From positions 1 to 36,372 of IMG/VR virus record IMGVR_UViG_3300021181_000440: a stretch of 36,372 nucleotides of DNA; one strand, 5' to 3'. Under the pieces are notes generated by a model. That model ran no database searches, had not been told where the DNA came from, and was given only the letters and a program-made list of their open reading frames with translations. Below, in pieces: positions 1 through 36,372 of this stretch (its first letter is position 1; each line of letters begins with the position of its first letter). A program made the position numbers and the translations under genes. This stretch comes from a virus.

Positions 1-105
1 CGGCAATTTCGGTTTGCGTTTGGTGCTGCCGAGGATGGAAAATTTCCCGTCGGCCGTGCGGATGGCAAAATAGTGTTTCGCCACGGTGAATAATTCGCGG
101 GTCAT
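1..105 (-). CDS. partial early-operon protein, N-terminal 35 residues
   Basis: An open frame starts at an ATG (105-103) and runs out of the left edge. The visible part begins MTRELFTVAKHYFAIRTADG, then a basic stretch. A clear SD (GGAG) lies seven bases before the ATG, and the stop of the upstream gene overlaps the start as ATGA, so translation is coupled. I do not recognise the family. By position it belongs to the leftward early operon downstream of transposase and ATPase. Confidence 0.6.
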   Translation of the reverse strand, partial: MTRELFTVAKHYFAIRTADGKFSILGSTKRKPKLP

Positions 106-350
106 TTTTTCTCCTGTAGTTGGGGCAGTTCCGGGGTGGCGTTGGCCGCGACCAGCTCATGCATGGCTTTGAACCAATCCTTCGGCAATACGGCGCGACT
201 CAATTTGCGCGGGACGAAGTTGCAGGACAGTTCACCGCATCGCGGGCAAGGCACGTTTTTTTGATCCGTGCGCTCATACGACATAAAAATGATGTCGTCG
301 CACTTGCCATCGCAAAACCAATGGCCTTCGGATGGAGCTGGCAGGCCCAT
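102..350 (-). CDS. small zinc-ribbon-like early protein (82 aa)
   Basis: Short cytosolic protein with an N-terminal cysteine cluster: a WFCDGKC segment near residues 11-17 and PCPRCGELSC near 34-43, which could form a four-cysteine zinc site. It follows the ATPase stop by two bases and overlaps the next gene as ATGA. No good SD is visible, so it may depend on coupling to the ATPase gene. Small zinc ribbons recur in this operon (also 3655-3837 and 4733-4978). The specific role is unknown; nucleic-acid or protein binding is only a guess from the fold type. Confidence 0.65.
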   Translation of the reverse strand: MGLPAPSEGHWFCDGKCDDIIFMSYERTDQKNVPCPRCGELSCNFVPRKLSRAVLPKDWFKAMHELVAANATPELPQLQEKK

Positions 351-352
351 AA

Positions 353-1447
353 TCAGCGCGGGGCGAATTTCTTGATGCGGTTCATCTCCAGCACGGATTT
401 CTCAACGGCCCGTTCAACCTCAACGAGCGTGGCTCCCGTGGATTTTGCCAGCCGTTTGGCCACGCGGTTGATCAGGCTGAAGTGACCAAATTCCGAGGCT
501 GACCGGGCGATGATGTCCAAAGCCGCATCGCGGTCCTCGAACTGGTCGGCTTCAAAAAACAGGCCCGCGTCCTCGCTGTTGATCACGGTGATCTTGATCA
601 CCGCCCGCGTGCGCCGGTCCAGTTGATCCGCCTCGTCCGGGCAGTAGGCGTGCATGTTCTTGTCCGCAATCGGCGTGTTGGTGATGAACAGCACCAGCTT
701 GGAGCGGTTCAGCAGATCGATGAACAGGTTGAGCGCGTAGGTGCGCAGGAAGCGGCCCTCTTCCAGGAAGATCAGGTACGGCCGTTTTTGAAGGAAGTCC
801 ACGATCATATCTTCCACCGCCGGCACCGAATCCAGCTTGATCTGGTCCTTGGTATCCGTCCCGCTGCCGTGCCTGGTCTGGCGGTACTCTTCGGGAATGC
901 GGATTTTAAGACCGTCGCAAATATCCTTCAGCACCACCGTCTTCGCACGCTGGCGCATGTCGCGGGATGACGGCCGCCACGAATCGCGGCAGTTCACCAG
1001 CCCCATCGTGAAATCATTTTTCAGCTCCTTCTGGAGATAGGGAAACAGCGTGCTCTTTGAAGCGCCGGTCGGGCCGATGTACTGGAAGCAACGCTCGGCC
1101 GTCTTCACGTTCTTCAGCGCACGCGCCATCTTGGCCGCACCCACGAAATAAGAGATCGGCTTGATGACCGTCTCCACCACCGAAAACTTTTCGCGCTTCT
1201 GGCGCGGCAGATCGTCCACGAACTCCGTAACATCGGCCATCAAGGTTTCAGGGTCGTTGATTTTGTTGAAGTAGCTCGTTGCGTCCTCATCCAGCGCATC
1301 CAGGATTTGCGAGAGCTTGCTCGGCGTGCCGATGGTCTCGTTCCCGAAATCGCGCACGAACTCGTTTTGATTGTCGCCGGACTCGGCCTTGAGCTTCAAC
1401 AGCACCAGGCGTTGTTCGGGGTTCGGCTTCCAGTTATTTTTTGGCAT
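353..1447 (-). CDS. MuB-like AAA+ ATPase (transposition target protein)
   Basis: A 364-residue ATPase encoded directly after the transposase, the place of MuB in Mu-like phages. In Mu, B binds target DNA as an ATP-dependent filament and stimulates the transposase. Visible motifs: a P-loop at residues 125-133 (GPTGASKST, with Ser where the usual GKS/T Gly would be), a Walker B strand at 225-230 (LIFLEE, with Glu in place of the usual first Asp), a sensor-1-like strand with Asn at 255-258 (ITNT), and an Arg pair (RRTR) that could supply the arginine finger. The N-terminal ~100 residues are helical and could hold the DNA-binding part. The start has a strong GGAGG SD and lies 24 bp after the transposase stop. 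ATPase is well supported; the MuB role is inferred from context. Confidence 0.85.
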   Translation of the reverse strand: MPKNNWKPNPEQRLVLLKLKAESGDNQNEFVRDFGNETIGTPSKLSQILDALDEDATSYFNKINDPETLMADVTEFVDDLPRQKREKFSVVETVIKPISYFVGAAKMARALKNVKTAERCFQYIGPTGASKSTLFPYLQKELKNDFTMGLVNCRDSWRPSSRDMRQRAKTVVLKDICDGLKIRIPEEYRQTRHGSGTDTKDQIKLDSVPAVEDMIVDFLQKRPYLIFLEEGRFLRTYALNLFIDLLNRSKLVLFITNTPIADKNMHAYCPDEADQLDRRTRAVIKITVINSEDAGLFFEADQFEDRDAALDIIARSASEFGHFSLINRVAKRLAKSTGATLVEVERAVEKSVLEMNRIKKFAPR

Positions 1448-1471
1448 GTTCCTCCTTTTTTTGGTTGTCGG

Positions 1472-3658
1472 TTAAACGTCATCTTCGGACAAAATGTCTT
1501 GCAGGCAATCCGGCTCCGGCTCAAGCGCGGGCGGATTCTGTTGATTGGCTTTGGCGGTCGGTTTGATCGATGCCAGCCCTGCGCTCACGGCATTCCCGTT
1601 AAGAGTGCCTACGGCACCTGGCGCGTCGGTGACCACGATGAACTTCTTCAACTCGTCATTGTGCGCGCGCAGGGCATCCAGGCCGGTGCGTTCCGGCGCG
1701 GCCAGCTCCATCGCCACGGCCGTGGCGGCGGCGCGGGCCGCGTGCGTGTAGCGCAAGGCTTCGGCCAAAGCCTCGCGGTCCAGATACGCGGTGCGTCCGA
1801 CCTGATACCAGGTGCCGAGAATGCGGCCGTCGCCGGAAGTGAGATGCAGGAACTGCGGATCGTTCCGGTGAAAATAGCAAAGCACCTTAGTCCCTGGCGC
1901 GAGCGGGTCGCCCGCGTGGCAGAACGTTTTCGCTTCGCCGTCGATGTCGATCTTGATCTGGCCCTTGGCGGTCACGTATTCAACGCGCTCGTTGTGTTCG
2001 AGGAAGGTCTTGATGATGTCCGGCGAGCAACGGGTCCATTGATCGGCCGGCACGGCACGGATCAGCTCGGCGGCGCGTTCCACGGGCATCTGCATGCGCG
2101 GCTTCAACCATTGCGCGCCCGGCGGCAATGGATGCGGCGCGGTGTGGCTCGGCTGGCGTTTGCCATCGGCGTCGAGCCATTCCAGGACTTTGCCGAATCC
2201 CTCGATGTCATGTTCCGTGCGGAAATTTTGATCCAGGCAAAACTGGCGGATGTACTTGTCAGATTCACCGTGCAAAACCGTGAGCGGATATTTCACATCG
2301 CCGCGTTTGTGTTCCGGCAACCGGTTGCGCATCTTCCAGATTTCCTTGCACTCCTTGATGCATGAATTGAGTTCAGCCGGCCGGATGCTGTAATGCGCGC
2401 CCGTCTGACCCGGCAGGAATGATCCTCGCGTATGCAGCAGGCGGTTGCCGGCTTCGTGGTCGCCCTTGCCACCGGAATTGCCCTTGGCCTTTTCCTTGTA
2501 GCCACGCGGACGGCTGGCGTTGCGGAAATCACCCTTCATGCTGTCGCCGATCATTGAGGTGTAGTGAACCTTGATCCGGTTGTTGAAGAGTTCGCCCAAG
2601 GCGAGCTTCACGGCCTCTTCGAGTGTCGCCGTGCCACGTTCAACGATCCAATGCACGAGATAGGGCGGCAGCGGATAAGTCTCCAGCAGTTGCGCCGCCA
2701 GCTCTTTCATCTGTTGCGCGCCCAGGTGCGAAGCCTTGCCTTCTTCGTCAATCGTTGCGGGATGCTTGACGTAGCCGAGGATCAAGCCCGTCGCCCGGTC
2801 GCGCGCCACGAGCAACCAAAGGTCTTCGGCCTCGCCGGTCGCTTCGTTGAAAACCAGCCAGTCCAATTTCACGTCGTCGAACGTGACGATTTCGAGAAAA
2901 CGCAGATCACCCTTTTTACCGAGCACGCCGGGCAATAGCGACCGGGCGGCGGATTCGCCTTCGTGCAACAAGGCGCGGACGGCCGGCGTGAAGCGGCCAC
3001 GGCCCTTGATCTGGCGCAGGATATTGTCGTAGCTCCAGCCAACGGGGAAAATTTCGCGGTTGCGATTTTTCCAGCCGGCTTCATAACCGGCGATGACGGC
3101 CTCGTTGCCCTGTTCATCTCTGCCGGTCTTCCATTGCCGTTTAAGGCTCAATAAAGCCTGCTTCTTGCCGTCGTTGCGTTTGTACTGGCCAAAGCGGATT
3201 TCGACCAGCTTAAGAAATTCCTCGGGCAATCCGGCTGTGCCCATCCGGAAGGATCGCCAGCAGGCGGGGGCTTTTGCGCAATTCACCAGGACCACCCAAT
3301 CGCGCACCTTTGCCCAGGCATCATACTTTTGACGAAAGGTCGCCAGCTTCCAGTTCCAAGTTTTGTAAACCGCCAGCGCCTGCTTGCATGCCGCCTGGAC
3401 GGAAAATTGATCCTTCACCAAACCCGCCACGTAATGGACGGCCCGCACCAGCGCCTTCAGCTCGCCCTGCAACTTCGCCGGCAAGGTGATGAGCAAATGT
3501 TCCTCGCCGAGGTAATGCGGCCGGGCATCACGCGTGGCCAGGTACTGCGAAACATTCGCCACCGGCTGAACCGCCGCCGCCAGACCAAGGCCGGCAAGCA
3601 CGGACGTTTCACGTGGAACAATTGCGCCGCCGTTGGTTGTGGTGAGGTCGGAGATCAT
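1472..3658 (-). CDS. Mu-type DDE transposase (MuA-like)
   Basis: Large (728 aa) transposase expected to join phage ends to target DNA. From residue ~258 the RNase-H-like core begins with VTFDDVKLDW (candidate first Asp 261/262), followed by a strand ending ARDRATGLILGY (281-296). The second acidic position appears to be Glu340 in VERGT, where Asp is usual. A candidate catalytic Glu is Glu402 in GDHEAGNRLL, 13 residues before an LPGQTG segment like the LPGYTG typical of Mu transposases. A C-terminal beta-rich domain (around 600-660) and a helical tail follow, as in MuA. I chose the ATG at 3658 (MISDLTTTNG) because it overlaps the preceding stop as ATGA; a longer frame to 3772 would lie on top of the upstream zinc-ribbon gene. 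Confidence 0.88.
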   Translation of the reverse strand: MISDLTTTNGGAIVPRETSVLAGLGLAAAVQPVANVSQYLATRDARPHYLGEEHLLITLPAKLQGELKALVRAVHYVAGLVKDQFSVQAACKQALAVYKTWNWKLATFRQKYDAWAKVRDWVVLVNCAKAPACWRSFRMGTAGLPEEFLKLVEIRFGQYKRNDGKKQALLSLKRQWKTGRDEQGNEAVIAGYEAGWKNRNREIFPVGWSYDNILRQIKGRGRFTPAVRALLHEGESAARSLLPGVLGKKGDLRFLEIVTFDDVKLDWLVFNEATGEAEDLWLLVARDRATGLILGYVKHPATIDEEGKASHLGAQQMKELAAQLLETYPLPPYLVHWIVERGTATLEEAVKLALGELFNNRIKVHYTSMIGDSMKGDFRNASRPRGYKEKAKGNSGGKGDHEAGNRLLHTRGSFLPGQTGAHYSIRPAELNSCIKECKEIWKMRNRLPEHKRGDVKYPLTVLHGESDKYIRQFCLDQNFRTEHDIEGFGKVLEWLDADGKRQPSHTAPHPLPPGAQWLKPRMQMPVERAAELIRAVPADQWTRCSPDIIKTFLEHNERVEYVTAKGQIKIDIDGEAKTFCHAGDPLAPGTKVLCYFHRNDPQFLHLTSGDGRILGTWYQVGRTAYLDREALAEALRYTHAARAAATAVAMELAAPERTGLDALRAHNDELKKFIVVTDAPGAVGTLNGNAVSAGLASIKPTAKANQQNPPALEPEPDCLQDILSEDDV

Positions 3659-3837
3659 GAATTTGAATGAACCGATTGGGTGCGATATGTCCGAACGTCG
3701 CAGGCGTAGTTTGAGCAGTTCATATCGGACGAATCCTTGCGCTTGGTCCCTTTCTGGCCGCACGCCGGACATTTACCGCCCGATGAGAGCTTGAATTTTT
3801 CCAGAGGCTTTTTGCCATGCGTTAACACCCTGCTCAC
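3655..3837 (-). CDS. zinc-ribbon protein (60 aa), GTG start
   Basis: Small protein with GKCPACGQKG followed about 18 residues on by NCSNYAC, a four-cysteine zinc-ribbon pattern. The GTG start (3837-3835) has a GGAGGT SD five bases upstream and overlaps the previous stop as GTGA. Its own stop overlaps the transposase ATG, so it may control transposase translation by coupling. The same DNA read in the transposase frame gives an unremarkable basic stretch, which supports this frame. Confidence 0.7.
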   Translation of the reverse strand: MSRVLTHGKKPLEKFKLSSGGKCPACGQKGTKRKDSSDMNCSNYACDVRTYRTQSVHSNS

Positions 3838-4049
3838 TTGCCACCTCCACGGCGTTTGGAATTTTTTGGGATGTACGCCTCCAACTTTTTTTGAGCCTCG
3901 CGCAGAGAGGCGGCCAGTTCGAAGTCCTGGATCACGATGGCCCGCTCCTTCAGATTTTTCAAAAAGCGCGACCAGCCGGCGGCGTGGCGGGGAAACTGAT
4001 CAGGAACACGCCAATACATTCCCGGCTTGAGCTTGGACAATTCTTTCAC
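3834..4049 (-). CDS. small protein with UVR-like helical motif (71 aa), GTG start
   Basis: Start is GTG (4049-4047) with a GGAGGT SD, overlapping the upstream stop as GTGA; a longer frame reaching 4184 only overlaps that gene. The C-terminal half, AIVIQDFELAASLREAQKKL, resembles the UVR motif of UvrB/UvrC and ClpC (xDFExAAxLRxxIxxLE), a short helical hairpin used in protein-protein contact. The N-terminus (LKPGMYWRVPDQF) is unrelated to UvrBC. It may be a small adaptor; the role is unknown. Confidence 0.65.
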   Translation of the reverse strand: MKELSKLKPGMYWRVPDQFPRHAAGWSRFLKNLKERAIVIQDFELAASLREAQKKLEAYIPKNSKRRGGGK

Positions 4050-4729
4050 GACTGACCTCCCTTCCGTGCGGCCTTGATGCGCTTGAGAAAACCGGACAGT
4101 GTGTCGCAAGCATCGGCCAGTTTGTCCTGCACCTTTTCCGGCAACATCCCGCCGTTCTTCGCATCGGCCGCCTGATGCAGCCATTCAATGGTTTCCATCG
4201 CCGTTTCTTCCAGTTCGTTCAGCCGTTCCTGTTCGGCCTTCTCCGCCGCCTTAGCGCGCTGTTCCTTCGTAAGCCCCTTCGAGCCTTTGAGCTGGCCTTT
4301 GCCCCTCGGCTTTTCCGGGTCTTCCGGATCGGGCTGCTTGAACTCCATGAAGAGCTGCTGTTGGGTCTTGCCTTCGACGAGCTGCGCAATCTGGTCCGGC
4401 AATTTCCCCGTTTTGGCAAATGTCAGGAAATCTGATATTTGAAATTTGCCGGTTTCGCAGACGCCCGTCGCCAGGCGCATATAGGTCGCCACGGTTTCGT
4501 TGGAAATGTTCGGCAGGTTGGCCGCGAGCCACGGACGGAACTGCCCATGCGGGATGCTCTTGTCTTCCTTGCCGCGCGCTTTGATATGGTTCAGGAACAT
4601 CCCCATCCAGACCGCGCGCTTCGTCGCGTCCGTGAAAAGGGAATGCACGCGCTCGAAATTTTCGAGCAGCATGTGTTTGGCCTCGTCATGCCACTTGGGC
4701 GCGACCTTTGATAATGATTTTTTGCTCAT
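4046..4729 (-). CDS. DUF3102-like phage early protein (227 aa)
   Basis: Residues ~35-90 contain an LNHIKARGK segment, then HGQFRPWLAANLPNISNET and VATYMRLA. This is close to the pattern of DUF3102-type phage/plasmid proteins (G..L...K...HG.F..WL......S..TA..YMR.A), thought to be DNA-binding, ParB-like proteins. A lysine-rich linker and a long charged coiled-coil-like region (about 145-200) follow. No SD is visible before the ATG; it starts four bases after the upstream zinc-ribbon gene. The family match is from memory of the motif and needs a profile search. Confidence 0.72.
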   Translation of the reverse strand: MSKKSLSKVAPKWHDEAKHMLLENFERVHSLFTDATKRAVWMGMFLNHIKARGKEDKSIPHGQFRPWLAANLPNISNETVATYMRLATGVCETGKFQISDFLTFAKTGKLPDQIAQLVEGKTQQQLFMEFKQPDPEDPEKPRGKGQLKGSKGLTKEQRAKAAEKAEQERLNELEETAMETIEWLHQAADAKNGGMLPEKVQDKLADACDTLSGFLKRIKAARKGGQS

Positions 4730-4732
4730 GGT

Positions 4733-4978
4733 TTAACTTTTGATTCGTTCCACACTGACGAGATATTTTTCGTCTCCGATCTGGACCATGCGACGGCAGT
4801 TAGCTGCGCCCATTTTCTGGAGATGCATTGCCAATGCGAAGGCGGCGATGTGGCCGGTTTTGAGTTCTTTGGCCAGCTCTTGCGTTTGAGCATCCAACTC
4901 GCCGCCACCAGCGCAGCCGTATTCGCATTCCACCTGGCCTTCGGGAAGCGGTTTGCCACATTTCCAGCAATTGCTCAT
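4733..4978 (-). CDS. zinc-finger-like early protein (81 aa)
   Basis: Starts MSNCWKCGKPLPEGQVECEY with a further GCAGG: CxxC and CxxxC pairs spaced about 11 residues apart, a compact zinc ribbon. The rest is a helical, slightly basic domain ending in a beta-like stretch (RMVQIGDEKYLVSVERIKS). The ATG has a GGGAGG SD and overlaps the upstream stop as ATGA. Function unknown; likely a small regulatory or DNA-associated phage protein. Confidence 0.75.
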   Translation of the reverse strand: MSNCWKCGKPLPEGQVECEYGCAGGGELDAQTQELAKELKTGHIAAFALAMHLQKMGAANCRRMVQIGDEKYLVSVERIKS

Positions 4979-5244
4979 AACAGCCTCCCTTCAAAACGAC
5001 GGCGCAGAGAATCGATGATGTTGCGGTCCCCGCTATGGATGTCGGGCACGGTCTTGTCGTGCTCGTCTTCGATACGCTGCAAAAAAGTTTGTTCCTCCTC
5101 CTTCAACTCCATGATGAAAATGTCCTCATCACGAAGGATCGCCTTAACAAATTTCACCCGCGCGCGATCCTCATTGATCTGGCTGATGTGCCGGTTGCCG
5201 GCGCTGATGCCGGCTGCGATGCCTTTGGATTGGAAAGTTTTCAT
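4975..5244 (-). CDS. hypothetical early protein (89 aa), start codon inside a decamer repeat
   Basis: Charged, mostly helical protein with an acidic centre (DEDIFIMELKEEEQTFLQRIE). It overlaps the next gene as ATGA. Its ATG (5244-5242) is the last triplet of a 10-bp-period repeat (ACCACGGATG, AACACAGATA, AACACAGATG on the coding strand), so the repeat supplies the start codon and there is no SD. No family recognised. Confidence 0.65.
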   Translation of the reverse strand: MKTFQSKGIAAGISAGNRHISQINEDRARVKFVKAILRDEDIFIMELKEEEQTFLQRIEDEHDKTVPDIHSGDRNIIDSLRRRFEGRLL

Positions 5245-5271
5245 CTGTGTTTATCTGTGTTCATCCGTGGT
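5242..5271 (-). repeat. three-unit 10-bp repeat upstream of and including a start codon
   Basis: On the minus strand the units read ACCACGGATG, AACACAGATA and AACACAGATG. The same family, in the same orientation relative to the downstream gene, is at 24682-24711. Such decamers are dispersed in several bacterial phyla as far as I recall, so this is probably host-type sequence taken into the phage. Confidence 0.8.
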
Positions 5272-5777
5272 TAAAGCATTCGGGACTTGAGCCATGCCTC
5301 GACACTGGCGGTGGTGAAGCTGCCCGTGTTGCCCCGGCCTTGCTTCGCTTCGTTGATGATCGAGAAACAACCGGTCGCGCTCAGCGCGCTCACATGCTGG
5401 CGGGTGCAATTCAAGCCGCTCGCCACCTCCGTGCCCGCCAGAGCCTTTGGCTTGCCGGCCAGCTTGTACGGAAAGATCAAACGGAAAATCGGGTCCCAAT
5501 TCTCACGATCCATCTGCCGCACATAATTGGACTCGATCAAAAAGATGAGGCTGCGGATCAGCACCCGGTACTCCGGCCGTTCGCCGTCCGGATTGGTGGC
5601 GATGTTGAAGGCCACCACCAGGCGCAATTGGATCAGTTCCATGATGCGCTCGTTGCTCAAGCCGGATTCGCGCGAGGCCGCGTTCAGATCGCCCAGGGCA
5701 AGCTGCCGCGAACCGCGCATATCCCACGCGAGCTGAATCTCACGCGGCAACAGCGTCTTGATGGAAATAGTGGGCAT
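5271..5777 (-). CDS. possible helix-turn-helix regulatory protein (168 aa)
   Basis: The N-terminal two thirds are helical (REIQLAWDMRGSRQLALGDL, then long Leu/Ile-rich helices with IRSLIFLIE). The C-terminal ~60 residues (KALAGTEVASGLNCTRQHVS, then NTGSFTTASVEAWLKSRML) look like a winged or excisionase-type helix-turn-helix in which a recognition helix is followed by a residue pattern that aligns with MerR/Xis domains. I infer a DNA-binding regulator or excisionase-like early factor. The ATG follows the previous gene by three bases with no SD. Confidence 0.65.
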   Translation of the reverse strand: MPTISIKTLLPREIQLAWDMRGSRQLALGDLNAASRESGLSNERIMELIQLRLVVAFNIATNPDGERPEYRVLIRSLIFLIESNYVRQMDRENWDPIFRLIFPYKLAGKPKALAGTEVASGLNCTRQHVSALSATGCFSIINEAKQGRGNTGSFTTASVEAWLKSRML

Positions 5778-5780
5778 AGG

Positions 5781-6050
5781 TCAGAGCGCGAGATAGACCA
5801 GGACAAAGCCGGTGAGGATGGCACCCCCGCCCACGAGCGTGGCGATGATCAAACCATTGCGCCGGTCCGCATCCAGCTTGGCGATGCCGCTGGCGGTATC
5901 GTGAAACATCAGGTCGTCGTGTTCGTTGTTCATGGCTTGAGTTTGTTCGGTGAACGGATGGTTGATCGTCGGGAAATGGGGGCAGACTCCGGGAACGTGA
6001 TTGGTTTGGCACCATCCGCAAAAACCTCTGGCAAAGGAATGTGTTTTCAT
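5781..6050 (-). CDS. small membrane protein with N-terminal Cys cluster (89 aa)
   Basis: N-terminus holds CGWCQTNHVPGVCPHF (CxxC plus a third Cys); the C-terminus is one membrane segment (GLIIATLVGGGAILTGFVLV). Start chosen at ATG 6050 (MKTHSF), since the six extra upstream codons fall in a palindromic spacer; another ATG at 5933 would keep only the acidic linker and membrane span. The leader ACCCAAAT before ATGAAAAC lacks an SD and recurs at 7702-7710 (minus strand). Role unknown. Confidence 0.55.
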   Translation of the reverse strand: MKTHSFARGFCGWCQTNHVPGVCPHFPTINHPFTEQTQAMNNEHDDLMFHDTASGIAKLDADRRNGLIIATLVGGGAILTGFVLVYLAL

Positions 6051-6058
6051 ATTTGGGT

Positions 6059-6073
6059 TAAGCGTCACGCTTA
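6059..6073. other. 15-bp perfect palindrome in the early operon
   Basis: TAAGCGT and ACGCTTA flank one central base. It overlaps the stop codon of the 6071-6262 gene and sits just upstream of the next start. No T-tract follows, so it is not a typical terminator. It could be a protein site or a processing hairpin. Confidence 0.5.
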
Positions 6074-6262
6074 CCAGCGGGGTTTCGAGTTCGGGTTGGC
6101 TTCGCGATTCAGCCGGCCAAATTTTTGGCGGATGAGTTCATGCAGCTCGGCCTTCTCGGCCACATCGAGCATTTCGTCCTCCTGAACATCATGCGTGAGC
6201 TGGTGCAGGGCCGTGGCCTTATCGGCGCGGCTGATGTCGAATTGGTAAACGTCCTTGGTCAT
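6071..6262 (-). CDS. hypothetical early protein (63 aa)
   Basis: Acidic helical protein (DKATALHQLTHDVQEDEMLD, then VAEKAELHELIRQKFGRLNR). The start has a GGGAGG SD and overlaps the upstream gene by four bases, so expression as part of the operon is well supported. No recognised domain. Confidence 0.7.
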   Translation of the reverse strand: MTKDVYQFDISRADKATALHQLTHDVQEDEMLDVAEKAELHELIRQKFGRLNREANPNSKPRW

Positions 6263-6546
6263 CGGGAACCTCCCGCGTGGTTTGAAACGCCAGATTCAAG
6301 CATTGCCGGCGGAAGTTTGATGGGCGCAGTTTTTTCACGCTCGATCCGCCAGAGCTTTTCTAGTTCTGCCTTGAGAGCGCCGGCCGCATCACAGACGCAA
6401 CCCGCTTTGCAGTTGGCATTGCCCAGGCCCGCGTCGGCATTGGTCTTCGCCCACTCCAAATAACCCTTCACATTGTCGAGTTGAAACTGCACGTTGCTGA
6501 CGAAGTCCTCCAACGTGACTGGTTTTTGAATGTATTCCGTGCTCAT
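6259..6546 (-). CDS. hypothetical early protein (95 aa)
   Basis: Starts MSTEYIQKPVTLEDFVSNVQ; an amphipathic helix follows, then a Cys-containing loop (NCKAGCVCDA) and a helix (LKAELEKLWRIEREK). SD GGAG precedes the ATG. The three clustered cysteines may bind metal or form a disulfide. No family recognised. Confidence 0.7.
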   Translation of the reverse strand: MSTEYIQKPVTLEDFVSNVQFQLDNVKGYLEWAKTNADAGLGNANCKAGCVCDAAGALKAELEKLWRIEREKTAPIKLPPAMLESGVSNHAGGSR

Positions 6547-6551
6547 GATTT

Positions 6552-6776
6552 TTACTCCTTCGTTTTCTTCGTTACCTTGTTGTGAGAATTCCGGTCCCGT
6601 TCATGCCGTTCCCGGAACCGGTCGATCTCGTTATCCGCAATCCCGAAAAAGTTTTTGCAGGCCACGGACAAGATCAGCACCGTCAGGGCGATCAGGATCG
6701 CCACCGTGGCGTAGAAGAGACCGCCATGCGGCGTGGCCGGCAGCGCGGGCAGATTGGCAGCGAGGAAGAATTTCAT
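6552..6776 (-). CDS. single-pass membrane protein (74 aa)
   Basis: One hydrophobic span at about residues 20-42 (FYATVAILIALTVLILSVAC) followed by a strongly charged cytoplasmic-looking tail (DRFRERHERDRNSHNKVTKK). SD AAAGGAGG precedes the ATG, and the gene overlaps its upstream neighbour by four bases. It could be an early superinfection-exclusion or membrane-anchoring protein; the sequence does not decide. Confidence 0.65.
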   Translation of the reverse strand: MKFFLAANLPALPATPHGGLFYATVAILIALTVLILSVACKNFFGIADNEIDRFRERHERDRNSHNKVTKKTKE

Positions 6777-7015
6777 GCGACCTCCTTTGGCGGAGCAATG
6801 GTGCGAAGATTATCCAGCCACCAAATAATGACCGGGTATTCAGAGAGATCAGGCTGAACGGCAATTCCGCCCTCTTGACCCGCGAACTCAACCACGGTGC
6901 CGCGATAGGTTCGCAAATATCCGGAGCGGGTTTTAAGCGCATCCCATTCGACCCGCACCCCGATTTTAAGAAGCCGCCAATCTTTTATTTTTGCCGTATG
7001 GTGAAGAATGCTCAT
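6773..7015 (-). CDS. hypothetical early protein, beta-rich (80 aa)
   Basis: Pattern of short strands (RLLKIGVRVEWDALKTRSG, TYRGTVVEFAG, YPVIIWWLDNLRTI) suggests a small SH3-like barrel. SD AGGAGGT before the ATG. The upstream 30 bases contain a host-type GCAGAGACGCGGAGAA repeat that is also the C-terminal coding sequence of the previous gene. Function unknown. Confidence 0.68.
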   Translation of the reverse strand: MSILHHTAKIKDWRLLKIGVRVEWDALKTRSGYLRTYRGTVVEFAGQEGGIAVQPDLSEYPVIIWWLDNLRTIAPPKEVA

Positions 7016-7317
7016 TTTCCACCTCCTGTAATTTCTCCGCGTCTCTGCGTTTCGTTTTTAATGGTGACCGTCTGTAAAGACCCGGCGGGCGTCGTCGGCA
7101 CAACAGGTGCCGCCGTTAAGCAGTGATATGAGGTCCGCCCGCCGGAAAATTGTTGATTGATCGCCGCGAGCCTGGCTTCCAAGGCCGGCAACGTGGCGGA
7201 TTCCAGTTTGAATTCCTCAACTTCGAGACCGCCCCACGTGCGCTTGCGCTTGCCGCCGGGACCGCGCAGCGAATCGATCCGCCCGGAGAATTTTTCTTTG
7301 CCACGCGCAGCTTTCAT
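7012..7317 (-). CDS. hypothetical basic early protein (101 aa)
   Basis: Start at ATG 7317 (MKAARGKEKFSGRIDSLRGP) with a GGAGGG SD and ATGA overlap with the gene before it; the longer frame to 7485 would override two other genes. The N-terminus is basic, the middle helical (LEVEEFKLESATLPALEARL), and the last ~15 residues (NETQRRGEITGGGK) are encoded by a heptamer-type repeat, so the original C-terminus may have been altered by repeat insertion. Confidence 0.68.
   Translation of the reverse strand: MKAARGKEKFSGRIDSLRGPGGKRKRTWGGLEVEEFKLESATLPALEARLAAINQQFSGGRTSYHCLTAAPVVPTTPAGSLQTVTIKNETQRRGEITGGGK
7033..7052 (-). repeat. 7-bp-period CTCTGCG-type repeat
   Basis: TCTCCGCGTCTCTGCGTTTC on the plus strand belongs to the TCTCTGCG heptamer family, also seen at 25733-25773 and 29143-29164. 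It lies at the end of one coding region and just upstream of the SD of the next. Confidence 0.7.
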
Positions 7318-7457
7318 TTCAAGCCCTCCGTAAGTGAATCCAATTGGCGCTCGCACAAATCCTCCAGCGCGTAGCCGCCGCACAATGCCGCCACCACGCC
7401 CACCAGGCACAGCAGCACAATCACCGGCACAAAGATGAGGAAGTGGAGAAATTTCAT
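7314..7457 (-). CDS. tiny membrane protein (47 aa)
   Basis: Reads MKFLHFLIFVPVIVLLCLVG, then VVAALCGGYALEDLC and a short polar tail: one membrane span covering most of the N-terminal half, with three Cys. ATG (7457) has a GGAGG SD, overlaps the RHH gene stop as ATGA, and its own stop overlaps the next ATG. Coupling at both ends and the SD argue that it is real despite its size. Confidence 0.65.
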   Translation of the reverse strand: MKFLHFLIFVPVIVLLCLVGVVAALCGGYALEDLCERQLDSLTEGLK

Positions 7458-7639
7458 GCGGCCTCCAATTCAATGGTGATGCCATGGCGCGCGAGTTTTT
7501 CCCGGATCGCGTTGCGGACGAATTTCGATTTATCCGAATCTTCGATGGCTATGCCCTGTTGTAACGGCACTTCAAACGTCTCCGGTATCCAGACCGTCAA
7601 CATCGTGCTTTCGCTCTTTTTTACCGTGCCTCGTTTCAT
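7454..7639 (-). CDS. ribbon-helix-helix repressor-like protein, first gene of early operon (61 aa)
   Basis: MetJ/Arc/CopG-type fold: a short beta strand MLTVWIPETF (residues 13-22) that would pair in a dimer and insert in the DNA major groove, then helices ending SKFVRNAIREKLARHGI. It is clearly related to the divergent gene at 7727 (shared LTV, S-x-FVR-x-AI-x-EKL and GIT). ATG 7639 is chosen because a good promoter ends at 7648, which would make the message nearly leaderless. A longer start (ATGAAAACGGCAC at 7702) would need another promoter. Probable autoregulator of the early operon. Confidence 0.75.
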   Translation of the reverse strand: MKRGTVKKSESTMLTVWIPETFEVPLQQGIAIEDSDKSKFVRNAIREKLARHGITIELEAA

Positions 7640-7640
7640 A

Positions 7641-7670
7641 TGGACTGAATATAGACTGAGTCTAGACACC
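7641..7670. promoter_or_regulatory. operator: three TRGAC repeats at 11-bp spacing plus nested palindromes
   Basis: TGGACTGA (7641), TAGACTGA (7652) and TAGACACC (7663) are direct repeats exactly 11 bp apart, one helical turn, covering the -10 and spacer of the early promoter. The same bases form the palindromes TAGACT-G-AGTCTA (7652-7664) and GTCTAGAC (7660-7667). Repeated short half-sites in phase are how RHH proteins usually bind, so one or both flanking RHH proteins are the likely ligands. Confidence 0.65.
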
Positions 7671-7677
7671 TTGGCAA
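7648..7677 (-). promoter_or_regulatory. sigma70-like promoter of the leftward early operon
   Basis: On the minus strand TTGCCA (7677-7672) and TATATT (7653-7648) each match five of six consensus bases, with an 18-bp spacer. The predicted transcript start is about 7641, one or two bases before the RHH ATG. Operator repeats overlap both elements. Confidence 0.65.
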
Positions 7678-7726
7678 TAGTTTTTGTTTGTGCCGTTTTC
7701 ATATTTGGGTGTATAGATTGGATGCG

Positions 7727-8071
7727 ATGCCGAACCAAAGAGCCGTCGGTCAAAAGCTACTCACCGTCCCTTGCGATGAAAAATTCATCGCGATGATCGA
7801 TGATAATCTTGGGGTTTGTCGTTATTCAAATCGTTCGCAGTTTGTACGGGATGCCATTAAGGAAAAATTGGAGGGCTATGGCATCACGGTTCCGGCGGAG
7901 TTGACCTTGTCGCCGGACCGGAAGGGCAAGGGTGGTCCCACCAAATATCCTGAACATCGGCCTTCATATTTTGTCATGAATGAAAAACCTAGTTCCGGTA
8001 AAACCGGGGCCACTGCGCAGAGTCTTCGCCGAAAGCAGAATGCGGCAAAGACTCATCATAGTAAGTCTTGA
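7727..8071 (+). CDS. divergent ribbon-helix-helix regulator (114 aa)
   Basis: Start at ATG 7727 (MPNQRAVGQKLLTVPCDEKF). The RHH core is strand KLLTVPCDEKF, then helix IAMIDDNLG and NRSQFVRDAIKEKLEGYGI. It resembles the opposite-strand RHH protein and faces away from it across 87 bp of operator DNA, the arrangement of a CI/Cro-type switch. The basic C-terminal extension (residues ~65-114, rich in K/S/P) is absent from the partner. No SD is visible. Its last 83 bp are overlapped on the other strand by a weaker candidate gene. Confidence 0.75.
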   Translation: MPNQRAVGQKLLTVPCDEKFIAMIDDNLGVCRYSNRSQFVRDAIKEKLEGYGITVPAELTLSPDRKGKGGPTKYPEHRPSYFVMNEKPSSGKTGATAQSLRRKQNAAKTHHSKS

Positions 8072-8258
8072 AATCGTATTTCTCCAAATCGGCCACGTCC
8101 TTTTTCATCCGCTGGATGAAATCTCGAAGTTCATTCCGGTCCATGCCCTCGATCAGTTCCCTCAATTCGTCATCCATAACATCAGTTGGTTGTGTCAGCG
8201 TCGCAGTTGGTTTGTACGCGGCCATCATTACAGGCACCGTTGGACATCCGCTGTCCAT
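7989..8258 (-). CDS. candidate acidic helical protein (89 aa), convergent with RHH gene
   Basis: The region MDDELRELIEGMDRNELRDF, then IQRMKKDVADLEKYDF, reads like a genuine helical protein with strong charge periodicity. Possible starts are ATG 8258, 8228 or 8177; none has an SD. It overlaps the C-terminal extension of the RHH gene on the opposite strand by 83 bp, so one of the two may be shorter or unexpressed. No family recognised. Confidence 0.4.
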   Translation of the reverse strand: MDSGCPTVPVMMAAYKPTATLTQPTDVMDDELRELIEGMDRNELRDFIQRMKKDVADLEKYDFKTYYDESLPHSAFGEDSAQWPRFYRN

Positions 8259-8265
8259 GTGGACA
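8241..8265. promoter_or_regulatory. inverted TGGACA half-sites before the first rightward late gene
   Basis: TGGACA (8241-8246), TGTCCA (8252-8257) and TGGACA (8260-8265) form overlapping inverted repeats 17 bp upstream of the lipoprotein ATG. The TGGAC core is shared with the early operator at 7641, so the same regulator may bind here. No convincing -35/-10 pair is seen beside it. Confidence 0.45.
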
Positions 8266-8281
8266 ATGTGAATAACTTTTT

Positions 8282-8818
8282 ATGAAGACCATCTTCGTCA
8301 TTTGCGTGGCCGCGTTGCTGGCCGGCTGCTCGCAGAAACCTGATCCTCGCATGGCGGAGATCCAAACGCAGCTCGGGCTGCTGCAAGGCAGCATTGACGA
8401 AATGAAAACCCACCTGAACAGCCAGAGCAATTACATGAAGGGAATTTATGCCATCCAGACGAACATGTGCAATGTCATATCCAGCTATTCCAATCTCGAT
8501 GCGGTTGGCCAATACGCCAGTGCTTTGGGCACCAACAATTTTAACGATTTACGGATGGATGTGGCAGAGGTTCGTTTGACGCTCCTCGAAAACCAGTTCT
8601 CCAACCTGTGTCTCACGATCAACGGCAAGGTTGCCGCTCATGCCATTCCCGTTTCATATTCCGGCCCGATGTCCGCTTACAGAAACGGAATCCCGGTTGA
8701 TGTTTATCAACAGATCGTGGCCGATGCCCAGCAAAGGCATCCCGGAGATTATCAGACCCAACAGTACGTCATCGAGGAACAGGTAACGTCTTATAAGTCT
8801 CTTCACAGTTTGCAATGA
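8282..8818 (+). CDS. phage-encoded lipoprotein (178 aa)
   Basis: MKTIFVICVAALLAGCSQKP is a clear lipoprotein signal with lipobox LAGC and lipidated Cys16. The mature part has a helical, coiled-coil-like start (AEIQTQLGLLQGSIDEMKTHL) and a mixed domain. Phage lipoproteins often block superinfection or act as outer spanins. Position between the switch and the lysis-type genes fits either. The last codons overlap a 29-residue membrane ORF as ATGA. No SD before its ATG. Confidence 0.75.
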   Translation: MKTIFVICVAALLAGCSQKPDPRMAEIQTQLGLLQGSIDEMKTHLNSQSNYMKGIYAIQTNMCNVISSYSNLDAVGQYASALGTNNFNDLRMDVAEVRLTLLENQFSNLCLTINGKVAAHAIPVSYSGPMSAYRNGIPVDVYQQIVADAQQRHPGDYQTQQYVIEEQVTSYKSLHSLQ

Positions 8819-8904
8819 ACCCCGAAAAATTCACCTTCGTGGAATGGCTGCTCATCATCGAATGCATCTTCTTCATCGCCTGGGGCGGAATGCATCTGCA
8901 TTGA
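8815..8904 (+). CDS. 29-residue membrane peptide
   Basis: ATG 8815 overlaps the lipoprotein stop as ATGA. The product MNPEKFTFVEWLLIIECIFF, then IAWGGMHLH, has one membrane span. The size and coupling to a lipoprotein resemble small lysis or toxin-like membrane peptides, but nothing proves expression. Confidence 0.45.
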   Translation: MNPEKFTFVEWLLIIECIFFIAWGGMHLH

Positions 8905-9115
8905 GTGGCGAGCCGCCACGGGCAAAAGTCGGAGATTCCGACATTTCAAAAATCCGAAATTCGGAAATTTCAAATTGTGGGAAAACCACATTTTCAAAAT
9001 ACGGAAAATCCGAATTTTGAAATCCGCCATAATGGCGCTTTTGTTCCCACGCATGCGTGGGAAACTCAAAACGGCCAAATTGGCCGTTTTGAAATCGCCC
9101 GTGGCGGCTCGCCAC
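8905..9115. mobile_element. hairpin-array element bounded by a perfect 19-bp inverted repeat
   Basis: The ends GTGGCGAGCCGCCACGGGC (8905-8923) and its exact reverse complement (9097-9115) each also fold as a 6-bp-stem hairpin next to GGGC/GCCC. Between them lie seven palindromes of unrelated sequence: 8928-8942 (GTCGGA/TCCGAC), 8953-8965 (TCCGAA/TTCGGA), 8976-8990 (TGTGG/CCACA), 8992-9022 (TTTCAAAAT...ATTTTGAAA around CGGA/TCCG), 9025-9037 (CGCCAT/ATGGCG), 9044-9063 (20-bp perfect) and 9066-9092 (13-bp arms). Spacers repeatedly contain TTTCAAA or its complement. A REP/BIME- or MITE-like element is the simplest reading; a structured RNA or protein-binding site is possible. Both strands give spurious open frames. 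Confidence 0.8.
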
Positions 9116-9134
9116 ATTTCAAAAATATCTTGCC

Positions 9135-9147
9135 CGGCATCATGCCG
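9135..9147. repeat. additional 13-bp palindrome flanking the hairpin array
   Basis: CGGCAT-C-ATGCCG follows the element after another ATTTCAAAAA spacer (9116-9125), continuing the spacer-hairpin pattern outside the 19-bp inverted repeat. It may be part of the same structured unit. Confidence 0.6.
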
Positions 9148-9170
9148 CTGTGATTAAGTAGCGCGGCCAG

Positions 9171-9210
9171 CGGAGGTTGGTCCCGCCTGCGGGACCGAAC
9201 CTCCGTTTTT
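9171..9210 (+). terminator. strong intrinsic terminator
   Basis: CGGAGGTT (9171-9178) pairs with AACCTCCG (9198-9205), GGTCCCGC (9179-9186) with GCGGGACC (9189-9196), followed directly by TTTTTGTTT. It ends transcripts from the lipoprotein region and places the hairpin array in their 3' untranslated part. There is no T-tract on the other strand. Confidence 0.82.
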
Positions 9211-9328
9211 GTTTCGGCACCTTCGCCGGGACAATTCTTTCCCTCCGCCATCCGTTAATTTCCCTAAAAGGTAGCCGCTCCGTTTTATTAATTCCGCACC
9301 CGTGTAGAGTGCGGGCGTATGAAGAACA

Positions 9329-9389
9329 CCTAGGCGAAACCGAGCGGCGGCGGGTCCAACCTCCTTCCCGCCGTCGCTCTCCGCCTGGG
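9329..9389 (+). ncRNA. leader hairpin with ACCTCCTT (anti-SD-like) apical loop
   Basis: Stem 1 pairs CCTAGGCG (9329-9336) with CGCCTGGG (9382-9389, one G-U). After a small internal loop, stem 2 pairs GAGCGGCGGCGGG (9342-9354) with CCCGCCGTCGCTC (9367-9379, one G-U). The 12-base loop contains ACCTCCTT (9359-9366), identical to the 16S rRNA 3' anti-SD core. It lies 32 bp upstream of the next ATG. It may be a leader regulator or a small RNA; no family recognised. The rest of 9211-9328 is AT/GC mixed sequence with a 6-bp-stem hairpin at 9294-9314 and no clear promoter. Confidence 0.6.
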
Positions 9390-9421
9390 CGTTCAAATCA
9401 ACCAAACAAAATAATACGCCT

Positions 9422-10090
9422 ATGAAATTCAATAAATGGACTCTCGGCCTCGCCGCTGTCGCGGTGATGGCTTATACAACTGCCGCCAGGGCGCAAACCG
9501 GCATCGTAACCACGACCAACGCCAACGGCGTTCCGGTCACGGTGACTTTGTCGCCGGCACAGATCGAAGCGGCTCTCGGTGTCCCCTCCGCAGCAACGGC
9601 ATCGATGCCAGCCTTCAACACCAACGGCCTCGACTTCACGAATGTGAATTACAAGGTCGGCACCGGCATGGAATATCTGCCGAGCGGCGGCGTATCGTCC
9701 TATATCGAGGGCGATGCGGATCTGTGGCACACGAAAATTGTGGATGTTGGCGTGGCGGGGAATGCCGCGCTGGCGAGTTCCAGTTCCGGCTTTCAGAGCG
9801 CGGCCATTGATCTGGAGCTGCTCAAAAACTTTTCCAACTTCCAGATCGCCGGGCAGGCCGGTGTGGGCGGCCGGTTTGAAGGCACCAGCGGGATCTACGG
9901 CGAGGAAAGCGCGGAGCTGAATTACAACCTGGCCAAGGGCACCGGCTTTTCCTTCCTCGGCGCGCAAAGCTCCAGCGTGTTCACCTACGTTTTTGCCAAG
10001 GTCAGTTTGCAGGAAAGCGAAGGCACCACCGCCGGCAAGAAAATCGAACTCGATAAATGTTTCTACGTCGGTGCCGGCCTCGCTTTCTAA
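9422..10090 (+). CDS. secreted, possible outer-membrane beta protein (222 aa)
   Basis: Sec signal peptide MKFNKWTLGLAAVAVMAYTT ending in ARAQ (cleavage about residue 25). The mature protein is Gly/Ser/Thr-rich with alternating hydrophobic strands and ends in GAGLAF; a terminal Phe is typical of outer-membrane barrels. It stands alone behind the terminator and structured leader, so it may be a lysogenic-conversion gene altering the host surface. The leader lacks an SD (AATAATACGCCT before ATG). No specific family recognised. Confidence 0.65.
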   Translation: MKFNKWTLGLAAVAVMAYTTAARAQTGIVTTTNANGVPVTVTLSPAQIEAALGVPSAATASMPAFNTNGLDFTNVNYKVGTGMEYLPSGGVSSYIEGDADLWHTKIVDVGVAGNAALASSSSGFQSAAIDLELLKNFSNFQIAGQAGVGGRFEGTSGIYGEESAELNYNLAKGTGFSFLGAQSSSVFTYVFAKVSLQESEGTTAGKKIELDKCFYVGAGLAF

Positions 10091-10211
10091 GCCGGCTGCC
10101 ATTGAAGCAAATCTTTTATAAAAAAACGCGAGCAGATAGAACCCGGTTCCAAGTCATCCAAAGCCAGCGGCACAAAAAGCCTGGACGAAAAACTTGGGCT
10201 GAATTTTTGAA

Positions 10212-10715
10212 ATGAATCCCACCCGCGAACAGATCAATAACTTTCCCGAGTTGTTGCCCGGCGACATCCTGCTCTACGGAGGGAATGATCTGGTGAGCCG
10301 GTTGATCCAGTTCCGCACCTGGTCGGATGTTTCGCACATTGAAATTTACGTTGGAGGGGGTCGCTCGGTCGCCTCGCGCAACGGCATCGGCGTGAATGAA
10401 TACCCGCTGCGGATCGCCGGGCTGCGCCGGGCGTATCGTCCGAAAACCGATTTCTGGCTGGATGCAAACTTCGATAAAGCCATGGCCTGGTTCCAGACCG
10501 TCAAAGGCACGCCGTATGGCTGGGCCGACCTCGCAAGATTCTACCTGATCGACATTCCGACCAGGGGTTTGATCTGTTCGGAGTTTGGCGATCTTTTTTT
10601 TCGCAATGGCGGCTTGCCGCTGTTCAATACGAATTACCCCGAAGGTGCCGTTTGTCCAGGTGATAACGAAAAAGTCTCGTCGCTGCTGCTGGCGCAGATC
10701 TGGAGTTGGAAATGA
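10212..10715 (+). CDS. permuted NlpC/P60 (YiiX-like) cysteine hydrolase (167 aa)
   Basis: PGDILLYGG (residues 16-24) followed by SDVSHIEIYVGGGRSVAS with His42, and ICSEFGDLFF with Cys122. This His-first, Cys-last order and the PGD...SH.E...GG.. pattern are typical of circularly permuted NlpC/P60 (YiiX/LRAT-type) domains. In phages such enzymes cleave peptidoglycan cross-links or act as lysis or tail enzymes. Its position next to small membrane proteins suggests it is the endolysin-position gene. Coupled to the next gene by ATGA. Confidence 0.75.
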   Translation: MNPTREQINNFPELLPGDILLYGGNDLVSRLIQFRTWSDVSHIEIYVGGGRSVASRNGIGVNEYPLRIAGLRRAYRPKTDFWLDANFDKAMAWFQTVKGTPYGWADLARFYLIDIPTRGLICSEFGDLFFRNGGLPLFNTNYPEGAVCPGDNEKVSSLLLAQIWSWK

Positions 10716-10990
10716 AGCAACAAATTTTACGTTACTGGCTGGCGATGAATGCGAGCGCGTTTGATGCGGCAGTGCATTCCTCGGTCGCATTCTTCGGCGT
10801 GGCCGGCGCGCACGCGGCGTTTGATGCCGTCCCGGCGCTCAACCTTCAACAGTTCGCCGCCGTGTTCCTCATCACGTTCGGCCGCGCCATCCTCAATTAC
10901 CTGGATGCAAATCCCCTGGAGAAACTTTTCCCGGCGGACGGGCACCCGGACGCGCTCGACAAGATCAACGCCGAACTCGCCGCAAAATAA
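10712..10990 (+). CDS. holin-like membrane protein (92 aa)
   Basis: ATG 10712 (MKQQILRYWLAMNASAFDAA) with GGAG nine bases upstream, overlapping the hydrolase stop as ATGA. Two moderately hydrophobic segments (about 15-35 and 42-60, the latter QQFAAVFLITFGRAILNYL) and a polar tail fit a small holin. The assignment rests on topology and on the neighbouring hydrolase, not on a recognised family. Confidence 0.6.
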   Translation: MKQQILRYWLAMNASAFDAAVHSSVAFFGVAGAHAAFDAVPALNLQQFAAVFLITFGRAILNYLDANPLEKLFPADGHPDALDKINAELAAK

Positions 10991-10992
10991 TT

Positions 10993-11385
10993 ATGACGAC
11001 CTTTGATGAATGGATGTTGGGCTTGGGGATCACCGGCACATTTTGCACGGTCGGTGCCATGATCATCGCCGTCATTGCGCTCAACAAAAAGACGTTGACC
11101 CAAATCTCGCCGCAGCCGCTCACGGTCCGATTGATCGAGGAGATGCACGATCAGTTCGCCAACAAAAAGGCATTCGATGACCTGGTCAAACACAACACCG
11201 AACGGCATGGCCAGATTTTCGCGGAGATTCGCCGCGTGGAAAAGGAACGGCGCGAAGACGTGGATGCCCGCTTCCTCCAGCTTGGAGAATCACGGAACGA
11301 CACCATGGAGAAGCTGAACCAGCAGTTCCTTTACATCCGCGAAAACCTCGCGGCCATCAACCGCGAGATGCAAATCCGCAAATAG
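10993..11385 (+). CDS. membrane-anchored coiled-coil protein, spanin-like (130 aa)
   Basis: One N-terminal span (GITGTFCTVGAMIIAVIALN, residues 12-31) followed by a long charged helix (about 45-128; EIRRVEKERREDVDARFLQL). An inner-membrane anchor plus periplasmic coiled coil is the inner-spanin architecture, and it follows hydrolase and holin candidates. It might instead be a host-interaction membrane protein. Confidence 0.6.
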   Translation: MTTFDEWMLGLGITGTFCTVGAMIIAVIALNKKTLTQISPQPLTVRLIEEMHDQFANKKAFDDLVKHNTERHGQIFAEIRRVEKERREDVDARFLQLGESRNDTMEKLNQQFLYIRENLAAINREMQIRK

Positions 11386-11392
11386 GAATGAT

Positions 11393-11641
11393 ATGACTGC
11401 CCGCGAATTTCAGATTGCCAAAAAAATTCTCGACCGCCTGCACGCGCTGGATGGCGGGCAGGAGCATCATCTTGCCGTCCACGCGGCCATCGGCGGCTTG
11501 AATTTTTGTTCCGGCCAGGACTTTGACGAGGTGCTCACGGAACTCGATCGCCGCCGCTGGATCGTCGGCGTGAAATCCGAAAGCAAGGGTCTGCTCATCA
11601 GCATCAGCGACCTCGGCGAGTCCGCACGGAGGAAACTGTGA
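11393..11641 (+). CDS. small winged-helix-like protein (82 aa)
   Basis: Helical N-terminus (REFQIAKKILDRLHALDGGQ), then FDEVLTELDRRRWIVGVKSE and a short wing (GLLISISDLGESARRKL): a compact winged-helix pattern. It sits directly before the small terminase, where Mu-like phages carry small DNA-binding proteins. Weak SD (AGGA). It may help packaging or late regulation. Confidence 0.6.
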   Translation: MTAREFQIAKKILDRLHALDGGQEHHLAVHAAIGGLNFCSGQDFDEVLTELDRRRWIVGVKSESKGLLISISDLGESARRKL

Positions 11642-12199
11642 ATGAGCGAATCAACAAAACCACGCGGGACGAATTCCGGCAAGCCGGAGACGGCCATGCA
11701 AAAGCTGAAGGATGTCTGGAAGCGTTTGCCCGAGGCCACGCAGGATTATTGGCGGGAGCAATTTTCCTCCTCGCGCAAACAAGCGGATTTGCGGGCGGAG
11801 CTGGCCAAGAAGCTAAGCATCAAACTGCCGACCGATTCCAAGCTGACCCAATTCCGTGCCTGGCTGGACGAACAGGATCAACGCATGCTGATGGCCGGGA
11901 AGATCGAGGACCGCAAACAAGAGCTGCTGTCGGGAGGCATGACGCTGGAGCAGGCGCAGGACGTTTTGCTTTCCGAGGCTTCGGTCTGGGCGGCGGCGTC
12001 CAAGGATTTCAAGTTGGGGCTGAAAGTTTCGGGGCAGATTTCCAAGGCGGTGGTGACACGGCTGGATCAGGAGAAATTCAAGGAATCGCTGCGGACGAAA
12101 ATTCAAGCCGGCCTCGACGCGATTTTGAAGGAAGCCAGCAACAATCCGGTGATCAAAGAGGCCGTGAAGAAAATCCAGGAGGCGACGGCCAAGGAATGA
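11642..12199 (+). CDS. small terminase subunit, DUF3486 (Mu gp27)-like
   Basis: 185 residues. LKDVWKRLPEATQDYWREQF and the region to KLTQFRAWLDEQ resemble the LP..v..wl......s...i...l......S.s.l.R. pattern of DUF3486 small terminases, which recognise phage DNA for packaging. A long helical oligomerisation region follows. Strong GGAGG SD. It overlaps the large terminase by four bases (ATGA), as expected for a packaging pair. Confidence 0.72.
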   Translation: MSESTKPRGTNSGKPETAMQKLKDVWKRLPEATQDYWREQFSSSRKQADLRAELAKKLSIKLPTDSKLTQFRAWLDEQDQRMLMAGKIEDRKQELLSGGMTLEQAQDVLLSEASVWAAASKDFKLGLKVSGQISKAVVTRLDQEKFKESLRTKIQAGLDAILKEASNNPVIKEAVKKIQEATAKE

Positions 12200-14247
12200 A
12201 ATCCGCCCTTCAACATTTGCGCGATGCCGGTTCATCGAAAAAAACGCACGCTCCTGACTGTGATTCGTTCCGCGATTTTCTGGACCATCACGCGAAGGTG
12301 GCCGACCGCAATGGCCTGGCGCAACCATTCTCCATGCAGGGCAGGGCGCCGCTCGAATTCATCGCGGAGATCATCGACAAGGTTTTGCGGAACACATTGA
12401 ACGGCGAGGTCGTGGAGATCGATGGTGTGATGTTCCGCAGCTATAAACTGAAAGGCGCGAGCCTCGCGGTCGGCGGCGGAGCGCAGTTCGGCAAAACAAT
12501 TTTGGAATTGAACCTGATGGCCTATGCGACGGCCATCAAGTTTGTCAGCGTCGGCAACTATCTTCCGGACAAACCCAAAGTCGAGGAGATCGTCGGCCAA
12601 AAATTCCGGCCCAACGTGCTCGATGTTTATCCCTGGATGGCGGACATGATCCAGCTCGGCAAGGTGGAGAACGCGAGCGGCAAGACCATCGACCGCAAAG
12701 AGAGCTACACCGTCACGGACGGCACGCGCAAGGCGTTCGGAAATTTCTGCGGCATGCACAAGCCGCCCACGAGCATCACCATCGACATCGCGCTCCTGGA
12801 TGAGGTGGACGACATTCCGGACCGCAATATCGGTTACGTGGACGGCCGCATGACAAATTCGCCGATCCATCTGACCTGCTTCATCGGCACCCAGCGCGTG
12901 GCCGGCGCCGGCCAGAACGCCCGGCTCGCCGCGAGCAGTTTTCACGCGAAGATTTATTCGTGCCCGACTTGCGCGAAGGAATGGAACCTCGAGGAGAATT
13001 TCCCGCGCATCATCCGCAGCGCCGGCAAGCAACTGACAGCCGAGGCCGGGCACGATCGCGACGCGCATTATTATTGCGCCTGCCTGGAATGCGGCACGGA
13101 ACTGGACCGCGACGGCGGCAAGTACGTCGCCAAGCATCCGGAGCGTATCAAGGAAGCGAAGCTCGGCGTGCGCGTCTCGCAACTCAACATCAGCGCGATC
13201 AGCTTGCAGGAAATCGTCGGTGCCTGGTTTGCGGCCATGGCGGATCCGAGCGGCGAGGCCATGCAGGCATTTTATTGCGATCGCATCGGCATCCCGAACG
13301 CCGGCGCCGCGCAGCCGGTCACGCAAAAAGTTTTGGATGGCTGTCGCGCGCTCGGCCTGGCTGACAAGGTGGAAGCGTCCGAACCTTATGCCATGTCGCT
13401 CACGACCGGCCACGCCCCGCGCTTCGCCGGCATGGACACCGGGCCGCGTTGCTGGTTCTGGTGTGACGAGGTGCGCAGCGAATCTGTCAGCGGCCTGGTC
13501 TGGGCGGAACTCATCGCCAGCGGCAACACCACCACGCGCGTGCCGTTGCTGATGACCACGCTGGGAATCTCCTGCCTGTTCATCGATGCCGGCGGCGAAC
13601 CGGACCTCACCAAACGCCTCGCGCTTTCGTTGAACGGCCTGGAAGGATTTGTTCCGCCCTCCATCCCGCGCAATGAGCTTTTGAAATCCCGGCTCTCCAA
13701 TCTCGGGTTCGGCGTTTCGTGGGATGGCGAGCGCGGCCGCTGGTCCGGCATCAAGTGTGCCGCGGTCCTGTTCACCAGCGGCGAGGCCAAGGGCATCGAG
13801 CAAACCATCGGGTTCACGCAGGACGGCAAAATTTATCCGCTCATCAAATGCAACCGCGGTGAAAGCATCCAGACGGCCGTGAATGATTTTCTCACGCCGG
13901 CCGATGGCGTGCTGGAGTTGGTTGGTCCGTCCGATAAGAAATCGCCACGGCCGTTACCGCGTGCCCGGTTGCCGCATACTTATATTGGCGCCGGGGTCAG
14001 CCAGGCGTTGCTCGACGGCCATCTTTTGAACCTGCGCAAGGAGCGCGATGTGAAGACCGGCGAGGAAGATTGGATCGCTGGCGTGGAAAACCATCTTGGC
14101 CTGGCCAAGGTCTATGCCCGGCTGGCGGTCATCGCCGGCGGTCGCAAGCCGGTGAAGGTGGCCTTCGGCAAGGCTGCCGGGCTGACCACTGGTTACCACG
14201 CCGGAAGCCTCGGCATGGGCCGGCTGAAATCGGAGGTTTTCATATGA
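12196..14247 (+). CDS. large terminase subunit, GpA-type
   Basis: Start at ATG 12196 with AAGGA SD; 683 aa. ATPase motifs: P-loop GGGAQFGKT (93-101) and Walker B ALLDEVDD (199-206). A zinc-binding insert has CPTC (256-259) and CACLEC (294-299), typical of GpA/lambda-type TerL. The nuclease half begins FAGMDTG, with a candidate metal ligand near Asp414. The enzyme cuts and drives phage DNA into the prohead. An upstream extension of the frame to 11638 overlaps the small terminase and is not used. Its stop overlaps the 51-residue gene as ATGA. Confidence 0.9.
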   Translation: MKSALQHLRDAGSSKKTHAPDCDSFRDFLDHHAKVADRNGLAQPFSMQGRAPLEFIAEIIDKVLRNTLNGEVVEIDGVMFRSYKLKGASLAVGGGAQFGKTILELNLMAYATAIKFVSVGNYLPDKPKVEEIVGQKFRPNVLDVYPWMADMIQLGKVENASGKTIDRKESYTVTDGTRKAFGNFCGMHKPPTSITIDIALLDEVDDIPDRNIGYVDGRMTNSPIHLTCFIGTQRVAGAGQNARLAASSFHAKIYSCPTCAKEWNLEENFPRIIRSAGKQLTAEAGHDRDAHYYCACLECGTELDRDGGKYVAKHPERIKEAKLGVRVSQLNISAISLQEIVGAWFAAMADPSGEAMQAFYCDRIGIPNAGAAQPVTQKVLDGCRALGLADKVEASEPYAMSLTTGHAPRFAGMDTGPRCWFWCDEVRSESVSGLVWAELIASGNTTTRVPLLMTTLGISCLFIDAGGEPDLTKRLALSLNGLEGFVPPSIPRNELLKSRLSNLGFGVSWDGERGRWSGIKCAAVLFTSGEAKGIEQTIGFTQDGKIYPLIKCNRGESIQTAVNDFLTPADGVLELVGPSDKKSPRPLPRARLPHTYIGAGVSQALLDGHLLNLRKERDVKTGEEDWIAGVENHLGLAKVYARLAVIAGGRKPVKVAFGKAAGLTTGYHAGSLGMGRLKSEVFI

Positions 14248-14399
14248 GGTCAAACCATTTCAATTTTGCCCCTTCCGCCCCGATGTGTCGTCCCCCGGGG
14301 CAAAGGCGGCTGGAACTGGCCTTAAACGCCTTAAACGAGGCATATGGCTCTTTGGTCTGGAAGTGCCAAACTCAAATTTTGAGCGAGGTCAGACTATGA
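14244..14399 (+). CDS. small protein between terminase and portal (51 aa)
   Basis: ATG 14244 has a CGGAGG SD seven bases upstream, overlaps the terminase stop as ATGA, and its own stop overlaps the portal ATG. The product MRSNHFNFAPSAPMCRPPGQ, then RRLELALNALNEAYGSLVWK, has a basic start and one amphipathic helix. The SD and double coupling argue it is real. It may be a translational coupler or a small head accessory; function unknown. Confidence 0.65.
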   Translation: MRSNHFNFAPSAPMCRPPGQRRLELALNALNEAYGSLVWKCQTQILSEVRL

Positions 14400-16414
14400 A
14401 TCCGACCGGCCAAAGCCATTTCAACCAGGCTCGCATCGAATGGGCCATCCGTTTGAAGTATTCCCCCATGCCCCGGCTGGACATGGAAATCCTCGCCGGC
14501 CATCTCAACGAGTTTCGGATCGGCGAGTTCCGCACCATCGGCAAGATCTGGGAAGTGATGATGGAGCGCGACGGCGAACTGCTCGTCAATTCCGACAAGC
14601 GCAAGTCCGATGCCGCCGGCCTCGAATGGCAGATCGTCAGCGATGGATCCATTGACGGCGACCGCCACGCCGCTGCATTGCAATATTTTTACGACAACCT
14701 CACCGCCACCGAGGCGCTCGACCAGGACACCACCGGCGGCGTGGATGAACTCGTCTACCAGGTCATGTCCGCGCTGGATTACAAATACAGCACGCACGAG
14801 ATGCTGTTGCGCGTGGACAACCCCGCCGCCCGCGAGGTCACCGCCGAATTTCGCCACACCCCGCTTTGGTTCATGGAAGCCCGGCGCGGTTATCTCGGTT
14901 ACCTGAAACACATCTTCGATCTTTATGGCCAGCCCTGCATCCAGGGCGAATGGCTCACCGCCGTCAATACCGGCTGGATGCGCCCGCTCTCCGTCGCCTT
15001 CGGCATGAAGATGTTCCCGTTGCGCGACTGGCTGCTGTTCTGCACGCGCTACGGCAGCGGCTTTTTGGATGGCGAGACGGATGCCACGCTTGGTACGCCG
15101 GAATGGGATGCGGCACTGGATGCGTTGAACACCATGGCCAATGACGGCGCCGTGCTGCACAACTCCGGCGTTAGTTTCAAATTCCTGGAGCAATCCGCCC
15201 GCAACCAGCTTCCGTTCCAGCCCATCGTCGAGATGATCGACCGCCTTTACGCCAAGTGCTATCGGGGCATGGACATGGCCACCGGCTCCCGCGCCGGCAA
15301 AAGTTCCAACAGCAGCGGCGGCGAGGGCAAGTCAGTCGGTGCCAGCGTGCAAAAAGAGGAGTCCGGCATTTTCCTCATGCGCGATTCCAAATGGACCACC
15401 GGTGTGATGAATGAGCGCGTGGACCGTCCGGTCATCCGTTATCTGTTCGGCCAGGAACCGCGCGCCTGGTTCGTCCTCATGCCGCCGCTCGATGACACCA
15501 GCGAGCAGGATCTGCAAAGTCTGACCGGCCTCGTGCCGATGGGCTTCAAGGTCATGATGAAGGAAGTTTACAAGCGCTTCCGCTGGTCCGTGCCGGAAAA
15601 AGGCGAACCCTGCCTCGTACCGCCCGCGCCCATCGCGCCGCCCATGGCACCGCCTGCGGCTGCGCAAATCAAACCGGAAGATGAAGAGAATCCTTCAAAG
15701 CCCGGCGAGCAACCAGCGAAGCCGGGCGAACAGCCGGTCGCTGCCGCGCCGGTTCCGCCAGTGCCCGAGAAGAAACCCGCCGCAGTGGATGCCGCTGGCG
15801 AAGAAACCGATCCTCTGGTCCGCGACAAGACCGACAACGATGTCGTGCCCACCGCCAGGGCCCGGACCGGCGAGCTGACCCCGATCGGCGCCGGCGCAGA
15901 TCCCGCCACCTGGCCGGGCGCCAGCGGCCTCATGCCGGACACGCAAGTTGACTCCGCGAGCTTTTGGAGCCGCAGCGCCACCGTGCCGAAAGGTGCGGAT
16001 GGCCAGATCTTGCCCATGCCCTCGCTCGGTTACTCGTTGCCGAATGAACGCTTCGAACGCCTCGCCCAACTCGGCCTCGGCAATTCCCGCGCCGCGCAGG
16101 CGCTCCGTAAAACCATCCGCGCCGCCCGCGTGGAGATTGAATCCGGTCCGCAGGCCACCGCGCTCACGAATGCGGCCGATGTCACCGCCCGCCTGGCGGA
16201 TGAGTTGCACGCCACGATCGCGCCCGTTCTCAAACGCCTGGAGAAAATCGCCGCGCTGAAGGATCCCGCGATGCAACACCATCTTCTTGAAAAATTGATC
16301 TCTGATTTCCCCGCGCTTTCCGAAGCCATCAAGGCCGATGAAACCTTCCAGGACCAGCTCACGCCCGAACTCCTGAAAAATTTCATGGCCGGACTCAAAA
16401 CCAAAAAAGTATGA
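14396..16414 (+). CDS. portal protein, DUF935 (Mu gp29)-like
   Basis: 672 aa from ATG 14396 (MNPTGQSHFN). The central region (RHTPLWFMEARRGYLGYL, SVAFGMKMFPLRDWLLFCTR, YGSGFLDGETD, NSGVSFKFLEQ) follows the DUF935 pattern in which a 'lkk.w..f...yG.P...g' block is followed by a helical stem. The portal forms the dodecameric ring at the packaging vertex. A Pro/Ala/Lys-rich linker (about 420-490) leads to a helical C-terminal domain (about 540-670) like the second part of DUF935. The stop overlaps the protease start as ATGA. Confidence 0.85.
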   Translation: MNPTGQSHFNQARIEWAIRLKYSPMPRLDMEILAGHLNEFRIGEFRTIGKIWEVMMERDGELLVNSDKRKSDAAGLEWQIVSDGSIDGDRHAAALQYFYDNLTATEALDQDTTGGVDELVYQVMSALDYKYSTHEMLLRVDNPAAREVTAEFRHTPLWFMEARRGYLGYLKHIFDLYGQPCIQGEWLTAVNTGWMRPLSVAFGMKMFPLRDWLLFCTRYGSGFLDGETDATLGTPEWDAALDALNTMANDGAVLHNSGVSFKFLEQSARNQLPFQPIVEMIDRLYAKCYRGMDMATGSRAGKSSNSSGGEGKSVGASVQKEESGIFLMRDSKWTTGVMNERVDRPVIRYLFGQEPRAWFVLMPPLDDTSEQDLQSLTGLVPMGFKVMMKEVYKRFRWSVPEKGEPCLVPPAPIAPPMAPPAAAQIKPEDEENPSKPGEQPAKPGEQPVAAAPVPPVPEKKPAAVDAAGEETDPLVRDKTDNDVVPTARARTGELTPIGAGADPATWPGASGLMPDTQVDSASFWSRSATVPKGADGQILPMPSLGYSLPNERFERLAQLGLGNSRAAQALRKTIRAARVEIESGPQATALTNAADVTARLADELHATIAPVLKRLEKIAALKDPAMQHHLLEKLISDFPALSEAIKADETFQDQLTPELLKNFMAGLKTKKV

Positions 16415-17727
16415 ATATTTTACTGATCGACGATTCTGTGTTTGCCCTGGACAACAGTGCCGCCGCGGCCGCCGTCATCGAATCCCTCCGCACCGTCTCG
16501 CGCGAGGGTGACAATTATCTCATCGCCCTGGACAACGATGCGGGCATTGATGACGACGGCTGGTGTCTCGTCGCCCCCTTCGGCGAACATCTCAAGGTCC
16601 GGCAATATCGCGATGCCGGAGCGGTCAAGGAACAGACCTTCATCCAGGTGCTGGACAACGACTCCGCCGATGCGCTCGTCAACAGCGAGAATTCTTTCTT
16701 CAGCAAACTCAAACGCGCCATCGTCGGCATTCCGATTTACAAGGGTCATGGCGATTTGAATGACGTGGACGCCAAGGCGATCGGGAACACGAGCGAGAAG
16801 ATCAAGCTCGGCGTCATCGACAAGATCCGGAAATCCCCACGCGGCATCGAGGCGCACTTCGCCCTGGACAACGACGGCGCGAAGGCCGTGGCCGAGGGCT
16901 GGAAATTTCCGAGCTGCTTCTGGCTCGTCATGCCCTCCGGCACGCGCGCCCTGGCGAACAGCATCAACGCCATCGTGGCCAAGCCCTTCAAACTTTTGAG
17001 CGTCGCCCTGACGCCCTTCCCAAACATTTCCGGCGTGGAGTCCCTGGCGAATGCCAGACCGACCGAACCCGCCGTGACCGCTGCGGTGGCGGCCATCACC
17101 GAACCACAAACAAACAACCACATGAAACAAATCCTCATCGGGTGGCTCGCCGCACAAGGTATCGCCCTTGCGAACGACGCCACGGACCAGGCGGTCTTCG
17201 ACGCCTTCAACAAAGAGATGCTCACTCGCAGCACGAGCGTCGCCGCGTTGGGCAACGAAAAGACCACCCTCAACACAACCATCGGCACGCTGACCACGGA
17301 TCGCGACACGCAAAAACGCCGCGCCGATGAAGCTGCCACCGCGCTCGGCAATGAGCAGACCGCGCACAAGGGTTTGCGCAAGACCGCCGCCTCGCTCGTC
17401 GTGGATGCCGCCGTCCGTCTCGGCATCAAGACCGTCGCCGAACGCGATGCGGCCATCACCGCCTTGGAGAACAGCACCAAGTTCCAGGAAGATGCCGACG
17501 CGCTGCTCAAGACCGCGCCCGTCCGCAAGACCACCACCAACGGCCTCGATGTCACCGGCAAGCAATCCGCCGCCCTCGGCAATGAAGCCCAGGCGTTGCA
17601 GAACGAATACCAGCAGGCGTTCGCCGCCGAACTCATCGCCGCCGGCCAGGACCCGATCAAGGCGCACCGCAACATCATGACGCTGCCGAAGTATTCCGGC
17701 CTCGCCTGCAAGCTGGTGCCGAAATAA
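16411..17727 (+). CDS. Mu gpI-like prohead protease and scaffold (438 aa)
   Basis: The N-terminal ~225 residues match the Mu I-protein layout: IVGIPIYKGHGDL, then GVIDKIRKSPRGIEAHFAL, then WKFPSCFWLVMPSG and FKLLSVALTPFPNISGVESL. These proteases mature the capsid. A Thr/Ala linker leads to a coiled-coil scaffold (about 238-438) that can also be made from an internal start. No SD; ATGA overlap with the portal. Catalytic residues are not assigned with certainty. Confidence 0.82.
   Translation: MNILLIDDSVFALDNSAAAAAVIESLRTVSREGDNYLIALDNDAGIDDDGWCLVAPFGEHLKVRQYRDAGAVKEQTFIQVLDNDSADALVNSENSFFSKLKRAIVGIPIYKGHGDLNDVDAKAIGNTSEKIKLGVIDKIRKSPRGIEAHFALDNDGAKAVAEGWKFPSCFWLVMPSGTRALANSINAIVAKPFKLLSVALTPFPNISGVESLANARPTEPAVTAAVAAITEPQTNNHMKQILIGWLAAQGIALANDATDQAVFDAFNKEMLTRSTSVAALGNEKTTLNTTIGTLTTDRDTQKRRADEAATALGNEQTAHKGLRKTAASLVVDAAVRLGIKTVAERDAAITALENSTKFQEDADALLKTAPVRKTTTNGLDVTGKQSAALGNEAQALQNEYQQAFAAELIAAGQDPIKAHRNIMTLPKYSGLACKLVPK
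17122..17727 (+). CDS. internal in-frame scaffold protein (Mu gpZ-like), 201 aa
   Basis: Inside the protease gene, ATG 17122 (MKQILIGWLAAQGIALANDA) is preceded by an A/C-rich, SD-free leader (ACCACAAACAAACAACCAC) like the leaders of the independent late genes, at the junction between the protease and the coiled-coil half. In Mu, gpZ is the separately translated C-terminal scaffold of gene I. The architecture is the same, so a second product is likely. Confidence 0.6.
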   Translation: MKQILIGWLAAQGIALANDATDQAVFDAFNKEMLTRSTSVAALGNEKTTLNTTIGTLTTDRDTQKRRADEAATALGNEQTAHKGLRKTAASLVVDAAVRLGIKTVAERDAAITALENSTKFQEDADALLKTAPVRKTTTNGLDVTGKQSAALGNEAQALQNEYQQAFAAELIAAGQDPIKAHRNIMTLPKYSGLACKLVPK

Positions 17728-17762
17728 TCCCGGACCAACCGCAACCAAAAAATTAAATCACC

Positions 17763-18185
17763 ATGAAATCATTTACCTTGCTGTTGCTCGCCGCCGATCC
17801 AGCGGCCGGCAACGGTCCCGCCAAAACGCCTCCCGCCAAAACGCCGACCATCGAGGAGCTGCAAGCGCAACTCGATGCCGCCAATGCCAAACTGGCCGAT
17901 GCCTCCGCCGCCGATGCCGCGCGCATCGAGGTGGAAAAAGCCATCGCCGAAAAAACCAGCAAGGGGCTGACGCGCGAACAGGCCATCGCCGTCATCCGCC
18001 GGCAGAAGGAACATGATGAGGCGCAGGAAGCCTTCTGGGCCAAGCGCCGGCCCGCCGTCATCGCCATCTTGAAAAAGTATGACGACACCGTCGAGCAACG
18101 CAAGAAGCTCAACACCACGTTAAACACCAATATCTCGCCCGAAGAGATCGCCGCGGCCCAGAAGGCCATGACCGCGTCGAAGTAA
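17763..18185 (+). CDS. coiled-coil head-region protein (140 aa)
   Basis: Short hydrophobic start (MKSFTLLLLAADPAAGNG), Pro/Lys-rich linker, then a helix with strong heptad character (TIEELQAQLDAANAKLADAS) and charged helices to the end. It lies between scaffold and capsid genes and could be an accessory scaffold or head-completion factor. SD-less A-rich leader. No family recognised. Confidence 0.62.
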   Translation: MKSFTLLLLAADPAAGNGPAKTPPAKTPTIEELQAQLDAANAKLADASAADAARIEVEKAIAEKTSKGLTREQAIAVIRRQKEHDEAQEAFWAKRRPAVIAILKKYDDTVEQRKKLNTTLNTNISPEEIAAAQKAMTASK

Positions 18186-18217
18186 CCACCAGGCCATAAC
18201 CGAAAACAAAACTCCAA

Positions 18218-18793
18218 ATGAAAAAATTGAAAATTGTTTCCGCGATGCTGCTTGGCACGCTCTTCGCGACGATCGACCGCCTGTTCCGTCCCGCTTCCGC
18301 CGTTCCCCTGGCTAATGCCCTCGGCCTATGGGGAGCCAAGGCCGAAACGCTGCTGCTCGATCCCGCATCCGCGTACAACTCCGGCAACGTCTGGCCCGGC
18401 CGCAACCTGCTCGTGCAGCGTGGCGCCACCGGTTACCAGTACGGCGACCTCTCCGGCGGCGTGAACCGTCCGCTTGGTGTCACGTTGGATGCCCCGTACA
18501 GCGCCTCCGATCCGTTCGAGATCCACATCCTCGGTGCGCATCCGGGATTGTTCATCGGCATCGCGACTGGCGCGGTGACCATTGATCACCTGCTCGTGTC
18601 GGCAGCGGCCGGCAAGGTTGCAGACATCACCACGCTCGGCAACGGCACCTATTGGGTCGTTGGCAAGGCACAGGCGACCATCGCGGCCAACAACTCCACC
18701 ATGGAGATCAGCTACACACCCTGTCTGCCGTACCAGATCACTGTCAGCAATGGCGGCGGTACCTACGCGCTCACCGCCCCGACCGGTTCCTAA
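18218..18793 (+). CDS. capsid decoration-like protein with signal-like N-terminus (191 aa)
   Basis: The body (NSGNVWPGRNLLVQRGATGY, GVTLDAPYSASDPFEIHILG, TIDHLLVSAAAGKVADI) resembles the DUF2190/gpD-like small beta proteins that decorate capsids and usually sit just before the major capsid gene, as here. Oddly, the first ~28 residues (MKKLKIVSAMLLGTLFATID ... ASA) look like a Sec signal peptide. Either this is a hydrophobic capsid-contact arm or the protein is exported. SD-less leader. Confidence 0.6.
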   Translation: MKKLKIVSAMLLGTLFATIDRLFRPASAVPLANALGLWGAKAETLLLDPASAYNSGNVWPGRNLLVQRGATGYQYGDLSGGVNRPLGVTLDAPYSASDPFEIHILGAHPGLFIGIATGAVTIDHLLVSAAAGKVADITTLGNGTYWVVGKAQATIAANNSTMEISYTPCLPYQITVSNGGGTYALTAPTGS

Positions 18794-18828
18794 CCAACCC
18801 TTAAACCGAAACTTAACTGACCAATAAA

Positions 18829-19890
18829 ATGAAAACTACCGAAACACCGGTTGAACAACGCAGCCCGCACAATCAGGTGATTTACCGGGCGGCCATCATG
18901 GCGGCCGTCGCCAGCATGGGCATGGCCCTGTCCAACGACCTCAACTCCACGCCCTCCGGCGGAATCATGCTGGCCAACGATTCCATCCTCCGGACCGCCG
19001 TGCCGATCGAGGAACTCACCCTGTTCGCCGCGAGCTATGACTCGATGGTCGGCAACGGCCTGGTCAAGCTGCGCGATTTCATCGCGCCGCCCCGCCCGAC
19101 CAGCAGCCGCATCTTCCGGCTCACCAGCTACAACGAAAACGAGCCGTGGGAAACCGTGGATTACACCAAGGTCAAACGCGGCCTGCTTGGCGACTTCATG
19201 GAAGTCCGCCAGCGCACCGCCAGCAAATCCGATCAACAGGGTTTCAACCGTGGTCTCACGGTGATTCTCGATCGCGACGAGCTGAAGGACAAACCCGAGT
19301 GGCAGCAGATGCACACCAAATGGCTCATCGACCTGTTGAACCGCGCCTCCATCCTGGAAGCGATGGCTCTCTTCACGGCCTCCGCCATCAATGCCAACAC
19401 CACCTGGGACAGCGCCAGCAACCCGGATCTGGATCTGCGCAGCCGCATCCTGACCTTGTCCGACACAACGGGCTTCTACCCGACCAATGTCGCTTACGGC
19501 GACAAGGCCCACCTCAAGCGCCAGAACGCCTACGAATCCGAGCTGAACGCCGGCGCGCTCGCCCGTTCCAGCGCCTACAGCGAGGTGGAACTTGCCTCCG
19601 CCCTCGGCGTCGGCAATGTCCTCATCAACGCCGAGCGTTATCAGAACACCGCCACGGCCAAACAGGAAATCATCGGCCAGAACGTCTTGCTATTCACCGG
19701 CATGAAGGACGCCGGCCCCATGGATCCGTCCAACATCGTCCGCCACGTCTTCAACGGCAACCTTGGCGGCGGCGATTACGCGGTCTACCTCACCGACCTC
19801 GGTGTGAAGAAAATCGCGCTCACCGTCGAGAACTACGAGCTGATCCACGCCCAGCACACCAGCGGCATCCAGCAGCTCGCCATCAACTGA
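18829..19890 (+). CDS. major capsid protein (353 aa)
   Basis: By size, position after scaffold and decoration genes, and content this is the shell protein, probably HK97 fold: a helical N-arm, SRIFRLTSYNENEPWETVDY (E-loop-like), TVILDRDELKDKPEWQQMHT (spine-helix-like), a P-domain helix rich in Ala (EVELASALGVGNVLINAERY) and a beta ending in DYAVYLTDLGVKKIALTVEN. It is not strikingly like Mu gpT at the residue level, so the family assignment is from context. SD-less leader AACTGACCAATAAA. Confidence 0.8.
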   Translation: MKTTETPVEQRSPHNQVIYRAAIMAAVASMGMALSNDLNSTPSGGIMLANDSILRTAVPIEELTLFAASYDSMVGNGLVKLRDFIAPPRPTSSRIFRLTSYNENEPWETVDYTKVKRGLLGDFMEVRQRTASKSDQQGFNRGLTVILDRDELKDKPEWQQMHTKWLIDLLNRASILEAMALFTASAINANTTWDSASNPDLDLRSRILTLSDTTGFYPTNVAYGDKAHLKRQNAYESELNAGALARSSAYSEVELASALGVGNVLINAERYQNTATAKQEIIGQNVLLFTGMKDAGPMDPSNIVRHVFNGNLGGGDYAVYLTDLGVKKIALTVENYELIHAQHTSGIQQLAIN

Positions 19891-19958
19891 ACGCCCCGGC
19901 GGCGTGGCCGGTCGTGCCACGCCGCCAAAGCAAAAACGCAATTTAAATAAAATCAAAA

Positions 19959-20678
19959 ATGAAAACTGAATTATTCATCCTGGCTGCGCTTCTCTTATCC
20001 GTGGTCGCAACCTCACTGTTTATCCGCTGGAAAAACCGGCAGGCCAGCAAGTCACACTATGTGCGGCACTGGTACAAAACTCCATTCCGCGAAGTCTATT
20101 CGCAGACCTTCCGTTTGTGGCTGGCCAGCGTGATCAACTGTCACATCGTCCGCCGTCTTGAGCGGCCCACGATTGCTGCCAGCCTCGGCTGCTTGCTGGT
20201 TGCAACCCTGTTGCTGCTTGCCCCGCCGGCCTCGGCACAAGGCATCGGCACCTACGTTAATACCCGGCCAGTCACGTTGTTCTCCGGCTGGGTCACCAAC
20301 GGGCAGGCGCTGGTCCCTAACTCGGTGTTCACCAACTTCCTGAATTATTCCGGATTCCACCGGATCGGGTTGTGGGCGTCCACCACGTTCACCAACCCCG
20401 TCAACGTCGCCGGCTCCAATGTGTCGCTGCAATTCGACTTCGGACCCGGCCAGGGCAATGGTTATTCAAACTCCGTGTTTGGGACCAATTACCCGTTCAC
20501 CACCACCGAACCGTTGCAATGGTTCCTGCCGATCAACACCAATGCGATGTTGCTGACCAACATTGATTGGAATTTTTCGGACAGCGTGCAGTTCTGGCGG
20601 TTCACCCAGGAAACCAACTCCACCAGCGGCGGCCACAACGGCTTCTACCTGCAATTGGACGCAACAGTCACCCCGTGA
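19959..20678 (+). CDS. exported beta-rich protein with two hydrophobic N-terminal segments (239 aa)
   Basis: The first span is at residues 4-22 (ELFILAALLLSVVATSLFI), then a basic stretch, and a second hydrophobic stretch at 71-93 ending APPASAQG, a good Sec cleavage site. A GTG at codon 58 (20130) would give a normal signal peptide alone. The mature part is Thr/Asn/Phe-rich beta (TRPVTLFSGWVTNGQALVPN), a style common in Verrucomicrobiota surface proteins. Between capsid and connector one expects a head protein, so this is either an unusual head fibre or a surface-modifying cargo gene. Confidence 0.62.
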   Translation: MKTELFILAALLLSVVATSLFIRWKNRQASKSHYVRHWYKTPFREVYSQTFRLWLASVINCHIVRRLERPTIAASLGCLLVATLLLLAPPASAQGIGTYVNTRPVTLFSGWVTNGQALVPNSVFTNFLNYSGFHRIGLWASTTFTNPVNVAGSNVSLQFDFGPGQGNGYSNSVFGTNYPFTTTEPLQWFLPINTNAMLLTNIDWNFSDSVQFWRFTQETNSTSGGHNGFYLQLDATVTP

Positions 20679-20685
20679 CGCAACG

Positions 20686-20715
20686 CCGGCGCCGGTCCGC
20701 AAGGACCGGCGCCGG
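20686..20715 (+). other. GC-rich hairpin with GCAA tetraloop
   Basis: CCGGCGCCGGTCC (20686-20698) and GGACCGGCGCCGG (20703-20715) form a perfect 13-bp stem closed by GCAA, a GNRA loop. No T-tract follows, so full termination is unlikely. It lies seven bases after a stop codon and may stabilise or pause the late transcript. Confidence 0.7.
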
Positions 20716-20718
20716 TCC

Positions 20719-20754
20719 CTAAATCGTAAATCTAAAATCGTAAATCATAAATCC
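20719..20754 (+). repeat. short-period AAATCGT/AAATCTA repeat upstream of the connector gene
   Basis: TAAATCGTAAATCTAAAATC followed by GTAAATCATAAATCC, directly before ATG 20760. A shorter relative, CAATCCTAAATCCTAAATAC, precedes the tail-tube gene at 23683. These A-rich repeats supply unstructured leaders in place of an SD. Confidence 0.65.
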
Positions 20755-20759
20755 CTGGC

Positions 20760-21224
20760 ATGCCCTGGAACACCATAGACACCGAATCGATCATCAACTC
20801 GTTGACCCCGGTTGAGCAGTCCATCTTGCAAAACATCCAGGGCTTTGCCACCGGCCTGCAGGACAAGATCGCCACTACGATCTTGCGCGTCCGTTCCAAG
20901 ATCAAGGCCGGCGGCAATCCGCTCGATGGCTCCAACCCGCTCACCGTGCCTGATTCCCTGGCCGAGGAAGTCATCGCCATCGCCCGGTGGCGCTTCCTCT
21001 CCGATTTTCCCGGACTCAAATCACTCAAGACCAAGGAGCGCGAACAGGCCAGCAAAGACGCCGAGGACATGCTTAACGAGATCAGCAGCAACAAACCCAA
21101 CCGCCCGCGCACCGAACTGCCATTGGTCCCGGACACCGCTGCCTCGCCCGTCAACGCCGTGGGCATCGCGCGTCGCGGCCGCCGGCTCGAAACCGGTTCA
21201 TTCGATAAAATCGGCGAAACCTGA
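20760..21224 (+). CDS. head-tail connector, DUF1320 (Mu gp36)-like
   Basis: 154 aa. Helical connector pattern: IDTESIINSLTPVEQSILQN, then DKIATTILRVRSKIKAGGNP, then VPDSLAEEVIAIARWRFLSD, closely following the gp36 layout of alternating helices ending in 'ai.rY.ly' (here AIARWRFLS). It forms a ring under the portal. The Pro-rich basic tail may contact neighbours. The stop shares one base with the next ATG. Confidence 0.75.
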   Translation: MPWNTIDTESIINSLTPVEQSILQNIQGFATGLQDKIATTILRVRSKIKAGGNPLDGSNPLTVPDSLAEEVIAIARWRFLSDFPGLKSLKTKEREQASKDAEDMLNEISSNKPNRPRTELPLVPDTAASPVNAVGIARRGRRLETGSFDKIGET

Positions 21225-21976
21225 TGAGCGCCACCCTACAACTTCCGGCCGCATCGCAAAAGGCCCTCGCCGGCTCGCTGCAAAAGTATTCCGGCAGCCT
21301 TGGTGCTGACTGGGTGCAGCAGGCGCTCGACCGCATTTTAAGCGGCCTGAAAAGCGCGTTAAACCCAGCCGATGAATCACGAAGTGATGGCACCACGGCC
21401 GAGACCGGCGCTTCGCCGTCCACCGTGCGCGCCGATGTTGTTTCGGATCTGCTCAACAATTTCAAGGATGGCCAGGCCATCGCCGAGACGCTCAACCTCG
21501 ATTTCAAGATCAGCACCGCGCTCGATGTCGCCGGCGGCGCCGGGCGCTTTGTCCAGGCGCAATCCGACGTGGATGAATATCCCGCCTGGGCGCTCTCCCG
21601 GATGTATGCTCGCAATGTGCCGCGTGGCTTCAAGGCCGGCCCCAAGGGCGCCATTATACCAGTGCCGGATGACGATTGGCCCTCACGCTGGGAAGAGGCG
21701 GGCAATGCTTGCGGCGATGACGATTGGTTGCCGTGGGATGGCGATAGCCAGACAGGTCGAGGCATTGCGCTGAAATCCTCCGGGATCTGGGAACAGCTCG
21801 GCAGCCTGCGCGATGACTCGCTCGGCAATGCGTTTCCACCGTTCGCTTTCAACAGCGGCTTCGACGTGGACGGCGTGCCTTACAAAGAATGCGTCGAACT
21901 CGGTTTGCTGGATGACGGCGACAAGCCGGAACCAGCGGACGTGGATCTAAACAAACTCTTTTCCCCGATCGCATGA
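21224..21976 (+). CDS. minor head protein / gpF C-terminal-like (250 aa)
   Basis: A helical N-terminal half (SGLKSALN, VRADVVSDLLNNFKDGQAIA) leads to a C-terminus FPPFAFNSGFDVDGVPYKEC followed by VELGLL. That ending resembles the 'PPFAFnSGm.w..v...ea..lGl.' end of Mu-type gpF minor head proteins. The full gpF (SPP1 gp7-like) domain is missing: the protein is about half the usual length. It may be a split or reduced head-completion protein. Acidic tail. Confidence 0.6.
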   Translation: MSATLQLPAASQKALAGSLQKYSGSLGADWVQQALDRILSGLKSALNPADESRSDGTTAETGASPSTVRADVVSDLLNNFKDGQAIAETLNLDFKISTALDVAGGAGRFVQAQSDVDEYPAWALSRMYARNVPRGFKAGPKGAIIPVPDDDWPSRWEEAGNACGDDDWLPWDGDSQTGRGIALKSSGIWEQLGSLRDDSLGNAFPPFAFNSGFDVDGVPYKECVELGLLDDGDKPEPADVDLNKLFSPIA

Positions 21977-22599
21977 ATGTCACGCCCGCCATCACGATCA
22001 CGGACAACGTCACGCCCGAACTGGAGAAGCTCATCGCGAAGACGAAGCCCGATCAGCTCGCCCGCATCGCGCGGCAGCCGCTGGAAACGTTCACGCGCGT
22101 TCACCTGGCTTCGAACGGACGCAATAAAAAAGGCTGGCCCTCGACCGGCTTCTGGGAATCCGCCTCGCGCGCGACCACGGCCACCGCGACCGGCGGGGCG
22201 GTGGAGATCTCCATCAACAAGCTCGGCGTGCGCCAGCGCGTGCTCGGCGGCCACATCGGCCCGGTGAACGCCAAGGCCCTCGCCATTCCGATCTCGCCCG
22301 TCAGCTACGGCCATCTTCCGCGCGAGTTCCCCGGCCTCTTCATCATCAACACGCCCAAGGGCGGTTACCTGGTCCAATACGGCGAGACCACGACCACGAA
22401 CGCGAAGGGCGCGACCCGCACCCACGGCATCGGCCACGCCGGCGGCGGCAACTCCCAATCGCGTCAACGTGCTACGTTGAATTTCCTTTTCAAACTCGTC
22501 GCCGGCGTGGACCAGGCTCCGGACCCGACCGCCGTCCCGTCCGCCGATGAATTCACCGAAGTCGCCATGAGCGCGATCCATAGGAGTCTTGCGTCATGA
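21973..22599 (+). CDS. Mu gpG-like virion morphogenesis protein (208 aa)
   Basis: Features of phage virion morphogenesis / HK97-gp10-type neck proteins: helical start (NVTPELEKLIAKTKPDQLAR), a KKGWPSTGFWESASRAT loop, GGAVEISINKLGVRQRVLGG and HIGPVNAKALAIPI. In Mu, gpG completes tails/heads and follows gpF, matching the order here. ATGA overlap upstream; its stop overlaps a mini-ORF ATG. Confidence 0.72.
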   Translation: MNVTPAITITDNVTPELEKLIAKTKPDQLARIARQPLETFTRVHLASNGRNKKGWPSTGFWESASRATTATATGGAVEISINKLGVRQRVLGGHIGPVNAKALAIPISPVSYGHLPREFPGLFIINTPKGGYLVQYGETTTTNAKGATRTHGIGHAGGGNSQSRQRATLNFLFKLVAGVDQAPDPTAVPSADEFTEVAMSAIHRSLAS

Positions 22600-22631
22600 A
22601 AAATAATTGCCCATGGCGGCTCGCCATATGA
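22596..22631 (+). CDS. candidate 11-residue leader ORF
   Basis: ATG 22596 has AGGAG (22582-22586) nine bases upstream, overlaps the gpG-like stop (ATGA), encodes MKNNCPWRLAI, and ends at a TGA overlapping the next gene's ATG (22628). A hairpin fills its second half. It could couple translation of the downstream tail gene, or be what remains of that gene's original start after a repeat insertion. Confidence 0.4.
   Translation: MKNNCPWRLAI
22613..22627 (+). repeat. related copy of the element-end hairpin, touching a start codon
   Basis: ATGGCG-GCT-CGCCAT is a perfect 6-bp stem. With GCCC before it (22609-22627), it matches the right end of the 8905-9115 element (GCCCGTGGCGGCTCGCCAC) at 17 of 19 bases, the two changes being compensatory at the stem base. 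It ends one base before ATG 22628. Confidence 0.7.
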
Positions 22632-23377
22632 TCAATCTCGAACAGATCCAGGAAGACATCTTCGCGCTGCTCATGTCGTTGCCGGCGCTGGCCACCGTCA
22701 ATGTGGTGCTCGAACGCAAGTTCATCGCCAACCAGGAAGTGCAGATGGATGCCGTCTGGCAGACCCCCCGCAACGGCGCGGCCGGCAACGGCATCCTGAT
22801 CGAGATGCCCGATGTGGAAGTGAAGTCGGACAACGTCTCCGGTCCGCCGCAAGTGGTGCTGCTGAAATTTGTTTTGTTCCAAAACGGCGATGCCGCGCTC
22901 CTGCCGAAAGTCGGCGGCGGCTTCTACGCCGAGCAGCTCGAGCAAACCGTGCTCGATGCGCTGCACCTGCAGAGCTTCGGCGCGCTCGGCACCCTCCGCG
23001 CCGTGGGCAAATTCTCCACGCCCGCCCGCGACTACGATTTCCTGAACGCCCGCCGCCTCACGCTCCGCCTGGAACCGCTCGCCACGAAACAGACGCCCCG
23101 CACCGCGCCAATCACCGCCAACCTGGCGGCTGGTAATTGTTCCCTCGCCTGCGCGACGCCTGGCGTGAAGATCTATTTTACCTTGGACGGAAGTTTTCCC
23201 GCGAACAACGAGGTTGCTGTCCTGCTGCTGCCACAAGGCAACGTCGCCGCCCCGGTTAATAATTCGAGCAAACCCTACATCGCCCCGTTCGCCGTCACCA
23301 GCGGCCAGGTCATACGGGCGGCCGCCTACATCCCCGGCATGAACCCCGGCGAAATCCTCAACTCAACTGTCCCTTAA
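22628..23377 (+). CDS. tail terminator-like (Mu gp37) protein fused to chitobiase-C-like domain (249 aa)
   Basis: Residues 1-155 look like a DUF1834/gp37-type tail completion protein: IQEDIFALLMSLPALATVNV, a beta core (NGILIEMPDVEV, VVLLKFVLFQNGD), then LEQTVLDALH and TLRAVGKFSTP. Residues ~160-249 carry GVKIYFTLDGSFPANNE, SKPYIAPFAV and GQVIRAAAY, the pattern of chitobiase/hexosaminidase C-terminal (CHB_HEX_C) beta sandwiches, likely a surface or sugar-contact domain. ATG 22628 is preferred; ATG 22613 lies in the hairpin. Confidence 0.7.
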   Translation: MINLEQIQEDIFALLMSLPALATVNVVLERKFIANQEVQMDAVWQTPRNGAAGNGILIEMPDVEVKSDNVSGPPQVVLLKFVLFQNGDAALLPKVGGGFYAEQLEQTVLDALHLQSFGALGTLRAVGKFSTPARDYDFLNARRLTLRLEPLATKQTPRTAPITANLAAGNCSLACATPGVKIYFTLDGSFPANNEVAVLLLPQGNVAAPVNNSSKPYIAPFAVTSGQVIRAAAYIPGMNPGEILNSTVP

Positions 23378-23381
23378 CAAA

Positions 23382-23669
23382 ATGCATATTATGGTATCCA
23401 TCGAAAAATTTACGCCTGTGATGATTCAGCTTCCGGCAATAGATCTCCCGATTGTTGGCCTTGAGCCAGGCATGAAGCTCGTAGGTCACAACCTTCCGAC
23501 CAATCACATGACATTGCCTGTTTGTCTCATCGAATTTAACGGCTATGTGCGCGAACACGTTTTGTTTCGCGTAAGCCAAGGCTACGAGCCCTCCATAATT
23601 CCAGAACGCATCGCTTGCCTTACCAAGTTGGAAAAATTCGATCCCGAAACCGCCCTTAACCAATCCTAA
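23382..23669 (+). CDS. hypothetical tail-region protein (95 aa)
   Basis: Mixed beta protein (MIQLPAIDLPIVGLEPGMKL, LPVCLIEFNGYVREHVLFRV) between the tail terminator and tube genes. It is less GC-rich than its neighbours. Start may be ATG 23382 or 23391. No SD and no family recognised. Confidence 0.6.
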   Translation: MHIMVSIEKFTPVMIQLPAIDLPIVGLEPGMKLVGHNLPTNHMTLPVCLIEFNGYVREHVLFRVSQGYEPSIIPERIACLTKLEKFDPETALNQS

Positions 23670-23682
23670 ATCCTAAATACCT

Positions 23683-24681
23683 ATGAGCGCCCAAACAGTT
23701 TACAGCGGCCCCGGCAAGGTCCGGTCCACCATCGCCACCAATCCCTACAACTTCCACGCCGAAGGCGAGAACGGCAAAGTGGATCTGAAGATCCTGGAGA
23801 AGCGCGACCAGCGCAGCACCGGCACATTCGGCTACATCCGCAGCACGCTCGCCGACCAGATGGCCGAGCTGACGCTGACGCCATTCGATTCCTGGGCGCT
23901 GTTGCCGGCCTTGTTTCCCACCTATCTCGGCGTCACCACCGGCAGCAACACCGGCGCCCTCGTCATCGGCACCCGCCCGCACGATTACGCCGCCGGCTCC
24001 GTCAGCGGCAAGGCCGTCACCACCGTCTGGACGCCGGACGGACGGCTCTACACGCTGGCGCGGTCTGCCATCGTCCAGCATCCCGGCATGAAGCTTGGCG
24101 TCGGCCAGCCGCTCTTTGATGCCATGAAGATCGCCGGGCTCTGGGACGCCGCCGATGCGCCTGGCGGCACTGCCGCCAATTTCCTGACCAATACTGAAAG
24201 CGGTTCCTCCGATCCGGATACCGTTGGCTTCACGCCCGATTTCGTCAACGGCCATTGGACCGGGGCCTGGGCCGCGCTCACCGGCTTCACCGCCATGGAA
24301 GTGGAGGACTTCTGGCAGCTCCAGGTGCAGGCCAAGTATTCCACCCTCACCATCCAGAAACTCTCGCGCCACCTGAAGCTGGATTCCGTCGAGTTCATGA
24401 TCAAGGGCCGGCTCGCCGGACCCACGCACACGCAGATCCTCGCCAAGATCCTCGCGCACACCCTCGGCGGCGCGTTGGGCGAAGGCACCGCGGCGGATCT
24501 CATCCTCACCGGGCCCGGCAGCAAGACCGTCACCCTGAAGGATTGCGAAATCTTCCTGGACAACAGCGGTTTTGAATTCGGCGGAACAAAATTGGGCACC
24601 GGCGAAGTCGCCTTCGTCAGCCGCATCGATTTCAGCGGCTCACCGGATGCCCCGCAACCCGCGCTGATTTTCTCTGCTTAA
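23683..24681 (+). CDS. major tail tube-like protein (332 aa)
   Basis: Opens MSAQTVYSGPGKVRSTIATN. Beta-rich with tail-tube features: YIRSTLADQMAELTLTPFDS, TALTGFTAMEVEDFWQLQVQ-type strands, a helix LAKILAHTLGGALGEGTAAD, and a final beta strand pair (GTGEVAFVSRIDFSGSP). Context between completion and tape-measure genes, with no sheath gene nearby, supports a siphovirus-type tube. The repeat-rich SD-less leader precedes it. Confidence 0.62.
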   Translation: MSAQTVYSGPGKVRSTIATNPYNFHAEGENGKVDLKILEKRDQRSTGTFGYIRSTLADQMAELTLTPFDSWALLPALFPTYLGVTTGSNTGALVIGTRPHDYAAGSVSGKAVTTVWTPDGRLYTLARSAIVQHPGMKLGVGQPLFDAMKIAGLWDAADAPGGTAANFLTNTESGSSDPDTVGFTPDFVNGHWTGAWAALTGFTAMEVEDFWQLQVQAKYSTLTIQKLSRHLKLDSVEFMIKGRLAGPTHTQILAKILAHTLGGALGEGTAADLILTGPGSKTVTLKDCEIFLDNSGFEFGGTKLGTGEVAFVSRIDFSGSPDAPQPALIFSA

Positions 24682-24711
24682 ACCACGGATGAACACGGAT
24701 GAACACGGATA
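24682..24711 (+). repeat. three-unit 10-bp repeat in tail-gene spacer
   Basis: ACCACGGATG, AACACGGATG, AACACGGATA directly after a stop codon and ahead of ATG 24740. Same family and same orientation to the downstream gene as 5242-5271. Confidence 0.8.
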
Positions 24712-24739
24712 AAAAACAACCATTAACCACCTCTAAAAT

Positions 24740-25009
24740 ATGATCACCAAAACAACCATCGTCTGCGACGGATGCAAACAGCCCGTTGATAAAGATCACC
24801 CGGCCCTCATCGAACTCGCTCCGACCGGCGCCGGCGTGTTCCTTAAACAAACCATCGGCCAGGGCGATAAGACCGCCGTGATCGAGCATCGCATCATCAA
24901 CGCGGTCCATCTGCACAACCCGCAATGCTTCGCCGTCTATTGCGAGAATATCGTCGCCACCGCGCTCACGGCGGACAAAATCGAGTCGGGAACCGAAGTC
25001 GAAGCCTGA
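24740..25009 (+). CDS. small Cys-containing tail-region protein (89 aa)
   Basis: Begins MITKTTIVCDGCKQPVDKDH with CDGC, and two further Cys (QCFAVYC) about 55 residues on, a possible zinc site joining the ends of a beta domain. Similar small CxxC proteins occur in phage tail clusters, sometimes as chaperones. Function unknown. SD-less A-rich leader. Confidence 0.6.
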   Translation: MITKTTIVCDGCKQPVDKDHPALIELAPTGAGVFLKQTIGQGDKTAVIEHRIINAVHLHNPQCFAVYCENIVATALTADKIESGTEVEA

Positions 25010-25033
25010 TAATTAACGCGTCGAGTTTCGACT

Positions 25034-25447
25034 ATGCTCGTGAATTGGAAAATACCCGGCTCCTCCGCCGGCTGGACGTTGCTCTTCGATGAAACGAAGG
25101 GCGACGCCAACGAGAAATTCCTTTTCCAGTTCGCCGATTCCGTCATGAAGATCCCCGGCTACGGCGCCCCGAACACCGCCAAGCTGCCCATGGCCAACAC
25201 CAACGGGAGCACCCCGTTCAAATGGACCAGCACCTATGGATCTGCCGATCTGGCCCTGGCCGCCATGGCCACCCTGCGCACCGCGTTCAAAGGCATCACC
25301 GTCCATCTCCAGTTGATCCAGGGCGGTACCACCTTGTATCTCCCGAACGCCAACCTCACCGGCAGCTCGCACGATGTCCAGGGCGCAAGCTGCACCCACG
25401 AGCTGAAGTTTGAAACCGACGACATAACCACCACCGAACCAGCGTGA
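25034..25447 (+). CDS. putative minor tail protein (137 aa)
   Basis: Beta-rich single domain: MLVNWKIPGSSAGWTLLFDE, STYGSADLALAAMATLRTAF, HLQLIQGGTTLYLPNANLTG, ELKFETDDI. The alternation fits the small tube/baseplate-type beta sandwich folds of tails. No closer family recognised. Confidence 0.6.
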   Translation: MLVNWKIPGSSAGWTLLFDETKGDANEKFLFQFADSVMKIPGYGAPNTAKLPMANTNGSTPFKWTSTYGSADLALAAMATLRTAFKGITVHLQLIQGGTTLYLPNANLTGSSHDVQGASCTHELKFETDDITTTEPA

Positions 25448-25461
25448 CGCTGGACCCAAGT

Positions 25462-25719
25462 ATGAAAAACAAAATTCATCCTGCTGATAAAAAAATTATC
25501 TGCCACCGCGTCCGGTATCTCAATGAACGCCGCCGTGATGTTGCTAAAGCAATGAAAGTATCAATGGCCGTCATTTCAATGGCCCTGTCCGGTTGCGCAT
25601 GGCAACCGAACGGGTGGAACGGGACGATTTACACGGACCCACGCTTCCATGTGCAGACATACGCGGTCGGCATTAGCGGCGCAATACCGCCGTGGCCCTG
25701 GTGGAAAAAACAAAACTAA
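25462..25719 (+). CDS. protein with LacI-like helix-turn-helix or lipoprotein signal (85 or 55 aa)
   Basis: Read from ATG 25462, residues ~30-52 (RRDVAKAMKVSMAVISMALSG) resemble the LacI helix-turn-helix (DVAK.agVS.atVSraLsG). Read from ATG 25555, MKVSMAVISMALSGCAWQPN is a lipoprotein signal with lipobox LSGC. The two readings share the same residues. The short tail (TIYTDPRFHVQTYAVGISGA, then PPWPWWKKQN) does not look like a LacI ligand domain. I slightly favour the lipoprotein because exported proteins follow. Confidence 0.5.
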   Translation: MKNKIHPADKKIICHRVRYLNERRRDVAKAMKVSMAVISMALSGCAWQPNGWNGTIYTDPRFHVQTYAVGISGAIPPWPWWKKQN

Positions 25720-25723
25720 AAAT

Positions 25724-26590
25724 ATGAAAACCGCCTCTGCGATCCTCTGCGTTCTCTGCATCTCTGCGTTTAATTCCGCCTTCGGGATCACTCCATTCGT
25801 GGGCCAGTTTAAAAATGCCGACGGCTCGGCCATGACCAACCCGTTCACCATGCAGGCCTGGCCGCAGACCTTCACCTGGACCGTCAACGGCACCAACATC
25901 ATCTACGGCGGCATCCTCATCACCAACGTGCCAAACAGCAGCGGCTTTTTCACAAATTCATTTTACGCCAACGGCTTCCGCCTCTTCGTCCCCGCGTACA
26001 ACTCCTATCTGTTCGGCTATCTGCCGGACACCACGCAAGTCGTCAACCTCGCGCTGTGCTTGAGCAATGCCCCCGCCACCGCGCAGGGTCTCTCGCAATA
26101 CGGCCTCATCACCAACTGGCTCGGCTATGCGCCGGTGCCGCCCACGTGGGCCGGCGTCACCAACGCCCTCGGCTACGCCCCGCCCACCAATACCTACGCC
26201 AATTTTACAAACATCCTCGGCTGGACCCCGACCTACGCCGGCATCACGAACCTGATCGGCATCCCCGCCACCAATGGGGGACCGCTCGCCTATTCGCAAC
26301 TGCCGTTCACGCCGCCCTCGAACAACTATGTCGGCATTTCCAATGCCGTCGGTTTCGTGTTCGCCACCAACGGCGGTCCGCTCGCCTACTCGCAATTGCC
26401 GTACATCCCGCCGACGAACACCTACGCCGGCATCAGCAACGTCCTCGGTTTCAACCTGGCCACGAACAATCCGCAGACGCTCATCTTTACCAACTTCACC
26501 ATCTTGACCTTCACCACCAACAGCAGCGGCGGCGTGACCAATTTCACCTTCACCAACCTGATCGATACGCTCATTTATACGCATCCATGA
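25724..26590 (+). CDS. exported repeat protein, fibre/adhesin-like (288 aa)
   Basis: Start at ATG 25724 with leader AAACTAAAAAT. The signal peptide MKTASAILCVLCISAFNSAF is encoded by a TCTCTGCG heptamer repeat. The mature part is Asn/Thr/Pro-rich and has two adjacent 32-residue repeats (184-247; NGGPLAYSQLPF/Y...PP.N.Y.GISN..GF) and degenerate earlier copies (LGYAPPTNTYANFTNILGWT). This looks like a fibre or adhesin shaft. An export signal is unusual for a virion part. Confidence 0.65.
   Translation: MKTASAILCVLCISAFNSAFGITPFVGQFKNADGSAMTNPFTMQAWPQTFTWTVNGTNIIYGGILITNVPNSSGFFTNSFYANGFRLFVPAYNSYLFGYLPDTTQVVNLALCLSNAPATAQGLSQYGLITNWLGYAPVPPTWAGVTNALGYAPPTNTYANFTNILGWTPTYAGITNLIGIPATNGGPLAYSQLPFTPPSNNYVGISNAVGFVFATNGGPLAYSQLPYIPPTNTYAGISNVLGFNLATNNPQTLIFTNFTILTFTTNSSGGVTNFTFTNLIDTLIYTHP
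25733..25773 (+). repeat. CTCTGCG repeat that encodes a signal peptide
   Basis: CCTCTGCGATCCTCTGCGTT continues as CTCTGCATCTCTGCGTTTAAT. The repeat is read in frame as SAILCVLCISAFN, the hydrophobic core of the signal peptide of the 25724 gene. A weaker relative lies at 29143-29164 inside another signal peptide. Confidence 0.75.
26273..26464 (+). repeat. two 96-bp tandem coding repeats
   Basis: The 96-bp units 26273-26368 and 26369-26464 encode 32 residues each beginning NGGPLAYSQLP. Synonymous changes between them show they are not a very recent duplication. Confidence 0.8.
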
Positions 26591-29094
26591 AAAAGCTTTT
26601 TAAAAAAATGCCGGTCGGCACGGTCTTGGCCATCGTCTATTTGCTATCGGCTATGGCCGCTCCCGCGGCCACGGTCATCCACCAATTCCAAAACGGTTTC
26701 GGCCAAAGCACCACGCCGACCATTTCATTGACGCCGCTCACCGTGCCCCTGCAGCAAAGTAACACGCTCATCATCGGCGGCATGACCACGTTCCCCTGGC
26801 CGACCAACGGCCTGTCAACCGACACGTGGGGCAATGTCACCTTCTTCGGCTGGACCAACAACGGCGTGAATTATCAATTCATCATCCCCTTGAGCGCCGG
26901 CACCTGGCAGGAAAACTGGCAGGGCTTTCCCGGTTCCCAGCAACTCACCGTGCCCAACAGCACCAACACTTTTTACGTCACCGACCTTTCCGCGCATAAC
27001 ATCATCCTGCAACCCGCGCCAATCACCATCGCCACCAGCAACATCCTCGCCCTCATCGCCGCCAATGCCGACAGCAATGGTGCCGCCGCGGCGATCGGCA
27101 CCACGACGGCGACAAGTTTTTCAAATCAAGCAAACGCATACGCCGGCAACGGCAGCGCCCTGACACAACTGAATTGGAACAATATCACGGGCAAGGCACA
27201 GGTCTTGACCAACCAGGCCCCCGGCTACGTGTTCTCGAACCTGACCATTTTCGCCAATCCAAACTTCACCCCGGCCAACCAGCTAAACGACCTGTCGTTT
27301 ACGAACTATGCGACCGGCGATATTCTGTCGTTTTATTTCCAAAAATCGCTCGGGGCAAATGGTAATCTCAACGGCTTCCAGGTTTCCTCCTACAATGCCG
27401 TCACCGGTAAATCCGCCGGCGTGTCGTTCTTTACCAACGGCACGATTCAACTGTTCGACTCGACCGGAGGCGGCATCATCATTTCAAACGGGATGATCAT
27501 CGGCAACGGCGGCGGGTTGACCAGCGTGAACGCCGCGAGCCTGGGCGGGCTGCCGCCGAGCATCTTTGCGCTCACCAACCAGTTCATTGTCCTCAATACC
27601 AATCTGGTTAATTTCTGCGCCAGGCTGGCTGACAAATCTGCTCAAGACCGGGTGCTCGCGATGAGCATGGCCTTTGGAACCAATCTGCCGGCCAATTCTG
27701 ATGTGGTGGCCTTTGACGCTTCTTATAATTTTGTCACGAATGGCAACGGGAGTGGAATCTACGGGCACAGTTACTACGCATCCAACTTTGTCAGCGATTG
27801 GTTTGGCTGGGGTGCGCGGGCGAACGGATCGCAGTTGTTCATGCCCATGGGAACCGAGTGCAGCAACTGCCTCATTGCCGTGGCGTTTGACCTGCCCTGC
27901 GACTCGACTCCGTTTACCGGCCTGGGTAATTTTCTGGCCGGGATTGTTAACACGAACACCTCCGACCAAATTGCTTTTTCGGTTGGGCGCGGAAACAACA
28001 CGTCTATTTTTTCGTCCACCGGAAACACGCAATTCGGAAATGCACACAGCAACTCACTTTCGCCAATGGTCGGAGTTGCTGGCGCTTATAGTTATGCCGC
28101 TTACTCGGATAAAGGAAGGGGTCGAATGCTCTTTTTCTTGCAGATCTCCAATCGCCAGGTGGTTGCCGCCTGTGACGGATTTCCTTCCGAAATGGGAGAT
28201 GGAAACGGTAATACGCCTTCATTCACTCCGTTGATTGTTGCTCCCGGCACCGGCACAAGTTCACTCAATACCTTCCTGCTTGGCGGCAGTATATCTGCTA
28301 CCGCGGGCAGCAGTCAGAATTGCGGAAACATTCCGCTTCAAGCCAGGCTTTTCGCCGCCGGCTGCTTCCCAGGCATCGGGTTCACCACCAATTTCTACGA
28401 CACTGTCATAACGGCATTTGCCAAGCTGGAGAAAAATCAAACCCTGACCCTCTGGCCGAACGATTCAAGGTCTGTGCCGGCAGTTTACACCATCCTTGGT
28501 GTCGATACGAACTGCCAGCCTTGGGTCACCGAGGCGGTCTTGTGGGCGGATGAGCATTTGTGGCAAAACCGCTCCGTCGGCGGCACGGCGCTGTCGGATA
28601 TAATCGCCAATCCATTTGTGGTTTTTGGACACCTGCCACAGGGCGTCCGCCTGCGCGTGTTTTTGGACAATATGGGATGGAACGATATTTTTTTCGGGGC
28701 TTCGGCCGCGACGACGTTCTCAAGGCTCCAGACCGTCATCGCCCTATGCCAAACCAACGGGGCTTTTGAAATTGATTACTCTCCGCCGATGTACACCTCG
28801 ACAACCAATTCCGCGTACAACACGACATTTTCAAATAGCCTCGTAACTTTCGATGAGATGGTCAGAACCAGCAATCTGCCGGTCGTCAAACACCGCGGCG
28901 ACCTGGCCGCCAATCAAGGCACGCTGAACAATCCGAATATTTTCGGAGACGGCCAGCACGCCTCCGGCATTTCGTTCTTCTATTTCAAGGCGCAGGCGGT
29001 TTATTACAAGGGAGAATATCCAACCTTGAAACTGATGGATGGAAGCATCACCTACGGCGGCTTGTCCGGGGTCACCAACTTTTTTTTACAATGA
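26587..29094 (+). CDS. large exported tail fibre-like protein with SGNH-hydrolase-like C-terminus (835 aa)
   Basis: Start at ATG 26587 (MKKLFKKMPVGTVLAIVYLL, signal to about residue 28, AAPAAT). Long Asn/Thr/Gly beta region to ~350, including an NGNGGGLTSVNAASLGG-type segment typical of fibres. The C-terminal part has SGNH blocks: III GWND (697-700), V DGQH (788-791), and NRSVGGTALSDII like block II. The block I nucleophile site reads GVDTNC (638-643) with no Ser in the expected place. It could bind rather than cleave a glycan, or use another residue. The frame extends upstream to 26056 but that part is a shadow. Confidence 0.72.
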   Translation: MKKLFKKMPVGTVLAIVYLLSAMAAPAATVIHQFQNGFGQSTTPTISLTPLTVPLQQSNTLIIGGMTTFPWPTNGLSTDTWGNVTFFGWTNNGVNYQFIIPLSAGTWQENWQGFPGSQQLTVPNSTNTFYVTDLSAHNIILQPAPITIATSNILALIAANADSNGAAAAIGTTTATSFSNQANAYAGNGSALTQLNWNNITGKAQVLTNQAPGYVFSNLTIFANPNFTPANQLNDLSFTNYATGDILSFYFQKSLGANGNLNGFQVSSYNAVTGKSAGVSFFTNGTIQLFDSTGGGIIISNGMIIGNGGGLTSVNAASLGGLPPSIFALTNQFIVLNTNLVNFCARLADKSAQDRVLAMSMAFGTNLPANSDVVAFDASYNFVTNGNGSGIYGHSYYASNFVSDWFGWGARANGSQLFMPMGTECSNCLIAVAFDLPCDSTPFTGLGNFLAGIVNTNTSDQIAFSVGRGNNTSIFSSTGNTQFGNAHSNSLSPMVGVAGAYSYAAYSDKGRGRMLFFLQISNRQVVAACDGFPSEMGDGNGNTPSFTPLIVAPGTGTSSLNTFLLGGSISATAGSSQNCGNIPLQARLFAAGCFPGIGFTTNFYDTVITAFAKLEKNQTLTLWPNDSRSVPAVYTILGVDTNCQPWVTEAVLWADEHLWQNRSVGGTALSDIIANPFVVFGHLPQGVRLRVFLDNMGWNDIFFGASAATTFSRLQTVIALCQTNGAFEIDYSPPMYTSTTNSAYNTTFSNSLVTFDEMVRTSNLPVVKHRGDLAANQGTLNNPNIFGDGQHASGISFFYFKAQAVYYKGEYPTLKLMDGSITYGGLSGVTNFFLQ

Positions 29095-29480
29095 CCCCGC
29101 GCCACCCATTCCGTTCGCTCCTTTGCATGGCGGCCATCATGGCCCTCTGCCTCTCTGCGTTGATCGGCGCCCCGCTGGTCAAACAATCCTCGCTCCTGAT
29201 CACCAAACCGGCGGTGGTGGTACCGCCACCGCCGCCCGGCGTACTGCTGGCCTATAACACGATCAATGTCTACGAAGAAATCCTGTCCACCACCAACCTG
29301 ACCACGCCACTCACCAACTGGACCGTGCTGGCCAGGTTCACGAACAATTTCCCCACGAGCTTCTACGCCACCAACGATCCAGCCAATCCGACCAAATTTT
29401 ACGTGATCTGCCTGATGACCGATAACGGCCTCGTTTTACCCACCAACGGCATCTGGCAGTTCGTCGTCACCACCAATTAA
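29091..29480 (+). CDS. exported small protein of Verrucomicrobiota surface type (129 aa)
   Basis: Signal peptide (MTPRHPFRSLLCMAAIMALC, LSALIGAP) followed by a Pro/Val linker and a domain NTINVYEEILSTTNLTTPLT with NWTVLARFTNNFPTSFYATN and KFYVI. This 'tNLt..W..l........F' pattern is common in Verrucomicrobiota/Planctomycete secreted proteins, so it may be host-derived. It overlaps the fibre gene by four bases (ATGA) and probably works with it. Confidence 0.65.
   Translation: MTPRHPFRSLLCMAAIMALCLSALIGAPLVKQSSLLITKPAVVVPPPPPGVLLAYNTINVYEEILSTTNLTTPLTNWTVLARFTNNFPTSFYATNDPANPTKFYVICLMTDNGLVLPTNGIWQFVVTTN
29143..29164 (+). repeat. CTCTGCG repeat relative inside a signal peptide
   Basis: CCCTCTGCCTCTCTGCGTTG encodes ALCLSAL of the signal peptide in the 29091 gene; this is the second case of this repeat family serving as a hydrophobic core. 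Confidence 0.6.
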
Positions 29481-29484
29481 ATTT

Positions 29485-31029
29485 ATGGCCGATTCATCCT
29501 ACAAAATCCAGATCATCTTCGACCTGATCAATCAGGGGAAGATTCCCGAGGCCAAGGCCGAATTGCAGCAACTCGCCGCCGGCACCGCAACCTTCACCGA
29601 CAAAACCGATGAGCTTGGGGCCGCGCAAAAGAAAACCGCCGGGCTCGTGGATGAACACAATTCCAAAGGGCGGGCGCAATATCTTCTTTTTTCCGAGATG
29701 AACCGCATCTGCCCGAAACTCGGCGAAGCCATCCACATGGTCTTTGCTGGGCCGCTCGCACCGCTGCTCATCCTCACCGGCGCGATCGAGTACGCCCACG
29801 AACAGTTGAAGGAATTCAACGAGGAAATGGACAAAGCCGCCGAGAAAGCCGCCGAGGGGGATTTTCTGCCGAACATCGAGGACAAGCTCCGGGTATTGGG
29901 CGAAGCGGCCGCCGCCGCCCAGGCCTATGCCGATAACATCAGCAATGCCGCCACGAATGAGGATCACCTCATCAAGTCCTTGGATAATGAATTAAGCCGG
30001 CTGCAGGCCATCGAACGCGCCCGCGCCGCCCTGGACAGCGCCAAAAAGGAACTGGCCATCGCCCAAATTCAGCAACAGGAAGCCGCCGGTCAAATCACGC
30101 CCGAACAGGCGGCCGAGCAGCGCGCCAAGGTTGAAACTGATTTCATCCAGGATCAGGAAAAGAAAAAAGAGGCTGATCAGGATGCCCAAGTGGCGCGGTT
30201 CAACGCCAATATTAAAACACTTTCGGACCACCAGGCCGAACTCGACACCAATAAAGATTCCACCGCCGCGGCCGTGACCGCCCGCAAGGTGCATGAAGGG
30301 GAAGTGCAAATTGATCCGGCGGTAATTGCAAAACAACAAGCCGAAGCCCAAAAAAGGCTGGACGCCGCCAATACCTTGGTGGATCAGGCCCGTTCCGAAG
30401 CGGACCAATATCGCGCCGCAAAAGATTACAGCCTTTACGACCCGCACCACCAGCAGGAGCTTGACCAGGCGCAGGCGGATGCGCAAGCCGATGCTGACAA
30501 ACAAAAAGGGGCGGTAAATTATTTTACATATCGGCAGCAGCAATATGACCAGGCCAATTCCCCCGCCGCCAAAGCCGCCGCCCAGGCCCAAGATGATGCG
30601 GCCAAGGCGGCCTTGGAGGCGGCGGATAAAAACCGCAGCGAGGTAAAAAACACCACTGAAAAACGTGATCAATACACGGCAGAAAACATCGGCGATCCGA
30701 ACGATCCCGATTCGCCGCGCAACCAGGCGCGGGCCATCGCCGGCATCCAGGTCCAGACCAAGAATACGGAGGAGAATGCCCGCATCGAAAAACAATTCAC
30801 CGCCGACGCCACCGCCATCCACGCGTTCGATGTCTCCAAACACTCTTCCCCGGAGACCATTCGCAAGGCGGCCCAGAACATCGCCGACCTTCAGCTCATC
30901 TTGAAGGACCATGCGGATGTGGTGAAGAACCTCGCTGACCTGGATCTGCCCGGCATTATGAAGGATGTCCAATCTGCGCTGGCGAAATTGCAACGCCAGA
31001 ACGAAGCCAACGCCCGCGGCCCGCAATGA
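29485..31029 (+). CDS. tape-measure-like coiled-coil tail protein (514 aa)
   Basis: Almost wholly helical: a short globular start (MADSSYKIQIIFDLINQGKI), a hydrophobic span near 85-100 (MVFAGPLAPLLILTGAIEYA), then Ala/Gln/Lys/Glu/Asp-rich coiled coil to the C-terminus. This composition and position before the tail-tip genes fit a tape measure that sets tail length. It is short for one (514 aa), implying a short tail, or the protein is a different coiled-coil tail component. ATGA overlap with the next gene. SD-less. Confidence 0.65.
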   Translation: MADSSYKIQIIFDLINQGKIPEAKAELQQLAAGTATFTDKTDELGAAQKKTAGLVDEHNSKGRAQYLLFSEMNRICPKLGEAIHMVFAGPLAPLLILTGAIEYAHEQLKEFNEEMDKAAEKAAEGDFLPNIEDKLRVLGEAAAAAQAYADNISNAATNEDHLIKSLDNELSRLQAIERARAALDSAKKELAIAQIQQQEAAGQITPEQAAEQRAKVETDFIQDQEKKKEADQDAQVARFNANIKTLSDHQAELDTNKDSTAAAVTARKVHEGEVQIDPAVIAKQQAEAQKRLDAANTLVDQARSEADQYRAAKDYSLYDPHHQQELDQAQADAQADADKQKGAVNYFTYRQQQYDQANSPAAKAAAQAQDDAAKAALEAADKNRSEVKNTTEKRDQYTAENIGDPNDPDSPRNQARAIAGIQVQTKNTEENARIEKQFTADATAIHAFDVSKHSSPETIRKAAQNIADLQLILKDHADVVKNLADLDLPGIMKDVQSALAKLQRQNEANARGPQ

Positions 31030-33302
31030 CCTACGAAACCCTCCAATACGTAGACGCGACCGGCGCCACGCAAGAGGTGGCCATCCAGAATCTCACCCCG
31101 CAAGGCACGATCAGTCTGGAATGGAACCCGCGTTCGCTCGAGGCTTCGGAATTCGTCATCACCTTGCCGCAGGCTCCGGAGACACCGCTCGTCATCCCTT
31201 TTAAGTCGCGGTGTATTATTCGCGGATGCAGGGCATCTGCCAATGGTGCCAATAATTCCTTCTCCGCCGGCACAATTCTTTTTCAGGGTCGTCGCACGGA
31301 TGTGGACGCCTCCAGCCGCGGTGGCGAAGTCTCCACGGTGATCAAGGTCTCCGACCTTTTTTGGGACCTTAAAAAACTCACGTACAAAATGGGCTGGAAC
31401 GAGCCGACCGGCGGCACCATCACCGCCCCCGTTTACGGCATCGCCTACTTTGCGGACATCGTCATGTTCCAGCCGGACCAGCAAGGCCAGTTGCAGGCGG
31501 ATGGCACCCACGCCGCCTACGCGCCCGCGCCGTTCGCCGGCGAACTGATCACCACCTGGCAGCAGCTCATGGCCATCGTCTATTACGCCATGAACTTCGG
31601 CGGCGCCGGCGCGGAGGCCGTGCAGGTGCAGATGAGCAACGTCGCCGAGTTCACCCCCAGCTATCGCAATACCGATACCGCCCGCAGCATCAAATGTCTG
31701 GAGGCCATCGTGAAATGCCTGCAACCGCATCCGCAGGTCCGCAGCTTCATCGATCACACCACCACGCCGCCGACGTTACACTTTAGGGATATACCGCACA
31801 GTACACCCGTCAACCTGCCGTACAAGTCCACCGATCCGACCGGGCGCACCCAAAGCCATGAGGCCACGAACATCAAGCCGTTGCCCGACCTGAAGCCCGA
31901 CCGCGTCAACATCAATTATAAAATAAATGGCTCCTTGAACGGCTCGCCCGTGGTCAGCTTTGCCACCGATACCTATCCCGCCGCCGGCGGACCGTTTTTG
32001 CAGACCGAGGATTATTCCGTGGACATCAGCGGCCTGTCGCAACACATCACCAGCAAGAACTTTGTTTCCCACGCCTTCGATCCGACCAGCCTCGATCTCT
32101 GGCGGCTCAAGGTCGCCTCGCTCAAGGAAATTTCCGAGCACGGCCAGATCCCCAATGATGGAGCGGCCGGCGCGCTCACCTTCATCAACACCGCGCCCTA
32201 CGATGCCGTGACCAATCCCAAGGGCATCCAGGTCTTTGACGCGGACCTGAACCCGGTGGATTACGAAGCCACCTTCATCTATTGGACGCCGCATTCCATC
32301 TACGCCTGGTTCACGCTCTCCGGCGGCGTGCCCGTGCAAGCCCGCAAGGCCACGGTCAAGGCATTTTTCAATTACGACAAAGTCAACCTCGTCACCGGCG
32401 ATGTCGAGACCATCACCGAGCAGCAACATTCCTTTCACGTCCTCCTCACCAACGCTCCGACCGCCGAATATTTCATGGAGCAAACGGAGAATGATGGCGA
32501 AAGTGCGCCGCCCAACCTCGCCCAAAACATCTTCACCGAGCTGGCCGTGCTGCAATGGAAACTGAACCACAAGATCTGGCAGGCCGGCCCGGACCAGAAC
32601 ACGCCGCCGGCGTTTGTTTTCCCCGGCAACAACATCGTGAACCTGGTCGGCGGCGATCCCGCGTGGACCACCATGAACGCCGTGCCCGAGAACGTGACCA
32701 TCCGCCTGCAGCGCGTCCTCATCGCCGGCGTCTGGACCCTGCTGGCGCATCAGACCATCGAGTGCGGGCCGATGAACCATCTGGAGCCAAGCTACTACGT
32801 GCAGCTCTGGAACATGTTCGCCAACCGGAAAATCCGCCCCATCAATTCCGACCAGCGCCTCACCGGCTTGCCCGCCGGCGGCAACACGGATCTAAGCGCC
32901 ACCGATGCCGCGGATAATTCGCAGCCCGCCCAGCCGGTTTACGGTTCGCAAATCGTCTGCGCCCCGGACGCGCAAAATACCGGCGTGACCGGCGGCGCCC
33001 AGATCACGTTTCAACTCAACGCCCCGACCGGCCAGATCCCCGTGTTCCAACAACCGACCGGCGGCGCCACCACGCGCACCACCGGCGTCATCGCGCCGGT
33101 TTACAGCGGGCTCGGGCCGCCCTCGGGCACGGCCGTGCCGCCCGCAACCTTGCCCACGCTGCCCGCGAATACTTATTACCGGGAATTCGATCAATACTAT
33201 GACATGACCGGCGTCACCGCTTCGAAAGCGCCGGTGGTCTGGCTCTGCATCACGGCCGGCACCAGCACGTCGGCTGTCTGGTCCAATTTCAACCAGTGCT
33301 AA
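31026..33302 (+). CDS. tail-tip / hub-like protein (758 aa)
   Basis: Follows the tape measure, where distal tail and hub proteins are encoded. The N-terminal beta region (TYETLQYVDATGATQEVAIQ, SLEWNPRSLEASEFVITLPQ) and ANNSFSAGTILFQGRRTDVD suggest a hub-like beta domain. Middle parts contain VSDLFWDLKKLTYKMGW and long Thr/Asn-rich beta segments. C-terminal region is low-complexity Pro/Thr. I do not recognise catalytic motifs. Confidence 0.62.
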   Translation: MTYETLQYVDATGATQEVAIQNLTPQGTISLEWNPRSLEASEFVITLPQAPETPLVIPFKSRCIIRGCRASANGANNSFSAGTILFQGRRTDVDASSRGGEVSTVIKVSDLFWDLKKLTYKMGWNEPTGGTITAPVYGIAYFADIVMFQPDQQGQLQADGTHAAYAPAPFAGELITTWQQLMAIVYYAMNFGGAGAEAVQVQMSNVAEFTPSYRNTDTARSIKCLEAIVKCLQPHPQVRSFIDHTTTPPTLHFRDIPHSTPVNLPYKSTDPTGRTQSHEATNIKPLPDLKPDRVNINYKINGSLNGSPVVSFATDTYPAAGGPFLQTEDYSVDISGLSQHITSKNFVSHAFDPTSLDLWRLKVASLKEISEHGQIPNDGAAGALTFINTAPYDAVTNPKGIQVFDADLNPVDYEATFIYWTPHSIYAWFTLSGGVPVQARKATVKAFFNYDKVNLVTGDVETITEQQHSFHVLLTNAPTAEYFMEQTENDGESAPPNLAQNIFTELAVLQWKLNHKIWQAGPDQNTPPAFVFPGNNIVNLVGGDPAWTTMNAVPENVTIRLQRVLIAGVWTLLAHQTIECGPMNHLEPSYYVQLWNMFANRKIRPINSDQRLTGLPAGGNTDLSATDAADNSQPAQPVYGSQIVCAPDAQNTGVTGGAQITFQLNAPTGQIPVFQQPTGGATTRTTGVIAPVYSGLGPPSGTAVPPATLPTLPANTYYREFDQYYDMTGVTASKAPVVWLCITAGTSTSAVWSNFNQC

Positions 33303-33309
33303 ATCGATT

Positions 33310-36300
33310 ATGGGCAAATACGATAAATGCTGTTGTTGCTCGGCCGGCGGCGTTTCCAACTACGTCCAGAACGTCACCAAGGTCCGCCCCGAGAACGATT
33401 CCGGCGGCGTCCACTACAGCGCCAATCCGTTCCCGCGTTACAACACGGATTACTGGACGGAATTCGCGGGCAACACTTGCATCCCCGGCCAGTGCGGACC
33501 CTGGCTGATCGGCGGCGATAAAAACGGCGTCAGCTCGCAAGCCGTGCAAGACGGCGTGGACGACATCGGCGTGACATTTGGTGTTGATCATAATATTTAC
33601 GACATGCCGGCGGCTACGTCCGCCGGTTCATTGGTGCCCGGCACCACGTATAAGATCGCGACCGTGGGCACGACGGATTTTACCACCATCGGCGCGGCGG
33701 CCAACACGGTCGGCACCATCTTCATCGCCAGCGCCGGCGGCAGCGGTACCGGCACGGCGCAGCAACAAGTGGATACCCGCGTGGCCAAACTGTTCGGCGG
33801 GCAGTGGATGTTCGTAAAAAAGATGTTCCACGGCTGTCTTGGCTGGTCGAGCAACGACGCCTGTGCGCAAGACCCCAACATCGCTGCGGATCAAACGCAT
33901 TACTTAACCTGCGGAATCGACGCATCACTTTATATGAACGCGCCCGGCGAGGGCGGGATAGTCAATGAGTTCAATTCGACGGCGACCGGCGGCGTTACGG
34001 TGAATCCACAATCAGGAATTCTGACCCACAACCTTTTGACCACGCAGACCAATTATGTGACGCTGTTAGATCAGCCGCGCGTAGAAGTAACCAATATATC
34101 TGGCGGCGCGGGAACAGAATGGGACACCTCGGGGAATGTCACCGAAACTTGGTTGTCCGGGGCGACGACATGGATGGACGGCTACTGCGCTTCGGGCGTT
34201 TACTGCGGCGAGATCGGCACTCCTACGCAATTCAACACGAACCCGGTTTCGCTCACCCCGCTGGGCGGAATCACGTTGCAGGCGGTGGTCGCGGCGTTCA
34301 ATGCGGCGGTAATTGCCAATGGTGGAACGCAGCTGCCGGCCATCACCGACCCACAGAATTATAGCGGAAGCGGAACCATCCTATATACCACGCGCCAGAC
34401 CACATTGAGCCTATCGTGGTCAACGTCTGCCACCGAGTTCCAATGGAGTTATGATGAAAACGGAGCGACCAGGTCTGGCTTCAGCCCGGCAATCAGCGGG
34501 GAAAACAAATTCAGCGGCGCAATGACGTTGTCGAACGCTTACACCAGCGCCGACTTCACCGGCGACATCTATGCCGCCGCAAATGCTTGGAACCTGACCG
34601 ATTTCACATTGGCAAAGCTGCGCACGGACGGGACGCTGGCGTTGGCCCCGCTCTGCTGTTACGACGAGGTACAGGGGGCTATATCACCCCTGGCGGGTTT
34701 CCGGCCGGTTACGATGGATGATTATACCGGTTACGTTACCAACGACCAAAACGGGAACTCACCATGGACCACCAGCACCAACCCTCCGTCGCCTGGATGG
34801 ACTTATGCGCCGTTCAACAACGACAGCCAAGGCCAGCCTTATGACGGAGGCTCCAACCCCAACTGGAGCGGTCCCGCTGACTACAACGTGACCTGGCCGC
34901 AACGCGCATGGATTGACCCGAACAATTACCTTTGGAAATATCCGAACGGAAGTTATGACCAGTCGATCGGCCCGCAGAGTGGTGGATTTACCGGCGGCGC
35001 AACGCTCATTACCGGCCTGCGCTCTGGCTCCATCATCTCGCACAACCCGGCCGGCTACGACCCGCACTTCTGGTTCAATTTCAAATCGTCGCTGTGCTTG
35101 GAGAATGATGACGACACCACATCACTGTGGGATTATCAGATCGGCGGCCAGACACCCGGAGGCTTGCCGCCCGTGGCCCAGCGCTGGCTCGATGTCTGGG
35201 AGGCCTGTCCCTATCCCGCCGATGATGCGGATGTCGGCTGTACTCCCACCGCCACTGGCGTGAGCGGCGTTTATCCCTTCGCCTTTTGGAATTACTCCGC
35301 CGGCACCGGCGTCTTCGGCAAATACATTCAAGCCACCCAGAAATGGCCGGCGGTGAACTTTGGCCGGCCCTGCGGTCCGGATAAATATGCCGTGGATCAG
35401 ACAACGGTTTGCTGCATTAACTCCGGAGATGTCACGAGCACGCTCGTCATCCAGGCCACAACCAATGCAAATCTGCCATTGGATATCGGCGGATTGGCGA
35501 TCGGCAATACTGTGGCCATTAACGGCAGCGGCATTTACCAGATCACTGACCTCTCCTACGCTGGTGGCGGAATATTCAATTGCACCGTTGGCGCGCAGAT
35601 CTCCGCATTGCCATCCGGCTTCTCCATGTCCAATGGCCAGGGCGATGACGATGCTAATGTCGTCGGCGCCTTGCGCTGGCCATCCGCCCCGTCCACCTGT
35701 GGCACGCCGCCGCCCAGCGGTCAGACCGGCGTGTTTTTGGATTGGGCCTTTAACTATCGCGCCCAACAAACTGCCGTCACCTCGCCACCCGCATGGTACG
35801 CCGGCATCAGCGGCATCTTGAGCTGCAGCGTCGATCAATTTAATTACAACGGATCCTGCCCCACCATTGTCGGTATCGTGCCTCCGGGATCGCCCGAAAC
35901 CTGGCGCAATGCCGTCTTTCACAATTCACCCGCCAGCTTGCCAACCGATGATGTCTTCGGCGCGCACTGGCAGGCGGCAGTTTATCTGACCATGCCTGAT
36001 CCATATAATCAGACACCATTTAATCCCGTTTGCCCGCCCGGCGGCACCGAGGATTCACCCGCTCCCTCGTGGAATGAGGACGATGGCACCTGCCAGGGAG
36101 ATTCCGGCATCAAGAAGTACTTTCCGCATCATCCGCTCGTCGCGGCATTGTCCACCATGCCCTTCGGCTCCTCATTGCCCGCTGGCGTGAAACTATATTT
36201 TGACAGCAGCAATACCTTTTCCCCGCCCAACTGGCCGAACGGCATATACAATTCGGGCAACGGCTTCACCTCGCTCTACACCGACTGGCTGTTCGCGCAA

Positions 36301-36372
36301 AGCGCCTGCGCCTGCATCAACGGCAGCGGCCGGTTCGGCGGGATATACGCAACCTTCGTCGCATGCACATAG
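33310..36372 (+). CDS. large tail-associated protein with phage GTTYKI-type module (1020 aa)
   Basis: Starts MGKYDKCCCCSAGGVSNYVQ, with four adjacent Cys that may bind metal or be crosslinked. Residues ~107-147 carry LVPGTTYKIATVGTTDFTTI and GAAANTVGTIFIASAGGSG, a module widespread in phage virion proteins ('pG..Y.I..vGttdFt.iGa..n..Gt.F.a'), thought to be a small beta unit. The rest is Gly/Asn/Thr/Trp-rich with many Cys and no enzyme motif that I can name. The stop codon is the last three bases of the window, so the 3' neighbours are unseen. Confidence 0.68.
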   Translation: MGKYDKCCCCSAGGVSNYVQNVTKVRPENDSGGVHYSANPFPRYNTDYWTEFAGNTCIPGQCGPWLIGGDKNGVSSQAVQDGVDDIGVTFGVDHNIYDMPAATSAGSLVPGTTYKIATVGTTDFTTIGAAANTVGTIFIASAGGSGTGTAQQQVDTRVAKLFGGQWMFVKKMFHGCLGWSSNDACAQDPNIAADQTHYLTCGIDASLYMNAPGEGGIVNEFNSTATGGVTVNPQSGILTHNLLTTQTNYVTLLDQPRVEVTNISGGAGTEWDTSGNVTETWLSGATTWMDGYCASGVYCGEIGTPTQFNTNPVSLTPLGGITLQAVVAAFNAAVIANGGTQLPAITDPQNYSGSGTILYTTRQTTLSLSWSTSATEFQWSYDENGATRSGFSPAISGENKFSGAMTLSNAYTSADFTGDIYAAANAWNLTDFTLAKLRTDGTLALAPLCCYDEVQGAISPLAGFRPVTMDDYTGYVTNDQNGNSPWTTSTNPPSPGWTYAPFNNDSQGQPYDGGSNPNWSGPADYNVTWPQRAWIDPNNYLWKYPNGSYDQSIGPQSGGFTGGATLITGLRSGSIISHNPAGYDPHFWFNFKSSLCLENDDDTTSLWDYQIGGQTPGGLPPVAQRWLDVWEACPYPADDADVGCTPTATGVSGVYPFAFWNYSAGTGVFGKYIQATQKWPAVNFGRPCGPDKYAVDQTTVCCINSGDVTSTLVIQATTNANLPLDIGGLAIGNTVAINGSGIYQITDLSYAGGGIFNCTVGAQISALPSGFSMSNGQGDDDANVVGALRWPSAPSTCGTPPPSGQTGVFLDWAFNYRAQQTAVTSPPAWYAGISGILSCSVDQFNYNGSCPTIVGIVPPGSPETWRNAVFHNSPASLPTDDVFGAHWQAAVYLTMPDPYNQTPFNPVCPPGGTEDSPAPSWNEDDGTCQGDSGIKKYFPHHPLVAALSTMPFGSSLPAGVKLYFDSSNTFSPPNWPNGIYNSGNGFTSLYTDWLFAQSACACINGSGRFGGIYATFVACT

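Follow-up and report, generated by a model that had tools for sequence, protein, structure and literature searches.

What is a dense chain of small palindromes doing between two genes of a transposable phage, and how could it have come to be there? The question is posed by a 36.4-kb virus contig (36,372 nucleotides, referred to here as the window) whose genes include those for a transposase, a portal of the Mu type and a terminase of the GpA type. The phage is Mu-like and likely infects Verrucomicrobia, with Verrucomicrobia subdivision 3 as the likely host order. At positions 8905–9147, about ten small palindromes form a chain of ~240 letters on a near-exact 24-nt grid. Nowhere else in the window are palindromes nearly as dense, and no second copy of the array was found there. 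The array is intergenic and starts immediately 3′ of a stop codon, the TGA of a 29-codon hydrophobic ORF read from the sequence (MNPEKFTFVEWLLIIECIFFIAWGGMHLH, 8815–8904, plus strand), which overlaps a lipoprotein ORF (8282–8818). Downstream, an intrinsic-terminator-like stem followed by GTTTTTG is present on the plus strand at 9172–9204; a terminator consensus scan caught only its inner part. The initial annotation placed the array between a membrane ORF and a terminator, which correspond to this hydrophobic ORF and terminator-like stem. One arm of the stem (9172–9187) recurs inverted at 9349–9364, 161 nt downstream and before a porin-like gene, with 94% complementarity over 16 nt, so an alternative pairing in the leader would be possible.

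The interior palindromes are bracketed by a perfect 19-bp inverted repeat. The left end (8905–8923, plus strand) is a hairpin, GTGGCG-AGC-CGCCAC, followed by GGGC, and the right end (9097–9115, minus strand) is its inverted copy, GCCC followed by GTGGCG-GCT-CGCCAC. Units 1 to 5 are GTCGGA..TCCGAC (8928–8942, centre A 8935), TCCGAA-A-TTCGGA (8953–8965, centre A 8959), TGTGG..CCACA (8976–8990, centre A 8983), CGGA..TCCG (9002–9012, centre A 9007) and CGCCAT-A-ATGGCG (9025–9037, centre A 9031). Unit 6 is a 20-bp perfect palindrome (TTCCCACGCATGCGTGGGAA, 9044–9063) lying 1.5 nt off the grid, and unit 7 has 13-bp arms around A 9079 (9066–9092) and runs through the spacers on both sides; both had been described correctly in the initial annotation. 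The spacers on the grid, all read on the plus strand, are TTTCAAA at 8944–8950, 8968–8974 and 8992–8998, and TTTGAAA at 9016–9022 and 9088–9094. The array continues past the right 19-mer, with a further plus-strand TTTCAAA spacer (9117–9123, 5 nt off the 24-nt grid) and a last hairpin, CGGCAT-C-ATGCCG (9135–9147). The 19-bp ends proposed as the array boundary form a perfect inverted repeat but do not delimit the array on the right.

Folded as RNA, the array reaches −125.4 kcal/mol, whereas shuffled versions give −65.5 ± 4.8 (z = −12.6); the 19-bp ends pair with each other and close the whole array. Ten non-overlapping hairpins (arms of at least 5) occupy 57% of the stretch, whereas simulated Markov sequences (n = 1000) averaged 2.5 and never had more than 7, with 0/1000 reaching 10. 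Moreover, 1.1 Mb of shuffled control contained no run of at least four hairpins. The perfect 19-bp repeat, the z-score of the fold and the excess of hairpins over the simulated maximum exclude chance, and they confirm the earlier description of a dense hairpin array within a perfect inverted repeat.

The recurrence of the spacers had been seen before; their exact spacing had been missed. TTTSAAA-like heptamers start at 8920, 8944, 8968, 8992, 9016, 9040, 9064 and 9088, exactly 24 nt apart, some of them degenerate (GGGCAAA, TTTGTTC and ACTCAAA). The 17 nt between spacers have a central A, on the grid, in six of the seven interior units (8935, 8959, 8983, 9007, 9031 and 9079), and the octamers on either side of the centre are complementary to each other. 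The interior pattern can therefore be written as TTT-[C/G]-AAA + N8 + A + N8′, with dyad centres every 12 nt.

Searches for this pattern elsewhere were largely negative. Blastn of the array returned no match in phage collections and one weak 34-nt match in plasmid collections. A comparison with Verrucomicrobiota, proposed in the initial annotation, gave only fragments of at most 46 nt, whether in the order (320 genomes) or in the phylum (115), and those inspected were single hairpins or coding sequence. The spacer-grid pattern was present in 0/320 genomes of the likely host order, none of the host genomes searched contained a multicopy TTTSAAA family, the pattern CCGAAATTCGGANNTTTCAAA was absent from viral contigs, and no Rfam family scored above the gathering threshold for the array. 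The sole hit of a covariance model (R1) run on 313 genomes fell inside a TPR-protein gene and was dismissed as chance, 18 candidates having been scored per genome. A host origin of the array was rejected for the genomes examined, in which 627 kb contained no run of at least four hairpins.

A spacer-grid scan of 2.9 million viral contigs (three spaced spacers) identified 26 loci, with palindromes between the spacers only in L145/L151, two contigs from one sampling series that represent a single phage. By our estimate, assuming equal base frequencies, both gaps would by chance be 17-mers with 6/8 complementary positions at ~2e-5 per locus. Phage L145 reproduces the 24-nt geometry of the window with A at the centre, and its array lies directly at the stop codon of a portal-like gene. 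L145 is unrelated to the window phage, having a different terminase and portal, and terminase and portal searches found no relatives of it. Its arrays occupy two gene junctions of its structural operon; the repeats of the 24-nt array are in frame with the upstream gene. The second array (L145:8172–8268) consists of five palindromes of 14–20 nt directly after the stop of a terminase-like gene, their ACGT-type tips mostly constant and their arms variable.

Across the units, stem sequences differ on both arms while pairing is kept, and spacing, centre base and spacer stay constant. In nine units (six from the window and three from L145), 88.9% of stem cells were paired compared with 45% in shuffles, and 24 cells had changed on both sides compared with 8 in shuffles (0/500). 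All counted stem pairs in these units were Watson–Crick, with zero G–U, and slid registers all scored far lower. Because the units were registered by hand and by eye, and those of the window are neighbours, this test indicates structure without sequence conservation and is not an independent phylogenetic test. The palindromes often continue through the centre, leaving loops of 0–1 nt. Since 24 nt equal eight codons, the array could also be read as coding for an octapeptide repeat: a frame from GTG (8905–9153) is open, five spacers share a codon phase, and the repeats of L145 are likewise in frame. However, the synonymous spacer positions of this frame (TTT, SAA) are invariant while the residue-changing C/G varies, which indicates that nucleic acid, not protein, is constrained. 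Other frames are open too, and a protein needs no DNA palindromes. We give this reading almost no credence and, with the synonymous sites fixed, reject it.

Terminase and portal searches yielded at least ten related Mu-like phages and prophages. No comparable hairpin run was found in L170–L177, L153, L154, L156, L158 or L160, and no array was present at the matching place in L221–L229. L013 carries the lipoprotein gene, the terminator and the porin-like gene in the same order without the array, and L221, the closest by portal (74%), is without it as well. This absence from related phages indicates that the array is a recent or labile addition to the phage. A lone canonical unit, TTTCAAA-TTGGAAAC-A-GTTTCCAA-TTTGA, is present at the matching place in prophage L175, where it lies 7 nt downstream of a small ORF's stop codon. 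Units scoring as high numbered 0 in 627 kb of host DNA; ~1.2 Mb of phage DNA held one of equal score and two lower, and the L175 unit is therefore suggestive only. In L015, a related phage, octamer-like AT repeats (tttgaaatctgaaattcgaaa) and six palindromes lie just before the terminase (780–860 and 1494–1618), and a palindromic insert is seen near 2030–2115 in the terminase region.

These comparisons bear on two functional readings, put forward in the initial annotation as a structured phage RNA and as a synapsis or packaging site, both of which are weakened by the absence of the array from relatives. The first, in full, is a structured 3′ UTR or intergenic phage RNA under selection for its effect on mRNA stability, on processing or on attenuation ahead of the terminator. 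The very stable multibranch fold, the position between stop codon and terminator, the two operon junctions occupied in L145 and the unit of L175 at the matching place are consistent with such an RNA. Yet L013 and L221 carry no array at the matching place, the palindromes run through the loop and reach positions unable to pair in RNA, no G–U pair occurs among the counted stems, and Rfam gave no match at gathering score; we consider this reading rather unlikely. The second is a DNA-architecture site of a transposable phage, such as a row of protein-binding sites with TTTSAAA at 24-bp intervals, or a site for supercoiling/gyrase, packaging or synapsis. The exact 24-bp spacing, the dyads every 12 bp and the Mu-like nature of the phage would suit it. 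However, the array is not conserved in related Mu-like phages and also occurs in L145, with its different terminase and portal, which makes a role of this kind improbable.

The ends behave differently from the interior. Intergenic copies of the 19-mer GTGGCG-AGC-CGCCAC-GGGC occur in Verrucomicrobia, Clostridia, Alphaproteobacteria and one Bacteroidia MAG, and an identical 19-mer is found in phages L007 and L008. Some matches in GC-rich genomes are coding and expected by chance; those in AT-rich genomes and in one MAG with at least nine copies are not. In the window, a third end-like copy, ATGGCG-AGC-CGCCAT-GGGC, lies on the minus strand at 22609–22627, carries a double compensated change and abuts the ATG at 22628. 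The initial annotation had held that the absence of any second copy anywhere would count against it; the ends do recur, dispersed, and the interior does not. No Rfam match covers the 19-mer, a literature search found no mention of its sequence, and no target-site duplication, a mark of MITEs of DDE or IS transposons, was seen beside 8905/9115. The GTGG at both ends is paired within the stem, and so is not the unpaired GTAG/GTRG foot tag of a GTAG-type REP. A RAYT/IS200-type transposase linked to the 19-bp end had been suggested; no RAYT was found in the phage record or in the genomes with several 19-mer copies (G619, G620 and G003). As several 19-mer genomes are without a RAYT match, the ends may be moved by an enzyme other than RAYT.

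The end hairpin also resembles others. A cross-phylum hairpin family, N6-AGC-N6′-GGGC (L026, L027, L038, L097, L192 and L008), varies in both stem arms and keeps the AGC loop and GGGC tail constant. Other stems with this loop and tail are GTGGGG, GCAGGC, GCGGTG, AAAAGG and GTCGTC; most AGC-loop counts come from loci fetched with the 19-mer itself, and only these other stems are independent. Two different AGC/GGGC stems make an inverted pair in phage L008, and copies of the family abut or overlap a TAG stop codon in L020, L027, L038, L051 and L192. In phage L007, which is Mu-like and also carries the 19-mer, three palindromes are spaced 22.5 nt apart (L261:3806–3869).

A RAYT link was found only for similar elements of the host order. 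The sister phage L227 carries two copies of a three-hairpin element (5423–5510 and 10205–10297), with centres exactly 26 nt apart and spacers TTTGGA/TCCAAA. Elements of this type are dispersed in 13/146 host genomes, with six near-full copies in G092. Copies within one genome differ by paired changes (GGGAGA/TCTCCC, GGCAGA/TCTGCC and GGGCGA/TCGCCC), and 19 copies showed 27 double-change cells compared with 5.3 in shuffles (0/500). In G001 (L281:802–1681), three L227-type copies, two of them in tandem, flank a gene for a REP-associated tyrosine transposase (RAYT) that passes the NCBIfam cut-off (NF047646).

RAYT matches were present in 104/136 genomes of the likely host order. Among 90 RAYT loci of the order, arrays of 3–7 hairpins at 20–31-nt spacing are seen on one or both sides of the gene, many of them bounded by GTAG...CTAC, with inverted boundary tags of the GTAG/GTGG type. 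Arrays of at least three hairpins numbered 14 in 259 kb of RAYT loci compared with one in 627 kb of other DNA of the same order, although by a strict count only 9/90 RAYT loci carry one; runs bounded by GTRG/GGAG...CYAC/CTCC stood at 15/99 compared with 0/45. GTAG-bounded arrays of 4–8 hairpins flank RAYT genes at L330:789–981, at L311:1032–1127 and 1849–1944, and in L328, L353 and L310, and the L330 array looks like a tandem extension of a four-hairpin unit. The architecture of the window array (at least three hairpins, 20–30-nt spacing and inverted tags) matches L310, L311, L328, L330 and L353. The window and RAYT-flanking arrays share inverted ends, a fixed grid, unrelated but paired stems and an intergenic position. 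None of the 90 RAYT loci contained a canonical TTTSAAA unit (score above 10 of 14), and hence no sequence kinship was found. We therefore see the support for kinship with the REP/RAYT kind in architecture and in the sister phage L227, not in sequence. Membership is not claimed, because the many copies and the unpaired GTRG tag were looked for and not found.

Our preferred reading, held tentatively and at somewhat less than an even chance, is that the array is a non-coding, non-autonomous multi-palindrome element, a long REPIN- or BIME-like structure mobilised in trans or self-amplified. The BIME/MITE/REP-like interpretation is thus the best supported of those in the initial annotation, with the RAYT link confined to similar host-order arrays and the L227 element rather than the window array. 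An unlikely alternative dispenses with a transposase: in a tandem AT-rich 24-nt repeat, imperfect inverted repeats would be made perfect, again and again, by template switching or by repair that uses a hairpin as template, leaving a self-made, fast-evolving and near-neutral array. Palindromes through the centre with 0–1-nt loops, exclusively Watson–Crick counted pairs, the same grid in the unrelated L145 and the lack of a family in the hosts searched are consistent with it. However, the ends consist of a REP-like hairpin that is also dispersed elsewhere, and a mobile element accounts better for the bracketing by inverted ends and for the resemblance to RAYT-flanking arrays. With similarly low probability, the TTT-S-AAA/N8-A-N8′ array could be a distinct phage-borne DNA class, common to unrelated phages (window and L145) in geometry and not in stem sequence: a self-amplifying perfect-palindrome grid, made by copying or mobilised by a transposase for which only spacing and symmetry matter.

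For the preferred mobile element, we propose a mechanism. The palindromes would fold wherever the DNA is single-stranded, on the lagging strand or while the Mu-like phage transposes replicatively. Acting in trans, a RAYT of the host (an HUH/Y1 transposase) or an undescribed relative would read the fold, spacing and end tag rather than the stem sequence, which would leave the stems free to drift while paired. Hairpin-templated copying of arm onto arm may aid this paired drift. Once transcribed, the array would fold into a multibranched RNA upstream of the terminator, a structure that is probably tolerated without being needed.

On this reading, a REP-like palindromic element can expand from a pair of hairpins to ten while keeping to a fixed grid, and its stems can change provided that both arms do. 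A long-open question thereby becomes testable, namely whether REP stems vary through transposase selection for folding or through hairpin-templated copying, and Verrucomicrobia subdivision 3, with its many RAYT-flanked arrays, offers material for it. Transposable phages carry such elements and could transfer them between hosts.

Among known systems, the REPIN, a REP doublet mobilised by RAYT (Bertels and Rainey 2011, PMC3116915), is similar in its inverted pair of small palindromes making a long hairpin, its common compensatory changes, its intergenic position and, for the analogous host-order elements, RAYT genes nearby. The two inverted end palindromes of the window array do pair into one long hairpin. 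However, a REPIN is two REPs and a short spacer, whereas the window array holds ~8 further unrelated palindromes on a 24-nt grid between its ends. A REPIN also has many copies, whereas the array is single in the window, with no family in 320 genomes; its 19-mer end has the third copy at 22609–22627. It further differs from REPs in having GTGG within the stem. REPs that are perfect palindromes are cleaved by RAYT-type enzymes, which also accept a GTAG-to-GTGG variant, although with lower efficiency (PMC8266576). The repeats flanking RAYT or TIRYT genes, in REPtrons and TIRtrons, are self-complementary, flank RAYT-like genes and are sometimes double palindromes, and O. terrae (Verrucomicrobia) is reported to be rich in GTAG repeats (PMC3733652). 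Compared with these, the 3–7-hairpin RAYT arrays of subdivision 3 and the 10-hairpin phage array are longer, the latter without an adjacent RAYT. The L227 element shares fixed palindrome spacing (26 nt in L227), recurrent spacers, compensated stem changes and intergenic spread with the window array; it differs in being multicopy in hosts and RAYT-linked in G001, and is unrelated in sequence. Finally, BIMEs, the mosaics of REPs in E. coli, similarly cluster several palindromes in a 3′ or intergenic region, but they repeat the same few REP types, whereas nearly every stem of the window array is distinct.

Follow-up and report, generated by a model that had tools for sequence, protein, structure and literature searches.

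Shine-Dalgarno Sequences Accompany Gene Overlap in a Mu-Like Phage and in Its Most Likely Host, a Verrucomicrobiota Order

Introduction

Why would one phage genome place Shine-Dalgarno (SD) sequences ahead of the genes of one module and do almost entirely without them in another? The question is raised by the IMG/VR virus record IMGVR_UViG_3300021181_000440, analysed here over its whole length of 36,372 bases (hereafter the window). A preliminary description held that its early, minus-strand genes have SDs, that its late genes from 16411 to the end lack them, several having A-rich leaders instead, and that the split suggests either different initiation modes for the two phases or two ancestries for the modules. 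We regard another reading as probably correct, namely that the SD is tied to gene overlap, with de novo starts ignoring it and the SDs at overlaps serving termination-reinitiation. Start codons are predicted throughout; they come from our own codon-usage model, which has no SD term, followed by curation by hand, and SD strength is the longest match to AAAGGAGGTG within positions -20 to -4.

The Phage, Its Relatives and Its Likely Host

The window encodes a Mu-family portal (PF06074), a terminase (phrog_675) and a Mu-type transposase (phrog_310), and its portal is common to nine IMG/VR records. Named phages (50,697 records) gave no match to the window by DNA or by portal protein, and for the terminase only 19 remote matches, all below 30% identity; no match was obtained when IMG/VR was searched with the window's transposase as query, nor a confirmed one when genome contigs were searched with the portal alignment. 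Within one Verrucomicrobiota order, 320 genomes were searched with a profile of the nine portals and 22 gave matches (best E=1.8e-295), and the host is therefore most likely from that order, an uncultured group; G011, the genome at the centre of the 320-genome search, holds locus L097, titled Limisphaerales bacterium.

The relatives compared below are ten related phages and prophages, four of them prophages, whose contigs carry host genes on the early side. Three near-duplicates (G004, G007 and G009) were dropped, being 95–100% identical over 19.8–27.0 kb to kept records, and 8.5 kb are common to G008 and G246 at 80%. The late module is conserved across G001-G009 and the early module is exchanged, a window-like transposase occurring in five of the nine IMG/VR records and being strong in only one.

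SD Sequences in the Window

The minus-strand block at 1..7639 would be the early module, since it holds the transposase. It consists of tightly packed small genes together with the transposase and a possible MuB-like ATPase, and it has an SD of at least 5 nt at 11 of its 18 starts, including nine of the ten that overlap an upstream gene. The eleven early starts named in the preliminary description (105, 1447, 3837, 4049, 4978, 6262, 6546, 6776, 7015, 7317 and 7457) all have 5–9 nt of AAAGGAGGTG, as claimed; the general statement that early genes have SDs holds for these 11 of the 19 minus-strand starts but fails for the other eight, which stay below 5 nt (102-350, 1472-3658, 4046-4729, 4975-5244, 5271-5777, 5781-5933, 7454-7639 and 7989-8228). 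The possible AAA ATPase at 353..1447 (minus strand) has a weak Pfam AAA_16 match (E=0.028, below the cut-off), and its start, with AAAAGGAGG ahead, has an SD of 8 nt despite a spacing of 24 nt. The transposase at 1472..3658 (minus strand; phrog_310, E=1.4e-9) overlaps its upstream gene by 4 nt and has no SD, while two small overlapping genes with GTG starts at 3655-3837 and 3834-4049 (minus strand) have GGAGGTG and GGGAGGT, respectively, and four small genes chained by 4-nt overlaps at 6552..7457 (minus strand) have a GGAGG-type SD at each.

On the plus strand, the SDs described for two packaging starts are present. The gene at 11642..12199, which abuts its upstream neighbour, has CGGAGGAA ahead of its start (5 nt), and a mini-ORF of 51 codons at 14244..14399 has its own GGAGG (6 nt). 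This mini-ORF overlaps by 4 nt, on one side, the terminase large subunit at 12298..14247 (plus strand, start uncertain; phrog_675, E=1.5e-38; Pfam GpA_ATPase above the cut-off) and, on the other, the Mu-type portal at 14396..16414 (plus strand; PF06074, E=1.5e-39), whose start is conserved in an alignment of relatives and also carries an SD, GAGGT (5 nt). In four relatives looked at, the terminase–portal junction is a gap of about 60–175 nt.

The morphogenesis module at 16411..36372 (plus strand) has 20 gene starts, none of which reaches 4 nt, and its spaced genes have A-rich, G-poor leaders. The reported lack of SDs from 16411 onwards thus stands, with one exception that had been overlooked: AGGAG at 22582..22586 (plus strand), the only SD found in the late module, lies 9 nt ahead of the ATG at 22596, which opens a mini-ORF (MKNNCPWRLAI, 22596..22631, plus strand) bridging the genes 21973-22599 and 22628-23377 with a 4-nt overlap on each side. 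This mini-ORF contains a palindromic repeat, TGGCGGCTCGCCA, at 22614-22626, so that this copy sits in the junction of the genes starting at 21973 and 22628 and forms part of the bridging mini-ORF; further copies lie at 9102-9114 and 8906-8918 (minus strand), and an extended version of the pattern is present in two other viral contigs. The putative major capsid protein at 18829..19890 (plus strand) is so labelled from position and conservation only, with 12 of the 13 related records matched by tblastn and no family match in the searches run; its leader, CTTAACTGACCAATAAA, has no SD, nor has the late start at 25462. Late starts with an SD that had simply been missed are ruled out, since no 5-nt SD precedes any of the 33 alternatives examined.

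In numbers, SDs of at least 5 nt are found at 11/19 minus-strand starts and 0/20 gene starts from 16411 on, and those of at least 4 nt at 13/19 and 0/20 (Fisher p=3.3e-6). The free-energy scan of leaders that had been proposed as a check upholds the early/late difference (Mann-Whitney p=0.0009 for pairing energies). Early leaders pair far more strongly than their shuffled composition predicts (z=-8.9), whereas late leaders equal theirs (z=0.2) and are, as described, A-rich (38% A, 12% G). The late leaders, then, both lack SDs and contain little G, and it could be argued that the late genes merely lie on a G-poor strand, where SDs are missing by chance. The GC skew, which lies between -0.07 and -0.19 from position 16001 onwards, and the agreement of late leaders with shuffled ones are in keeping with this argument, but internal out-of-frame ATGs of the window still have a 5-nt SD in 12/260 cases, and the early SDs are left unexplained; the shuffled leaders rule out composition alone as their cause, and we consider the argument as a whole very unlikely to be right.

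Overlap separates the starts within the early module itself, with SDs at 9/10 overlapping and 2/9 other starts (p=0.005). Overlapping starts also differ between modules (9/10 early against 1/8 late, p=0.003), while the difference at non-overlapping starts is not significant (2/9 early, 0/13 late, p=0.16). At the four late 4-nt overlaps that were scored, the ends of the upstream proteins leave almost no room for an encoded SD (expected 0.01), which accounts for part of this gap among overlaps.

SD Sequences Follow Overlap in Related Phages

In the ten related records, early starts have an SD at 26/61 overlapping and 18/187 other positions (p=5e-8), and late starts at 8/22 and 3/122, respectively (p=1e-5). 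With G008 omitted, the counts are 26/61 and 18/177 early and 8/22 and 3/108 late; with the four prophages omitted, they are 13/33 and 10/103 early and 5/14 and 2/73 late. Internal out-of-frame ATGs of the phage genes have a 5-nt match in 108/2224 cases, which is the chance level, so that the late non-overlapping starts are at or below chance; late leaders spaced by more than 15 nt, pooled over all records, have 40–51% A and 6–16% G from -9 to -3. When the upstream genes were shuffled synonymously, the SDs at 4-nt overlaps exceeded expectation in the relatives' early genes (24 observed, 9.5 expected, n=54), in their late genes (8 and 2.5, n=21) and in the early genes of the window (6 and 1.8, n=7), which means that overlap SDs are under selection beyond what the encoded protein ends require. 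The effect of overlap is present in every gene-size class of the relatives (overlapping against other starts: 12/25 vs 13/74, 13/27 vs 4/121 and 11/35 vs 7/138).

These counts bear on the first of the two readings proposed earlier, according to which initiation is specific to the phase, early genes using SDs and late genes A-rich leaders, with a change of the ribosome during infection shifting translation. Within the window, the gene starts (11/19 early, 0/20 late) and the overlaps (9/10 early, 1/8 late) agree with it, as does the mild early excess at the relatives' non-overlapping starts (18/187 against 3/122, p=0.019). However, eight of the window's 19 early starts have no SD, no gene for bS21 is present in the seven phage records searched, and the relatives' late overlaps carry SDs as often as their early ones (8/22 and 26/61, p=0.80). 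The comparison with relatives thus sustained the overlap rule in both modules and removed the phase split among overlaps; it is still reasonable to speak of two initiation modes, but what divides them in general is something other than phase, and a phase-specific mechanism appears unlikely. The window nevertheless exceeds its relatives in the early/late gap among overlaps.

SD Sequences in Host Genes

The same rule is observed in the Verrucomicrobiota order itself. In five genomes, a 5-nt SD is found at 26/110 overlaps of the -4/-1 type against 53/781 starts spaced by more than 15 nt (p=3e-7), with 3/15 at other overlaps, 12/150 at a spacing of 0–15 nt and 19/173 at 16–60 nt; leading starts and those spaced by more than 60 nt have it in 34/608 cases, near the 4–8% of internal ATGs. 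Overlap SDs of the host also exceed the synonymous expectation (23/94 observed against 12.6). The value of 26/110 refers to a larger, unfiltered set; in the first host set, overlaps with an SD fell to 2/19 under a reliable-start filter, one that requires a nearby upstream in-frame stop and retains few overlaps.

Ribosomal-protein genes of the five hosts have at least 4 nt of SD at 38/96 starts, compared with 20/21 in Escherichia coli, and 5 nt at 16/96 compared with 7/21, the stricter cut separating the two less well; the starts of rpsK, rpsE, secY, rplR and rpsQ among the genes of these operons are uncertain. One host, L258, reaches 11/20 at 4 nt. In three of the five hosts (L254, L256 and L258), rplX has GGAGG while most of its neighbours have no SD, and rplX of E. 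coli has one too. Some Verrucomicrobia have already been called SD-scarce with an intact CCUCC, according to the available text of PMC10783764, and in the 16S loci covered, which come from Verrucomicrobiota other than the prophage-bearing genomes, the tail GGATCACCTCCTTTCT is found many times, including at L131 (titled Verrucomicrobia subdivision 3).

The host genes weigh against the second reading proposed earlier, in which the early module came from an SD-using lineage and the late module evolved with an SD-poor host. One part of the proposal stands: relatives that share their late genes do swap early modules, and just one of the nine IMG/VR records gives a strong transposase match. Since the host's own genes share the overlap rule, however, foreign ancestry is unnecessary for explaining the SDs. 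The late overlaps of relatives have SDs as well, the SDs of the window's early module are patchy and track overlap (9/10 vs 2/9), and the ten relatives point to no early excess once overlap is controlled. We consider two ancestries a highly improbable cause of the split.

Termination-Reinitiation as the Probable Mechanism

The association of SDs with overlap is shown in the window, in its relatives and in host genes, and so is selection beyond protein ends; the underlying process is probably termination-reinitiation. On this model, host ribosomes would start most genes without an SD, and a gene with room ahead of it would have a host-like, A-rich and G-poor leader. A start codon that overlaps the upstream stop, mostly as ATGA, would be translated by the ribosome that has just terminated, and an SD within the end of the upstream gene would help this ribosome to re-engage. 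The early module, packed with small overlapping genes, would consequently be full of SDs, and the mostly spaced late module would have almost none, so that, in this SD-poor host, the early/late contrast would come down mostly to how tightly the genes are packed, leaving a residue in the window that packing does not explain.

As counterpoints, the late overlaps of the window are almost all without an SD (1/8), and the spaced early gene at 353-1447 has a strong one. Gene size or module matters too, given the early excess at non-overlapping starts noted above and the SDs of small non-overlapping genes in the relatives (13/74 below 300 nt, 11/259 in longer genes). Moreover, SDs stand at 24–43% of overlaps, and most overlaps manage without one, which fits the variation of the SD contribution from gene to gene reported in the available text of PMC6728339. 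If the overlap reading is right, this bacterial order and its phages would use the SD as a junction signal and not as a start signal, and gene finders trained on SDs may misread such genomes.

rpsU and a Possible Occlusion of the Anti-SD

In Flavobacterium, as set out in the available text of PMC9976891, bS21, bS18 and bS6 keep hold of the anti-SD; almost no gene but rpsU has an extended SD there, and ribosomes lacking bS21 are the ones that read it. The rpsU genes of the order studied here have an extended SD-like leader in 35/36 loci (at or below -13.7 kcal/mol) against 5/759 other host genes, and a TTG start in 27/36 loci against 43/759; the loci are L247-L253 (seven) and L274-L302 (29 new ones, best-scoring matches only). 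Their bS21 has Phe in 36/36 loci at the position aligned with Tyr54 of Bacteroidia (the Tyr of 9i5v_9 and, via 9i5v_9, of 7jil_z). In a wider sample of the phylum (L303-L331), 17/29 rpsU leaders reach the same energy, and Phe or Tyr is found at position 54 in none of 21 scored proteins, His being found in three and eight being unscorable. The main text of PMC9976891 does not mention Verrucomicrobia, and among the literature as available to us only PMC10783764 and PMC9723584 join the terms Verrucomicrobi, bS21 and Shine-Dalgarno.

Judged by these sequences, the rpsU result hints that occlusion of the anti-SD and autoregulation by bS21 may occur in a group other than Bacteroidota, which we offer as a lead, not a result. 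It would be possible to extend it to the phage, with the anti-SD held by Phe54 of bS21 as in Bacteroidia, SD messages read best by ribosomes without bS21, the early operon keyed to bS21-less or reinitiating ribosomes and the late genes to bS21-bearing ones. Such a scheme, by which translation would switch from early to late genes with no ribosomal protein supplied by the phage, is a speculation to which we give very little credence. No phage-borne bS21 is found in the seven records searched: PF01165 is absent from the window and six relatives, some of which are perhaps fragments, while the control search found a match in 6/14 genomes.

Comparison with Known Systems

The closest parallel is the third of the patterns described by Huber et al. 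(2019), in which, by the available text of PMC6728339, the SD serves reinitiation but hardly de novo initiation, as in Crenarchaeota I, haloarchaea and cyanobacteria; coupling was tested there in Haloferax and E. coli. In both systems SDs are scarce where a gene leads or stands apart (here 34/608 in the host and 3/122 at non-overlapping late starts of phages) and more frequent at overlaps (here 26/110 in the host, 26/61 early and 8/22 late in phages, above synonymous expectation). They differ in that a Verrucomicrobiota order and Mu-like phages are concerned here, and the 5-nt overlap SDs amount to 24% in the host and to 43% and 36% in the phages, values scored otherwise than in PMC6728339. 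The main text of that article, as available, does not name Verrucomicrobia, and it reports Bacteroidetes to be without SD use at overlapping genes.

The order resembles Bacteroidia, as portrayed in the available texts of PMC9976891 and PMC9723584, in its mostly SD-less genes and in the extended SD ahead of rpsU, and may do so, at the level of sequence, in an intact CCUCC, seen here in the phylum, and in an aromatic residue aligned with position 54 of bS21. Unlike Bacteroidia, it has Phe in place of Tyr, mostly TTG starts of rpsU and SDs in use at overlaps. Some phages carry a bS21 of their own, expressed late (PMC9723584, available text); like them, the window phage probably infects an SD-poor host, but no bS21 is found in it or in the six relatives searched. 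Compared with known Mu-like transposable phages, it has no near relative by DNA or portal among the 50,697 phage records and its MuB candidate has an AAA match at E=0.028 only, whereas it shares with them the Mu portal family (PF06074) and a Mu-type transposase (phrog_310, E=1.4e-9).
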